Shown here: piece after piece, positions 1-64,000 of the stretch
Layout of the letters: each line of letters begins with the position of its first letter
Numbering within the stretch: the stretch's first letter is position 1
Source: Aradus depressus
Taxonomy: Eukaryota; Arthropoda; Insecta; Hemiptera; Aradidae
Assembly (NCBI GenBank): GCA_963662175.1
Contig: OY759221.1
Coordinates: forward strand, 37,384,045 to 37,448,044
Direction of reading: 5' to 3'
DNA: 64,000 nucleotides
The notes under the pieces: model-generated
Seen by the model: the letters and a program-made list of their open reading frames with translations, nothing else
Told to the model about the DNA's origin: nothing
Databases searched by the model: none
Translations under genes and position numbers: made by a program

Positions 1-1372
1 ACCTCTGCTGTAATTGCCACCTCTTTCATCAAGATCGCCAACTCTGTCACCAAAACCTCTGCTGTAATTGCCACTTCTTTCATCAAGTTCGCCAACTCGG
101 TCCACGATGTCTCTGACGTAACTGCCACTTCTAACATCACTATCCCCAATTCGGTCACCATAACCTCTGCTGTAATTGCCACCTCTTTCATTAAGATCGT
201 CAACTCTGTCACCATAACCTCTGCTGTAATTACCATCTCTATCATCAAGACCGCCTCCTCGGTCACTAAGTCCTCTACTGTAACTGCCACCTCTGTCATC
301 AAGAGCGCCAGCACGATAGGCAAGATCGCTGCCACGATTGGTACCTCGATCAACAACTAGGCTGCTTCCATAACCGATACCTCGATCGACGAAACCGCTG
401 CCGAAACTAGCACTCCGGTCATCAAGACCGCCACTTCGATCGCGATCGCCTAACCCGCTGCCATAACCGACAACTCGATCGCCTAACCTGCTACCATAAC
501 CCACACTTCGATCGCTTAGACCTCTGTCACTTCTGTCATCAGGACCTCTACCCCTTCTGTTGTCATGACCTCTGCCACTTCTGTCGTCAGGACCGCTGCC
601 ATGACTGGCCCCTCGATCACCAAAACCGCTGCTGAAAGCCCTGTGGTCAATACCGCCTTCACTTAACCCCCTGTCATAGCCGGCCACTCGATCGCCTAGA
701 TCTCTGCCATAAATACTACTTCTATCGTCAATACCACTGCCCAAACTATCACGTAGGTCGCCAGGACCACTTCCTAACCTACCTCGAAGGTCGCCCGGAC
801 CACTGCCATAGCTGACACTTCGATTACCAATAGCACTGCCCAAACTATCCCGTAGGTCGCCATGACCGCTGCCATAACTTGGATTTCTATCGCCAAGGCC
901 ACTGCCATAACCGGAACTTCGATCTCCAAAAACGTTATCTAACCGAGCACGTAAATCATCAGAACAGCTGCCAAAGTTAGTATTCCGATCACTAGGATTG
1001 ATACCATGTCCTGTATTTCTATCGTCAATACCGCTGCCCAAACTAGTACGTAGATCCGCAAAACCTGCAGGTCCTTCACCGGGGCCGCTGCACAAGCCAA
1101 CACGTCCATCCCCGAGACTTGTAGTAGGTCGATCGCCCATCCCAATAGTCACACTGGCACGTAGCTCACTGAAACTTGAAGGTCGATCAGAAAAATCGCT
1201 GCCAAAAATAGATGATCTTTCGCCAAGACCCCTGCCCAATCTTGCAAGTAGATTACAGACGAAACTTTTAGCACGATCGTCAGAATCGTTGTCTACACTT
1301 GATGACCGATCGTCAGGTCTCTTGTCGAAATCAGAAGTTCGTTCCCAGCGGCTCACTCTCGTATCCGACCTT
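1..1372 (-). CDS. Gene A last visible exon: long G/R/D/S-rich repeat region
   Basis: Read from the acceptor at 1372 to the window edge, this frame has 457 codons without a stop. It consists of degenerate units of about 12-20 residues built on the pattern GDR..xYGSG(L/P)GD, e.g. GDRVVGYGSGLGDRD. Toward the window edge the units change to a more regular form, D(L/S)(D/N)ERGGNYSRGFGDRVG. Arg, Gly, Asp and Ser dominate, as in RGG/RS-type disordered RNA-binding tails. The first part (RRSDTRVSRWERTSDFDKR) is non-repetitive. No stop or donor is visible, so the repeat continues beyond base 1. No counterpart exists in gene B, whose last exon encodes only 66 codons with a G/S/R bias. Opposite-strand open frames here are shadows of the repeat. 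Confidence 0.8.
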
Positions 1373-4300
1373 CTGTAAAATCAAAACAGAGAAAAATAAA
1401 ATAAAGACATTTAAGTAAGGTTCTTTCTGTCAATGTTCACCTTCAATGGGTGATCCGATCACACATCACTATATTTTTTTTTAATACAGGATGTATGGGC
1501 CCCATTACAGGACTTTCTTCAACCCACCACGCTTAAAGATCGCTCTCTGGCATTACTGGGTATATGAAAGTAATGAGTTAGCTTCAGCAATATTCTTTTG
1601 TTTCATTGTTCAGCGTAATTCTGAGAGTGACATTCTTGTACCCAGTAATGCCAGAAGCTTTTGAGAAGGGGAAGGGGGAAAGAGAGTGATCTGTAAGCGT
1701 GGTTGGTAGAAGAAATTCCAGTATTGGCCACATAACGGACATTTAAATTTTTCTTCATTTTCATAAAAACTGCCAATAATAAAAAAATATTTTATAATTC
1801 GTGGCAACGCGGTACAGTTTAAACATTATTTTGGAATATTACCAACGGAAATTTCGCCTCCCTCCTCAGACCCCCCCCCCCCCCCCCCGCCCCCTCCACC
1901 ACCATCGTCCGATTTCGCGAGAATTTGATTTGTCGCTCTTATGGGGCATTGAATTTAGAAATACAATCTCGTATCAATATATTCTTACTCATTACATCGG
2001 TAGTTATTAAAAGTTTTATGCTAAGCCCCCTAATTCTCCAGTGAACAACGAATATATATAAAATAAATTAAATATGTGTTAGAATATTACCTGGTGTCTG
2101 AATGGTCCACTTTCATTCTTTTCCCAAATCTTTCTGTGAAATCCGTGCCCCTAGTTCTGTTGGCCCACGGACCACCCTCCCTGTCAGAGATAGCATCCCG
2201 ATCTTCCAACCGTCTGCAAGACAAACATGGTTAGTTATTTAAAAATAATATTCATTAAAAAGCCTCCAGCAAGTTACAATATTCCAGGCAATCTATTTTG
2301 AAGAATTGACTACCAAAAACAATTATGTTCTACTGAATTATACATACATACAGAGCACTTGGTAGTAGGCGATATGACCCTCGCAGTTAAAGCCCGGGTA
2401 TGAGTTATAATAACTAATAGTAAATTTCTGTTTCTGCAAAATATTTATAGAAACTTCCCTGTTGACAATTTGATCTGAAGAATAAATCTAGGCGGAAGTT
2501 ATGCAATTGGTCAGAAATTCGATCCGGAGTTTTCAAATAAATTTTACGTTTTCCGAACTCCTGTTTCCAAAAATAAAATAAAAAATACTGTATGTGTGTG
2601 TCTTTGAACACGATAATTTCCGATAGAATGCATTAATCGACACTAAATTTTATAAATAAGTATCCAGAAAATTCTATGGAAGAGAAAGTGAAAGCTGAGA
2701 AAGTACAAAGCCGTTGATTCACCGACGACTTTTTTGTTTCGAATTAGGGGGAAAATGAGAACTCTCTGACAGGTGAAAAAACCTTGAGCACGCCGTCCTT
2801 CAGATGGGACGTTAAGCGATGGTCCCGAGTCTGTACGATGTCACGTACTCCTTGATGGAAGACCCCCAACTCTACGTGAATAAAGCTGAGCAGGCAACAT
2901 TGAAAACTCTTATTGTAGAGTCGGGCTTATGCCCACAAAACCGAGAAAGAGCGCTCTGGTAGTAGGCGATATGACCTCACAGTTAAAGGTGATGAGTCGC
3001 AAAAACTAGAAGGATTTTCACTAAATGAAACAGTGGATAAAATTTTATTAATACCAGGTGAATTAATAAAAAATACTTCATTTATTCTCCCGTTCCCTTC
3101 GGCCGATTCCGCTGGAGGTTTATAGGCCGTTCTTATGGGGTTTTGAATTAAAATATAACATTTTATGTCGATACATTTAATACATCGGCAGTTATTAGGA
3201 TTTTTGAGTAGCGCCCCTCTTTTCCCTTTGGTCTATGGCTGAAAATCTACAGGTCTCGATACATTCATTCTATCGAGTAATCGTGTTCACAGACACCAAT
3301 AAGTAACCGGAAAACATGAAATTCCGGTAAAAACTCAACATCGAATTTCTAAACGATTACACATACTTCTTATAGTTGGGGAAGTGAAAGCCATTGTTCA
3401 ACTAATTGAAAATATGTACAAATAATTGTTACCTTTTGGAGGTCCAAGGAGGAAGTTCTCTAGGAGCATTCATTGTCTCATTTTGTGGAAATAGGGTCTG
3501 CATTTGCTGTTTTACAACTTGTAAATTTTGCATTACTCCACTGGCAAAACGCTCCATCTGAAACTAAAAAGGAAAGTAAATACAGTAAAATCATTTTATA
3601 ACGATTCCTGATATAACGATGTAAAACCCGTATCTAGTTTGGTTTGCTATTTAAAAGTGAAGAAATAAATCCGGATATAACGATGTTAGGTATAACGATA
3701 TTCCATATAAAACTATCTAAAACATAAGAAAAAGTTGTTTTTTCATTCCGGTTAAACGATATAATATGTATGTACATACGCACATACATACATAATTGGG
3801 TAAAACACTTAGAATTTTGAACGGATGAAAAACACGAACATTATAGAAAAGGGTTTTGAACACGGTTCTTGTTGACTCTTTCCGAGCGCAATGAGTCATT
3901 CCATTTCCAAACATACTATTTCCCCCTTGTCGAATTTTCTTCCAACTCCCTTCTTCTCTTCTAGTGCGTTCGTAGTTTCAGAATAGTCTTTCCTTTGCCT
4001 CCGTAGGGATCGTGACTTCGGAACTTCATAATCATGTATCTTAAAAAAACGCAAGCAAACTAAAATAACTTATTTTTTTGTGGAAAGTTAATACATATGT
4101 AATCATGTGTATACATAATTTATGTATACAGTTACAAATGTATGTAAGTATATTTTAAAAAGTAAATAAAAATATGTAGACTTTCTCGTTATGATCATTG
4201 TAAAACACCTTTTTTTTCCACTAACAAACCAATACATTTGTATGTAGATTTAACAGTTTGGTTCCGGATATAACGATGTATTTTTCTTAGTCCCTTGAAT

Positions 4301-7300
4301 ATCGTTATAACCTGATTTTACTGTATAAATAAATAATAATAACAAGAATGAATGAGATAAAAACAAAGAAAGCAAAATATTTAGGAAGATGTCAGAATAC
4401 ATTTGCGATGTGTGTCGATCTAAGAGAAGCTAATAAAATAAATAAAAACAAAAGACTTGTTTAACTTTAAATTGTCTAATTCTACAAAAATATTATTTTA
4501 ATATAACAAATAATTAATCAAACAAATTATTTGCTTTTATTTAGAACGTTTAAATAAATTATTGACAAAACTTAGAAAATGGAGGAGGTGCGTGACAATA
4601 ACCAGTAAATTGCTCGAAATGATATATAAATAATAAGATTGATTTTCAGCCAAATCGGCCAAAGAGAAGGGGGATTATGGGGGAGGCTTAACACAAAAGA
4701 TTTAATAATTACTCTTGTTTTGACACAAAATTACATATATTTCTTGGTGGTAGGCAGATGTAGTGGACTAACTTGTTAAATAAGTAATAAGAGGTATGAG
4801 TCCAACATTTATTAAACCACGACTAGTTTCGTCAGTAAACTGACATTTTCAGGTGGAATCTTGCTAGAGAAGAGGTCAACGGACACACAGGAGTATCGCT
4901 GAGTGTTCAGCTAGTCCCTGATACTCGTATGTGTCCCTTGACCTCTTCTCTAGCAAGATTCCACCTGAAGATGTCAGTTTACTGACGAAACTAGTCATGG
5001 TTTAATAAATGTTGTCAGCCGAAAGGGAGGGGGGACCAGAGGGAGCCCAATAACTGTCGATGTAATCAATGTATCGATACAAGATTTAATATGAGGATTC
5101 AGAAGTCACTATGTGAGTCAATTGAAATTTAGCCCGAACGATGGATTGGCTTTGGAGGACATAGGCGGTGATTAACCCATCATTTTATTTTCATTTCTAT
5201 CTTTTTTTACACAATCAACCAAGATCATAATTTTCGGATATAGATTTATAGAAAAAAAGTAAAGGAAATAAAGAACTATTGTACAATAAAGCGTGGGATG
5301 TAAAAATGGATTACCGAAGAAGCTTGAGGGGAGCGTTGAGAGGACGGAGGTACTCTGGGGGGAGGTCCACGAGGAGCGACTGCTTTTTTCACTGGAGGAC
5401 CAGTCTTCTTCGCTTGAGGATCAGTCTTATTCGCTGGAGGAACTGTGTTCTTCACTGGAGCAATTGTGTTTTTCACTGGAAGAAGTGGGTTGTTGGCTGG
5501 AGGTTGAGGCATCTTCGCTGAAGAAGCTGTATGCATCAGACTCATCAGTGGACGAGGAGGAACGTGTTGCTTAGCTGGAGGTGCTATTTTTTGTGCCTTT
5601 GCAGCAGTACCCTTTCTAAATCTCTTCAACTTCCTCTTCACATTTGCAGTTAATGGCAGTGGGGCTAAATTAATCTTGTCAGACTCTAAAGGCCCAAGGC
5701 CACCCACAGTATAAAAAATTGCCAAAGCAAAACTGAAATTAAAACAGTTCAAGTGATTACTAATATCAATAACATAAAGAATTCTGGTAAAAATATTCCC
5801 CTTAATATACTTACGTACGACTATTGGGCTTGGAATCAACTGCATAAACTCCGCGTATACTGCAACTTTTGTTTGCAATTTCTAAGATTTTGGCATGCTG
5901 TTTTACTAGATAATCTTTTGTCGAAACAGACCAATAACTGATGAATACGAAATTTCTAATTCCACTCTTTATAAACTTCTGGACCATCTGGGGCCCTACA
6001 AAAATAAAAATAATATATTAAAAATAATAAAATAAACTCAGTGAATTTCACCGGCAATGTACCTCCCCAGTGCAAATTAACTAAGTTTGCTCGCTCTCCC
6101 TGTACTACCAATGACCATTTGCTTGAAAATCACTATATACCTTGCATATCCGAGCCGAGGTCCTTGGTTTATTTTATCTGGAAGTTAAAATAAACTTAAG
6201 CACGCCATCTTTCGGATGGGGAGTTAAGCGATGGTCCCGAGCCTGTACTATGTCAGTTACTCGTTAAAGACCCACTACCCTAGGCGAATAAAAACTATCA
6301 CTTTACTAGTAGGCGATATCAGCTCATAATAAAATCCCGAGCATGTGTCACAATAACTAAGTACCTAATAATAAATAGAACATCCCATACTGGTTACACA
6401 GCAAGTAAAAATAATAATCAGTTACTTACTATTGGATTTCCAAACAATAACAATGGAATCTTCCACAGTAAAATTTTTTGTATCGGTTAATACAGGCGCA
6501 CCTAACGCCAAATTTCCAACTCCAGAAGACTTGACCCAAGTACGAACTTCCTCTATATTTCTATTCGTCCAGGAGTGGACGAGTGTCAAATGACCACATT
6601 TCTGTACATTCGAAAGAAAGTATTAGTAAAAAATAAATAAATACTTAGAAAAAATTCAGATCTTTGCTTGTACATGGCTGGAAAGAAAAGTAGTCTATCT
6701 TCGTCCTTCCGGCTTCAATTATATACTGAAGATATTTTTATGGATTCCTTTAAAGGATGTCATACTGCATCTTTTGTAGAAATCTCCAAAATGAAAACGA
6801 AGCAGAAAAATAAATAAAAGAAAATTTAAAATTTCTAGTAAGGTTCAATTTCTCTTTTGGCAAACCCAAAATATTAGATATTAAACTCGTCTCAATTTTC
6901 TTAAGTTATTATTAAGTAAAGTATATATTTGATATTTTTATCATAACTTTAAATTGCTTATAAATTGTCTTAACGGAATAATAAAATAAAACAGAAGAAG
7001 CTTTCTGTCTCTTAGAAAAAAGTAGGTTACACAACATTGAGGTTGTATTTCAACATAGATTTGAATATGTAAAAACACTCAGCACTGGAAATGAAAGCAC
7101 TGAAAGCTATAGCAGCTGATGCGGTCAGTTTGGAAAATAGAAACAGAAGATATATCACCTGCAATATACTTTCCTGTTTTACGCCCCGAAAAAATAATAA
7201 TAAAGGGCAACAAGAGGTAACTTTTGTTTCTTGCGACTTCAATAAAAGAAGTAACGTTGTCATGGAAACATGTTGCCAAATTGTTTGGAAAGTCAACTCA

Positions 7301-10300
7301 TCGAAGTTGATTAGAGGACCCAACAACAACACATCTTGACCAAGCCAGCAGGAGATTGTGCGAATGATCGCGTCTCCAACAGGACACCACTCAGGATGAA
7401 AACATCTCTTTATAATGGGACTTGTTCCGCATCTATTCTGCAGACGTGAACTAATGGAAGCAATAATTCCACACACCCTGGGCGTGAGAACATTCAATAC
7501 GAAGTTCCTCAACCCAGACGAGTAGAGGAAACAGCTTCAAAAGGATCCTGTGCTTCATTGAAGAGGTAGATAGCGGGGGCTGTTTTATGGGTCTTTAGGC
7601 TTTGGATAACATAGGTACAAAACCCACCCGTTCTATCAATTGAATTGAACCTATACAAAAACATTCCCTCTGGATGTTAAACAGCTTTCAGACATATTGA
7701 ACAGAAGAGGGCGCTGGTAGTGGGACAGGTAGCGTAGCTCAAGTTCGCAACCCGCTCGTTATATTGGAGGTGAGAAAACCTTGAGCATGCCGTCCTTCGG
7801 ATGGGACGTTAAGCAATGTCCCCGAGCCTGTACGATGTCAGGTACTCGTCATGTCCAGCAAAGCGACAAAAGAGCGCTCTAGTGGTAGTGGTAGGTGATA
7901 CGACCTCAATAATTGGGGCATGAGCCACAATACTTAAATTTGAACAGAAGGCGAATGCGTCGTTTCCCCGTGAAAAGTACAGTCAATGCTCGTGAAGCTG
8001 CACTGTATCTCAAATCTTCAAATTCACGCAATTCTAATTGTCCTGAAGCTGTCTGAAACTGTCCCTCTTTCCCAACACTGCGCCTCTCTGTTCCATAACT
8101 GGAAAGCCATCTCTGGCAATAAAGTTCTTTTGTGTACTTTTTAAATGAAGTCTTTCTTCAATAAGCGAATTGTGAGAATATTGACTCTTCTCCCCCACTG
8201 AACTGGAGGGAGAATTTCTTGTCAAATAGCTATAGATGCTATTTGCCACAAATATTTTTCGCATTTCATTTTGAAAAACAAAATACACCAGAAAATGAAG
8301 AGAAAAAAAATTGATAAATGAAGAGAGGCCTACCTTGGCCAAATATAGGCCGGGAGTGACATATGGGGAGAGAAGGAAGATTTTAGTGGTGGGACCGAGA
8401 GGTAGATTGGCTTCAATGAGGCCCATAAGAGGCTGAAAACAGGGAGCACATTGGTCCTTCTCTCCAAACAGACGGTAAGTGAAACCGTTATACACATCGC
8501 AGGAGTGGGGCGAACCCAGGATGTGGACGTTCACCATACCCTCGTCAGCCTTTCTGTAAACACTAGAAAAGATCCATTTTATTAAAAACTCTCCTCTGGG
8601 TTCCTCATTAGCACATTTTTGGAAGTACAAAATGAACGGAATCTTCGGAAGAAAGACACATATCCCTAGTATGGCCAAAAATACTGACACGAAAATATCT
8701 TTTCATCTATTGCTTTAAATGAATTGACCTTTAAACTCAGGTATTTCTTAAGCATACCCGATTGGCGAAGCCTCTTCTACTTGTGGTGTATAAGTTTAAT
8801 AAATAAAAACAAAGAACCTATTTAACTTTATATTCTCTAATTCACAAAAAAATATATACATAATGTGTACTGGTTTCAGTTTACGCCATTGTCAGCACAA
8901 AGTTCAAAAGTAAACTTCAAGTTTGCTAGGTTGTCATATTTATACAATCCTTAAGTTACTTGAAATTACCTAAGACTGTGACACTCTGTCCCCTGGTTGG
9001 AGGGGAAGACCTATCTAGAGATAAGATAACATTTACAAATATTTGAGTTGTCAATAATATAATAAAATAAAAAAATATCTAAATAGATCTCCAATACACA
9101 GGATAGCGGATGAGATAGACCAGCTTACCGAGACAAATTGAAACCGGGACGTTAAGCGATGGTCCCGAGCCTGTACGATGTCAGGTACTCGTTAAAGACC
9201 CCTACCCTAGGTGAATAAAAATTTAGGGTAGGCAAAATTTAGGACTTCCACAGTAGAGTCGGGCACATGTCCACCAGAGTGACAAAAGAGCGCTCTGGTA
9301 ATAGGCGGTATGACCTCGTAGTTAAAGCCCGGGCATGAGTCATAAAACTTAACCTAAGTTTAAGCCATATAATATATTGGCTCTATTAATCATTATAATA
9401 TATTGTATATTTTTATTATAAAGAGTGTGTACACATTTTCTTCTTGTACTTTGATATTATATCCCCTTTGATATTATAGCCCTCATTTCTTATATGTATT
9501 CTACTGTAAACCCAATTAATAGTTTATTTATTTCTTACTATTATATTCTCCTTATTTTATTACATTATTGATAACTCAGATGTTTGTAAATGTTATGTCA
9601 TTTGTTATGTCCCGGTCCCCATGGAACAGGGTGTTCAAGGTAACCTCAGGTAACCTAAGAACTGTATAAATATGACAACCTAGCAAACTTACCAATGTTA
9701 CCTTTGAACGTAGTATTAACGATGACGTAAGTTGAAACCGGTTCACTTGTATATATTTTTTTGTAGAATTAGTCAATATAATAGTTAAACAAGTTCTTGT
9801 TTTTATTTAGCTTTCCATTATATCGACAGATTACAGAAATGTTTTCGGATATAGAGGTTCGACAAAACCGTCTCCATGAGGTTCCTCCCTCTTTACAGTA
9901 GAGCTTATTACACTCTGCTCCAATTGAAAACATTTAGCGGACAAACCAGCGACGGATTTAGATTACGCCCGCGAGGTCCCAAGTTTCCAGATGATCTAGA
10001 AGAAGTATTAAGTAATGAGTGCATTCAATTGAAATTTGACTTGAAATAGGTATTAAACAGAGAAAATGAAGATATACATTCTGCATCAAACATAAGTGCT
10101 ATGTTGCAGGATCACGTGATCTTTGTTAGATTTATCCCAACATAGATATTGCTTTACGCATTTATTTAAGTATTCCCTCAACGAATTGTTCTGGAGAACG
10201 ATCATTTTCCACGCTAAAAAGAGTAAAAAACTATTTTATTAGTATGGATCAAGACAGACTTAATGCACTTGCAATATTGTCCATCGAAGTTGATGTATAA

Positions 10301-13300
10301 GAAATATCATTAATGTTTTCTCACGAGCCAAAGCAAGAAGAAGAAAAATTATGTAATTGATTGTACAAATATAATTTCTTTTTTTATTTGAGTATTTTAT
10401 TAATAATGTTTTGTTAAAAATCAAATAATAATAACTTTTTTATACTTTTATTATCATATTTTTCATTATAATATGTATCACAAAATAAGCAGAGCACCAA
10501 ATCGGAATGAGCCTAGGGCGCAATCCAACTTATATCCTCCTCTGGGCCAAACTACGGCTGTAGACAGACCATTGTGGAGTTTAGACTAAAAACCATCTGG
10601 TTGCAGGTTACGGTCTGAATTGGAGAGGAAGTCCTAACATCGGAGGCAAGTAACCAACAGGACTGGGAAAATTCTATACTATCCTGTGTACTTGACGAAG
10701 AAACAACCAAATTCATACAGGCCAAGATTGACCAATAGGAAAAAGTGAATTTTATAGTTTTAAAACCCTTTAGGATTATTTTCCTCAATAAAATAATCTT
10801 TTCCGTCAGTATTTATGGCCAAACTAAGTAACTTCCAATTACAAATAATTCCATAACAAAACCTCTTCAAGGTGTTGTTATTCTTACAACTTGGAAATCA
10901 CTTTCCACCAAAGAGGAAAAAGTTCTTCCAAATCTTACCTAAGGTAATTCTATGGAAAACAAGGATCACCATAATGGTAAATTCCAAATGAAAGTGTCAT
11001 TGTGTAGTTGTATTATACAGGCGTCCTTAATACAAACATGCATGATTTTGTTTCTGACTGCAACTAATGAAGCGACTGACATCCACAGTCTCAACTCACT
11101 CACTAACTTATTTTTTTTCTGTCCTTGCAATCTCCAAACAAGGGCGTTATTCAGTGGTCATGGTCGATTGCACATTGTGGTGAGTGAAAAGAAGATGCGC
11201 TATACACTCTGTCTAAGGTTGAGAAGGCGGTTCTTTCAATGAACCACATGACCGACCACATTTTTGGTTTTCCAAACACTGAAAAACGTCACGTGCGGGA
11301 CGGGCATTCCACTGAGGGACATGATTGGGCTACGAAAGAGGCTAATGAGTTAATCAATAAAAGAAACTTGCCTTATATCTTCGCTGTTTCCAAGACAATG
11401 ACCAAATACCACGGAAGAACGATGCGCGCAGGGCCTTGTATGGTTGGACAATGCAACCATCAGAAGCCGCATGGCGCATAATCGCAACGAATACCCGCAA
11501 CTTCGATTCGACATGCGGGATATCCGAAGCTCTTAGACAGATCGTGAGTGTAGAGAGTCGACCTCATCATTGAATCTCGCCACTTTTCAATATGGCGCCC
11601 AATGAATCTGAGGTGCTCAACTTGGCAGACAAAACTCCTCTCTTTCATCAACAACAAAATCGTGGTTATAGTACATTGTATACGGCCGATGCATTTGTGA
11701 AAGCAGCTACACTTCCAGTGTGTACAATGAAAAAAATGTGACCATGGAAAATTGCTTTATGATCACAACTCCCTCCTAAGACGGGAACCAAGCCACCAAA
11801 AATGAAGTTCCACAGGATCTTCAGGGCATCCCCAGTGTGGTCTTCACTGTCCCAGCTATTTAACCCATTCGCCCAGTCTCTGAGTAAAAGACCACTAGCT
11901 AGGATAGAAATAAGGCGAGGTTGCAGAATCAGGGTCTAATAATATGGAGATCAAGGTCCACCATAAAACGTGGTCAACGTTTGATTCGGGCCTGCCTCAC
12001 AGGCTATGCTGAGCTAGCCTGCAGAAAGTGGCCCGATTCAAAATGAAGAGCTGTGGAGTGTTAATTTCTACAAGAACCACTTATTAGAATCGAGGAGAGG
12101 GTTTTGTAGGTCGAGGTTCTTCTTATTCAAACATTTGGTTCATCCTAAATAAAACAAAATCATTGTTTTTACTAAATCGAGTTTTTTACTTTGCTTGTTT
12201 GTAGCGGGCTCTAAAACATATACACATCCAAAATTTCAAGTTGCCATGATTTTTCATGAGCCGAGGCTGCCCACAAATAGACTCGCGACTGAAACCATAA
12301 GGTTTTTTTTGTCATTGAAATAAAAACCTATAAAATCAATTGGGAAGGTTTTAGGGAAAAAAATAACAAATTTCTATTTTTATCAAGCCTAATTCAAATG
12401 AATTAGAGCCATCCAATGACACACAGCGTGGTTCGATTCCCGCAAAAACCTTTGCTGTTTTCATTGTAGAGAACCCTCCGGTGCTCGCGAATAAACACAG
12501 GTTCTTAATAAAACTCAAGTCGCGGTAAAAGAAATAAGGAATTTTAAATAAATAAAATCGATTAATTATATTATATTGAAGGTTTAAACATAAGTAGAGA
12601 AGGGGGTTGGTTTGAAAAAAGCCAAATGGTACCTTTTCTTTTGACATTTATTCAGGGTACTTCTTAGAAAACTGATCGTTACTCCAGGAAGTGCTCTCGA
12701 ATTGTATATGAAATATTATGTAATGTATACGAAATACGAGATAAGAGGGCGATCTGGTACAAAATTTTAACTGGAACCATGAAGGTCTGCGAGCCTGTAC
12801 CAGAGCGGTCCAATACAGTCTCGGCCAGCCTATAGCTGGCAGGCTGCAGCCGAGACTATATCAAGACTTTTAATTTTAATTTTCATGTTTCATTTATCAA
12901 TTTGTGTAAAGTACATGTTCAGTACTGGCCAAATAAAAATGTTATTCTTTCTTTCAAAGTAGAACCAATCACAGAATTATGTTACTCTTTTAAATGAACA
13001 ATTTAGTTGTCATTAAATATATCTAGAAAAGTTAATATTAGTCATAGTAATAAAACTCATTGTTCATGCTCTCCTAGGAAATTTTACAAGCGGAGTTAGT
13101 TATTTTGCACAACCCGATGACAATATTCAATTCGTTTCTTAAACTTCTCTGGGATGTTACATTGTTGGTTAATTCCGGTATTTCTTTTTTCCGGCAATAT
13201 TTCGGGACTCTTACAAGTCCCTTCTTCCGGTCACTGTGAACATTTTACTCCTGGGGACCCTTCTCTTAATAGCCAAAACCTTGACTATGGCGGTCTCTCT

Positions 13301-16300
13301 CTCTCTTCTAAGAACTAATTGTTCATACTAATAATTCTAATAAAGGGGCCCACAGACGTACAATAATATTGCGCAATAATCAAGGTTGTGCAATGAAGTT
13401 GATCATGTGTGGATGACATTGAAAGGTTGCACAATATATTGTGCAAAGAGGGCATAGACGTGCAATATTATTGCGAAATTCATTCAGTTTGTCGTCTTGT
13501 GAGCAAATAAAATGATGAGTGACACTGAACTGTGCTGTATTTTGATTGCCGAGGGTACAAGTATGAAAAAAAATAATAAACGCAAAGGTAGGAAGTAAAA
13601 GGTAAATTACTTCCTGTTTCTCAGCGTTCGAGAACCTTTCACGGTACTTCGCGATGAGTATGTCGTACTGTTCGTTTTTTTTCCACGATTGGAATAATCT
13701 TTATTGGTGACATCCCAGAGCGCCGGGAGGGAACGATAAACATCAATAAATTCCAAAATGAAACTCTTTTGCTCCCTTTTGTTTGTCATTTCGACCCGCT
13801 CTTGTCAACATCTGCCTAGCAACTGCCACAATCTTCCCTACACATGGTACAATATTCACAGTATTGCGCAATAAATATCTAACTTTTTTTGATTTCGCGA
13901 ACCTTGATTATTGCGCAATATTATTGTACGTCTGTGAACCCATTACGTCCAAGGTAATTAGCTGATTGATCCACCCCAGCCAATCATAATTCAGAAAACC
14001 ATCCTGATGGTATCTCCGACTGTGACGCCCTCACTTCACCTACAAATAATGGCGGCCATGTTTTTCCTCATTGATTTTTGTGTCACAATTTCTCACATGA
14101 AATGGTAATACATTTAAAAATGTCTCCTTAGTCTTATAGATTTCATTTGTCAATATCTTCCATTTAGTCAATGAAAATCACTCACATTTCGTACTTATGA
14201 AGGCCCAACAAAAAATTTGACAGCAATATCTTCAGATAAATAAGTCAACTATAAAAATTTACCTGTAAAGACCAACGTATCGAATGAATATTGATTCAAT
14301 TCCTAATTGTTTTCCATGTTTCGTATAATAACTTTCCATTGTTTTCCGAATTTCTACTAATTTTCTTTTAGAAACATTTGTGTAGCAGTTTTCAAGCCCA
14401 TTTTCCAATTTTTTTCCTCTGATCGGTCCAAATTCATCTGATAACAAAAAACAGATAGCATAATACAGTAAATGAAATTTCATGGAAAACTTCGCATCGA
14501 ACTTTACCGTTTACATAATTTACAGAACTACTGGGGAGTAAAAATACACAGAAAATCATATTGAAAATAGACACCTTAATAATAAAAATAAAAAAAAGTC
14601 GGTGAATCATCGGAATGTATTTCTACAAAACGAATTAATATCAATTAAATTTTTCCTCTTCGCCCAAAACCAATCGACCGTTTGGGCTAAAAATCATGAA
14701 TCTTCATACTAAATTTTGTATCGATACATTCATTAAATCGGCAGTAATTAGGATTTTTGAGTCGAGCCCCTACCTCTCATCCCACCCCTTCCTTTCGGCT
14801 GATTTCGCGGAAAATAATGCTGAAAACTTACCATAAAATTTTTGTCCGATTACATAACTTCCTTTAATTGGGAAAGTAAAACAAAAAAATATATAAACAG
14901 ATAACTTACCAACCATAGGGACGAAAGTTCTGCCAAGTTTGAGGAGGCCGAGCGCCAAAATGCACTGCCCATACTGATTCATTCGAAAAGCAAGACCAAC
15001 AATATCGCCTTTGGCAGTCGAAGGGTCAATAGCTTTCAGACCAATTTCAGGCATATGCTCAACGAAATGCTACAATAAAACATAAAAAAGAATTTATATA
15101 ATTTTAAAAACATTTTCAACGAATCGCTAATGAGGAATAACAAATATCTGATGTGGCATTTTTACAGATCACCATCCCCTCCCCCCTCTCAAATTCATGT
15201 GTTGGTTTCATTGTATAGCGGGTTGTAGAGAGAGTGACTTTCATATACCCAGTTTGAAATGAATTTGAGAGAAGAGAAGGAGGGAAGACAGTGATGAGGA
15301 AGTCACTAGTGACAATAAGGCTTATGTCCCATAAGTTCTTGCGAATCGCCTAAGCGGATGATATAAACCTAATCGCGAGGAACAAGCGGGACTTGAAGGC
15401 GGCCGTCCTTGCCCTCAAGAATGCAGCAACGGAAGTTGGACTGCTGGTGAATGAGGACAATACGAAGTACATGGCGGCAGAGAGAGCAATAAGGCAGAAT
15501 CTACCCACCATGACGATCGGGACACTCGTTCCAGTCTGCCCGAGGCTCTGTACACAGAATGTAGGAGGCTGAACCTCTACGAAGGACGATGGTGATTCCG
15601 GAGGGAAACAGAGAACGAGGAAGACATGGATGGACAGAAATCAATAGGAGACCAAGCCTCGAATGGAGCTGTAACGCCGAGGGGGAGAGTGATTTGTAAA
15701 AACGTAGTTGATATAAGAAAGTCCGGTTATGGCCACATCAGAAGGCTATCCCGCTACCTCTGAGCTATCGACGCCCTTTGGCTATTGATGTAAATTTAGC
15801 AATAAAGCTTCACCCACCTGCAATACCTGTAGTTAACCTCTCACCGAACCTGATATATATTTATAGTCGTTATTTAATGAAGCAATTACCCTTGTAACGA
15901 TGGCCATCTGTAGAGGGATATTATGGCACATGTCCAGAGGAACTATACCAGTCGTGCCTAGGGCATAAACTCTGATTCCAGCGAGAACTTGATGAGTGTC
16001 TGGGTCTTCTTCTGCAGGAAAAAGAAAAACAATGGTTGAATAGTGACGGCAATGTACTTCCCCAGCTAAAAATCATTAGTTGACTTAAATATGGGCTTCT
16101 GAATCCTCATACTAAATGTTGTATTATAATATATTCAATACATCGGCATTATTAGGGTTTTGAGCTGAGCCTTCTTCTCTGATCACCTCTACCTCTCAGT
16201 CGATTGCGTAGAAAATAATAGTTATTTTGAATTTACATGATATTTTGTGTCAATAAGTTAACAGCAGTTATTAAAGGTTTTGTGTTAACCATCCCCCCCC

Positions 16301-19300
16301 CCCCTCCCCCATAGGCCGAATGGGGTGAAAATCAATAGGTGCCGTCCATATGGGGTTGTAGATAGATATATAAAATTTCGTGTCGATACATTTATTGTAT
16401 TAGGAGTTATCGTGTATGAGACACACATATATACAGATTTTTTTTTCATTTTTAGAGTCAGAGGGTCGGAAAACATTAAATTACGGTGAAAACTCAACAT
16501 GGAAGTTCTGACCGATTACATAACTTTCCCGATACTTCGCACAGCTGGGGAAGTAAAATTGTGCGTTCACTTCCTATATATTTATTGCTATTGACAGTAG
16601 GACTGGCTGGAAAAACTGTTTGCTTAATTAATGAATCATTTGTTAACTTTCTGTTGTTGGTGGAAATCGAACAGATATCGTGTTTACATAAGAATCTTGG
16701 ATCGAAGGATGTCAAAGACTGTACCTCGCTTTGCAAGGTCAATAATATACACATAATAAATAAATACAAACCAACCTAAGCTGATATATACGTCATAATC
16801 GTAGCCCTGGAGTGGGTAGGCGGGTACCATGGGGTTTGTCGTCATGTTGGCCCTTTTTTCAAACGGCAGGTCATGAAGCAACATTTGTATCACCTTTTGT
16901 GATGCTACATCCTTTCTGACCAACTGAAACATTTTAAAATAATATCTACTTTATTTTACGCACTCATCATAATGTATAGTTATTTTTTGTACAAAGGTAG
17001 TATTTCAGGATATGCGATGAAAAATTGAACATCCTCTGGTCACCCCTTATCTTCGGCTGATTTCACGACAAATCAATGTGTCGTCCTTAGGGGATTTTGT
17101 ATTTGAGTATACTCCCGTAGAAGAATCGGGCTCTTTTTTATCAGTACTAAATCACAAAAACAAACAATACAATCCCAGCAAGCAAAACCAATACTTTAAG
17201 AGGAAGGATAGCCCGAACTGTTCGTGTGACGGCATCGAGACTGCAGAACATGTGGTCCTCGATTGCCCGCTGTACGACAGGACTAGGGTGGAGTTGATCA
17301 GCGCGACAGGATCGTATCTGGGATTGATCCTGCCGGAGTTGATGACGGAGTCCAACTACCCGGCGTCCAGCCGGTTTGTCACCTCCTGGTGGGAACAGAA
17401 AAAGCCCTCTTGACCCGGCGCCGGGGGCGATTGACGGGCCAAGCTCGAAGTCTACCCCCGGCGACCGCGATGTAGAAGCAGCCCCATCCCTCTAATCTCG
17501 AGCTCTCTCGGCGACACTAGGTAGCCACAACACTAGGAGGTCTGGGAGTGCCAGCCTGTCCCGTTAGGGACCAGAGACTGTCGCCCCCAGGCACCCCCAT
17601 ATCATATATTGTTATATTTGATTTGTTATATTGTATTAAATTAAATAGTCTCTTCCCCGACGAAGTTGTGGGGCGGGTGATTTACCGGAGCACCCGGTAA
17701 AAAAAAAAAAAAAGCAAGCATTTTAAGGTAAGAATTCGATCCTATGATAAGTGAGATGTCCTTCACCGTACACAAAGTGTGAAAACAACCATTTTGAACA
17801 TTAGAACCTAAAACTTACAACTGGTTCAAGCGCTCAATCTACACTCCATTTAAAAATTACCTACAAGTCCATTTAAAAATTAACAATTCGTCGGTGAATA
17901 CGGCCATGTACTTGCCCCAGAAAGACTTAAGTTTTCGCTCTCTCTCTAAACCAATCGACCGTTTGGGCTAGAAACTGTAGTAGCAAGCCTCCCATATGAT
18001 AAATGTATATGCTGTCGAGTGAACCGGGCTGCAGATGATTTGAAAAAATATAGATATTGGTTTTAAAAAAGTTAAACTTTTGTGTTAAATTAAGAAGCAA
18101 TAAAACCAATAGTTGACTTACACAGTTGCTTCTGAATCCTCTACTAAATTTCATGTCTATACATTCATTACATCGGCAGTTATTAGAGTTTTGAGCCCTC
18201 ATTCCCTTTTGAATTCACAAATAAAATTTTGTATAGCTAGGGAAGTAAAAAATAATCTTCTGTGACTTAAATTAATCATAATAATTCAGAGAAGATTAAT
18301 GATGCGGCTAGGGCCATTAGCGTTTCCAATGATTCTTATTAAAATTATTTGAAAGAAATCAATAATTTAAAAATTGAAATAACGTTTCATCAGTGAAATG
18401 TAACTTTTTGGTTGTGTGCATTGCTGATTAAGGTAACAATATACAAAGGATGCTACTTACATGAGACCCTTCCTCAGATAACGGTTATTCTTTGCGTAAA
18501 AGTAAATAATAAGCTATATTACCTGCTCATGATAGAGGTTATTTCTGTATGGAAAGAGCTTGTCCAGGGCTTGGTTCAGTCGTAACGGTTGTAAACGCTT
18601 GCTGACAAACTCATGAGGAGATTCATCAAGTATAAGCTAAAACATGAAAAAAAAAATAAATAACTAGTAAAAGATGTGACCCCGCAATTGTAAGATTTAA
18701 AAAAAATTAAAGAAAATGACAGCTTAACATCCCATTTGAAAGATGGCGTGTTTAAATTTATTTTACCTCCCAGATAAAATAAACTAAGAGCCTAGGTTAT
18801 GAACCCGCTACCAGTAAGCAAACAAGCATACCATTGGGCTATCGTCGCCCTCAAAAAGTAGTAGTGTATACCGGGTGGTCCACCATAAACCCGAACATTT
18901 TTTGGGGGGTAAAACTACATCAAAAAAAGAGTAAAACGCCACCAACCGCAGCTCTCTATCTCAAACCGTGTAGGCATTTGATTTTTTTAAAGTTTGTTCA
19001 GTATTTCTAAGTTGAGGAACGCGGACATATTGTGGAATTTGTAATAAATAAAACAAACTTATTTTTTGAAATATTGTCTATTCCACTAAAGATATTTATA
19101 AAAATAAAACTACCGGTTTCGGCTTTACACCATCGTCAGGTCTAGTTTTGAACTAAGTTAGTTTGCAGAGAGCGACCCCTCCAATACATCTCAGGTGAAA
19201 GGGTGCTATTAAAACTTGGGAGTCCCCCGGATGTACCGTTAGCTATCTCATAAAATATTTCCTAACAAAACTTAGTTCTAAATTTACATAAAACAATATC

Positions 19301-22300
19301 ATTAGACTAATACATGGAAAAATAACAAATAAATAAGTAAAAATACAAATAAATAATAATAATATAAATAAAATTAATAATAATATTAAGTATTAGATTA
19401 CATAAATCGTATATGTGGAACTAAATAGTAATAACAGATAATACAAACATATATGTGGAAACAGAACTGGTTCAGGGTAACAAAGGGGAATAGTTGAAAT
19501 AAATTTGTTCATTCATACAAATGTTCTTTTTGGTAGCTTTATTTATATCTAATTGTTCTAAGCTATCAAGTAGCCTGCTTTTTGAGCAATAATGGAGATA
19601 TTTGATGCCTGTAGATGGGTAGAAAGTGTGGCTATTGTCAATTATGTGGGTCGCGAATGTAGAACGGTTTCCTCGGTTCTTTATTTCGGCCGTGTGTTCT
19701 TTAATTCTATCCTTTAAACGACGTCCTGTCTGTCCAATGTATAATTGACTGCACGTCGCGCACTCTATACTAATAGCAAACTAACTTAGTTCATAACTAG
19801 ACCTGACGATGGTGTAAGGCCGAAACAGTTTTTGTGACCAGTGTGCTCTTTCATTTCTCTGGTGGACATAAGCCCGACTGAAATTGTGGAAAAACTTGCC
19901 TTCTCCGATTTAATCACCAAGGATATGGGACTTTAACGAGTACCTGACATTGTACAGACTCGAGACCATCGCTTAACGTCCCATCCGAAGGACGTCTTTC
20001 TTTTTTTTTTCACCTAAATTAAGGGCCTCGGCGAGGTTTCGTTTATTACTTATACTTTGGTCTGAACCTAACCTAGAATAATAATTATTATTCTAAACAA
20101 AATGTTTTCATCATGACCAAGTAATAACTGACAATTATCGAAGGTTTTTATACTTCATCCAGGCATCGTACCATTATCAGTTCGAGGGAAATAAGTACAA
20201 GACTTCTGATTTTGTTTTTGAATTAGGAGACTTAAGTTCTAGTTGAGCGATATGCACACAAACTAAAGTCATACCAACCTTGAGCTTGATTTCACAATTT
20301 TTCCATTTAAGACTAGGGCCTTTTTTCCCACGCTTAGGCTTAGTAACTGATCTATATTTCTTCATCAAAGTTCTTCGGTCCTGAAGTGAATTCATATAGA
20401 AAAACACGCATCTATCTTCGGGTGCTGGAATCTGAATTAAAGGCGCCGGCACTCCCATTATTTTAGTGAAAAATGTGTGGAAATCTTTGACCTCGTGTTC
20501 CTAAACAAAACAATGAAAATGTGTATCATCCATCAGGTAAAATTGTAAATAGTTAATTCTATTTAGGGCTACTGTTTTTTTTTTTTACTATTTCAATAAT
20601 AACGAAATCGTTTTCATAAGTTCAATATTACTTGAGGTAGTGGAAGAAACAGAATGAAAAGCTAATCTTTCGTCAAAAAGGAGAGTACAGTTTTAAAAAC
20701 GGCTCTACACTCTCAGCAACACGTTCTCGAGGATTTTCGGCGAATATGCACGAGAACGAGAGGTACACCCTACATTCTCGCCCTTTCAGTTGTCAAGTCG
20801 GATGGACCTCGTCGACTTATCCCTTGCTGCTGCTTACTGTGCACTTGCTCATTACAGTTTATGTGCTTACATGTCATACTAAAAAAGTTAGAAAACCTTG
20901 TAACAAAAGAAGATAGTGGATGACATCATTGTCATCCACCATCTTCTTTATATCGTAACAGATCCCCTGGGATCAAGGTAAACCATTTTATCATACTTAC
21001 TTACATGCAATTCATTAATAATTGTGTACTTAGTTCGGTAATTTTTGGTTGAAACAAGGGTACCTACTATTTTTTTGTTTAATTTTAACTTTTTTTTACT
21101 GTTTTTGAAATTTATTTAAATTTTTACTGTTTACAATTTTTTTTAGTGTTTACTTTTAATTTGTATTAAAATTTAATTTGAAATTGTATTTCTTATTTTT
21201 CAGGATCCTTCTTTTTTTTCAAATCAACAACTGGTATGTTTAGCAGTTCACTTGAGCGGCTTTAAGTAGCATGGACTTTATTTCTGTCTGTGGTTTGCAT
21301 GTTTTAGATCCCACACCACCGGCTCGATTTGGTAAATCTCTAAAAATTCCAACTCCCGTTCGTTGCTCCAGTTGGTCATATTTAAAAATACAAAATTTAA
21401 CTTTAATAAAAAAAAACTAGGTTCATAAAACAGTATGCGTACAATACAGTATCAAGACAAACCAGACCGCCAGGGGAACAACCATGCAACTGATGGAGAG
21501 AATGTGGAGAGGGGTCATAATGACCTCGTAAGCTTACTTTTTCTAGGAAAGTAGACTAAAAATAGTGTACAAAACTTGGAAGGTATCATTCATTGATCCA
21601 AGCTAGTTAGTTGAACTTACCAAGACAGACCCGCGGAGCATTCCGCTCATTTTGACACAGAGGGTATCAGATGAATCACGTACCCCCTCCCCATCAAAAT
21701 CCTCTTCTTCTTCCTCTTCATCTTCAATTATCTCATCATCCTCTTTCATTTTATCACATGCATCTGAAAATAACAATAAAAATAAACCCTTAAAGTATTT
21801 TTCTTATGAGAATTATCAATATACTACTGAACTGACTTTGCTCAAATAAATAAAAAAAATTGTTAAACTTTTATATTGTCTAATTCCACAAAAATATATA
21901 CATGAAGTGTACCGGTTTCGGGTTATGCCATCATCAGTACAAAGTTCAAGTTACTTATGAATTTTAAGCTGATGATGGCATAACCCGAAACCGGTACACT
22001 TTGTGCATATATTTTTGTGGAATTAGATAATATAAAGGTTAAACAAGTTCTTAGTTTTTATTTTATTATCTTATCATTATATCACAGACTGCAGAAATGT
22101 ATTCGGAAGGCTAAATATTCCAAACGAAATTAAAATACGATTTTGTAGGGAATAGTTCAAAGTAAGGTGCCGAATTAGCACATAAATCTATGTACTTTCC
22201 AAGCACGAATTAATCAATTTTAATCAATCTCTAAAACTAACAGACCGTTTTGGCCTAAAAAAATCAATATTTAATTTAAACAGGGACTGTTGCGTTATTC

Positions 22301-22938
22301 ATTACATCGGCAGTTATTTAGGGGTTTTGAGTTGAGCATCTATCTACTGATCCCCCTCCATTACCTTCAGCCATATTCGGAAAATTAATAAGCGTCGTCC
22401 TTATGAAGTTATGAATTTAAATATAAAATTGTGTGTCGATATATTCATTCAACCAGGAGTTATCATGCTCACAGACACAAAGGAATCAGAGGGTTGGGAA
22501 ACATGAAATTCTGGAGAAAACTCAAACAAATTTCCCTTATAATTTATATCGGGGATTTATTTATACATTTTTCAAAAATTTAGTTCTGTTCCCAATCAGA
22601 AAAATGTAATCTTCCCTACTTCAATAACTACAAAAAAGAAGGCAATTATTTATAATTCCAAAATCCCAATTTCGTCAAAAAAGCAGATAGAAACCTCACA
22701 CCCCAAAGGAACAATGTGCTTTGACAAAAGCATTGACTACAAATAACGTCCCCTCGTTGGGAAACATTAAAAATAACTCTTACAGGTTCTTATTTTAAGC
22801 CTTAAACAAGAAAACAAAACAAGACAAGACAAGAGAAATATAATTTATCACATTTAACCACAAAATCTACAACAGTCTTGTTTAAATATACAATTATAAT
22901 AATAAATCAACTATTTTACCTGCTACTTGAGTACTCAT
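1..22938 (-). CDS. Gene A: TRMT2A-like pseudo-methyltransferase with repetitive tail (3' end outside window)
   Basis: Seen: 15 exons join with GT-AG borders into 1238 open codons: 22920-22938, 21621-21763, 20279-20500, 18523-18636, 16776-16923, 15890-16011, 14910-15069, 14263-14437, 8334-8553, 6430-6601, 5815-5995, 5315-5732, 3433-3557, 2091-2213 and <1-1372. Order: acidic leader, RRM (about residues 43-128), central TRMT2A-like region (129-420), Rossmann methyltransferase part (421-570), P/K-rich linker (571-698), helical segment starting MERFASG, then a very long G/R/D/S repeat. Known: TRMT2A enzymes methylate U54 of tRNA through a Cys in an SCNP-type motif. Here that place reads ISYW (Tyr519), DPPR is replaced by WKSN, and the base Glu is Ala561. 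Inference: a non-catalytic RNA-binding derivative under selection for an intact frame. Gene B, directly upstream, is its paralog. The start ATG is placed by the identical 19-nt first exon of B (MST..). Exon calls are by eye; no transcript evidence. Confidence 0.8.
2091..3557 (-). CDS. Gene A exons 13-14: post-catalytic helical segment and basic linker
   Basis: Exon 3433-3557 encodes MERFASGVMQNLQVVKQQMQ and goes on to PPWTSK. Exon 2091-2213 encodes a charged stretch starting RRLEDRDAISDREGG and ending DHSDT. Gene B has the counterpart MSQVATGLQAVSQHI..NPWSEK at 27861-27967, so the amphipathic helix followed by (N/P)PW(T/S)(S/E)K is conserved between the paralogs while surrounding tail sequence is not. 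I do not recognise it as a named domain. It could be a partner-binding helix. Phases (0 in, 2 between, 2 out) match those of B. Confidence 0.75.
2351..2415 (+). mobile_element. SINE 3' fragment
   Basis: GAGCACTTGGTAGTAGGCGA and AAAGCCCGGGTATGAGT, the terminal 60 bases of the tRNA-derived SINE described at 51339. Confidence 0.7.
2771..3005 (+). mobile_element. SINE copy, tRNA head missing
   Basis: Starts in the body (CACGCCGTCCTTCAGATGGG) and ends at GATGAGTCGCAAAAAC. About 235 bp, diverged. Confidence 0.75.
3085..3405 (+). repeat. Dispersed repeat family P (TACTTCCCC ends), copy
   Basis: Recognised by CTTCGGCCGATT, CGATACATTT..CATCGGCAGTTATTAGG and AACTCAACATCGAATTTCT, ending TAGTTGGGGAAGTGAAA. 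5' part missing. Confidence 0.65.
3583..4323. mobile_element. Non-autonomous pogo/Tigger-like DNA transposon
   Basis: Begins CAGTAAAATCATTTTATAAC and ends GTTATAACCTGATTTTACTG, inverted relative to each other, flanked on both sides by TA (3581-3582 and 4324-4325). The interior has several copies of GATATAACGATGT in both orientations near the ends. CAGT termini and a TA target duplication are typical of the pogo branch of Tc1/mariner. The 741-bp interior has no transposase-like frame. It lies in an intron of gene A. Confidence 0.75.
4743..5013. mobile_element. Palindromic element with hammerhead-like cores (Penelope pLTR type)
   Basis: Two inverted arms of about 115 bp surround a short spacer (about 4875-4925). 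Each arm, read outward, contains CCACCTGAAGA, a perfect 5-bp stem GTCAG/CTGAC with a TTTA loop, GAAA and ACTAGTC; in the left arm the second box is CTGAAAA. The parts fit a type I hammerhead: CUGANGA box, stem II, GAAA box, a very short palindromic stem III (ACUAGU), cleavage-site UC, and stem I CCAC/GUGG. Penelope-like elements are known to carry such ribozymes in their terminal repeats. One extra U sits between the CUGANGA box and stem II. Confidence 0.6.
5315..8553 (-). CDS. Gene A exons 9-12: degenerate SAM-methyltransferase domain plus P/K-rich linker
   Basis: Exons 8334-8553, 6430-6601, 5815-5995 and 5315-5732. In order I see the strand/loop IFLLSPYVTPGLYLAKKCG (position of the family's VLDxCCGTGTxGLxLA SAM loop), TLVHS (position of VxGVE), IEEVRTWVKSSGVGNL (position of the AxxNAxxNGxxNxEF helix), VIVWKSN (position of LDPPRAG), FIKSGIRNFVFISYW (position of YVSCNP) and YAVDSKPNSRTFALAIF (position of PVDxFPHTxHxExxxLF). 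The fold signature is therefore conserved but every catalytic and SAM-contact signature is altered. The last exon continues into repeated PPxKK(T/N) units (about residues 590-690), a disordered linker. Confidence 0.78.
6149..6363 (+). mobile_element. SINE copy, 5' truncated
   Basis: From CCGAGCCGAGGTCCTTGGTT to CACAATAACTA, with an internal deletion of the ACTCCCACAGTAGAG part. Confidence 0.7.
7708..7935 (+). mobile_element. SINE copy with rearranged head
   Basis: GGGCGCTGGTAG, a duplicated GGTAGCGTAGCTCAAG head and a body with CGTCCTTCGGATGGGACG. The middle is deleted. Confidence 0.65.
8806..9806. mobile_element. Split palindromic Penelope-type element interrupted by a SINE
   Basis: Left arm 8806-8965 and right arm 9640-9806 are inverted copies. 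Both contain a GTACTGGTTTC / GAAACCGGTTCAC block, a CATTGTCAGCA / GATGACG-type core and TTTGCTAGGTTGTCATATTT. The 670-bp middle has AT-rich sequence, a 5'-truncated SINE at 9143-9360 and a piece (9400-9500) similar to 55860-55960. The arm ends carry the family's AATAAAAACAAG motif. The hammerhead cores are mutated here (CTGACAA, CGATGA). Confidence 0.5.
9143..9360 (+). mobile_element. SINE copy inside a palindromic element, 5' truncated
   Basis: Begins CCGGGACGTTAAGCGATGGT and ends CATAAAACTTAACCTAAG, showing the CCTAA-type tail. Confidence 0.75.
9947..10544 (+). mobile_element. hAT element, internally deleted
   Basis: Left end CAGCGACGGATTTAGATTAC, right end (reverse complement) CAGAGGAGGATATAAGTTGG, an imperfect terminal inverted repeat. 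Flanks GGACAAAC (9939-9946) and GGCCAAAC (10545-10552) form an 8-bp target duplication with one mismatch, the hAT signature. The interior keeps the transposase C-terminus (see the pseudogene entry). It sits in the 5.7-kb intron of gene A. Confidence 0.75.
10129..10299 (+). pseudogene. hAT transposase C-terminal dimerisation domain remnant
   Basis: The frame reads NIDIALRIYLSIPSTNCSGE, then RSFSTLKRVKNYF, then MDQDRLNALAILSIEVDV and a stop. The block L.IP.TNCSGERSFS.LKR.KN....M...RLN.LA.LSIE is the classical hATC signature of TTF-type/ZMYM-like hAT transposases. An in-frame TAG lies just upstream of the readable block and the rest of the transposase is missing, so the copy is dead. A short upstream piece (LEEVLSNECIQLKFDLK, about 9998-10048) is from the same protein. 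Confidence 0.8.
10545..13340. other. Gene A intron sequence without recognisable gene
   Basis: Several open frames of 65-98 codons (10552, 10952, 11239, 11460, 12351) show no domain, repeat or splice support. 11760-12060 is GC-richer and may be old repeat DNA. 12808-12857 can form a hairpin with AGTCTCGG and CCGAGACT as outer arms. Confidence 0.5.
13512..13598 (+). pseudogene. Harbinger nuclease N-terminal fragment
   Basis: MMSDTELCCILIAEGTSMKK plus a basic run NNKRKGRK and a stop, 28 residues. The position inside the Harbinger element, diverging from the MADF fragment, suggests it is the first few codons of the HARBI1-type nuclease. The rest is deleted. Confidence 0.5.
13607..13789 (-). pseudogene. 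MADF-domain DNA-binding protein fragment of Harbinger
   Basis: KREQKSFILEFIDVYRSLPA, then LWDVTNKDYSNRGKK. This is the first half of a MADF/Myb-SANT-like domain (F.E.Y...P.LWD..N..Y.NR.KK). Intact Harbinger elements carry such a second protein, which helps the nuclease bind the element ends. The frame degenerates to a Ser/Thr-rich end, so it is not functional. Confidence 0.65.
14263..18636 (-). CDS. Gene A exons 4-8: TRMT2A central region
   Basis: Exons 18523-18636, 16776-16923, 15890-16011, 14910-15069 and 14263-14437. The first ends LDKLFPYRNNLYHEQ, which lines up with the TRMT2A motif VTPLWxxPYxEQL just after the RRM. The next ends PLQGYDYDVYISLG, at the place where the family reads GYRNKxEFxxG. 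Then EEDPDTHQVLAGIRVYALG and IVPLDMCHNIP match the family's xxxVGxRLGxYxGG..V..P..xxxIP stretch. HFVEHMPEIGLKAIDPSTAKG matches the helix and loop ahead of the strand that in the family reads LTVRTS. Alignment to the family is from memory of its motif order. Agreement with gene B exon by exon is direct. Confidence 0.75.
14640..14880 (+). repeat. Family P copy, 5' two-thirds
   Basis: CAATCGACCGTTTGGGCTAA through GATACATTCATTAAATCGGC to ACTTCCTTTAATTGGGAAAG. It ends close to exon 14910-15069. Confidence 0.65.
15340..15570 (+). pseudogene. Non-LTR retrotransposon reverse transcriptase fragment (RTE/R1-like)
   Basis: After a TAA (where the family has Tyr or Phe) the frame reads ADDINLIARNKRDLKAAVLA, then LKNAATEVGLLVNEDNTKYM. 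This is the (Y/F)ADD catalytic box followed by the typical L..A...L...A...GL.VN..KTKYM helix and strand of insect non-LTR reverse transcriptases. The frame is lost around 15540, and codons such as REQRTRKTWMDR downstream are out of frame. It is a dead fragment in a gene A intron. Confidence 0.7.
15741..15782 (-). mobile_element. SINE head fragment (tRNA-like part only)
   Basis: CTACCTCTGAGCTATCGACG is the reverse complement of the A-box part of the SINE. Only about 40 bases; weak. Confidence 0.35.
16050..16560 (+). repeat. Family P copy, near full length
   Basis: From GGCAATGTACTTCCCCAGC to CACAGCTGGGGAAGTAAAA. The inverted ends TACTTCCCCAGC / GCTGGGGAAGTA enclose about 490 bp with two GTCGATACATT..ATCGG..GTTAT modules and GGAAAACAT..GTGAAAACTCAACAT. 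Non-coding. Confidence 0.7.
17110..17714 (+). mobile_element. 3' end of an R1-clade-like non-LTR retrotransposon
   Basis: The frame to the TGA at 17411 encodes FKRKDSPNCSCDGIETAEHV, then VLDCPLYDRTRVELI and on to VTSWWEQKKPS. The CxC..ETxxHxxxxCPxY pattern is the C-terminal zinc knuckle of R1/I-type pol proteins. A GC-rich 3' UTR of about 290 bases follows and ends in a run of A at 17700-17714. GC content and codon use contrast sharply with the surrounding AT-rich intron, which suggests a fairly young 5'-truncated insertion. Confidence 0.75.
17885..18245 (+). repeat. Family P copy, internally deleted
   Basis: GTCGGTGAATACGGCCATGT and ACTTGCCCCAGAAAG at the left, ATAGCTAGGGAAGTAAAA at the right, with the second module missing and an unrelated AT-rich insert near 18010-18100. 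Confidence 0.6.
18719..18855 (-). mobile_element. SINE 5' part
   Basis: From CATCCCATTTGAAAGATGGC to GGGCTATCGTCGCCCTC, i.e. head plus first body section. The 3' half is missing. Confidence 0.65.
19028..19842. mobile_element. Penelope-like element with inverted terminal arms
   Basis: Left arm 19028-19165 and right arm 19783-19842 are inverted. Both contain CTAGACCTGACGATGGTGTAA followed by GCCGAAAC in the outward direction. Between them lies a GIY-YIG endonuclease remnant on minus. CUGACGA / GGU-GCC stem / GAAA / CCGG-U again fits a hammerhead layout. Finding the Penelope-type endonuclease inside the arms identifies the whole family of palindromes in this window. Confidence 0.7.
19475..19783 (-). 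pseudogene. Penelope-type GIY-YIG endonuclease C-terminal fragment
   Basis: The frame reads ISIECATCSQLYIGQTGRRL, then KDRIKEHTAEIKNRGNRS, then FATHIIDNSHTF, with a stop at 19472-19474. C..C...YIGQTGR.L..R..EH......G..S....H....H is the GIY-YIG module at the end of Penelope-like pol proteins. About 100 codons are open. The reverse transcriptase part is absent. Confidence 0.8.
19846..20036 (-). mobile_element. SINE copy, partial
   Basis: From GTGCTCTTTCATTTCTCTGG to GGGCCTCGGCGAGGTTTCG. It directly adjoins the right arm of the Penelope-like element at 19842. Confidence 0.7.
20279..21763 (-). CDS. Gene A exons 2-3: acidic leader and RRM-like domain
   Basis: Exon 21621-21763 encodes an acidic run (EDDEIIEDEEEEEEDFDGEG) and then TLCVKMSGMLRGSVL, an RRM beta-1-like strand. 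Exon 20279-20500 encodes EHEVKDFHTFFTKIMGVPAP (alpha-1), CVFFYMNSLQDRRTLMKKY (beta-3 and alpha-2, at the family's AFVxFxxExDRxxAL) and WKNCEIKLK (beta-4, at WKGxxLxVxLA). This is the layout of the N-terminal RRM of TRMT2A. The RNP aromatic residues are only partly kept (FFYM). Gene B has the same two exons at 47812-48083 and 44978-45172. Confidence 0.72.
20895..20947. repeat. Inverted repeat AAAGAAGATAGTGGATGACA
   Basis: AAAGAAGATAGTGGATGACA, a short TCATTG centre, and the inverse TGTCATCCACCATCTTCTTT, with one mismatch. Could fold as a hairpin in the gene A pre-mRNA. Confidence 0.7.
21855..22065. mobile_element. Palindromic element with CTGATGA...GAAAC cores
   Basis: Arms 21855-21955 and 21965-22065 are inverted with a very short centre. 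In each, reading outward, GTACTGATGATGGCATAACC is followed by CGAAACCGGTACACTT. CUGAUGA, a short GG/CC stem II, GAAA, palindromic ACCGGU and the cleavage-type UA fit a minimal hammerhead. The arm end carries AATTCCACAAAAATATAT, shared with the other members at 8850 and 9760. Confidence 0.55.
22180..22530 (+). repeat. Family P copy
   Basis: AGACCGTTTTGGCCTAAAAA, CATTACATCGGCAGTTATTT and GGGAAACATGAAATTCTGGA. 3' end lost. Confidence 0.65.
22920..22938 (-). CDS. Gene A first coding exon (MSTQVA)
   Basis: A 19-nt coding exon, ATG AGT ACT CAA GTA GCA G followed by GTAAAAT. It is supported by gene B, whose first coding exon (48599-48617) is also 19 nt, also MST, also ends in phase 1 and is also followed by GTAAAAT. 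Exon 2 completes the split codon to GAT. A first exon this small would be missed by most gene finders. Confidence 0.72.
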
Positions 22939-23060
22939 TGCCAAAATCAATAATTAAAACTTATTTGTCAATAAACACAACAAACTAAACAACAAGACTT
23001 GAGAAGAACCGGCTGCAAGACCGCAGAAGCATTAGTCACATATGATAACACTTGGATTTT
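22939..23060 (-). promoter_or_regulatory. Gene A 5' flank sharing a motif block with gene B
   Basis: Upstream of the gene A ATG, the plus-strand text AGAACCGGCT (23005-23014) is followed at 23035 by GTCACATATGAT. Upstream of the gene B ATG the same two blocks occur, AGAACCGGCT (48691-48700) and GTCAAATATGAT (48716-48727), at nearly the same distance from the start codons (67 and 74 bases). Inference: retained core promoter or 5' UTR elements. No TATA box or mapped transcription start is visible. Confidence 0.45.
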
Positions 23061-23599
23061 AATGCAAACATACAAAAATAAGAACTATATAAAAAAACTA
23101 TAATAATGACGAAAACATTCACACACATATACATATAAGAATATATTCATTCGCCAAATATTTTACAAATAACGCTCTGAACTGAGTTTATAGTCCGGAA
23201 AATAAAATTTAAAAGGCTGTGATAAAAATGCCATACTCACTGGATATCTCGAAGCGCGTTAATTCAAAAAAAATGGATCTGTAGTTCAGAAATATAATAT
23301 TCTAAAGTTGACAAACTGTTGAGGAGGGAGGGGTATATGCTCTCAAAATCCTATAATTTTTTTATATTAAAATAAAAAAACATAATTGCCTTTTTTTAAA
23401 ATTCAATTAGAAGCTTATATGTAAATCACTGGAAATTGCAGCTTCTTGAGATTGCTATCAAAAAATGGTACGAAAAATTGTGATTTTCTTGGTACAGCTA
23501 CTAGCGCGGTAGAGATCCGGAAATTTTCGGTTCCTCGTACCCATTTTTTCAAGAACCGATATCCAACATGTCTGGAACCAAGGTCCGCAAGGACCACAT

Positions 23600-24435
23600 A
23601 TAATCTATATTTCTTCGGCTATCTTCGTTAGGAACAAGCCAATCAAATTCAACTCTACTTATGGTTCACTGTCATTTTAGAGGGCGCCGGTAGCTCAGTG
23701 GTATGCATGTTTGCATACTGAGCTCAAGATCACAGATTTGAAACCCGACCAAAGCCCTTTCGTTTTTTATCTGAGAGGTGAAAAAACCTTAAGCATGCCG
23801 CCCTTCTGATGAGTCGTTAAGCGATGGTCCCGAGCCTGTGCGATGTCAGATACTCGTTAAAGATCCCTACCACAAGTTTATAAATCTAGGTAGACAAAAT
23901 TTAGGACTCCTGCAGTAGAGTCAAGCTACCACCACAGCGAAGAAAGAACTCTCTGGTAGTAGGCGATATGACCTTGTATTTAAAGCCCGGGCATGAGTCA
24001 CAATAACTAACTATCAATTTACCTGAACCCTACCTACCGACATTGCTGTATTAATGTTGTTTCAGATGTTATAAGGAAACGGTGCCACAAGAACCGCTTA
24101 TTAACTGTATTTCTTGTTCAACTATCTTAGTTAAGACCAACCAGAATATAGTTTTTATCTTTACTTATGATTGATTATCGTCATATCTAGATGAAGCCTA
24201 TCTACCGACCGACATTGTTGTATTAAATTGTTCTTGAAAAGTATATGAGATCGATGCCACAAGGTCCTATATCATATATTTCGTTTTCGGCTAGCTTATG
24301 ATCAACCATAATATGTTTTTCATGTTTACTTACTGTTGACTATCATGGTATCTGGTCAAAGCCTATCCACTGACATAGCTGTAAGTGTTTTTCAGAAAGA
24401 ACGGTGCCATAAGCTATATTTCGTCTTCGGCCATT
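23600..24435 (+). repeat. Satellite-like array, unit about 165-180 bp
   Basis: Three to four diverged units, each with GACCAACCAGAATATAGTTT or its variants, CTATCGTCATATCTGGATGA, AAGCCTACCTACCGACATTG, CTGTATTA, GGTGCCACAAGG and TTTCTTCTTCGGCTA. A SINE (23681-24010) is inserted in the first. Related units recur at 49610-50160. Confidence 0.6.
23681..24010 (+). mobile_element. tRNA-derived SINE, nearly full length
   Basis: AGGGCGCCGGTAGCTCAGTG (A box), CACAGATTTGAAACCC (degenerate B box), body, and the 3' end GGGCATGAGTCACAATAACT. It sits in the satellite-like array between the two genes. Confidence 0.85.
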
Positions 24436-24579
24436 GATGGATTGGATTATTGATGCCTATCTACCGACTATGACACTCGAGAGCCGAAAATGCTCCATTT
24501 CGGGCACCCGCTCTTTCAAGAACCTATACCCGGTTCCAGGTCCAGAACTGTGTACTCTAGTGTGTACCTGGAACTGTGA

Positions 24580-25010
24580 ACTCGGGTACTGGAATCTTAC
24601 TTTAAGTTTTTGTTCTTCTAAGGGTCTTTCTTTCACTGATTTTGAGAGGCTACTGCCTAACTCAAACGTAAGTTTCTGCTCTTCCTACAAACCTTCAATA
24701 TATTCATTTCGTCGACCCTCATGTTCAGTTTTTGCTCTTCTGAGAGACATCCGATCTCTGAACTTGTGGCAATACCCGGACTCACAGTTAAGTTTCCGCT
24801 CTCCCTCTAAACCTTCAGATGTTTTATTTGGTTTACCCTTAACTTCCGCTTTTGCACTTTGAGGGTCCTTCCATCACATATTTTGAGGCTACACCCCGGC
24901 TCATACGTATGTTTCCGCTCTCCCTCTAAACCTTCAATTTCATTTGTTGGATCTTTACCATTTGGTGGTCCAAAGGAGACAACCTTATTTGTTGGGCCCT
25001 TACCTTAAGT
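24580..25010 (+). repeat. Diverged tandem array with TTCCGCTCTCCCTCTAAACC
   Basis: At least three units of about 115-140 bp built on TAAGTTTCTGCTCTTCC / TAAGTTTCCGCTCTCCCTCT, AAACCTTCA(A/G)AT and TTTTGAGGCTAC. The 142-codon open frame across it follows the repeat and has no protein signature. Confidence 0.5.
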
Positions 25011-25875
25011 GCATCGAAGATTTAGAGAGAGCTGGAACTTTTGTGTAGGCTCAAATGAGAGCTCAATGAGAGTGACACAATAAAATGCCTCATTATTCAG
25101 ATATTAAAGTCATATAGACCCCTTATACTTTTTTTTTTACTTTCTTATTTTAACTATCATAAATTACCCCAAACAATTGATTATCCAAAGACCCGGATCC
25201 CCTGCTTCAGATAATCGAACCTCTAATCTACTAAATATTCAAATAATTTTGAATTATATTTCATCAAGTGCAGGTTTTTTCTCAATCTATGTTGAAAGAA
25301 CTACTGCTACTCTGTAATAAATAAATAATTGCCATTGGCGAAGTACATTGCCGGTAACTCACCCATGATCGACAGAACCTCGAATAGTACGATTCTTCGT
25401 AAAATTTGTGAATAATAATAATAATAATAATTTATTGAATGTCAAATACTATAGATAGATAATAATGTAAATGGCCAGCCCATTCTCACATAAACAGGAG
25501 TATATGAAAACATAAAACATTGGAAAAAAGTATATGTATTTTACACAATTTAAATAGTTGTACATGAATAAATACAAATATTTTATAGGAATTTTCTTGG
25601 AGTAAAAAATAATCCTTAGTCAAAAACATACTTCATTAAATTCCACTATAATAAATGAATAACACAAACAATATAAATGTCTAAATTTCACTTTTTAACT
25701 AATTATATAGTTAATATGACGTGAAATCCAACTAAATAACATATAATTAGTAATCCTGAGTCAATTTAAGAAATAGTCTTACAATATTGTAAATGCAATA
25801 AAAAATTTTAAATCTTCAAAAAATAAAAATTACAAATAATTATTTTTATATATTTTTGTACAAGAAACTACAAAT

Positions 25876-27967
25876 TTAGAAATTCTGACGTGTCCAAGAG
25901 TAGGGTCCTCCACCAGGATTTCGACTTTTGTATAAGACTGGCTCACGTGTCCACGTGTATTTATTGGTAGGTGCGCCGTCGGAAACGTATCCAGAAGTTA
26001 AGCCGCTTCCTCGTCGATCCCCAGTCGACCAACCCTCACCACCACTTGGCTGATTTGAGTTCTCTCCTTGCCATCTGTCATTCAAATAAAACATACAATA
26101 TGAGATTAATTTATATCTGCATAATTATAATAAACTAAATGATTTTTAAGAGATTTTTTTTTGTATGCAGTAAAAATGGAGAAATATGCAATATTAAATA
26201 AGTAATGCAGAGGTATCAGTCCAAAAATATATTTTATTTATACCACAACTAGTTTCGGAAATTAACTGCCATCCTAAGGTACACATACGAACAAAAAATA
26301 TTTTTAAAGATCACTAGAATTTACGAACTGTTGTAGAATATAATAGAATAGGTTTATTTGTCTGCATTCGATGACAAGATTTTTTACGCCGTGCAAATGG
26401 ATTAGATAATTTCGATGAGGCAGCTTTCTTATAGTGATGTTAGGACGGATTCTATAGACGAATTGTCATCCACCAGCATCTCTTGTAGGTGTCTTGTTTG
26501 GATCCCCTTGGTCATTAGTATATCCTTATATCCGGGGCACTCCTCCAAGATGTGGCTTACTGTGAGAGGCCAGTCCCCCAGCCTGGGGCTGCCACCCTGT
26601 TGATGGGTTAGCCGAGTATGACCCAGACAGAGCAACATTAGGCACTCCTCCTGCCTATCCCGCCTTTCCTAGGTTTTCCACTCGTCAACATCTTCTTTGA
26701 TGGACCTCAGTTTGTATTCTACTGACATGCCAGTCCACATCTCGGCCCAGGTTTATTTTATTTTGTGATGTACGCATTTCTTCAGGTTGGATGTCAGCGT
26801 CACTGTTATAGTTCAAGTCAATGACATTTTCATTCTAATTGTTATGTATTTTCAGTGTCTATTTTGATAAAACTTAATTTTTTCTTTATCACTTTTTATC
26901 TTACATAGGTTATTTATTGTTAATTTTTGAATTGAACTGTAACAGTTCGAAATTTCTAGTGATTATTTAAAATATTTGTTGTTTTATGTATGTTCCGATT
27001 AAACCTGAGGATGGCAGTTAATTTCCGAAACTATTTGTGGTGTAAATAAAATATATAGTTGGACTGATATCTCTGTATTACTTATTTAACAAGTAAGTCC
27101 AATACATCCGCCTACCAACCAAGAAACAAATATGCAGTGTTACATTTTAAATGCACATTTTTGGACATTCATTTATTTTTTTCTATCACAGGACACTTAT
27201 AATATATACATCCTTTTTCTCGTAAAGAATTAAAAATAATAATTAAAAAAAAAAATAAGTAGTGCTCGATCGAGGAATTGAATGAAGAAACATTTTCTTA
27301 GTTTTAAAACTTCAATTTTCAAATTTGATCTAAAATAGGTGGGACAAAACACGACAGAACTGCTACAGGACTTTAGGATTCCTCCAACTAACCCTATTAA
27401 TGCGTGAATGATATCCGTACTTATGTCGAGTGATCTGTAAGTTCAGTTATCGATTGCTTTGTCTCAAATGACATACCGCTTTTTATTAGTTAGTTATTGT
27501 GACTAGATGTACGAGCTTTAAGTACGAGATCAGATCGCCGACTACCAAAGCGTTCAATAGTCATTCTGGTGGAGACGAGGCCGACTCTACAGTAGGAGAC
27601 CTAAATTGTGTCTACCCTGGTATATTCAACTAGACTTTACCGAGTACCTGACATCGTACAGGCTAGGGACCATCGGTTTTTTCACTCCTCAAATTATAAA
27701 AATTAAGAGCTCGGCCGGGTTTGAACCTGCGATCTTGAGCTCAGAAGGCAATTACGCTACCTCTGAGTTTCCTTGTTTATTAATTTTTGGAGATTACTTC
27801 TTTTGAGATGTGTAAAAATTTTACTTTTATTTAATTTTTTTAATCATTAATGATTATTACCTTTTTTCAGACCAAGGATTTGTATAGGATATCTGCTTCT
27901 GATGTGTAGGTAATATTGACTGTATATGCTGGCTGACAGCCTGAAGACCAGTTGCAACCTGGCTCAT
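25876..27967 (-). CDS. Gene B last two exons: helix and G/S/R-rich C-terminus
   Basis: Exon 27861-27967 encodes MSQVATGLQAVSQHIQSILP and continues to NPWSEK. Exon 25876-26074 encodes RWQGENSNQPSGGEGWSTGD and continues with glycine, serine and aromatic residues to a TAA stop. It corresponds to the start of the much longer tail of gene A but lacks the repeat expansion. The tail length difference (66 against more than 490 codons) is the largest difference between the paralogs. Confidence 0.78.
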
Positions 27968-30900
27968 CTGAAATTGCATTATAATAATTATATAGAGAAC
28001 TATATTGAAAATTGGCGAAAAAACCCAAGATTTAGATATAATAAAGCTTTGATGAAATGCTAAATAAATTATTATTATAAATGAAATGAAATTATACTAA
28101 AATATATTTTTCTTAAGTTGCTAACATCTCGCTCCCCCCTGCTCGGTGCTTTGCGCATCAATTGCTCCCTCTGAGTACTAACGATTAATTTTATTCGCAT
28201 TGAAAACTTAAAATTGTAATTTCACTAAGACGTCACCTTTTAATAAATCTTGAAAAGAAGTCATAAACAATTATCCTCATAAATTATCCAATAAATATTT
28301 TATCTTCTCATCAACACTAACTGATATTTTTATGTAATGAGCAGAGCACAGATTTTTATGCAATTGCATATTTTATTTGCATCCTTTGTTGTAATAGTTA
28401 ACCAAATATCTTTACGAATTAGAGTACTTAGATGCAACTAAGCCTAATTTTATTGTGCATATTTGGTATTAAATGCATATATTTGCATATTTTGATGTTC
28501 TGATTAAAAAAAAAGTGTTAGAAATGAAAATATTAAAATGCAACCTTGGAACTAAAATTTCAGTTTACAATCTTATGTACATAAACATAATATTCGCCGA
28601 AAAAAAGAACGCTAGCTCTCAATAATTGACTTCTTCGAATAAGAAGTAATGTCACTTCTTGGCTTTCCATCTCTCCTTCTTTGCCCTAACACACGACACT
28701 CACTTTCAGTTTGAGTTACTTTCAGTACGAAAGTTTGTATAAATATATATTTTTTCTCTTAAAAATGCCGAAAGCTAGTTCAACGTTTTCCTGTACATTG
28801 AAACATTGGACCGAGGCATTCAATAGCAAAGATGTAACGGTTTTTACAACGGATGGAAAAGTTGTTTTTTGCAACTATTGTTCGAAACAAGTTCCATGTG
28901 AAAGTAAATCACAGATTGACCACCATGTGAATACAGGTGAGCTCTTTTGTCATTTTCTCGTGCGCAGCGCGACCGGGGAAAGGGTTACTTTTGACTATTT
29001 AAGGTTTTTTTAGTTATGTTTCTTTTTTCTTCTTTTAAATGCGACTAGGTATTAACTGTTGTTTTTCTTTTCTTCTTCTTTTGTTTATATTACATATTTT
29101 CATATGTTGGTTTAAAAAAAAGTGTTTTATAGATACTATATTATGTTTTAACAATTTTTCTTTAATATGCGTTTATATTTTGCTGTTTTTTGGTCGTCCA
29201 ATATTTGTATTATATATATCATATTTTGGTGTAAAAAAAAAAAATATATACAACAACATTTTCAAGTCATTTAGGTTTAATTTTTGAATTTCCTCCTCCA
29301 ATTTCTTTTTCAATTCAGAACTTATGGAATTATTGTACTGCACATTAATATATTAGCTGTTTTATTGCATATTTAGAGCATTTTTGCTGCGTAATATATC
29401 CTGGTCAATGTCGTATTGTTTTTTCAGTTTTAGTTTCAAGTATATTTTATAAATTTTGAAGAGTTTTCCAGTCGACAGGTCAGGTAATAAGGCTGGGTTT
29501 AGAAGGAACAAATAAAGGACTGACGTCAAGACGGGACTGCGGTCAGAGAATAGGTCATGAAGGGAATAAATATCAGAGTGGATGAACAGAGAGGATAGAT
29601 TATATGAAAACTGTAAATGTAAATAATAGTGAAAATGGATACCAAAGAGGTTTGGGAATGAGATTGACCCCAGGGCCGAGGTGATGTATGGATGAGTCCT
29701 GATTGGTTTGGTGGTCGCCAGGAAGAAGCTAAGGGGACATGGACTTTCTTCTTCTTAGCAGGAACCGCACGTTGCCCAACGTCGGTGTTCTCCGCGGGTC
29801 GCTTTGGCAGATGCACTTGAGGCGGTGGGCCTAGAACATGTTTCGGATTGTGGCCCATCCCCGAGAAGAACAAAACCATAGCAAAACTGTCAACAAAAAA
29901 CATAATGCAAAAATATTGAAATAATTAAAAATATTTTATATTTATAACATAATTAGGAACAGAGAAAACAAAAAATTGCTTATATGAGAAAATTCAAAGT
30001 TAAACATCGAATCAAATACTTGTCGGATTCACCAGCTCATTTTTCATTTACAAAAATCTACTTCCTCAATCTGAAGAAAAACCAGTCGACCGTTTGCGCT
30101 AATGTTCAACTATTAACTTACACAAGGGCTCCTAAATACTCATACTATATTTTGAGTCGATACATTCATTACATCGGCAGTTATTAGGGTTTCTGAGCTA
30201 AGCTTCTCTCCTAATCCCCCAACTCCCTTTGACCGATTTGGCTGAAAATCAATAGGTGTTGTCCTTATGGGGTTGTGGTCACACATATAAAATTTCGTGT
30301 CGATACATTCATTCTATCGGCAGTTATCGTGTTCACAGATAAACACAATGTTTTTTTTTCCATTTTTGGATTCAAGAATTGGAAAACATGAATCTCCGTT
30401 GACAACTCAGCATTGAATTTTAGACCGACTATAACTTCTCTTATACTCCGTACATCTGGAAGTAAAACACATGGTACCATTAGAAGAACTGCTAGATGCT
30501 CTAGGGCCATTTCCTAGTGGCTGAACATTTGTTTTTATAATACCTTTGGAATCAGGAGAAATCAGCTTGAATAAAAAAAAACACAGTTTCAGCAAAATCT
30601 GACAGGGCTATCTATATGGGACACCTGGAAGCGAAAGATCAATAGAGCGAAGTGGGATCTATAACTACCAATGCATTGTTGAAGATAACAAAAATCCCAA
30701 CATCATGATAACGGAAAATTGCGTTTTTAGTAGAGATCCCGCCCACAACACAGGGTTGAGGGCTTCACATATTTAGTAGAGATCCCGTCCACAACACAGG
30801 GTTGAGGGCTTCACATATTTAGTAGAGATCCCGTCCACAACACAGGGTTGAGGGCTTCACATATTTAGTAGAGATCCCGTCCACAACACAGGGTTGAGGG

Positions 30901-33900
30901 CTTCACATATTTAGTAGAGATCCCGTCCACAATACAGGGTTGAGGGCTTCACATATTTAGTAGAGATCCCGTCCACAATACAGGGTTGAGGGCTTCACAT
31001 ATTTAGTAGAGATCCCGTCCACAATACAGGGTTGAGGGCTTCACATATTTAGTAGAGATCCCGTCCACAATACAGGGTTGAGGGCTTCACATATTTAGGT
31101 TGGCCTTTAATTTATTTGTTAGAAAAATAAAAATTAATTAATTTTTTTTAGTTTTGAAAATACCCAGATAATTCCCACTCTGCGTTAGATACTCTTAGAT
31201 ACAATATATGAAAAAGAAAAAGAACTTACTTCGGCCCATAAGGAGCTATGTCAACTGGGAATATTCCATGAATTCTGCATTTACTGCAAACGTTTTCATA
31301 TATTTTACGATATTCCTCACGCTGTTCGTGGGCAGCAGGCCAATAGTTGACAAAAATAAAGTTCGTTAATCCCTTTTTTATAAACTTGTCAACCAAACTA
31401 TAGTCTAAACAGTAAAAAATATACATTTATTGATATAAATAATGACACATAAAAACTAGTCTAGTACATACAAGTGTATGTGCCGGCCATTGCCTTGCAC
31501 ATATTAGCTGAGGTGCCTACCGTTGTCTAGCACAAACTAATATCCACCCATCATAAAAGGCACAACAACATAGAAGGGGTTCAAATCATCCCAATTACAA
31601 CAGTAGCGGCGACAACAGCAGCAGAAGAAGGGACGTTACTAGCCATCCACCCTCCCTTCCGCCAAGTAATGACAGACCGTCAGTTCCGCGGAAGGGAACA
31701 TCAGGATCGTAGAAGGAAGGGGTTTTAGTGGGTATGGGGCCACGGCTCGAGTCCCACACTATCCAGAGTTATCTCCCCCCCCCCCAAAAAAAAATTTTTT
31801 TTTAAGAAAAAGCACAAACTAATTGAGGTGCCGGCTATTGTTAGTATGTGCTAAGCATCGCAGCTAGTATATGCTAAGCAATGGTAGGCACCGCAGCTAG
31901 TATGTGCTAAGCAACGGTAGGCACCTCAGATAATATATGTTGAAAAGCCCCAGGGCTAGTTTTTTTCGTCACAAGAATTATTATTTTGTCACTAAATCAA
32001 TTTTATACAATAGAAAGATAAACGTAAATAAAAACTTACTATGGAAATTCCAAAAAATAACGATTGTTCTATAATTCAATTTGATTGTGTCTTGAGACTT
32101 CGGAAAGTTGCCAACAAATTGTATATTGTGAATACCACTCTCTTTAGCCAGATCCTGTAGCTCATTTTTTGTATATTTACAGCCATATTGGTATGTCACA
32201 TGGCCACATTTCTGTTTATTAAAAAAAAAAAAAAAATGTACATAAGTGTACAATGTACACACAAAGAGAAATGACGATATAAGGCTCAAAAGAACCAAAC
32301 AAAGTTTAACTGTTGCGAAGCATTTTCAATGTTCTTAGAGCAAAACACAGCGAAATTCTAAGGGTCTCTCCCTCATTGAGATGTTGATGTTTCACATGTT
32401 TAACAATAATTATTTCCGTTTTTGTACATCAAAGTAGGCATCATCCGGTATTAAATCGAATACAAACACATATGAGATGAATAATAATTGCTTTCATTGT
32501 TTTTTTTTAAATAAATAATAGATAAATCGACAACACTTCTTTGAGGACGATATTTCGATGTGAACTCCCCAATACTTCAAAAAGCTGAGGAAGTAATAAT
32601 GAATAATGATAATTGACTGGGTTAGAATCAAAATAGTCCAAGTGAGACTTTTGAAAATTTTTCGTCAAGTTCATAATCGGGTACATAAATGATAGTTCTG
32701 TTCAGGAAAAAAGTTGTACAAGTGAAATCCTAGATGAAATCTAGTGGCAAATCACTTATACCATTTTGGTGACGTGAACAAGTAACTTAAACGTATCAAT
32801 AGTGACCTTGAAATTAATATTTTTATTCAATTTTATGGTATGCTAACAGCAACTTACAGAAGGCATAATATTTCCGGTTTCGATAAATTATAGATTTTCC
32901 TTCAAAGTTTTAAAAATGTCACTTAGACCATTTTGATTCTAATCCCGTCAAATCTACAGAGTATATTATAGCCCAGTAGCCAGGTTCATCTTATCACACA
33001 GAAGGTCGGGTATTCAATTTTTTTGTCCTACTTGTATACATTGAGGCCATGAAATAGTTTCTTTCATTATGCAATAATTTCATTTCTGTTAGTTTTTGTA
33101 TTTAAACGGTTTTTAATATAAATGTTGAATAATCAATTTTTTTAAATTCTTCTACTACTACAACACATGTCTGAACAAATATCTTTGATAATAAATAGGT
33201 AGGTAGTTATTTATTATCAATGCAAATATTATGTAGCTTATTCCTATATATATCCTATTCCTATATATATACCTTTACATATTATTGTGATATACATATT
33301 ATGACGTATCACACAAATATGGCTAGATATATGAGTAATGGTGTTAGGAAACTGAGTTTTGTGTTTTTTACGCCAAGTTTGAAAAACTGTCCCATTTTCC
33401 TGGCGCTGCAGCGCGCTTATTATTGGGTTTATAAAAAAGTTGTAAGAGTAAAATTTGTTCAAAATGTTGTCCTCTTTAAGATTGATAAGCTCTAAAGCCA
33501 ACCCGTGCAGAGATATTTGAAAAAAAACAAACAAAAAAGTCCAAAAATGTCGTGGTTTTTAGACCACAGAAAAATTGGCCAAGGTCATTCGAATTGGGAA
33601 AACTTGGGTTTTCACTACTGGCCTCAATATGTACAAGTAGAAAAAAAAAATCTAATACCCGACTTTTTGCGCGTTAAGACCAATTTTTTGAACCCAGCTA
33701 CTGGGCTATTAGTATTAACCCGAAATTGTCATTTATACTAGTTTTAGATATTGAAAAATGGTTTCTATTGAAAGTCTAGGGTATGTAACACCTTTTGGCA
33801 CAATCTATTAAATATAATCATTTTAATTTTACATTTTCAAGGAAGAAAAAAGTGAAGGCGGGCTACGTTGCCGGGGTTATTTTATTTACAAACATCCATG

Positions 33901-36900
33901 CAGAGATGTTTTATTTATTATATAAAACTCTCTCCCAGGCGGGATTCGTCCATACAACCAAATCCCTACGCTTTAGCCCACACGGCCCCCCATGAAGTGA
34001 TAGTCTGAAACCATCATTAGAAGTTAAATTAATGCTCCAGGTTGAAAAAAAAAAAAGATACGTACCTTAGCCAAATAAAAGGCAATAATGACACTATCGG
34101 AGACTAGGTATATATTAGAATGGGCTCCAAGAGCAGTGTTGGTCTCGAGAAGGCCAACTAGGGACCGCATCCCGCTCACAGAGTGATCCTTGGTGGCAGG
34201 CAGTCGGAACGAGTGTCCGTTTATCATATCCACGGAATGTGTAGAACCCAATATGTGGTTGTCATCCAGCCTTGAGGCTTTCTCCAAAGAGACACTACAA
34301 CAAATTTGTATTATTGTTATTGGCAGGGTTAGATTAGTAGAAAATGAATGCATAAAAAATATTATCAGACCTCTTCACTTAATAAATAATTCACATACTT
34401 GTTAGTAACTCTTTATTCACTATTTTCAAATAATAGCCGCTTAATAACCTTGATAATACAAAAGAAAACTTGACGATTCCAAAAGAAACATTATACAGTT
34501 GACTCTCGATAATTTGAAACTCAAGGGACCAGAGGAAAAGTTCAAATTACCGAGAGTTCAAATAACCAAGACGGAATTAGGTAAAAATCCAAATAAACAA
34601 GAGTGTCATTAAAAGTATGAACGTTAATACATAAGTGATATTTATTTAAAAATTTACAAAAAAATATATATATGTACATACATAATTATGTACATATATG
34701 GTACAATAGGTACCATATATATGGTACAAAAAAATAAAAATATTATAGGCAACCTGGAGCTCATTTTGATTTTAAAAATTAGAAAAACGCTGTTTAAATT
34801 TAACTAAAGAAAGAAAACTGCAAACTCAATTAATCTAGTCCAGGGTATGCAAACAAAGAACAGGTCTGTGCATGATCAAGTGACTCACATCAGAAGTGGG
34901 CACTACAAATTATATAGAGTTGGGGAGCCCTGACTTCAAATTATAGAGAGTTGGGGAGCCCTGACTTCAAATTATAGTGTTGGCGAGTAAGATGCCATTG
35001 CTACAACTTCAAATTACCGAGGGGACCAAATGTACATTAATTTTTTTCAATTTATCGAGTGTCAAATTATCGAGAGTCCACTGTATATTAAAAAGTCGTC
35101 GGTGGGTCCTCTTTATCACCTCCAAAATGAATTAAGTTGTCGCTCTCCCTCTAAAGCCAATCGACCATTTGGGCTAAAAATCGATAGTTGATTTACATAG
35201 AGGGTTCTTGAATTATACTATATTTTGTGTTACTACATTGGCATTTATTTTTTTTTTTTAATTAAGCGTCTCCTTTCCCTATGATTTCAGAATTCATAGG
35301 CGTCATTCTTATATACATATAAAATTTTGTGCCGATATATTCATTACAAAGGCAATTAGTAGAGTTTTTGTGTTAAGCCTCCCGCCCAATCCCCCTCTTC
35401 CATTGCAGATTAACTGAAAATGAATAGGTGTCGTCCTTAGAGGGTTTTGGATACACATATACAATTTTGTCATACAATCATTCTATCGGAAGTTATCCTG
35501 TTCATATACACATATACAGATAGAAATCATTTTTAAAATTTTTTTACAATAAGCGGTCGGAAAACATGAAATTCCTTCTAAATTAATAAAATTTGCGACC
35601 GACTTCGTATAGCTGAGAAATGAAAAAACAATCGATAGGGTGAAATGAGATACTTAATGCTGGGAGTCATAAGAAGCTAATGTTTGTGAGACGGGCAATA
35701 GAATGAGGGACCAGCTCGGCGAGGCGACGTTAGTTATATTGACTCTTGGCAGGGCTTTTAACTATGAGGTTAAATTTACCTACCCTCTTTAACCGAGTAC
35801 CTCATATCGTACAGGCTCTGGACCATCGCTTAACGTCCCATCCGAAGGATCAGCTTTCACACCAACGACGCGAGTTATCATAGTTGTAAGGAATATGATC
35901 ATTACCTGTAAATATCAACAAATCGAACAAGAACACTTTCAATTCCTCTTAGTTTTCCATACTTTTCAAAATATTTTCCCATTTTAGTTTTAACCTCATC
36001 TATACGTTTTTGTGTCACTACTAAATAGCTGTCCTCAGCTCCTTGCAATTCTTCTTCTTTAAGCAGCTCGCCCTTTTCATCTAGTTGACAAAAAAAAAAA
36101 ATAAATAAATAAATATATTATATTGTTATTATATATTTGTGATTATATGCATGAGCACCACGTCCGCTATACAGTGTATATTGGAGATCCGTGGAGTGTC
36201 CGCATAACGTTTTTAATAGGTTAGTTAGTTATTGTGGCTCAAGCTCGGGCATTATTTACGATGTCATACCGCCTACTACCAGAGCGCTCTTTCGTCGTTC
36301 TGGTGGACATGAGCCCGACTATACAATGGGAGTCCTTAATTGTGCCCACCCTAAGTTTGTATTCATCTAGGATAGGGGTCTTTTAACGAGACCTGACATG
36401 GTACAGGCTCAAGGTTTTATCATCTCCTAAGGGCATCAGTCGGGTTTCGAACCCGCGATCTTGAGATCAGTAAGCAAGCACGGTACCTCTGAACTACCGG
36501 CGTCCTCAACTTATTATGTAGAAGCAAATAGCTTTCACGAGACGATTTCTCCATCGTAGACAAGGGCCCCTGGTGACTCAACTGTTATAATCAATTGATA
36601 ATAAAATTAATTTATATGATAATAATAAATAAATAAACTCACTGGTCATAGATCTAAAAGATTCTATTTCAATTTTCGGAACAGCGACTATCAGTGTATA
36701 TCTAGCGGAGAGGGTCATCCGAAATCCAAGGCCTACGATGTCACCTTTCCGAGTCGCACGATTAATAGCTTTCAGTCCAATTTCAGGTAATTTTTCAAGA
36801 AAATGCTGTAAAAAGTAACAAAAGAAGAAAAAATTATCTTCTCGTAAAAGAAGGAATATGAATAATGAAAGAAACTAAATCTATGAACCGTCTAACTGTA

Positions 36901-39900
36901 AATTATTGTCCAAAATACATAAAAATGCACAATACATTGCACTAACGAATACAAGCTTTATGGCTTTATGTAGTAACTAAATTTTTAAGGTATAAACAAT
37001 ATTAAAATAATAAATATAGACATGCGCTCTAACAGAAACAGAAAGAAACAATGCAATCATTTAGAGAACAAAACAAATTCAAACAAAATGTGACCTACGA
37101 AACAGGAGAATTGTAAAATAGTAGTGTTGGGCATCAGAGGAAGGATGGAAGAGGTTTGAAATCGAGACGAATGGAGGAGTTGACATGTTTTGTAGAGATA
37201 TTGTGAAACACTTAATAAAAAATAAAGAAAAACGTAAGTTTTCTTAAAAAATATTAATGTAGATGTTTGCTAGCGACTGTAGAATTCAAAATTCTGGGGG
37301 TATTGAGGGTCAGTCATTATTGACTGACCCTCAATACCCCAGAATTTTAAAAAATATTGTCTATTTCAATATATAATATGGTATATTTCCTTATTGCTAC
37401 CATCTTCAGCCACGACTTAACAAATACTGTATTTGTTAAGACATGGCTGAAGAGTGAAGCAATACCGAAAGCACTCTCATATTATATACATTTTGTGAAA
37501 TAGACAATATTTTTTAAAAAACAACTTTTTTCTTCATTTTTTGACTGGAGTATTTTGTATACTTTCGCGCCGCAGGAAGAAGAAGATAAGCAATATATTA
37601 AATTAAAATTGTCTAAATTTCTAAATTTATACTGAAAAATAAAAATAAATTATTGATTTTTTTAACATCTACATTATCGGAAAACTCCACAATTGATTCT
37701 GAGTCTGCTTTGTGAGAAATGTTTGTCGGGGGACAAGTGTCTCAAACGTCTAAGCTACAGAGCCTGCAGACCCATTCAGGCCAAAACTGATTAGAAGAAA
37801 TTAGACATTCAAAACATTTTCAGATATGTTTTTCCAGAACTTGTAAATCTGGACTTATTCCCTTTCGCTACAGTTTGGATCGGGAATACATTTTTCATAC
37901 AGGAGATATTTTCTTATATAACCAACTTGTTTACACCTTTAACGACAGATTAACCGATTGAATTTGTCGCCACAACTTAATAAATTAATATCTGAAGAAA
38001 TGGACAGGGCATTGCACAATTCCAAAATTTCATTCTTAATACATACTCTGTTTTGGAACTGCTGTTAGCGTGGAAATAGTGCCTCATGGAAATAGCTTCT
38101 GTAATTGCACAAATCCTATTTTTTTTGTTGTTTTTTCAAGGATTCAAGTACACTAGGTTTTTGGGTTAAATTACTGCTTTTCGCTGTACTATTATATAAA
38201 CAAACAATGACCAACCTTCATTAGAATGATTATGTCTCGAGGTATACTGATACAGGTGTCCAGAGGGATAACACGAGTCTTGCCAAATTTGCAAACCCTC
38301 ATCCCAGCTACTATTTTTTTCGTTTTTGTGTCTTCTTCTACAAAAAAAAAAAAAAAAAAAAAATAGTAATAATAATAGTAAAATAAAATGCAAACCAAAA
38401 AATGGAAGATAGGGCTGAGAAGAGCACACAGAAATAACAGCCCCTAATTACATTTTTCTTAAATTTTGAGCCCAATTTCTAGAAAAATTAAAATTCATAA
38501 CAGGCGAAAAGTTACTTTTTGAACATCAATAGAAATACATAGTTTGAACCTTTTGAAGTAGAAGTGCGGGATTTTCTAAATTTGATATTATTAAACAATT
38601 TTTGAAAAAACAAAAACAAACTCAAAATTGGAGCTCATAAACATTGCTAACTAAAAATTAAAAAATACTACTAAATTCTGGATACACAGAATACACATAG
38701 ATTATTATCCTACCGAGTTACCATTTTACCACAAATACAATAATGAAAACTGACATTATTGCAGTGATATTGTGAAATAATTCAAATGAACTTGAATGAA
38801 ATAAAATTAGTTTATTTGTGGTACTGTCTAATTTCACAGCATATATATATATACATGGGAGTACTTTCGGTATTTCTACCATCTTCAGCCAAAAGTATAA
38901 ATTACATGGGAGTACTTTCATTTTAGTTAGTCTTTATCTCTTATGCTTTTGGCTGAGGATGCTAGAAAAACCGAAAGTACTCCCATGTAAATATAGTCTG
39001 TGAAATTAGACAATACCATAAATAAACAAGTTTTATTTCATTCAAGTTCAAACATAATAATGTTTCAAAATCTGCATTAAGGTTTGTTTACTTTTTAAAT
39101 AAATTTAAAGTAAATATACTTATTAGTTTTCATAGACAAAATGTAATTTAAATTTATTGAATTATGCTCAAATATAAATCCATACTTGGAGAGCTGTTAA
39201 TTGATACCTGGCGCATAGTGCACTCTAGTGGCTGTCACTTTACAAGCAGCATTTTTACTTTATACATGAGTCGACCAGTTGCAAAACTCGTTAAATCACC
39301 TTTTTTTCAATTTTGAGGTTATGGTATCAATGGATTCGTCTTTTCAAGAGCAATCGATTAAATAACTTTTCTTGGTTCAAAATCCGCTGAAAGTCATTCA
39401 AAACTACGGAGAAAGTTGTGAACAGGTGCAAAACCCGTCATTTATACTTTATCTACAGTTGCAAACCCCGTTAAAACATTTCAGGTTCAAAACTCGTCAA
39501 TTCCTCTCAAGAAAAGATAGCGTCCTATCCTTACAGAAGCAAAAATCGTTAAATATATTTTTTTAGAAAATTATTGCAATCATTTTCCATTAAAATTTAT
39601 GTTAAACAACCTGCTGATTAGTGATAAAATTGACAAACTGACACAGCAGACGTTAAAAAAGTGTTATTCCAAACCGGTCAAATTTATGGTGTTATTCCAA
39701 ACCGGTCAATGTTATTCCAAATCGGTCACGTACCTCAGCAGTACAGCGACACACTTGCCACAGCACATCATCACGATCACTAGTGACAAATGTTGTCGTT
39801 GTGAATATGTAAATAAATAAATAAATAAAATAAAATTCCAAACCCTGAAGCAAACCTAGAAATAATGAAAAATTTTGTATCTGTCATACATATTGGTGAT

Positions 39901-42900
39901 GAATGTAGAGTAAAAGACTGGAGAACTTATGCTGAAGGCATTATAAAAAAAACCAGGGCAGTGGCACTTTAAATTCCAAAAATCAAAAAAAATAGTATTT
40001 TCTTGTAATGCAAAAAAAACTGCCGTCGTTAGATATTGGTTGTATCATGTTACAGCCCTCATATGGTTGTATCACTGTATGATCTTATGCTTTGAAAGAA
40101 ATGCTGAACATACAATCATACAAGGGCTGTAACAAGATACAATCAACATCTTGAGTACCCCTATTATTTATTAAAAGTTTTGGGACACAATTAAATACTT
40201 AACGGGTTTTGCAACTGCATGCGGAAAAAGATGGCTGGCGATGCAGATGCAAAATCCGTTAAAACCCGTCATTTAAAACTATAAATTAAAAAAACTGTAT
40301 TTTCCAGTTATGCCAGATTATACACATTCAGTAGTCTGGCAGAATTTTTCAAGCTTTAAAACGCAAAAAAAAGGGTACAGTTCTAGCCCTATTAGTTGGC
40401 TTTTGACATGTTTTCCTCCTTTCTGTAAAAAACCAAAATGATCAGATAACGGGTTTTGCAACTGGTCGACTCACATAATATATCACTTATTACATCATCA
40501 CTTCTCCCATTTATTTTTTGCCTTCTTAAAAAAGTAATTACAGATGTTTCGGGAAACACTCTCATCATCAGTATCTATAATACATGTGCTCTTTATGTTA
40601 ACTATTCCTTCTGCCAATCAGAATCTTCCATTTATAGAGAACATAATTAATGAGTCAACTTCTACCATTTAAACACAGTTCTACGTCTCATGTAGACGTC
40701 GACTCAGTAGATATGTTCTATAAAAGGAACATTCTGATTGACAGAAGAAATAGTTAACATAAAGAACACATGAATCATATATATAAAGCTGAAAATGTCT
40801 GTGCGTTGTACCGCTATAACTCACGAACGGCTTGATGGATTTGATTAATTTTTTTTAAATTTGTTCGTCATCGTCTGTGGAAGGTTATAGGCGTATTAGT
40901 ACCTCAATATCTGGTCCATACCAGCATCCACCCACGCAATCTTTGTAACTCAAAAACCACTGCAATGATTAATGAGGAATCTTTTTGAATAGATAAGTTT
41001 TATCTACCGGAAGGTTAAGGTCTATTTTTTAATCAACCCCTGGTCCATCCCAGCATCCACTCACGCAATCTTTGTAACTCGAAAACCATTGCAACGATTA
41101 ATGAGAAATCTTTTTGAATAAATTAGTTTTAGCTCCAAAGCTAGCGTTACTACAGTTGAAGGACTATAAGCCTTATTCCGTATGAATAATTGAAAATTAT
41201 AACATCATGAATGTACTGTCGAGGAACTGAATAGCCTTATAGGAGATATTGGGAGAAAAGTCAAAGTTCCCCGGGCAACGCCGGGTATTACTGCTAGTTA
41301 TAGATATTGATGATGGGAGTGTTTTCCGCAACGTTTTAAATTGCTTTTTAAGAAGGCAAAAAATAAATGGGACAAGTGATGCTGAATAATATATTAAAAT
41401 TTAATATGAATGAACATTCTCTTTATACAACCAAAAAGTAATTTTTATTGTTTACTCTCATAGATAGCAGCACAATACTAAAACATGAAAAAATACGCAA
41501 AATATAAATTTCTGATTTTTTCGTAATTATAGAAGGGAAAATTATGTAATATATATGTTACGGGTAAAGTTAGATTAACGGTTAAACCTAGGATTACCCG
41601 GGTAAACTGCGTAGTACCCGCTGCCGCTAGGTTAAAGTTGGGTATACTAATGACAAGGCCATTAGTGGACGTATGTTCCACTAAAAAGATTAGGTACTTA
41701 TTAATTAGCTCGACCACACCTCAATTTCCATTGTTGTAAGCTGTCTAACAGCGATAATCATTCATCTGGGTACATAAATTCCTAGAACAAACATAAATTG
41801 AAATATTACAAAATTTGGGGGCGTATTTGCCGGCGTTCCGCCGGCGGGACGGTATATCTGCCCCTCCCGTCGTTCCTATATTTGAAGTAGTACAGGTTCT
41901 AGCTTTAACATATACTTTACCCGGGTAAAGCCCGAAACGTGAACTAATTCAATTATATTTCGGACTTTAACCAAGCGGCAGCGGATACTACTAGGTTTAC
42001 CCGGGTAATCCTAGGTTTAACCGTTAATCTAACTTTACCCGTAGCATATATATGATAAATTTGATGCGAACCTAAGGATATATATGGGTTATAGTCGTAT
42101 CCTTCGATAGGAGTGACGGGTAACATCATCTGGGTGACGAGGTTATCATTCCTGTTGATAGCTTTCTTCTTCTGTTTCCTTTTCAGTATGGTGAGGATAT
42201 TTCCCGATAAAGATTTCTTCCTTAACAACTACAACAAGTATACAGTTAATAACTAAGACATTTTTCAAAATAGGAAGTATTCTAAAATTGTTAGTTATTT
42301 CCTCATTAATTCCAAGGTACACTCTACAAACCCACTAAATTAAGAGTGAAATGAAATGAAAATAAATTTTATTATTGTGGTCCGAGGTCCCCGGTAGAAT
42401 GAATACATATAGAGTAAAGAACAGGAAACAATGAAATATAGTATCAGTGTGACGTACAAAGAAATAAATAGAAAGGTAAATAAATTAGTGCTACATTGGA
42501 GAAAAACTATACAATTAAAAAAATAGACAAACAAAAGATTAACAGGAAAAAACATAAAATTAACAGCTTCATTATGGTGAAAAAAATAAAAAATAAATAA
42601 AAGTATCTACATAAATAAAAGAGAATATGTAAAAAAAAAAAAAAATCTATATAACTAAGAAAAAAATAAAATGGATAATAAAAATCGACAGAGCATAATA
42701 CTGTGATGGTTGATTATAAAAGAGAAGGGAGGATGCCCAGACAAGGTTTGAGATAAAATTAATTTTAGACAGTAGGAGCTAGATAGAGAAGGGTGAGGAG
42801 AGAGAAGAAAATGAAAAATAGTCAAAATAAAATAAGAGTAGAGATAGACAAGAAAACAAAACGTTTTTGCTAGACCAAAGGTTTTTCTGTTTTTGTCTAA

Positions 42901-45900
42901 TCTCGTGACTCAAATTTTTTCAAAACTGGTACTGAAGGTCATTCGACGTTGCCCGGAATAACTTTAAGCAAGTTAGTTATGTTATCTGTGCCGTTAGTAA
43001 TTTTTTAAGTTAGATGATTTCAGAAACTTTCAAACAAAATAAATAATATATATTTTTTTAATCCAAAACTGCGTATAAAAATTAAAATTAACAGAATCCT
43101 ACTACCTGTGCCTACTTTTGAAATTATTTTAAAAAATACTGTGTTTTGAGCCTTAGCTACATCAAGTGTGACGTGATGTCTAAAGACACAACCTTCGGTA
43201 ACTAAACCAGGTTGACAGAATTGAGGACTCCCATAGTAGAGTCGGGCTCATGTCCACCAGAGTGACGAAAGGGCGCTCTGGTAGTAGGCGATATGACCTC
43301 GTAGTTAAAGCCCGGGCATGAGTCACAATAACTAACATATGAACACCATCTCACCTGTTCATAGTAGGGCATATTTCTAAACGGATAGAGTGCGCCAAGA
43401 GCTTCTTCCAATGATAATATAGGTTTGATTGTAATATCTTTATACTTTGGCGATAATAATGGAGACATGACCTAAAAAAAAAGGAAAGCAAGAAATTAAA
43501 CATAAATAAGCAGATCGGAGCTGCACAGAACTTTTCCATAGGGCTATTTTTGGGTTTTGAGCTTTAGTTTTAGCACAATTATATACATTTTAGCAATGAG
43601 GTAAGTTCGTGTAGTGAATATATGAACATTAGAGCTGAGGAGGAACCGGTAGCTCAGAGATAACTCAAGATCATGGGTTCGAAACCCGGCCGAGGCCCTT
43701 AGGTTTTCCATAGGTTGCAGGTCCTGTGCGATCTCAGGTAATCGGTAAGGACCCCTAACCTAGATAATTAAATGTACAACTCCCACTGCGCCTACTACAA
43801 TGATGAAAAAAAGCTCACATAGTTAAATCCGGACATAAGTCACAAAAACGCACAAGATGAGAGGAGGACAATTTCATTAATCGTTTACAATTTATCCCAC
43901 AATGATGTTTAAATACATTTCAAAAGTCACCGATCGCCGAAATTTTTCGATTAGATTTTTCCTTGGAGGTTTATTGAAATTTTATATATTATTCTCAAAT
44001 CCATTATGGCGGATCCAATATGGAGGAATACCGATGGAATTGGAAGTACCGCTTCAGCTTCGGATAACATCTAAACAAATGTAATATGGCGACCAAATTT
44101 TCAAGTTTGTTGAATATATCCTACAGTTGAAAATAAAAACCACACCCAAATCTGTTCAACCGTTTTTGAGTTCTGTATGAACTTACAAACAAACGAATCT
44201 ACAGATCAAACGCACATTCTCATTCACATTTTCTTTTGGTCTGGGGCGATATAACCTTGTAGTTAAAGCCCGGACATGAATCCCCCCCCCCCAAAAAAAA
44301 AAAAAAAAAAGTTAAGCAACCCCTCTAATATCTTTGACCGAAACCCAGTTTATACCTTAATAATGAGCTCCTGAATCCATGTGTAAAATTTCATTTTGAG
44401 AAAATTGAAAACTGACATTATTGCAGAGATATTGTGAAATAATTCAAATGGACTTGAAAAAATAAAATAAAACTTGTTTATTTAAGATATTGTCTAATTT
44501 CACTAACTATATATACATGGGAGTACTTTCGGTATTTCTACCATCCTCAGCCAAAAGCATAAGAGATAAAGTTTATCTCTTATGCTTTTGGCTGAGGATG
44601 GTAGAAATACCGAAAGTACTCCCATGTATATATAGTTAGTGAAATTAGACAATATCTTAAATAAACAAGTTTTATTTTATTTTTTCAAGTCCATTTGAGA
44701 AAATTATCATATCGACAGTTATTACAGTTAAGTCCCTTCATTAGGCCGAATAGATTGATTATCAATTGGTATCTCACTCTTGGAGACTTGAATCCGGATA
44801 TGAAATTTTGTATCAACATACTCATTCAATCGGTAATTATCGTGTCCACGTTTTTTGGATTCGGGTTCGAAAACATGATATCCCAGTAAAAATTTTGATT
44901 GTTTACATAACTTTTCATACATAAAAAATAAATAAATATATATATATATATATATTTCCTAGTGCAGGGATACAAACCTTGAGGTTTATTTTCCAGGTGT
45001 TCCAAATATATCCTTTTTTAAGTTTACATTTTCTCAAGGCGCAGTTCCGATCCTCAAGTGACATCATTTTGAAAAAAAATTCTTGATCATTAGGTCCTGG
45101 AATGTGTATTAAGGGTGCCGCCACTCGCATTTCTTTGGTGAAAAAGTTGAAGAAATTTTCTACTTCTATTTCCTAAACAAAATAAATAAAACATCGTTAT
45201 TTGAATATCATTCATTACATTCATGAGAAAACTACGGAACTCTTATTTTTTTTTTTTTTTTGGGCTTTATTTCATGAACGATCAGACGGGAGTGTCCTCA
45301 ACCGCTTTCGCTCAATGATCACCTGAGAGCTTATAATAGGTTCGTGGTAGATAATTAAAAAGTATTTGACTATAATAAACAAATTGTATATACGAGATGT
45401 TTTATGTAGAGACTAGGTTGCATAAGCACTGATGAAGCTATATGTTTTATGTAGAGACTAGGTTGCATAAGCACTGATGAAGCTATATGTTTTATGTAGA
45501 GACTAGGTTGCATAAGCACTGATGAAGCTATATGTTTTATGTAGAGACTAGGTTGCATAAGCACTGATGAAGCTATATGTTTTATGTAGAGACTAGGTTG
45601 CATAAGCACTGATGAAGCTATATGTTTTATGTAGAGACTAGGTTGCATAAGCACTGATGAAGCTATATACTCGAAAAACTATGTGCAGGCAGAAACTGCA
45701 CAAGTCTTTCATTAATAAAGAGTGTTGCTGGGTGGCAACATGTGTGAGGATGGCCACCCAGCGGCAGGTCCTCGGGAGGATATATATATATATATATAAT
45801 AAAATGCCTCAACATTTTTTTTACGACTTTGGCTAATAATTTGTAGGTATGGGAATTTATGTGTGGTTCCTCCGTCCTGATAAGGCCTTAATTTTTATGA

Positions 45901-48617
45901 ATGTTTTAAGCAAAACTGTTAGCGGGGAAGCTTAACTCAAAAAAAAAAATAAAATAACTGCCGATGTAATGAATGCGTCGACATGAAACTTTATATTTAA
46001 ATTCAAAACCTCATAAGGACGACACCAATTAATTTTCAACGGGATCCAAGGAAATCCATATTAATTAAAATCTGAAAATTTTTAAAGTAGGTAAGTGTGA
46101 TAGGTAAACGTAACTCGCGATAAATGCACTTTTCATTTGATAAATGCATTTCAATTTTTCCTGACTAGGTTAAGACAAAATGAAAGACAAAATGAAAAAT
46201 TGAATTACAAGTTGAAAACAATAATTGAATATATATATTTTTTTTATGGAAAAGGTTTATAAAACAAGTTAAGAATTTTATTAACTACTACAATTCCTCA
46301 CAATGTTATTTGTTGTTCCTTTTTTATCTTATATATATATATCTTATATATATATTCATATATATATATATATATATATATTCATATATAGACATAATCT
46401 AATGTCTGTACGTTTGTGTTTTATAGACTACTAAACTTCGATCCGAGTCTGTTCTTATGTTCGTCGAGTCACCGAGAAGGTTTAGAAATAGTTTTATCCC
46501 CACCCACGTACCCACCCCCGCATTTGGTGCATTCAGAAGTAAAATTATTACACGAATTGGCGTAAATTGTTTCGTATTGAATTCTATAGAGCACAGAAAG
46601 TGTTTGAGACTTCGTTTTACCTTAACCTTACCAATATCAAGAAAGTCGTGTATGTATCACATATAAAAAATACATTTACATCTTTTTTATTTTGAAAAAA
46701 AAAAAAAATTATTTTCAGCGGTCGATCACCTATGGAATAAACTGAATCAATAAAGTAAAAATAAAAACTAAATTGCATTTTTATTTACAAATCTTATATA
46801 TATAAATGAATGTCCGTCTGTGTGACTTATAGGATGCGAAACTATCGAAGCTATTGCTCTCAAACTTATGGGTTATGTTTAACACATCACTGGAACGGTA
46901 TAAAAAAGGGTTTGACTTTTAATTTTTTTTTTTAATTACAAAAATAGCCATTGCAACGCATGGCGGGTTTAGGTAGTTTAATTATAAAACCCTTGAAGAG
47001 TTAACAGGTCATAACAAGGAAAACAAATATATATTTCAGCCCGTCCAATTCCATTATTAAATTTTTTTTTTTTGTTCTATACATTTTTATTTGCGAGATG
47101 GTAAGGAGAATACCATTTTTATTTTACTTCTCCAGCTATAGAAGAATAGGGGAAGTTATGTAATCGGTCAGAAATTCGATGTTGAGTTTTCAACGGAATT
47201 TCACGTTGTCCGACCTACTGATTTCAAAAATGAAGGTATGTACTTCCCCAGCAAGAATTATTCAATTACCTCAATGCTTTCCCTCCAAAACGAATCGACC
47301 ATTTGGGGTAAAATTCAATAATTGACTTACATAGTAAATTATGTGTCGATACATTCATTACATCGACAGTTATTAAGTCGAGCCTCTCTGGTCCTCCCCA
47401 TCCCTTCGCCACATTTTCGCAGAAAATTAATAGGTGCCCCCTATGAGGGTTTGAATTTAAATATAAAATTTCATGTCGATACGTTCCTTACATCGGCAGC
47501 TATTAGAGTTTTTGTGTTAAGCCCCCCTCTAATCTCCGCTTCTCTGTTTGACCAAATATCTGAAAATCAATAGGTGCAGTCCTTAGAGAGTTGTGGACAC
47601 ACATATAACCTTCGTGTCGATACATTCATTCTTTCGAGAGTTATCATGTTCATAGGCACACAAAAATTTATACAATTTTTTGAATCTGGAGGTCCATAGT
47701 ACATGAAATTTCGTAGGAATTCCTGACCCATTATACAACTTCTCTTGAACTTCGTGTAGGTGGAGAAGAAAAAACTTTCGATTCAGGACTATAGTTGTAC
47801 AGTTTAGTTACCAAGTTGTCTAAACGTGTTACTCCAGTCATTTTGAGTAATAATGATTCAGTATCTTCATATGTCGAATCTTCCTCCTCTTCGTCTTCTT
47901 CATCATCCTCTTCTCTAACTTCAGTTTCAATTAGTGAAACTACATCTTCTTCTCTAACTTCAGTTTCAATTAGTGAAACTACATCCTCTTCTCTAACTTC
48001 AGTTTCAATTAGTGAAACTACATCCTCTTCTCTAACTTCAGTTTCAATTAGTGAAACTACATCCTCTTTAATTTCTTCAACCTCTGAAAAAAAAAAAAAA
48101 ACATTAGGTAGGTAGGTATATGGTATTTGGTGAAGGCGAAGATCAGTTCTTTGAGGAAACCACACTTTCAGGTCTAAGCAAAAATAAACATTTCAGATCT
48201 GATAATTACCTGTCTTTATTTCTAGTGCAACCTCTTCTTCAGTGATGGTCTCGGCTACGGCAAGACCGTTAACGTTAACTTCTCCTGAATCAATAAAATA
48301 ATGTTAACGTAAAAAAAAAAACATCCACTATAACGTACAATAATTTTTTATTGGCTCTCAAAACAATTTTCTGATCTGAAAATTACCTGTCTTTTCTTCT
48401 ACACCTATCTCAATTGGTACTGTGGTACTGGCTTCCGCCATATCCTCAATTTTAATTTCACCTGAGAAGAAAATATTGTTAAACCTCAAAAAGAAAAATA
48501 TATAATTCTTACAATATTATAAATCAAATAACTCTCTCTTGATACAAAACAGCATCTTAAAACAAAACATGATGGAATATTAATCATTAATATTTTACCT
48601 TTTAGTTCAGTACTCAT
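25876..48617 (-). CDS. Gene B: TRMT2A-like pseudo-methyltransferase, complete (831 aa)
   Basis: Sixteen exons join to 2496 nt, a multiple of three, from ATG to TAA: 48599-48617, 48387-48461, 48210-48284, 47812-48083, 44978-45172, 43355-43471, 42072-42228, 38216-38337, 36643-36805, 35906-36080, 34066-34294, 32040-32211, 31230-31404, 29643-29886, 27861-27967 and 25876-26074. Order: acidic repeats (residues 7-130), RRM (about 134-212), central region (213-470), Rossmann domain (471-660), basic P-rich linker (661-730), helix (731-765) and a G/S/R tail ending PYSWTRQNF. Compared with TRMT2A, the catalytic Cys place is Tyr611 (FVNYW), DPPR is replaced by IFWNFH, and the base Glu place is Ala651. 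Only the general fold motifs survive. Inference: a pseudoenzyme, possibly keeping tRNA or RNA binding. It has no internal stop despite strong divergence from gene A, which argues against a pseudogene. Confidence 0.82.
26170..27125. mobile_element. Palindromic Penelope-type element with a retroelement insert
   Basis: Left arm 26170-26335 and right arm 26930-27125 are inverted (CCACAACTAGTTTCGGAAAT against ATTTCCGAAACTATTTGTGG). The outward core in the right arm is CCTGAGGATGGCAG..CCGAAACTA. The middle contains the minus-strand tail of a non-LTR element (26338-26770). It lies in the last intron of gene B. Confidence 0.5.
26338..26770 (-). pseudogene. C-terminal remnant of a non-LTR retrotransposon pol
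   Basis: Minus-strand frame LLCLGHTRLTHQQGGSPRLG, then DWPLTVSHILEECPGYKDIL. The RxGHTRLTH.......LTV.HIL..CP.Y pattern is the RNase-H-distal end of jockey/CR1-type pol, with the upstream zinc-knuckle cysteines lost. The 3' end reads as an ATTCTATTATATTCTAC-type tail at the left side. Truncated, dead copy. Confidence 0.7.
27483..27775 (-). mobile_element. SINE copy, diverged
   Basis: From TTAGTTAGTTATTGTGACTA to TTACGCTACCTCTGAG. It keeps GTTTGAACC (B box) and GGACCATCG, with internal deletions. Confidence 0.65.
28764..28936 (+). pseudogene. BED/CGGBP1-like zinc-finger N-terminus of a hAT-type protein
   Basis: MPKASSTFSCTLKHWTEAFN, then SKDVTVFTTDGKVVFCNYCS, then KQVPCESKSQIDHHVNTG, followed by GTGAGC. 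FxxxDGxVxFCxxCxKxV.......I..HxxT is the DNA-binding finger found at the N-terminus of some hAT transposases and of CGGBP1. It ends at a donor-like site inside the His-Thr motif, so it may be a first exon, but no second exon is visible before 29500. It is on the strand opposite gene B, in its intron. Whether it is expressed is unknown. Confidence 0.55.
29643..34294 (-). CDS. Gene B exons 11-14: degenerate methyltransferase domain and linker
   Basis: Exons 34066-34294, 32040-32211, 31230-31404 and 29643-29886. Motifs in order: DNHILGS, FRLPATKDHSVSG (where the family has FRxxxxxFFQVN, so Gln and Asn are lost), IYLVSDSVIIAFYLAKKCG (SAM loop lost), HVTYQY (acidic SAM-ribose residue lost), LQDLAKESGIHNIQFVGNF (helix and strand kept), VIFWNFH (DPPR lost), FIKKGLTNFIFVNYW (Cys lost), GIFPVDIAPYGPNFAMVLFF (PVDxFPHTxHxE place, Glu lost). 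The linker after it is rich in Pro, Lys and His. Exon lengths 172 and 175 and their phases parallel those in gene A. Confidence 0.8.
29975..30475 (+). repeat. Family P copy
   Basis: CAGTCGACCGTTTGCGCTAA to CGTACATCTGGAAGTAAAA, both CATTCATTACATCGG and CATTCATTCTATCGG modules present. Confidence 0.65.
30726..31093. repeat. 46-bp minisatellite, exactly 8 units
   Basis: The unit begins TTTAGTAGAGATCCCGTCCA and ends GAGGGCTTCACATA. All eight units are 46 bp. Unit 1 differs by CGCCC for CGTCC. Units 1-4 read CAACACAGG and units 5-8 read CAATACAGG. The only variants are these two sites. It lies in the gene B intron just before exon 31230-31404. Confidence 0.95.
31470..31955. repeat. Retroelement tail inserted between inverted pieces of a minisatellite-like repeat
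   Basis: Left (31480-31545): GTGCCGGCCATTGCCTTGCA and GAGGTGCCTACCGTTGTC. Right (31800-31950): about three units of roughly 45-60 bp containing CTAGTATATGCTAAGCAA and GGTAGGCACC, in opposite orientation. Between them, about 31550-31800 has a GC-richer block ending GGGGCCACGGCTCGAGTCCC and then a C-run and A/T-run, resembling the 3' UTR and tail of a non-LTR element. No coding sequence is left. Confidence 0.5.
34496..35083. mobile_element. Non-autonomous pogo/Tigger-like transposon
   Basis: Left end CAGTTGACTCTCGATAATTT, right end (reverse complement) CAGTGGACTCTCGATAATTT, TA on both sides (34494-34495 and 35084-35085). Internal sub-repeats of AAATTACCGAGAGTTC type and a doubled ATTATAGAGAGTTGGGGAGC segment. 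No transposase frame. Confidence 0.8.
35090..35625 (+). repeat. Family P copy
   Basis: Starts AAAAGTCGTCGGTGGGTCCT and ends CGTATAGCTGAGAAATGAAAA. It directly follows the pogo-like element ending at 35083, so that element inserted at or next to its edge. Confidence 0.65.
35730..35865 (-). mobile_element. SINE fragment
   Basis: TTAGTTATATTGACTC and the part around GGACCATCGCTTAACGTCCC. The middle and tRNA head are missing. Confidence 0.6.
35906..45172 (-). CDS. Gene B exons 5-10: second half of RRM and TRMT2A central region
   Basis: Exons 44978-45172, 43355-43471, 42072-42228, 38216-38337, 36643-36805 and 35906-36080. They encode EIEVENFFNFFTKEMRVAAP (RRM alpha-1), LYPFRNMPYYEQLLRKK (family WxxPYxEQLxxK), TPIEGYDYNPYISLG, EEDTKTKKIVAGMRVCKFG, IPLDTCISIP, HFLEKLPEIGLKAINRATRK, and a charged helical stretch ending GIESVLVRFVDIYS, which sits where TRMT2A has its GVTCLYFVEEG-type strand. 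Insertions of mobile DNA lie in every large intron. A MITE ends only about 20 bases from the donor of exon 42072-42228. Confidence 0.78.
36221..36514 (-). mobile_element. SINE copy, nearly full length
   Basis: From TTAGTTAGTTATTGTGGCTC to TGAACTACCGGCGTCCTC, with B box GGGTTTCGAACCC. A deletion removes the GGACCATCG-TTAACGTCC part. Confidence 0.7.
37288..37348. repeat. Perfect palindrome, 30-bp arms
   Basis: AAATTCTGGGGGTATTGAGG runs into GTCAGTCATTATTGACTGAC and returns as CCTCAATACCCCAGAATTT. The spacer is only a few bases. It directly abuts the hammerhead-bearing palindrome at 37346-37522. Confidence 0.85.
37346..37522. mobile_element. Palindromic Penelope-type element
   Basis: The left arm contains AAAATATTGTCTATTTCA and the right arm the inverse TGAAATAGACAATATTTT. 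The cores are CTGAAGATGGTAGCAATA (left, outward) and CTGAAGAGTGAAGCAATACC followed by GAAAGCACTC (right). The centre, ACAAATACTGTATTTGT, is itself palindromic. Flanking pieces (37195-37250) recur at 61845-61930 and 63260-63310. Confidence 0.5.
38790..39060. mobile_element. Palindromic element with an intact hammerhead-like core on minus
   Basis: Left arm, minus strand 38894 to 38854: TTTTGG, CTGAAGA, T, GGTA-GAAA-TACC stem-loop, GAAA, palindromic AGTACT, C, then CCATG. The right arm (38957-38995) has CTGAGGA but a damaged stem II (GCTAGAAAAACC). A stray third copy of CATGGGAGTACTTTC lies at 38907. A 5' shared block (AAAACTGACATTATTGCAG at 38747) also flanks the copy at 44407. Confidence 0.6.
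40476..41391. mobile_element. Palindromic Penelope-type element split by a Helitron
   Basis: Left arm 40476-40625 and right arm pieces 40730-40774 and 41298-41391 are inverted (ACACTCTCATCATCAGTATC against GATATTGATGATGGGAGTGT; TTATGTTAACTATT against AATAGTTAACATAAAG). The break in the right arm coincides with the Helitron 40775-41297, with host A before and T after. Confidence 0.6.
40775..41297 (+). mobile_element. Non-autonomous Helitron
   Basis: Starts TCATATATATAAAGCTGAAA after a host A. Ends with the hairpin CCCGG-GCAACG-CCGGG, an 8-base spacer and CTAG, followed by host T. TC..CTAG ends, a hairpin shortly before the end, and insertion between A and T without target duplication are the Helitron criteria. 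Interior: two diverged copies of CTCACGCAATCTTTGTAACTC. No Rep/helicase sequence. Confidence 0.75.
41553..42050. mobile_element. MITE with long inverted ends
   Basis: The left end GTTACGGGTAAAGTTAGATT continues AACGGTTAAACCTAGGATTACCC and is mirrored at the right by TAACCGTTAATCTAACTTTACCC (41990-42045), about 75 bp of imperfect inverted repeat. A GC-rich part of the interior (41825-41875) contains GCCGGCGTTCCGCCGGCGGG. Superfamily undecided. It ends about 20 bp from a splice donor of gene B. Confidence 0.6.
43200..43340 (+). mobile_element. SINE 3' part
   Basis: From about AACTAAACCAGG through GAGGACTCCCATAGTAGAGT to GAGTCACAATAACTAAC, ending only about 14 bases from gene B exon 43355-43471. 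Close proximity to a splice donor is notable. Confidence 0.7.
43638..43855 (+). mobile_element. SINE copy with head
   Basis: GAACCGGTAGCTCAGAGATA, a good B box GGGTTCGAAACCC, a shortened body, and an end CATAAGTCACAAAAACG. Confidence 0.7.
44444..44698. mobile_element. Near-perfect 255-bp palindrome with hammerhead-like cores in both arms
   Basis: Symmetric about base 44571 with 127-bp arms, from TCAAATGGACTTGAAAAAAT to its inverse. In the right arm: TTTTGG, CTGAGGA (44592-44598), T, GGTA (44600-44603), GAAA loop, TACC (44608-44611), GAAA (44612-44615), AGTACT (44615-44620), C, CCATG. All type I hammerhead parts are present in both arms. The low arm divergence means the copy is young or gene-converted. 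Confidence 0.7.
45399..45668. repeat. 45-bp minisatellite, exactly 6 identical units
   Basis: The unit begins GTTTTATGTAGAGACTAGGT, continues TGCATAAGCACTGATGAAGC and ends TATAT. Six units with no differences that I can see. Because 45 is a multiple of three, an open frame with a 15-residue period appears on minus, which is an artefact. Intron of gene B. Confidence 0.95.
45910..46070 (-). repeat. Family P fragment
   Basis: GTTAGCGGGGAAGCTTAACT, TGCCGATGTAATGAATGCGT, TCATAAGGACGACACCAATT. Confidence 0.5.
46320..46400. repeat. (TA)n microsatellite
   Basis: Interrupted TATATATA tracts, partly TTCATATATA. Similar tracts at 44936-44955, 45779-45799 and 56800-56820. Confidence 0.85.
46788..46978 (+). 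mobile_element. Possible degenerate Helitron
   Basis: TCTTATATATATAAATGAAT with GTCCGTCTGTGTGACTTATA at the left, and a hairpin GCCAT-TGCAACGC-ATGGC followed by GGGTTTAGGTAGT at the right. The layout resembles the clear Helitron at 40775 but the end reads GTAGT, not CTAGT. Confidence 0.4.
47090..47770. repeat. Two family P pieces in opposite orientation
   Basis: 47130-47240 is a minus-strand 3' piece (ACTTCTCCAGCTATAGAAG, GGGGAAGTTATGTAATCGG). 47238-47770 is a plus copy (GTACTTCCCCAGCAAGAATT to GTGTAGGTGGAGAAGAAAA). It ends about 40 bases from gene B exon 4. Confidence 0.65.
47812..48617 (-). CDS. Gene B exons 1-4: acidic N-terminus with tandem repeats
   Basis: Exon 1 (48599-48617) encodes MSTELK. 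Exons 2 and 3 (48387-48461 and 48210-48284) are both 75 nt, both phase 1-1 and both begin GE(I/V) and end in KT, so they look like an exon duplication. Exon 4 (47812-48083) carries four copies of a 39-bp unit encoding EVREEDVVSLIET, then a DEE-rich run and the RRM beta-1 strand SLLLKMTGVTRLDNL before the donor. The unit copies are nearly identical at DNA level, indicating recent expansion. The plus-strand Ser/Thr-rich open frame here is a shadow. Confidence 0.75.
47914..48066. repeat. 39-bp coding minisatellite in gene B exon 4
   Basis: About four units of 39 bp (plus-strand text AACTTCAGTTTCAATTAGTG and on to TCTTCTCT). They encode the 13-residue repeat EVREEDVVSLIET on minus. Differences are single bases (ATCTTC/ATCCTC). 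Length keeps the frame. Confidence 0.9.
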
Positions 48618-48740
48618 TATCCAAGTCAAGAACTAAATATTGTATATTAAGAAACCCAGTAACACAAACCACAATAACAGAGAAGCCGAGAGAACCGGCT
48701 CTTCTAAACAGAAGAGTCAAATATGATGATTGGTCCTTTT
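48618..48740 (-). promoter_or_regulatory. Gene B 5' flank with blocks shared with gene A
   Basis: Contains AGAACCGGCT at 48691-48700 and GTCAAATATGAT at 48716-48727 (plus-strand text), the pair also found upstream of gene A at 23005 and 23035. Everything else in the flank has diverged. The blocks could be initiator or transcription-factor sites, or conserved 5' UTR. Confidence 0.45.
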
Positions 48741-49609
48741 AAGTCACAGTTTCAGTTTCAACAAATATCATATTATGAAAATAATTGTTTAATATTGAAA
48801 TAATTGCGATAAAGAGAAATAGAAGAAACCAAAACAATGAGAACAAATTGATAACCATCCAAAAGGCTGGGGTTCGCTGATAGTAACCTACCCACAGAAC
48901 TGTAATCAGTGTTTCAACATAGGAAAATTACTTTTTATTAAATTGGACCATTTAGAAGAAAACTTCTTCAAATAACATGAGTCACATTTTTTTTTAAATT
49001 CTTTTGAACAAATTATGGGTATGTCCGTTGTAAACGACTGTAAAAATGTAGATATCGATACCCGTATTATGTAGATAGTTTGATTTCGATACCAGTTTTT
49101 CGACTTGTAGGAAACTCTTCCCTTTTTTTTTATATGCATACAATAGATAATAAAAAACCCATAAGTAAATTTGATGACATAAATATAAAAAAATATGCGA
49201 AGGTATTAAAGGTATTTTTTTATACCAACCGCGATTAGAGATCACTTTCTCCCCTTCTCGAAATCAATTCATACTGCCAATTATGGATATATTTAAGTAA
49301 TGATTTGGCGTTAGCGTATTTTTTTGTTTCTTTCTTAATTCTGAGACTCAATTCCACTACTATTGTATGAGACTGGATGACTTGACTGATGAATATTTAA
49401 ATTGCTGATTTAAATTTGTGTTGATTATTTTATTATAACATACTAATATTTTGTGTATGGCAGATAGCTGATTGTTAATTATTAAGTTTAATTAAACTTA
49501 AACTAAAATATGATTGTGAAATGTAAACTATTGTTTTATTATCTCAGTCGTGTTGACCGGCTGCCCCCCCGGACTCTCCCCAGAGAATAATGCTAGCTAC
49601 GCCAATAGC

Positions 49610-50165
49610 TATTTTAGTTAGGACCAACCAGAATATAGTATTTATCATTACTACTAGTATTTATGGTTTCCAGATTTACTTTTTGAGGCTCCATTCTAGG
49701 AATAGACAATTAAAATACACAATTTCTTTGTCAAACTTCACTATATATTCTCAAATACTCAACTAGTTTCGCCATGTTAAGCCATTATCAAGAGTCACTT
49801 ACAAACTTTAGTTTATAGGTGACTCTTGATAATGCCTTAACATGGCGAAACTAGTATTTGAGAATATATAGTGAAGTTTGACAAAGAAATTGTGTATTTT
49901 AATTACCTATTCCTGGTTGACTATTGTCGCATCTGGATGAAGCCTACCTACCGACATTGCTGTATTAGTGTGTTTTCCAAAAATATATGAAATCGGTGCC
50001 ATAAGGACCACCTATATTATATTTTTCTTCTTCGACTATTCTCATTTGGACCAACCAGAATATATTTTTTTTCGTTGATTCTGGTAGACTATGATCGTAT
50101 TTTAAATCGCTGTATTAGTGTTTTATTCAGAATGTAAGGAATCTGGGGCACAAGGACCATCGTCA
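49610..50165 (+). repeat. Second copy of the satellite-like units
   Basis: GGACCAACCAGAATATAGTA, then the palindromic insertion 49671-49916, then GACTATTGTCGCATCTGGAT, GAAGCCTACCTACCGACATT and a second unit to about 50160. It adjoins the jockey-like fragment. Confidence 0.55.
49671..49916. mobile_element. Palindromic Penelope-type element inserted in a satellite unit
   Basis: The flanks TTTATGGTT and GTTGACTATTGTCGC join into the sequence of the satellite unit seen at 24150-24190, so the insert borders are visible to within about 3 bases (GTT on both sides). Inside, arms around 49806 read CAACTAGTTTCGCCATGTTA against TTAACATGGCGAAACTAGTA. Stem II is GCC/GGC and stem I CTC/GAG, but the CTGANGA box is decayed (TTGATAA). 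Confidence 0.6.
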
Positions 50166-50470
50166 GATATTAGAAACATAGATTGGTAAACATAGAACAT
50201 CGACAGTTGTTCTTAGGATTTTGGATTGGAAGGACTGAATACGCTTGATATTGTATGACTTAACACAACCCATTGGTTCAAGTCTGTATGTCCATATAGG
50301 TCTGTTTATTGTCTTGTATATAGTCATTTTGTTCTCAACAGAATGTTTGGATTTTTTATTTAGCAACAGATAAAGCTGCTTAAACCGTTGGTTCACTTCT
50401 TCTCGTTCAGTGCTCGCTACATATAGAGCCCAAGATAGCGAACTTGATCGAAGAAAGCTACCGAGATATT
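50163..50470 (-). pseudogene. Jockey-type non-LTR reverse transcriptase fragment
   Basis: Minus frame NQRFKQLYLLLNKKSKHSVE, then NKMTIYKTINRPIWTYRLEP, then IQSFQSKILRTTVDV. This matches the jockey/BS pattern of (R)xLYxLL.RKSKL...NK...YK..++P+WTYG+.+WG....... +Q..Q+K.LR.+. Upstream codons (QVRYLGLYVASTERE) fit the preceding +KYLG+.LD block with small frame damage. 5' and 3' truncated. Confidence 0.75.
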
Positions 50471-51049
50471 GTAGCAGGAAACTGGAGGGTGGTGTCTCAG
50501 ATTGAAACTAATTTAGCTGCACTTTTGTTTATTGATTTTCACTATTGCTAACTCAATCTCTCGATATAATGAGGTGCGATGGGAGGTATCGGGAAGCTGT
50601 GGTAAGATCATTGTTGTTAGAAAGAATGTCAATGTGTGTCTGCATTTCCAAGAATATAGACTTACGACACTTTGTTAGGGTGAAGAGGGTGGTTCTGCTA
50701 CCCCATTGGCTCCCCTGATTGCTTCTACGATAAGCCCGGAAGTAGCAAACTGCAAACAATATCAGTATTGAATTAGCTCGATATAAAAGTTTGCCGACTT
50801 GCGCACTACTGGAGCCCTGATTCAACCAACACAGCATCTCTTCAGTCATGTACCAGCCATGCTAGTGGTTTTAGCTGTCTCCCTCGTCTTATTTGCTGGT
50901 AACATTTCAATAAATATTATTCAAACAATAACATAAAATGTATGTTTTTTGATATTGAATGTTTTATGACTCGAATTTAATTTTTTATTAAAAATTAGAA
51001 GAAATTGTATTTTTAAATTCTAAATTCTCTTCATCTAATGCATAATAAA

Positions 51050-51335
51050 AAAAGTCGTTGGTGATTCAACGGCAATGTACTTCACCAGAAGTAATTAATC
51101 AATTAACTTTTTGCAACCACTCGACTGTTTGCGCTCGGGGTTTGACTTCAACTATGAAATTTCATGTCGCTACATTCATTACATCGATTATAGGTTTCCG
51201 AGTTGAGCCTCCACTCTTCCCTTTGATCACTTTGACTGAAAATCAATAGGAGTCATCGTTAGTGGGCTCTGGATTCACATATAAAATTTCGTGTTGATAC
51301 ATTCTTTCTATTGAATGTTATCGTGTTTACGCCAC
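51050..51335 (+). repeat. Family P copy interrupted by a SINE
   Basis: AAGTCGTTGGTGATTCAACG to TTATCGTGTTTACGCCA, cut at the SINE that starts at 51339. Confidence 0.65.
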
Positions 51336-51338
51336 TTG

Positions 51339-51672
51339 AGGGCGCCGGTAGCTCAGTGGTATGCGTGCTTGCCTTCTGAGCTCAAGAAGGTGGGTTCGAA
51401 ACCCGACCGAGGCCCTTAGTTTATTTTATCTGGGAGGTAAAATAAACTTAAGCACGCCGTCCTTCGGATGGGACGTTAAGCGATGGTCCCGAGCCTGTAC
51501 GATGTCAGGTACTAGTTAAAGACCCCTGCCCTAAATGAAAAAATTTAGGGTAGGAAAAATTTAGGACTCCCACAGTAGAGTCGGGCTCATGTCCATCAGA
51601 GTGACGAAAGAGCGCTCTGGTAGTCGGCGATATGATAGTTAAAGCCCGGGCATAAGTGATAAAACCTAAACC
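51339..51672 (+). mobile_element. tRNA-derived SINE, full-length reference copy
   Basis: Begins AGGGCGCCGGTAGCTCAGTG. TAGCTCAGTGG fits the pol III A box and GGGTTCGAAACCC the B box, 35-40 bases apart, as in a tRNA gene. A tRNA-unrelated body of about 260 bp follows with a self-complementary TTTATTTTATCTGGGAGG / AAAATAAACTT part, CGTCCTTCGGATGGGACG hairpin, CAGAGTGACGAAAGAGCGCTCTG hairpin, and a tail AAAACCTAAACCTA. It does not fold as a complete tRNA (no acceptor stem partner). Confidence 0.88.
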
Positions 51673-52139
51673 TACATAAGGCCAACAATTTAAAAAAAAT
51701 TATTTAATTATGTGCCTGCCTACTATAAATATCTGGAATTAAGAAGCTTGAAAACATTTTTTTAACTGTATAATTTTTTTGTAAGAGAATTTTCTTATAC
51801 CAACCACTATAAAGGCGTTAAGAATAATTTTGAATAGTAAATATGGAGAACATTGTAAACCACATTTTAAAAAATAGAATGTTATGACAGTATCTGCTCT
51901 ATTTATTTTTGTTAATTTAAAAGATATAAAACAGAATGCAAATAGGCTTTAAAAAGTCTGTGATATTAGCTCTGTAAGAACTAGAAACTGTAGTGACCTT
52001 GCTTCCGTTATGTGAAAAGACAAAAACATTCAATAACCCTGAGATAATAGGAATTAAATTGTATAATAAGTTACCATAAGAAGTGAGAGATCTTGCTTTG
52101 AATAGTTTTTGTATAAGTAATTAAAAGGATGTTAATTAA

Positions 52140-52262
52140 TGAGCCAATCTACTCTATAAAAGATATAGATACTTCGAGATGATATTTTGTAATTTTGACT
52201 ATTTGTAACATTATGTATCCTAAATGTAACACAAATAAAACTCTATTCTATTCTATTGTATA
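52140..52262 (+). mobile_element. Retroposon 3' end with (TTCTA)n tail
   Basis: ATGAGCCAATCTACTC and an AT-rich 3' UTR are followed by CAAATAAAACTCTATTCTATTCTATTGTA. The AATAAA plus pentanucleotide tail suggests a severely truncated non-LTR element. No coding part. Confidence 0.4.
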
Positions 52263-52528
52263 GATCACCCTATTCCCCCTTCCCACATTCAAATTCATTT
52301 CATACTGGCATTACTGAGTGTATCACTCAGAATTACGCTGTACAATGAAACAAAGAAAACAGCTGACGCCAACGTATTACTGTCATACAGTCAGTAATGC
52401 CAGTTTGAAATGAATTTAAGAGGGTGAGTGATCAGTAGTTGGTATAAAGAAAATACCATATTACACATATTCTCAACTATGTTATAATAAATGTTCAAAT
52501 CAATAATTACAGAACATAATAATTGTTG

Positions 52529-52733
52529 TTAGTTATTATGACTTATGTCTGGGCTTTAACTACAAGGTCATATCGCCTACTACTAGAGCGCTTGCGTCAC
52601 TTTGGTAGATATGAGCCGGTCTCTACTTTAGGAAATTTTTTGTTCACCTAGGATTGGGGTCTTTAACCTGACATCGTACAGGCTTGGGACCATAGCTTAA
52701 CGTTTCATCCGAAGGACGGCGTGCTTAAGTATA
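52529..52733 (-). mobile_element. SINE copy, head truncated
   Basis: TAGTTATTATGACTTATGTC to GAAGGACGGCGTGCTTAAG. Middle section shortened. Confidence 0.7.
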
Positions 52734-53037
52734 CCGAGCTTCCGGTGCTTCTTGTTGTTAATCGCCCATGAAATCTTCTACTCCACACACTTCATTGACC
52801 CTTTTGGCGAAGATCAAAGTGTATATTCTTTTTAAATCTAATTTTTTCACTCTTTCCTTTCATCTTTCTAAAATGAATCTCACTTTTAGCCTTTGTGTTC
52901 AAGTGACTTAGTCGAGTGTAATGTTTACTTTATCCTGAGATAATTCTGAGTTTTTCATGTGCAAGAACACTAAGCAGTCCCTCCAAGTTTTCTTCTCAAA
53001 GAAAATTGCTTGTTTTTATTCAGGTCATTTAATACCT

Positions 53038-53283
53038 GGGCGCCGGTAGCTCAGAGGTAGCTTGCTTATCTGGGAGGTGAACGAACCTTGTGCACGCCGT
53101 CCTTCGGAGGGGACGTTAAACGATGGTCTCGAGCCTCTACTATGTCAGATACTCGTTAAAGACCCCCTACCCTAGGTGAATAAACCTGGGTAGGCAATAT
53201 TTAGGACTCCCACTACAGATTCGGCAGTGGGCGATATGACCTCGTAATTAAAGCCCCGACACGAGTCACAATAACTAACTATT
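53038..53283 (+). mobile_element. SINE copy, B box deleted
   Basis: GGGCGCCGGTAGCTCAGAGG runs directly into TTATCTGGGAGGTGAACG, so the B-box segment is missing. The end is GAGTCACAATAACTAACTA. Confidence 0.75.
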
Positions 53284-53529
53284 CCTGTATTCTCCTGTGC
53301 AATTGAGAGAATTTTTGAGAAATTTTTCATGGAATAAAAAAAATAGTAAATAGCCTGAGCTCTGAACGGTGACTTCTTTCTACTTCCCAGATGTATTATA
53401 GTGGAAGTAATGTAGTTGGTTAAACATTAGATGTTGGTATTTCAGTGGAAATTCATGGTTTCCGATCCCTTGAATCCAAAAATAAAAAAATAAAAATTCA
53501 TGTGCGTCTGTGGAGATGATGACTCCTAA

Positions 53530-53836
53530 CTACGAGGTCATATCGCCTACTACCAGAGTGCTCTATCGTCACTCTGGTGGACATGAGCCCGACTCAACTA
53601 TGGGAGTCCTAAATTTTGCCTACCCTAAATTTTATTCACCTGGGTAGGGGTCTTTAACGAGTACCTGATATCGTACAGGCTCGGGACCATCGCTTAACGT
53701 CCCATCCGAAGGACGGCGTGCTTAAGTTTATTTTACCTCCCAGATAAAATAAACTAAGGGCCTCGGCCGGGTTTCGAACTCATTATCTTAAGCTCAGAAA
53801 GCAAGCACGCATACCACTGAGCTACCGGCACCCTCT
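53530..53836 (-). mobile_element. SINE copy with 9-bp target duplication, 3' truncated
   Basis: Flanked by GACTCCTAA at 53521-53529 and 53837-53845. The minus-strand copy has the full head and body but ends at GGCGATATGACCTCGTAG, lacking the usual 30-base end. It is inserted into a copy of the TACTTCCCC-type dispersed repeat. Confidence 0.8.
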
Positions 53837-53932
53837 GACTCCTAATATAATAAATACATTGACACGAAAATTTATATGTGTATCCAGAATGCCATGAGCA
53901 GCACACCTATTGATTTCTATTTAAATCCGATG

Positions 53933-54175
53933 GTTTCGAAGGGCCCGACCAAGGCCTTTTATTTTATCTGGGAGGAAAAATAAACTTAAGCACGCCGTCC
54001 TTCGGATGGGACGTTAAGCGACGGTTCCGAGCCTGTACGATGTCAGGTACTCGTTAAAAACCCCTCCCGCAGTAGTGTCGGGCTTATGTCCCCCAGAGTG
54101 ACGAAAGTGCGCTCTGGTAGTAGGCGATATGACCTCGTAGTTAAAGCCTGGGCATGAGTCATAAAACCTAACCTA
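53933..54175 (+). mobile_element. SINE copy, head truncated
   Basis: From GTTTCGAAGGGCCCGACCAA to CATAAAACCTAACCTAATCC, showing two CCTAA units in the tail. Confidence 0.8.
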
Positions 54176-54463
54176 ATCCTTTTCCTCTGATCAGCCTATC
54201 ATTCCCCTTCCCCCGTTTTCTCACTCTTCTACTTTAATTGTATTATCTTTGAATTTAATATTTATTTTTCATTTTATTTATTTAGTTGTCTATTTCTTTT
54301 TTTTTCACTTATTTTTGTAGAGTCCCTTGTTTAGACTTTTTTTTCTCTTAAATTAATTTTATTTCCAACGTTGTCTGTTCTGTGTATTTTTTAAATACAT
54401 TTCCTTTTCACCTCTGGATTTATACGTATAGATATATTTATTATCGTTTATTTCTTCCAGTAA

Positions 54464-54617
54464 AAAAGTTAATTTAGTGCTATACTGGAGGAAAACAAAC
54501 TATACTATGATAAATATAAATATATATGTAAGTAATTAATTACTTACATACCTATATATTTATATTTATCATAGTATAGTTTGTTTTCCTCCACTATAGC
54601 ACTAAATTAACTTTTTT
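54464..54617. repeat. Palindrome, about 75-bp arms
   Basis: AAAAAGTTAATTTAGTGC, then GGAGGAAAACAAACTATACT and ATATAAATATATATGTAAG, turning at ATTAATT near 54540 and returning to GCACTAAATTAACTTTTTT. Two small indels between the arms. No coding content. Confidence 0.8.
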
Positions 54618-55185
54618 ACTTCCCCAGCTATACGAAGTATAGGGGAAGTTACGTAATCTACCAAAAATTCGATGCAGAGTTTTCAACGGAATTTCATGTT
54701 TTTCGACCTCCAGATTCCAAATATGAAAAACAAACATCTGTCTGTCTGTGAACACGTTAACTCCCGATATGATTAATATATCTACACGAAATTTCATATA
54801 TAAATCCAGAAACCTCTAGCGACGACACCTATTGATTTTCAGCCAAATCGACCAAAGGGAAGGTGGGAATTAGGAGGGAGGTTAAACACTAAAACTCAAA
54901 TAACTGACATTGTAAAGAAGTACCATATGAATTCAAAACCTCATAAGGCCTACATTAATTTATCGGTAGAAGGGATGAGAGAGGACTCAACTGAAATACC
55001 CCAATGACTGCCGATGTAATGATTGTATCGACACTACATTTAGTATGAGGATTTAGGAGCCCATATGTAAATCAGCTATTGAATATTAGCGCAATCGGTG
55101 GACTGGTTTTGAAGGGGGAGTGAAAAGGTAATTATTTAATTCGTTCTGGGGACGTACATTGCCGGTGATTCACCGATGACTCTTT
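54610..55185 (-). repeat. Family P copy, near full length, minus
   Basis: ACTTCCCCAGCTATACGAAG / TATAGGGGAAGTTACGTAAT hairpin at one end; GGGGACGTACATTGCCGGTG and TTCACCGATGACTC at the other. This copy shows both terminal hairpins best. Confidence 0.72.
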
Positions 55186-55814
55186 CTTACTTCATAGGTC
55201 ATACAGATATTTCATTTTATTTATTGATTTCTTTTCTTATTGATTTTCTATGTATTTATTCTTATGGGACCTCGGTCTCAGAACTAAATTTCTTTCCCAG
55301 ACAAGGCTATTCACCACAGGTAGTAATTATATTTGAATACGAAGCTAATCACAAACAGTGGGGCGCGACCCCCGGTATCCCAAACGGGAACTTGCTGTGG
55401 AAAATTAAAAAAACAAAACTTGATTCTAACCTTATTTATTGTTCCAATGGTTGGACCAGCTTCGTTGACCCAAACTTCGTCTTATTTCCCTAAACCCAAC
55501 CTAACAATGGTCCCTTAATTTACATTCCATTAAAAATGCAAAAATGAAAAAGGGTTGGAACCCTTCTTAAAGAAACGAGAACCCGGGACCTTAGGGAAAT
55601 ATGGATTTGTAAAAGAATGACCCTATTTGCATGGTGGGTTGGGTATCCCTTCCTCTTTGAGTAGAAAGGGTTAGGACAAGAATAGGATCAGTCAAGTGTG
55701 AGGTCCTACCCTAGCATAGCCCACGAATATAAAAGGAACAACCCTCCATACAATAATAATACAAATATTTAGGAATAACTTCCGTTAAAATAGTTTAGAA
55801 ACGCATTATATTTA

Positions 55815-57060
55815 TAGTATAGGTACACTTCAAATTCTCATCTCTGTTAACGCCACTAATGTAATTTTATATGTATTTTTATTATAAAGAGTACGTGGGC
55901 ATTTTCCATTTTCTTCACGTACTTTGATTACTAATATGTCATATAGCCCTTATTTCTAATAGTTACAAAAATAATGTATACACCCTTAATCCCCAGGAAC
56001 ATTGCACAATCTGCAATAAAAACGAATTGGATGTCGTATACCAGCTGTTAATATCCTGTCCGATATACTCCCCCATTAGAAGCCACTTCCTGCCTCAGAG
56101 TATCAGTATAAACAGATCCAACTTTCATACATTACTCCTGGCCCATAATAAGAATGACATCTCAAATATTTCCTATTATTTAATCAGCGCTCTGAAACTT
56201 AGAGCATTCAACGTTAATGAATAACGTATTTCTACTTCCATATTATATTGATATTCAATACCTACATCCCCACTCCATATTTACTGTCTTTGTTACATTA
56301 TTATTATTAATTTGTAATTACTTATTTTATTTATACTTTTTTAAATTTATTTATATTATTTATTTAGTTTGTTAAAGGTTCCTTCATAAATGTCATTATT
56401 GTTCAGCTGATTAATCTATAATTTTGGAAATGTTAATGTCAATATTGTAAAAGTAATGGTCACTGACTCAATTGTATAGGGGTGATCCCTCTAAACAATA
56501 AAAATTATTATTATTATTATTAAGTATATATATACACTCGTCCATAAAAAAACTGGCACACTCAGATTTTACAGCAAAAAAAAAAAGAATCAGACTTAGA
56601 AAAAAAAAAATGTGCATAATATCTTAACCAGAAGAGACACACTGGTAAACTGAATTATGATTTGTTTTGATAATCCTCTTACATCACTTCAAAGGATTAA
56701 GAATTTTAATAGAAATTAGGATTAAGAATTACATGAATTAGAATTGTAATGTCCCAGTTTTTTTGTGGACAAATGTATATTTATTTCTTATATATATAAA
56801 ATAAATAAATATATATATATAATAATAATTTTTATTGTTTAAATGGATCAGCCTTATACAATTGAGTCAGTGACCATTACTTTTACAATATTAACATTAT
56901 ATATTTTATATATATATATGAGAAATAAGGGCTATATGACTTATTAGTAATCAAAGTAGGTACGTGAAGAAGAATAAAAATGCGTACGTACTCTTTATAA
57001 TAAAAATACAAAATAAATTAGATTAGTGGCATAACAGAGTTGAGAGTTTGAAGTGAGTTT
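55815..57060. mobile_element. Non-LTR 3' ends in head-to-head arrangement
   Basis: 55985-56223 encodes (plus) EHCTICNKNELDVVYQLLIS, then CPIYSPIRSHF and stop: the CxxC....DxxxxLxxCPxY knuckle of I/LOA-like pol, then a 3' UTR ending in (ATT)n at 56500-56520. The 3' part 56395-56520 is mirrored at 56810-56895, and 55815-55975 is mirrored at 56905-57060. Either two copies inserted in opposite orientation or a foldback duplication. Confidence 0.6.
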
Positions 57061-57840
57061 GGTCGTTCAAACAATCTACCTGTTTCACGAAGATGGAGAT
57101 ACTTCATTCCCGTTGCTTTGTTGAATACGTGACCCATATAGTACATATGTTTTGCGAATGTACATTTTTACTTTTTCATTACCGAATTTTTATTTTTCTT
57201 CATGTACTTTGATTACAAAAATATATTATAGTCGTTATTTCTTATATATATGTTTTTTTTTTTTTTTTTAAGTCTTAATATTATATTTATGTTATTTTAT
57301 TATTATTATGTTATAGAACTCAAATATTTGTAAATGACATGTCAAGGTTTGGTTATTTTGTAATAAGTATCAGGGAAATGTAGTCTAAAATTGAATTTTT
57401 TAAATAATTTTGTTAAATGGAGGATTTCCAGGAGATTATTTTTCATGGATCGCATGAACTATGATATTCTAGAGTGGTACAGACATTCCTTTGAATAGGA
57501 CAATCTGATCTTTTCTCATTATACTTTGGGTTCTCAAATCCAATCCAACTTTTTGAATTGGCCAAGTTTTATGAAATTTTTTTATACATGAGAGGATACA
57601 CAAAGCGATCGAAAATAGTCTGTTAGAAAAATTATAACTTCTTGGAATAATGTAGATGAAAATCTGATATAGAAGATTGGGAACAAAAGGGAAATTTAAT
57701 GGGACGATGGAGTGAGTTGAGAAAATGTTTTTTCCCTGATGGAGGAAATGAAAAGGAAATGGGTGGATCAGGAAATCGCCCCATCATCGGTAACAGACTA
57801 CAGATCTTCTCCTTTCCTTAAGTCTTCCTCAGGCTCTTTT
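57060..57840. other. AT-rich intergenic DNA
   Basis: I see no coding or RNA feature. 57170-57260 contains a fragment resembling 55900-55960 (CATGTACTTTGATTAC). Long T-run at 57257-57270. Confidence 0.5.
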
Positions 57841-57844
57841 ACTT

Positions 57845-58060
57845 TCTCAGTTACACGAAGTAAAGAGAAAGATAGTTATGTGATCGGTGAGAAATACAAT
57901 GTTGAGTTATCAACGCAATTATTTTCCGACCTTTTGTTGATTCAAAAATAAAAAAAAATATAAAAAATATTATATGCCACATTCATCACACGATAGAATG
58001 GACATGTATGGACACGAAATTTTATATATGTATCCAGAATTCCATAAGGATCATAGACAG
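57845..58060 (-). repeat. Family P fragment
   Basis: Minus-strand end piece: TGTGATCGGTGAGAAATAC, GTTGAGTTATCAACGCAATT, GACACGAAATTTTATATATG. A G-run (58084-58100) and GGGGCATAGCCAGGATTTTG, an apparent separate element end, follow. Confidence 0.5.
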
Positions 58061-58227
58061 GGGCATAGCCAGGATTTTGAGCAGGGGGGGGGGGGGGGGG
58101 CAAAGTTAGGTTACAGGGGTGGGGGGTATAGACTCCCAAGGACAGAGCCCGCAATTTCCGTGGTTAGCGCTGCAGACTTTTTGTTATTAATTTGGGAGCT
58201 CCCCCTGTGGTAACCACTGACTGTAAT

Positions 58228-58393
58228 ACTTAAGCTGACTTTACATGAGCAGCAAAAATGAAAAGCGCAGCAGCAGCAAATGCACGCTGTGATTTCTGTA
58301 CTTTTAGAATTAAATTACTTACAGCCAATAGCGTGCATTTGCTGCTGCTGCGCTTTGCATTTTTACTGCTCTTTAAAATCAGCTTTAAGAGTA
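58228..58393. mobile_element. Short MITE/foldback
   Basis: CTTAAGCTGACTTTACATGA, GCAGC-rich arm and AAATGCACGCT (left) are mirrored by AGCGTGCATTT, GCTGCTGCTGCGC and CAGCTTTAAG (right). Arms about 60 bp, loop about 42 bp. It inserted next to AT-rich sequence. No target duplication is certain. Confidence 0.6.
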
Positions 58394-58629
58394 TAAAGTA
58401 TAACATAAATGAAGATTTTGAGCAAGGAAATGAAATAATCGAATTGATGTATATTTAAATAAATGTAATATGACTTGTTTTGTACATGTACATTTAAGGA
58501 ATAGCTGATTGCTGATTTAGGAATCAGAAGCACGGGTAATTTGAAGATCCTATTGGTAACTTGCAAGCAATCCATTTTGAATAAAAACTATTTTTTTTTA
58601 GTTTATTTAATTTTTATCTTGGTTTTTTG

Positions 58630-58850
58630 CTCTGGCCAGGGGGGGCATGTGCTTAACACAAAATCTCTAATAACTACCGATGTATTGACCTGATATTCAG
58701 CAGGTACAAAATTTAGTTTGAGGATTCAGAAGTCAAGTATTGATTTTCAAGCCCAAATTTTCGATTGGTTTTTGAGGGAGAACGAAAATTTAGTTGATTA
58801 ATTTTTACTGGTGACGTACATCAATGATTCGCCTACTTTTATTTTTAGCC
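58630..58850 (-). repeat. Family P fragment, 5' part
   Basis: TAACACAAAATCTCTAATAA through TTTTCAAGCCCAAATTTTCG to TGGTGACGTACATCAATGAT. Reversed and diverged. Confidence 0.5.
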
Positions 58851-60210
58851 TACTTTCAAAAAATAATTCGACTTCTTGCTTATACAGAAGGGCTGTTTTT
58901 AAAAAACTTTTATTATTGTTCCTAATTATATTAAATAAATATTAGAACCTAAAATAAAATACTACTTGATTATATGTGTATATATATATTTTTTTTAAGT
59001 ATTAATAGATAAAAGTCGTCAGTACATGCTGTTGAACTTAAGCATACCAAAATTTCATTCAAAGAGGTCAACATTTTTGACTGTGAATGAAAGATTCACA
59101 AGTATGACCCTGAAACTGCATAATGTGTATAAAAAAATGAACTGGTTTTATGTATGCGCGTAATATCTGTATACAGTATTGATCGGTGGGTAGGTGGAAG
59201 GCTGTCCTCTCCACGGCGGTTATTAACGATTCCACCCACCACTCATTGTCAACAACTAAATAAATGCGATATTAGTTGTCTGTAAGTATATTATTGGTCA
59301 TATCTCGTTGTGAATTAACTTCCGTATCTGTTGTTAAATATTTTTAATAATAAATAACTATTTTTACGAAATATTCATACGAAATGTAAAGAATGGGTAG
59401 GTAATTGGTCCCAAATTCGATGCGGAATTTTCAACGGAATTTCATATTTTTCAACCTGATTCCAAAAATGAAAAAAATATGTCAATTCAAAACCCTAATA
59501 AGGACGACACATATTTAGTTTTCAGCGGGTTATAATCAGAGAAGGGATCAACTCAAAAATCTCACTAACTGCCGATATCGATAAAGTAGTTCAGAAATGG
59601 GATATCTCTGAATTATTTGGTTTTTGAGAAAACGCATTTGAAAGTTTCGTTCGCTTATTAAAAAGTAGCTTCTGAACTTCTTGTTTTCGTTTCATATTAT
59701 CGGAATGCAACTACATTTATGAAACATCAGATTCACAGCTAATTATTAAGACATTTCAAATTATCATGTTTCTAAAACTAAACATTTGGGAAAAAATGAA
59801 AACTCTACAATAGGTTATGTACATTTTAAGCCCTCAATTTTGTATTTTCAGTCCGAGTTCAGAATATGAAAGAGGCTGAAAACTTGTATAAGAAAATGAT
59901 AACTCAAAAATGAGTTTTTCTGAATTGTCCCACTTCTGAACTACAGTATCGATATATGAATGTGTCGACATGACATTTTATATTTAAAACTCAAAATCCA
60001 TAAGTTACCTTTTTGATTTAAAAAAAAAAAAAAGTGTTCAAGAAAATCCTTTTTTGTAACGGAAATAAAGCAGATTTGGGATTTCGAAAAAATCATCTTT
60101 AATTAATATCTATGTTTTAAAACTAGTCATGGATATTTGATAAGATTAAGAACTTAGAAAGGTCTCTTTTTAAATCTTATTTGCCATTGAGTAAACTTGA
60201 ATAACCTTAT
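58850..60210. other. Intergenic DNA with little recognisable content
   Basis: Apart from the family P pieces at 59395-59585 and 59940-60010, I see nothing supported here. Confidence 0.5.
59395..59585 (-). repeat. Family P fragment
   Basis: GTAATTGGTCCCAAATTCGA, TTTTCAACGGAATTTCATAT, AACTGCCGATATCGA. A related fragment recurs at 59940-60010. Confidence 0.5.
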
Positions 60211-60221
60211 CCCTTATAAAG

Positions 60222-60558
60222 GTTAGGTTAGGTTTTGTGACTCATGCCCGGACTTTAACTACGAGGTCATATCGCCTACTACCAGTGCGCTCTTTCGTCA
60301 CTCTGGTGGACTCTACTGTGGGAGTCCTAAATTTTGCCTACCCTAATTTTTTTCATTTAGGGCAGGGGTCTTTAACTAGTACCTGACATCGTACAGGCTC
60401 GGGACCATCGCTTAACGTCCCATCCGAAGGACGGCGTGCTTAAGTTTATTTCACCTCTCAGATAAAATAAACTAAGGGCCTCGGTCGGGTTACGAACCCA
60501 CGACCTTGAGCTCAGAAGTCAAGCACGCATACCACTGAGCTACCGGCGCCCTCTATTG
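60222..60558 (-). mobile_element. tRNA-derived SINE, full length with target duplication
   Basis: Flanked by CTTATAAAG at 60213-60221 and 60559-60567. The left (3') end reads GTTAGGTTAGGTTTTGTGAC, the reverse of a CCTAA tail. The right end is GAGCTACCGGCGCCCTCT. High similarity to the 60951 and 51339 copies suggests recent activity. Confidence 0.88.
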
Positions 60559-60950
60559 CTTATAAAGAATTATCTTATAGCAAGGAGTTCGATACAGAAT
60601 TATAAATACATAGATTCAATAACTGATAACAAAAAGAACAAACAAAATAAAAAAACAAAACTTATATTAATAAAAAGGTTAAATTAAAATTAAAATTAAA
60701 ATAACGTAAGTAACATTAGTCTTTTAGAATTTTTCTCAACTTCAATGTTGTTAGGACAAACAAATAAATATGATGAAGCTTCTGTTCATCTGAGACTAAT
60801 AGTAAGTTGTGGGAGACGTGGCCTCTGCCGAGAGGCATCTACCGGTACATCTCCCAAATAGCTAGCCAGGTATTTGTCATGGCATATAAGGGGCAGCCTA
60901 TCAGAAAATTGGCCAGCTCATCCCGCCATTGAGTAAACCAAAAAAAAACA

Positions 60951-61300
60951 TTAGGTTAGGTTAGGTTTTATGACTCATGCACGGGTTTTAACAACGAGGT
61001 CATATCGCCTACTACCAGAGCGCTCTTTCGTCACTCTGGTGGACATGAGCCCGACTCTACTGTGGGAGTCCTAAATTTTGCCTACCCTAAATTTGTATTC
61101 ATCTAGGGCAGGGGTCTTTAACGAGTGTCTGACATCGTACAGGCTCGGGACCATCGCTTAACGTCCCATCCGAAGGACGGCGTGCTTAAGTTTATTTTAC
61201 CTCCCAGATAAAATAAACTAAGGGCCTGGGTCGGGTTACGAACCCACGACCTTGAGCTCAGAAGTCAAGCACGCATACCACCGAGCTACCGGCGCCCTCT
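60951..61300 (-). mobile_element. tRNA-derived SINE, full length, telomere-like tail
   Basis: The tail is TTAGGTTAGGTTAGG in plus-strand text. The head ends GAGCTACCGGCGCCCTCT. Flanks are A-runs (AAAAAAAAACA and AAAAAAAAAATTG), a likely target duplication. The longest telomere-like tail in the window. Confidence 0.88.
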
Positions 61301-61605
61301 AAAAAAAAAATTGATGATTATTTTAATAATTCTTAATTATACATCGTAATTGATTTGCACATTTAAATTATAATTGCCCTTAATTTTTATTTATTATTAT
61401 TTTTTATTACTTACCTGATTGATAGTTTTATAATGCATATTTGCTTATTTTTCTAATAATGATGTAAAATACATTCTTGAGAGGAAATAATTTGATTTAT
61501 TTGTTCTCCCGTTTCTCTCCTATTCCCTAGAGGAACGTTATGCCCAGATTTTACTGTATTGCTAATCTCTTGTTTAAATGTTTATTGGTGATGTTGTGTC
61601 CTCAG

Positions 61606-61737
61606 GTAAGGCGTTTGGAGAGGGGAACCTCTCATGCTACCAGTGCACCACTAAGACAGCTGAACAGTGTCCTCCAGAGACTCTTCTTCCATGTCCACCC
61701 TCCAAGGACCGTTGTGTCACTCACATCTCAAAGGATG
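61606..61737 (+). CDS. Internal exon of a Ly6/uPAR (quiver-like) domain protein
   Basis: Between the acceptor CCTCAG and the donor GATG/GTAGGT lies a 132-nt phase 1-1 exon encoding 44 residues: GKAFGEGNLSCYQCTTKTAE, then QCPPETLLPCPPSKDRC, then VTHISKD. The opening LxCYxC and the following cysteine spacing are the first half of a three-finger Ly6 domain, as in insect quiver/sleepless and boudin-type GPI-anchored proteins. The last cysteines (CCxxxxCN) must lie in a downstream exon, and the signal peptide in an upstream one. Neither could be found in the window, although 61540-61605 contains a hydrophobic open stretch in another frame. The gene probably extends beyond 64 kb. Confidence 0.7.
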
Positions 61738-61981
61738 GTAGGTACTTCAAGTTGCACTAGAAGGTAACAATCAAAATCAGATCGCTTTAGTTCTTCTTGC
61801 ATTTCTATTTAACAAATTGCAGCCCCCCCCTTGGAAAATAATATGTTGATGAAAAATAAAGAAAAAACGTACGTTCTATTAAAAATATTGTCTATTACAC
61901 AAAATATTTAATATGGTCTATCTGATAAAGGTAATATTGAGTCCAAGACTATATGTGCACAGAAGATCAGGTGAAGCCTAA

Positions 61982-62536
61982 AGGGGCCCTCACACTGGCA
62001 AAAATTTCGCTCAAAATTTTGAGCTTATTTTTGTATAAAATATTGAATGGTCCCCTCCCACTACACAAAAATATTGCACAACATTTGATTGTCGACTAAA
62101 CATTCGTGATGGAAGCACGGCGCATCGCGTTGTACTCAGCCATAGCTGCATACGTTTCTTTGCCCAGGGCAAACCCGGAGGTTGAAAGTAGCGTAGTTGT
62201 ATTGTGTGCAGTGTTGAAGGAGTCTTTAAATAATAAGAAGAAAAGAGTGTGGGTCAGGAATTATTTGAAGAAGCGACCGATCCATGGTCATCGTAACCTA
62301 CTTCGCGAACTGAGCTTGGAACCTACACTTTATCATAATTTCCTCACACTGCGCTCTCATGCTACAAAATATTGACAGGTCCGCGAAAATTTTCTAAACT
62401 TTCAGAAAACTTTGCCCCACAAAATATTGAATACCCCTTTTTTTGCACAATATTTGTCCTCACACTCTCAATATTTTTGCACAAAACCGACATCTTCACA
62501 TTTTTGTGCAAACTTTTTGCCAGTGTGAGGGCCCCT
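61982..62536 (+). mobile_element. Non-autonomous PIF/Harbinger element
   Basis: Terminal inverted repeats AGGGGCCCTCACACTGGCAA on both sides; target duplication TAA at 61979-61981 and 62537-62539. Length 555 bp. Contains the start of a Harbinger ORF. The ends resemble those of the copy at 13344 only in AGGGGCCC, so this is a different family. Confidence 0.85.
62109..62375 (+). pseudogene. Harbinger transposase N-terminal fragment
   Basis: MEARRIALYSAIAAYVSLPR, then RVWVRNYLKKRPIHGHRNLL, then RELSLEPTLYHNFL, and stop after about 88 residues. W+R.WL.+R...G..N.LL+EL...D...Y.NFLRM is the region just before the DDE nuclease in HARBI1-like proteins of insects. The catalytic part is missing, so it is a remnant that may still give a short peptide. 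Confidence 0.7.
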
Positions 62537-62539
62537 TAA

Positions 62540-63720
62540 TAAGATAACAACGGGACACTCAACACACAAACAAATTCCAAAAACTGAAGAAGAAACTGAA
62601 GAACAAAGACATAATTACAGTGAAAGCAAACAAAGGAAATGCTTTAGTTTTGTTACAGAAAAGTGTTTATATTAATAAACTACTCAGTTTTCTCGAACCT
62701 TATCATTACAGAAGAATGTTCAAGAAACAGTTTTTAAATCTACTTACATATCGTCGGCCTAAACGTGATACCTCGTAAGCGACATTTTTCTGAGTATCGT
62801 TTTTTTAACACAAAAAAAAAATAAAAAAGAACTCTATTGATCTAGTGGGACCTCATATACGACATAAAACGAACAAAAACATGAAATACGGTTTAAAGAA
62901 CCGTACCTTGCAAAAGAAATGGGAACGAAATTCTGGTGAAACCTGGTAACTCTGTCAAGTTCGTTAATTCATTACTTGGATTTGGAAACTAGCCTAAAAA
63001 CAATTCATGGCATGCATATACATCTCACTTAATACAAATGTCGAAAAAATTGAGGTTTTCTGTAAAGAATATTTTTTTAATAATTTTTTTTGTCTCTCCT
63101 GTAAATTTGGCTTTTTGCACATAGAGGTATCACGTTTAGACCGACGATATATTACAAACAGAGACTCATAGTAATGAATCCTACAATTCCCAAACTATTA
63201 ACCATGTTATCCAATCATATTATACCTATATATTTTGTGAAATTGACAATATATTTTTTTAAAACGTACGTTTTTTCTTTATTTGTTATTAAGTGTTTCA
63301 CAATATCTCCGCAAAAAACTATCAATATAACAGATGGATACTTGTATTTAATAAGGAAAGGGGAATTTATGTTATTAGTAAAAAGTCGTCGTGAATCACC
63401 GGCAAGGTACTTCCGTAGCACAATTAGTCAACTAAATATTTGTTTTTCCCTTTAACAAAAATCGATTGTTTTAGCTAATAATCAATAGTTAACTTACAGA
63501 GGGACTTCTACATCGAAGTTACGTCAGAGATAAGAAGAACTTCCTTTTTAAAAAGAACACTTTTTATTGAGACAATACAATTTTGAATTTATAATTTGGA
63601 TTACAAAGACTGAAGTGAAACCGACAGAGTATCGACTATGACTGACCAACCTGGAGGGGAGGTCTAAGGGTATATATATATAAAGAGCTTATGCTGCAGA
63701 AAAGATAGAGAAGGATTGGT
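62540..63720. other. Intergenic or intronic AT-rich DNA at the right side
   Basis: 62740-63150 contains TATCGTCGGCCTAAACGTGA TACC and, inverted, GGTATCACGTTTAGACCGAC (63125-63146), marking a small inverted-repeat element of about 400 bp. 63230-63310 is a piece of the palindromic family (GTGAAATTGACAATATATTT). No gene seen. Confidence 0.45.
63380..63530 (+). repeat. Family P 5' fragment
   Basis: AAAGTCGTCGTGAATCACCG, GCAAGGTACTTCCGTAGCAC, AATAATCAATAGTTAACTTA. Cut at about 63530. Confidence 0.5.
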
Positions 63721-63721
63721 G

Positions 63722-63976
63722 CTATAACTCCTCCTTCCCTAAGTTCGAAGTCTCCGACGAGAATTGGCAGGAGAGTGAAGGGTAGACCGTAGTCGATGGA
63801 GGCGGCTCAAGTTCAACTGTTGGTTGGCCAGATGATTTGATGGTCTCCCTATACTTTTGAATTTTGTAAAATATAAACATACAAATACATATAGTTATAA
63901 TGAAAGTCACAATAACACTGAGGTAAAGATAATCAAAAGAGTTAGTTGTTTCTTCGAACAATTCAAAAGGTTTCAT
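63722..63976 (-). CDS. Small single-pass membrane protein or terminal exon
   Basis: The frame MKPFELFEETTNSFDYLYLS leads into a hydrophobic segment (about residues 16-37: ISVTF-type, rich in Ile, Val, Thr, Cys and Phe), then the basic stop-transfer KIQKYRETIK and a Pro/Ser-rich cytoplasmic end with VELEPPPSTTVYPSLS and stop. The frame stays open upstream to the window edge, so the ATG at 63976 may be internal and this may be the last exon of a type I receptor. YPSL could be a tyrosine-type sorting signal. Family not recognised. Confidence 0.45.
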   Translation of the reverse strand: MKPFELFEETTNSFDYLYLSVIVTFIITICICMFIFYKIQKYRETIKSSGQPTVELEPPPSTTVYPSLSCQFSSETSNLGKEEL

Positions 63977-64000
63977 TTGAACATTAAGCTGATGAATATG

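Follow-up and report, generated by a model that had tools for sequence, protein, structure and literature searches.

A tandem family of putative pseudoenzymes related to the tRNA methyltransferase TRMT2A

Three neighboring genes, here termed A, B, and Z, form a tandem family whose derivation from TRMT2A, the RRM-containing tRNA m5U54 methyltransferase, is supported by profile comparison and shared gene structure. We propose that their products are TRMT2A-derived, RNA-binding pseudoenzymes that would serve as catalysis-free RNA chaperones or scaffolds, a reading to which we assign a probability of about one half.

Gene structure of the cluster

The analyzed window is a stretch of 64,000 nucleotides (C7:37384045-37448044) from a genome of 697.7 Mb in 74 contigs. 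One of six contig ends inspected is a pure CCTAACCATC array, with 300 copies in 3 kb. The motif TTAGGGATGG is the reported telomere repeat of bed bugs, a shield bug, and a leaf-footed bug (Heteroptera; PMC11354137), and the array indicates that the source is probably a true bug, which narrows the arthropod origin assumed earlier.

Self-comparison of the open reading frames in the window revealed collinear minus-strand matches between ~20.5-5.8 kb and 45.2-31.2 kb. The corresponding genes, A and B, both lie on the minus strand in head-to-tail order, with B upstream and A downstream. A preliminary description of this DNA had proposed a tandem pair; the orientation stands, and the copy number is raised to three by Z, which adjoins the window just beyond its edge. 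The model of B runs from 48617 to 25876 (16 exons, 842 codons) and that of A from 22938 to window coordinate -497 (15 exons, about 1423 codons), with the last 498 bp of A outside the window. Every exon is open in both models. Their total of 31 exons equals the number given earlier, and the open frames are confirmed, while the codon counts of 831 and 1238 claimed at the time are replaced by the figures above. All three genes, A, B, and Z, preserve their splice sites and phases and stay open over 788-1423 codons. Stop triplets fill 6.3% of plus-strand positions in the window, so more than 500 open core codons per gene are far from chance.

The nine core exons that pair between A and B have GT-AG ends and, as had been noted before, identical phases. 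For a few of them the splice sites were set visually from this very comparison, which makes the phase match partly one of choice; the phase match of all three genes to the organism's own TRMT2A, given below, is independent of that choice. The cores of A and B are 39% identical over 528-534 aligned codons, in keeping with the earlier remark that they differ at most residues, and mutual identity among A, B, and Z is 39-46%. Two small exons predicted close to the 3' end of Z are left out of its joined model, whose last residues are uncertain.

Gene B opens with a 19-nt exon that carries the start codon (48599..48617; MSTELK, phase 0 to 1) and matches exons of the same size and phase in A (MSTQVA) and Z (MSSEVA). 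In the gene model, exons 2-4 (48461-48387, 48284-48210, 48083-47812) encode an acidic N-terminal extension and RRM strand 1; within the coding sequence of exon 4, a 39-bp tandem repeat (47904-48068; 4.2 copies, 98%) encodes EVREEDVVSLIET repeats. Comparison with A and exon-wise alignment place the remainder of the RRM-like region, from helix 1 to the last strand, in exon 5 (44978..45172) and the central region in exons 7 (42039..42228) and 8 (38216..38337). The intervening exon 6 (43355..43471) encodes a linker ending in PYYEQ, the PYxEQ landmark of TRMT2A, with an intron directly after the Gln as in the organism's own TRMT2A; the intron that separates exons 9 and 10 (36805-36643, 36080-35906) is absent from that gene. 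By exon-wise alignment, the Rossmann part starts in exon 11 (34066..34294), where the former SAM motif I is now YLVSDSVIIAFYLAK, and continues in exon 12 (32040..32211), where the former acidic residue and DPP region now read ...TIVIFWNFH. Exon 13 (31230..31404) covers the former catalytic Cys region, now FIFVNYWPA with Cys changed to Tyr as read by eye. Exon 14 (29643..29886) encodes the final strand, NFAMVLFF, in which the base Glu is Ala, and a Pro/Lys-rich linker; its donor (GTATCC at 29642) is weak, and the exon end at 29643 was placed by phase. The tail, comprising a Gln-rich helix, PWSxKR, and a Gly-rich end, is encoded by exons 15 and 16 (27967-27861 and, with the stop codon, 26074-25876), all on the minus strand.

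Several repeats and copies were observed in and around B. A 602-bp piece (window 38856-38253, intron and part of exon 8) is copied to C5 at ~20.888 Mb at 98.7%, and the upstream edge of this copy begins in a repeat also found elsewhere in the cluster region. Introns of B contain two minisatellites, both probably young (30726-31098, 46 bp x 8.1, 99%; 45397-45668, 45 bp x 6.0, 100%), and a near-perfect, MITE-like palindrome (44458-44684) whose translations from both strands match at 98-100%. A family of short interspersed repeats occurs on both strands at 51352-54172 and 60201-61346, and recurs near 9210-9382 in an intron of A and near 36155-36383 and 43220-43336 in introns of B.

Gene A, also read on the minus strand throughout, begins with the sole 19-nt ATG exon with a donor score >0.5 in 25800-21763 (exon 1, 22920..22938; MSTQVA), followed in the gene model by an acidic stretch and RRM strand 1 (exon 2, 21621..21763). 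The RRM-like exon 3 (20279..20500) was defined by comparison with B and exon-wise alignment, the linker of exon 4 (18523..18636), which ends in LYHEQ, by exon-wise alignment, and the central region of exons 5-8 (16923-16725, 16011-15890, 15069-14910, 14437-14263) by comparison with B. Exon-wise alignment places the former SAM motif I in exon 9 (8334..8562), where it now reads FLLSPYVTPGLYLAK. Exons 10-12 (6601-6430, 5995-5815, 5732-5315) encode the remaining Rossmann part and then a Pro/Lys-rich linker, and contain the changes of Cys to Tyr (FISYW, by eye) and Glu to Ala (TFALAIF). Exons 13 and 14 (3557-3433, 2213-2091), assigned by the gene model and tail comparison, encode the tail held in common with B and Z, and exon 15, the first part of which occupies 1..1372, encodes a 622-residue Gly/Arg/Asp/Ser-rich repeat that ends at the stop at window coordinate -497.

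The common tail of A, B, and Z consists of a Gln-rich helix, PW(S/T)xKR, and a Gly-rich end, and it is hugely enlarged in A, where its 705 residues include 30 RG and 18 GDR motifs; B and Z have one RG each. The new extensions described previously are present as low-complexity sequence. With the acidic N-terminus included, the part before the tail has a pI of 9.4 in A, 6.0 in B, and 6.2 in Z.

TRMT2-type enzymes of the same genome

A further TRMT2A, the kind of gene whose presence elsewhere in the genome had been raised earlier, lies at C7:32.78 Mb on the same chromosome as the cluster; it was found through matches to alligator TRMT2A and modelled from them. It retains motif I, DPPRAGL, the Cys, and the Glu, matches PF05958 at 7e-14 (52 bits; cut-off 23), and is likely active. 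It reads SCDGKA at a site that is SCNPRA in vertebrates. A search of the whole genome with PF05958, introns ignored, returned 0 matches; TRMT2A is present nonetheless, and the negative therefore means little.

A second TRMT2-like gene, at C1 ~40.319-40.329 Mb, encodes DLCCGVG, the Cys (ISCKADAP), and the base Glu, with no RRM exon seen, and lacks the intron at the PYxEQ border that A, B, Z, and the C7 TRMT2A all have. TRMT2B is not known to have an RRM. The C1 gene might be TRMT2B or another TRMT2A-type enzyme. Like the cluster genes, TRMT2B is a second TRMT2-type paralog; it makes m5U54 in human mitochondrial tRNAs (PMC7237155).

Relationship to TRMT2A

In hhalign, a profile of A and B matched ten vertebrate TRMT2A sequences with a probability of 89.5 (E 2e-6, score 56.7) over 438 collinear columns, against control scores of at best 31.8 in 100 column shuffles, 30.0 in 60 block shuffles, and 18.0 for the reversed profile. 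When Z was included and the organism's own TRMT2A was added to the vertebrate sequences, the probability was 97.7 (E 2e-12, score 101.7, 458 columns; best shuffle 30.1, n=60). Against vertebrate TRMT2A only, the same three-gene profile reached 96.2%, with a match that ends short of the last part of the Rossmann domain. Neither the parts of the A/B profile taken alone (N-terminal 1.4%, central 25.2%, Rossmann 0.7%) nor the single genes (A 7.7%, B 29.1%) were significant, and these comparisons indicate that the strength of the match lies in its whole length rather than in the parts.

All eight introns of the organism's own TRMT2A have a counterpart in A, B, and Z, in the same order and in the same phase (0,0,0,1,0,2,0,1). 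Four of the eight coincide to the aligned residue when the alignment is left uncut at the exons (after xK of the RRM, YxxQ, K before xF, and LAK), and the other four fall in poorly aligned stretches. The RRM-like exon could be aligned, with the aromatic corresponding to F113 kept; the RRM model from Pfam gave no match. The assignment to TRMT2A, which the preliminary description had made from recall, is thus upheld by the profile comparison and the matched introns. A, B, and Z resemble TRMT2A/Trm2 in having an RRM-like exon, PYxEQ linker, central region, Rossmann part, and final VD..P strand, in this order, but differ in two additional core introns, in a C-terminal tail of another kind, and in an N-terminus that is acidic, most clearly so in B and Z. 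In a tree, they sit together on a very long stem (2.1), and the branching order among the copies has a support of just 50; the tree yields no age for the split.

Pfam yielded nothing above the cut-off for single exons, the joined cores of A and B, or full-length Z, and PF05958 (tRNA_U5-meth_tr; cut-off 23 bits) matched neither the A/B cores nor full-length Z. Comparison of PDB sequences with the profiles gave no real match; the best, adenylosuccinate synthetase at E 0.83-0.94, was treated as chance.

Loss of the catalytic site

A whole-protein alignment misplaces the C-terminal part of these proteins, and motifs were read from the exon-by-exon alignment instead. Counted from the common exon end, SAM motif I, D-x-C-C-G-x-G (DVCCGTG), has become FLLSPYV in A, YLVSDSV in B, and YLLSNYV in Z. 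The acidic residue of GVE is His in A and Z and Tyr in B (Gln in the gapped alignment). DPPR is absent, and the same exon end reads VIVWKSN (A), VIFWNFH (B), or VLVWKSN (Z), with a Trp after the strand in all three. The nucleophile Cys, C538 in human numbering (PMC10484741), is Tyr in each copy (FVFISYW, FIFVNYW, and FVFVNYF versus LVFMSCD of the organism's own TRMT2A); MAFFT gaps the Cys and Asp columns, and the replacements there were read by eye. The base Glu (E581) is Ala in all three. The loss of catalytic motifs put forward earlier therefore extends to Z, and the replacements common to the three copies suggest that the triplication followed the loss of catalysis.

A, B, and Z also lack the FFQxN motif and the YRNKCEF stretch, which includes K242, and each of them has Lys at the position of E76 in the RRM. 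Because these known contact residues are not kept, binding of the T-loop may be lost as well.

Selection and expression

Pairwise NG86 omega among A, B, and Z is 0.40, 0.31, and 0.28 (upper bootstrap limits 0.49, 0.40, and 0.40), averaged over a dS of 1.35-1.62 that is near the useful limit. Omega was below 1 in 360/360 bootstrap replicates, with maxima of 0.58, 0.45, and 0.41. The coding sequences of A, B, and Z are under purifying selection, which agrees with the long retention claimed for the first two.

At C14:10986954-10987238, a sequence of 285 nt matches the spliced coding sequence of Z at 99.65% (one mismatch) and spans the modelled junction 1618|1619. Z is transcribed and spliced, at one junction; the earlier proposition that the exons are spliced together is confirmed to this extent, for Z. 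The fragment is embedded in retroelement sequence with RNase H-like and integrase-like frames, recognized by eye, and we read it as a piece of host transcript recently captured by a retrotransposon.

Discussion

Under the proposal made here, A, B, and Z would keep the RNA-grasping body of TRMT2A, would neither bind SAM nor methylate, and would have been repurposed for RNA binding, with the common tail as an assembly or RNA-contact surface. They may act on tRNA-like or other RNAs as chaperones or scaffolds, by analogy with TrmA and METTL14; an RNA-binding scaffold or a regulator of TRMT2A had been suggested earlier. Function without catalysis has precedents in the same family: E. coli TrmA is described as a tRNA chaperone that folds tRNA with no need of methylation, catalytically inactive yeast Trm2 rescues tRNA-Ser variants, and a bovine mitochondrial Trm2 homolog is reported to lack one key catalytic residue (PMC11301382). 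A catalytically impaired mutant of human TRMT2A shows similar RNA binding (PMC10484741). Mutants of E. coli trmA are listed as having reduced fitness (PMC11301382), and loss of the whole gene is described as lethal (PMC10484741). TrmA and Trm2, however, are enzymes with a second function, and the bovine homolog has lost one residue, whereas every inspected motif is replaced in A, B, and Z, which are moreover three tandem copies with a common extra tail. METTL14 offers a further parallel, as it combines an idle methyltransferase site with C-terminal RGG repeats that are needed for RNA binding (PMC10932547). The few RG motifs in B and Z speak against the proposal as a whole. Against a simple tRNA chaperone stand the missing YRNKCEF and FFQxN and the pI of 6.0 and 6.2 before the tails of B and Z. 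Given the lost contact motifs and these pI values, other RNAs, or proteins, may be what the family targets.

The leading alternative is that A, B, and Z are partners or regulators of active TRMT2A, adjusting m5U54 in the manner of METTL3/METTL14 and having little RNA role of their own. A TRMT2A with motif I, DPPRAGL, Cys, and Glu on the same chromosome would suit this, and a dead sister that aids an active methyltransferase is a known arrangement (METTL14; PMC10932547). Yet the consulted portions of PMC11301382 and PMC10484741 name no partner subunit for TRMT2A or TrmA, the activity of the organism's own TRMT2A is a prediction for a protein that reads SCDGKA in place of the vertebrate SCNPRA, and the 39-46% identity and differing tails of the three copies point to more than one job; we regard a partner role as unlikely.

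It is decidedly improbable that the three are still enzymes with a rebuilt active site, in which aromatics would stand in for Asp and Cys and perhaps serve another cofactor or reaction. The Trp after the former DPP strand and the Tyr in place of the Cys, both read by eye, do recur in all three copies, but with 144 of 512 ungapped columns invariant in any case, two such aromatics are unremarkable by themselves, and nothing is left of the Gly-rich SAM loop, whose place is taken by a different sequence in each copy (SPYV, SDSV, SNYV).

That the cluster belongs to a different family of RRM proteins and resembles TRMT2A by chance would accord with the missing Pfam and PDB matches, the insignificant profile parts, and an identity to TRMT2A of just 17-21% (best pairwise BLASTP E 2e-4), but the full-length profile comparison with its controls and the eight matching introns leave this very little room.

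The genes could also be dying or neutral relics, TRMT2A pseudogenes open by chance, given that all three have lost the catalytic residues and that a large protein set yielded no homolog among its scored candidates; three long open genes with intact splice sites and phases, omega below 1 in every replicate, conservation of the tail from copy to copy, and a spliced cDNA fragment nearly identical to Z make this reading hard to hold and extremely improbable. Those homolog searches scored 7996 candidates for the core of B, none at E 1 or better, and 5749 for the A/B alignment, none at E 10 or better; they depend on 5-residue word matches, which orthologs below an estimated ~50-60% identity escape, and make no statement on other bugs.

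TRMT2A, the chaperoning by TrmA, a degenerate mitochondrial Trm2 homolog, and pseudoenzymes in general are already known. A multiplied, catalytically dead TRMT2A family is not described in the parts of the literature on TRMT2A paralogs, pseudoenzymes, and insects that we consulted. The present family is invisible to Pfam and was revealed only by gene structure and profile comparison.

For the history of the RNA-binding pseudoenzymes proposed here, we tentatively suggest that a true-bug lineage underwent one loss of catalysis, then tandem triplication, and then divergence to ~40% identity, which would have given rise to a family of RNA chaperones or granule scaffolds on the body of a tRNA methyltransferase, with a common C-terminal module that in A expanded to the 622-residue RG/GDR-rich repeat, fit for condensates. 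The cluster is a case of pseudoenzymes multiplied in tandem with a common extra tail. As a natural, selected family of dead TRMT2A derivatives, it would provide a direct test case: binding or refolding of tRNA by A, B, or Z would mean that chaperoning can stand alone.
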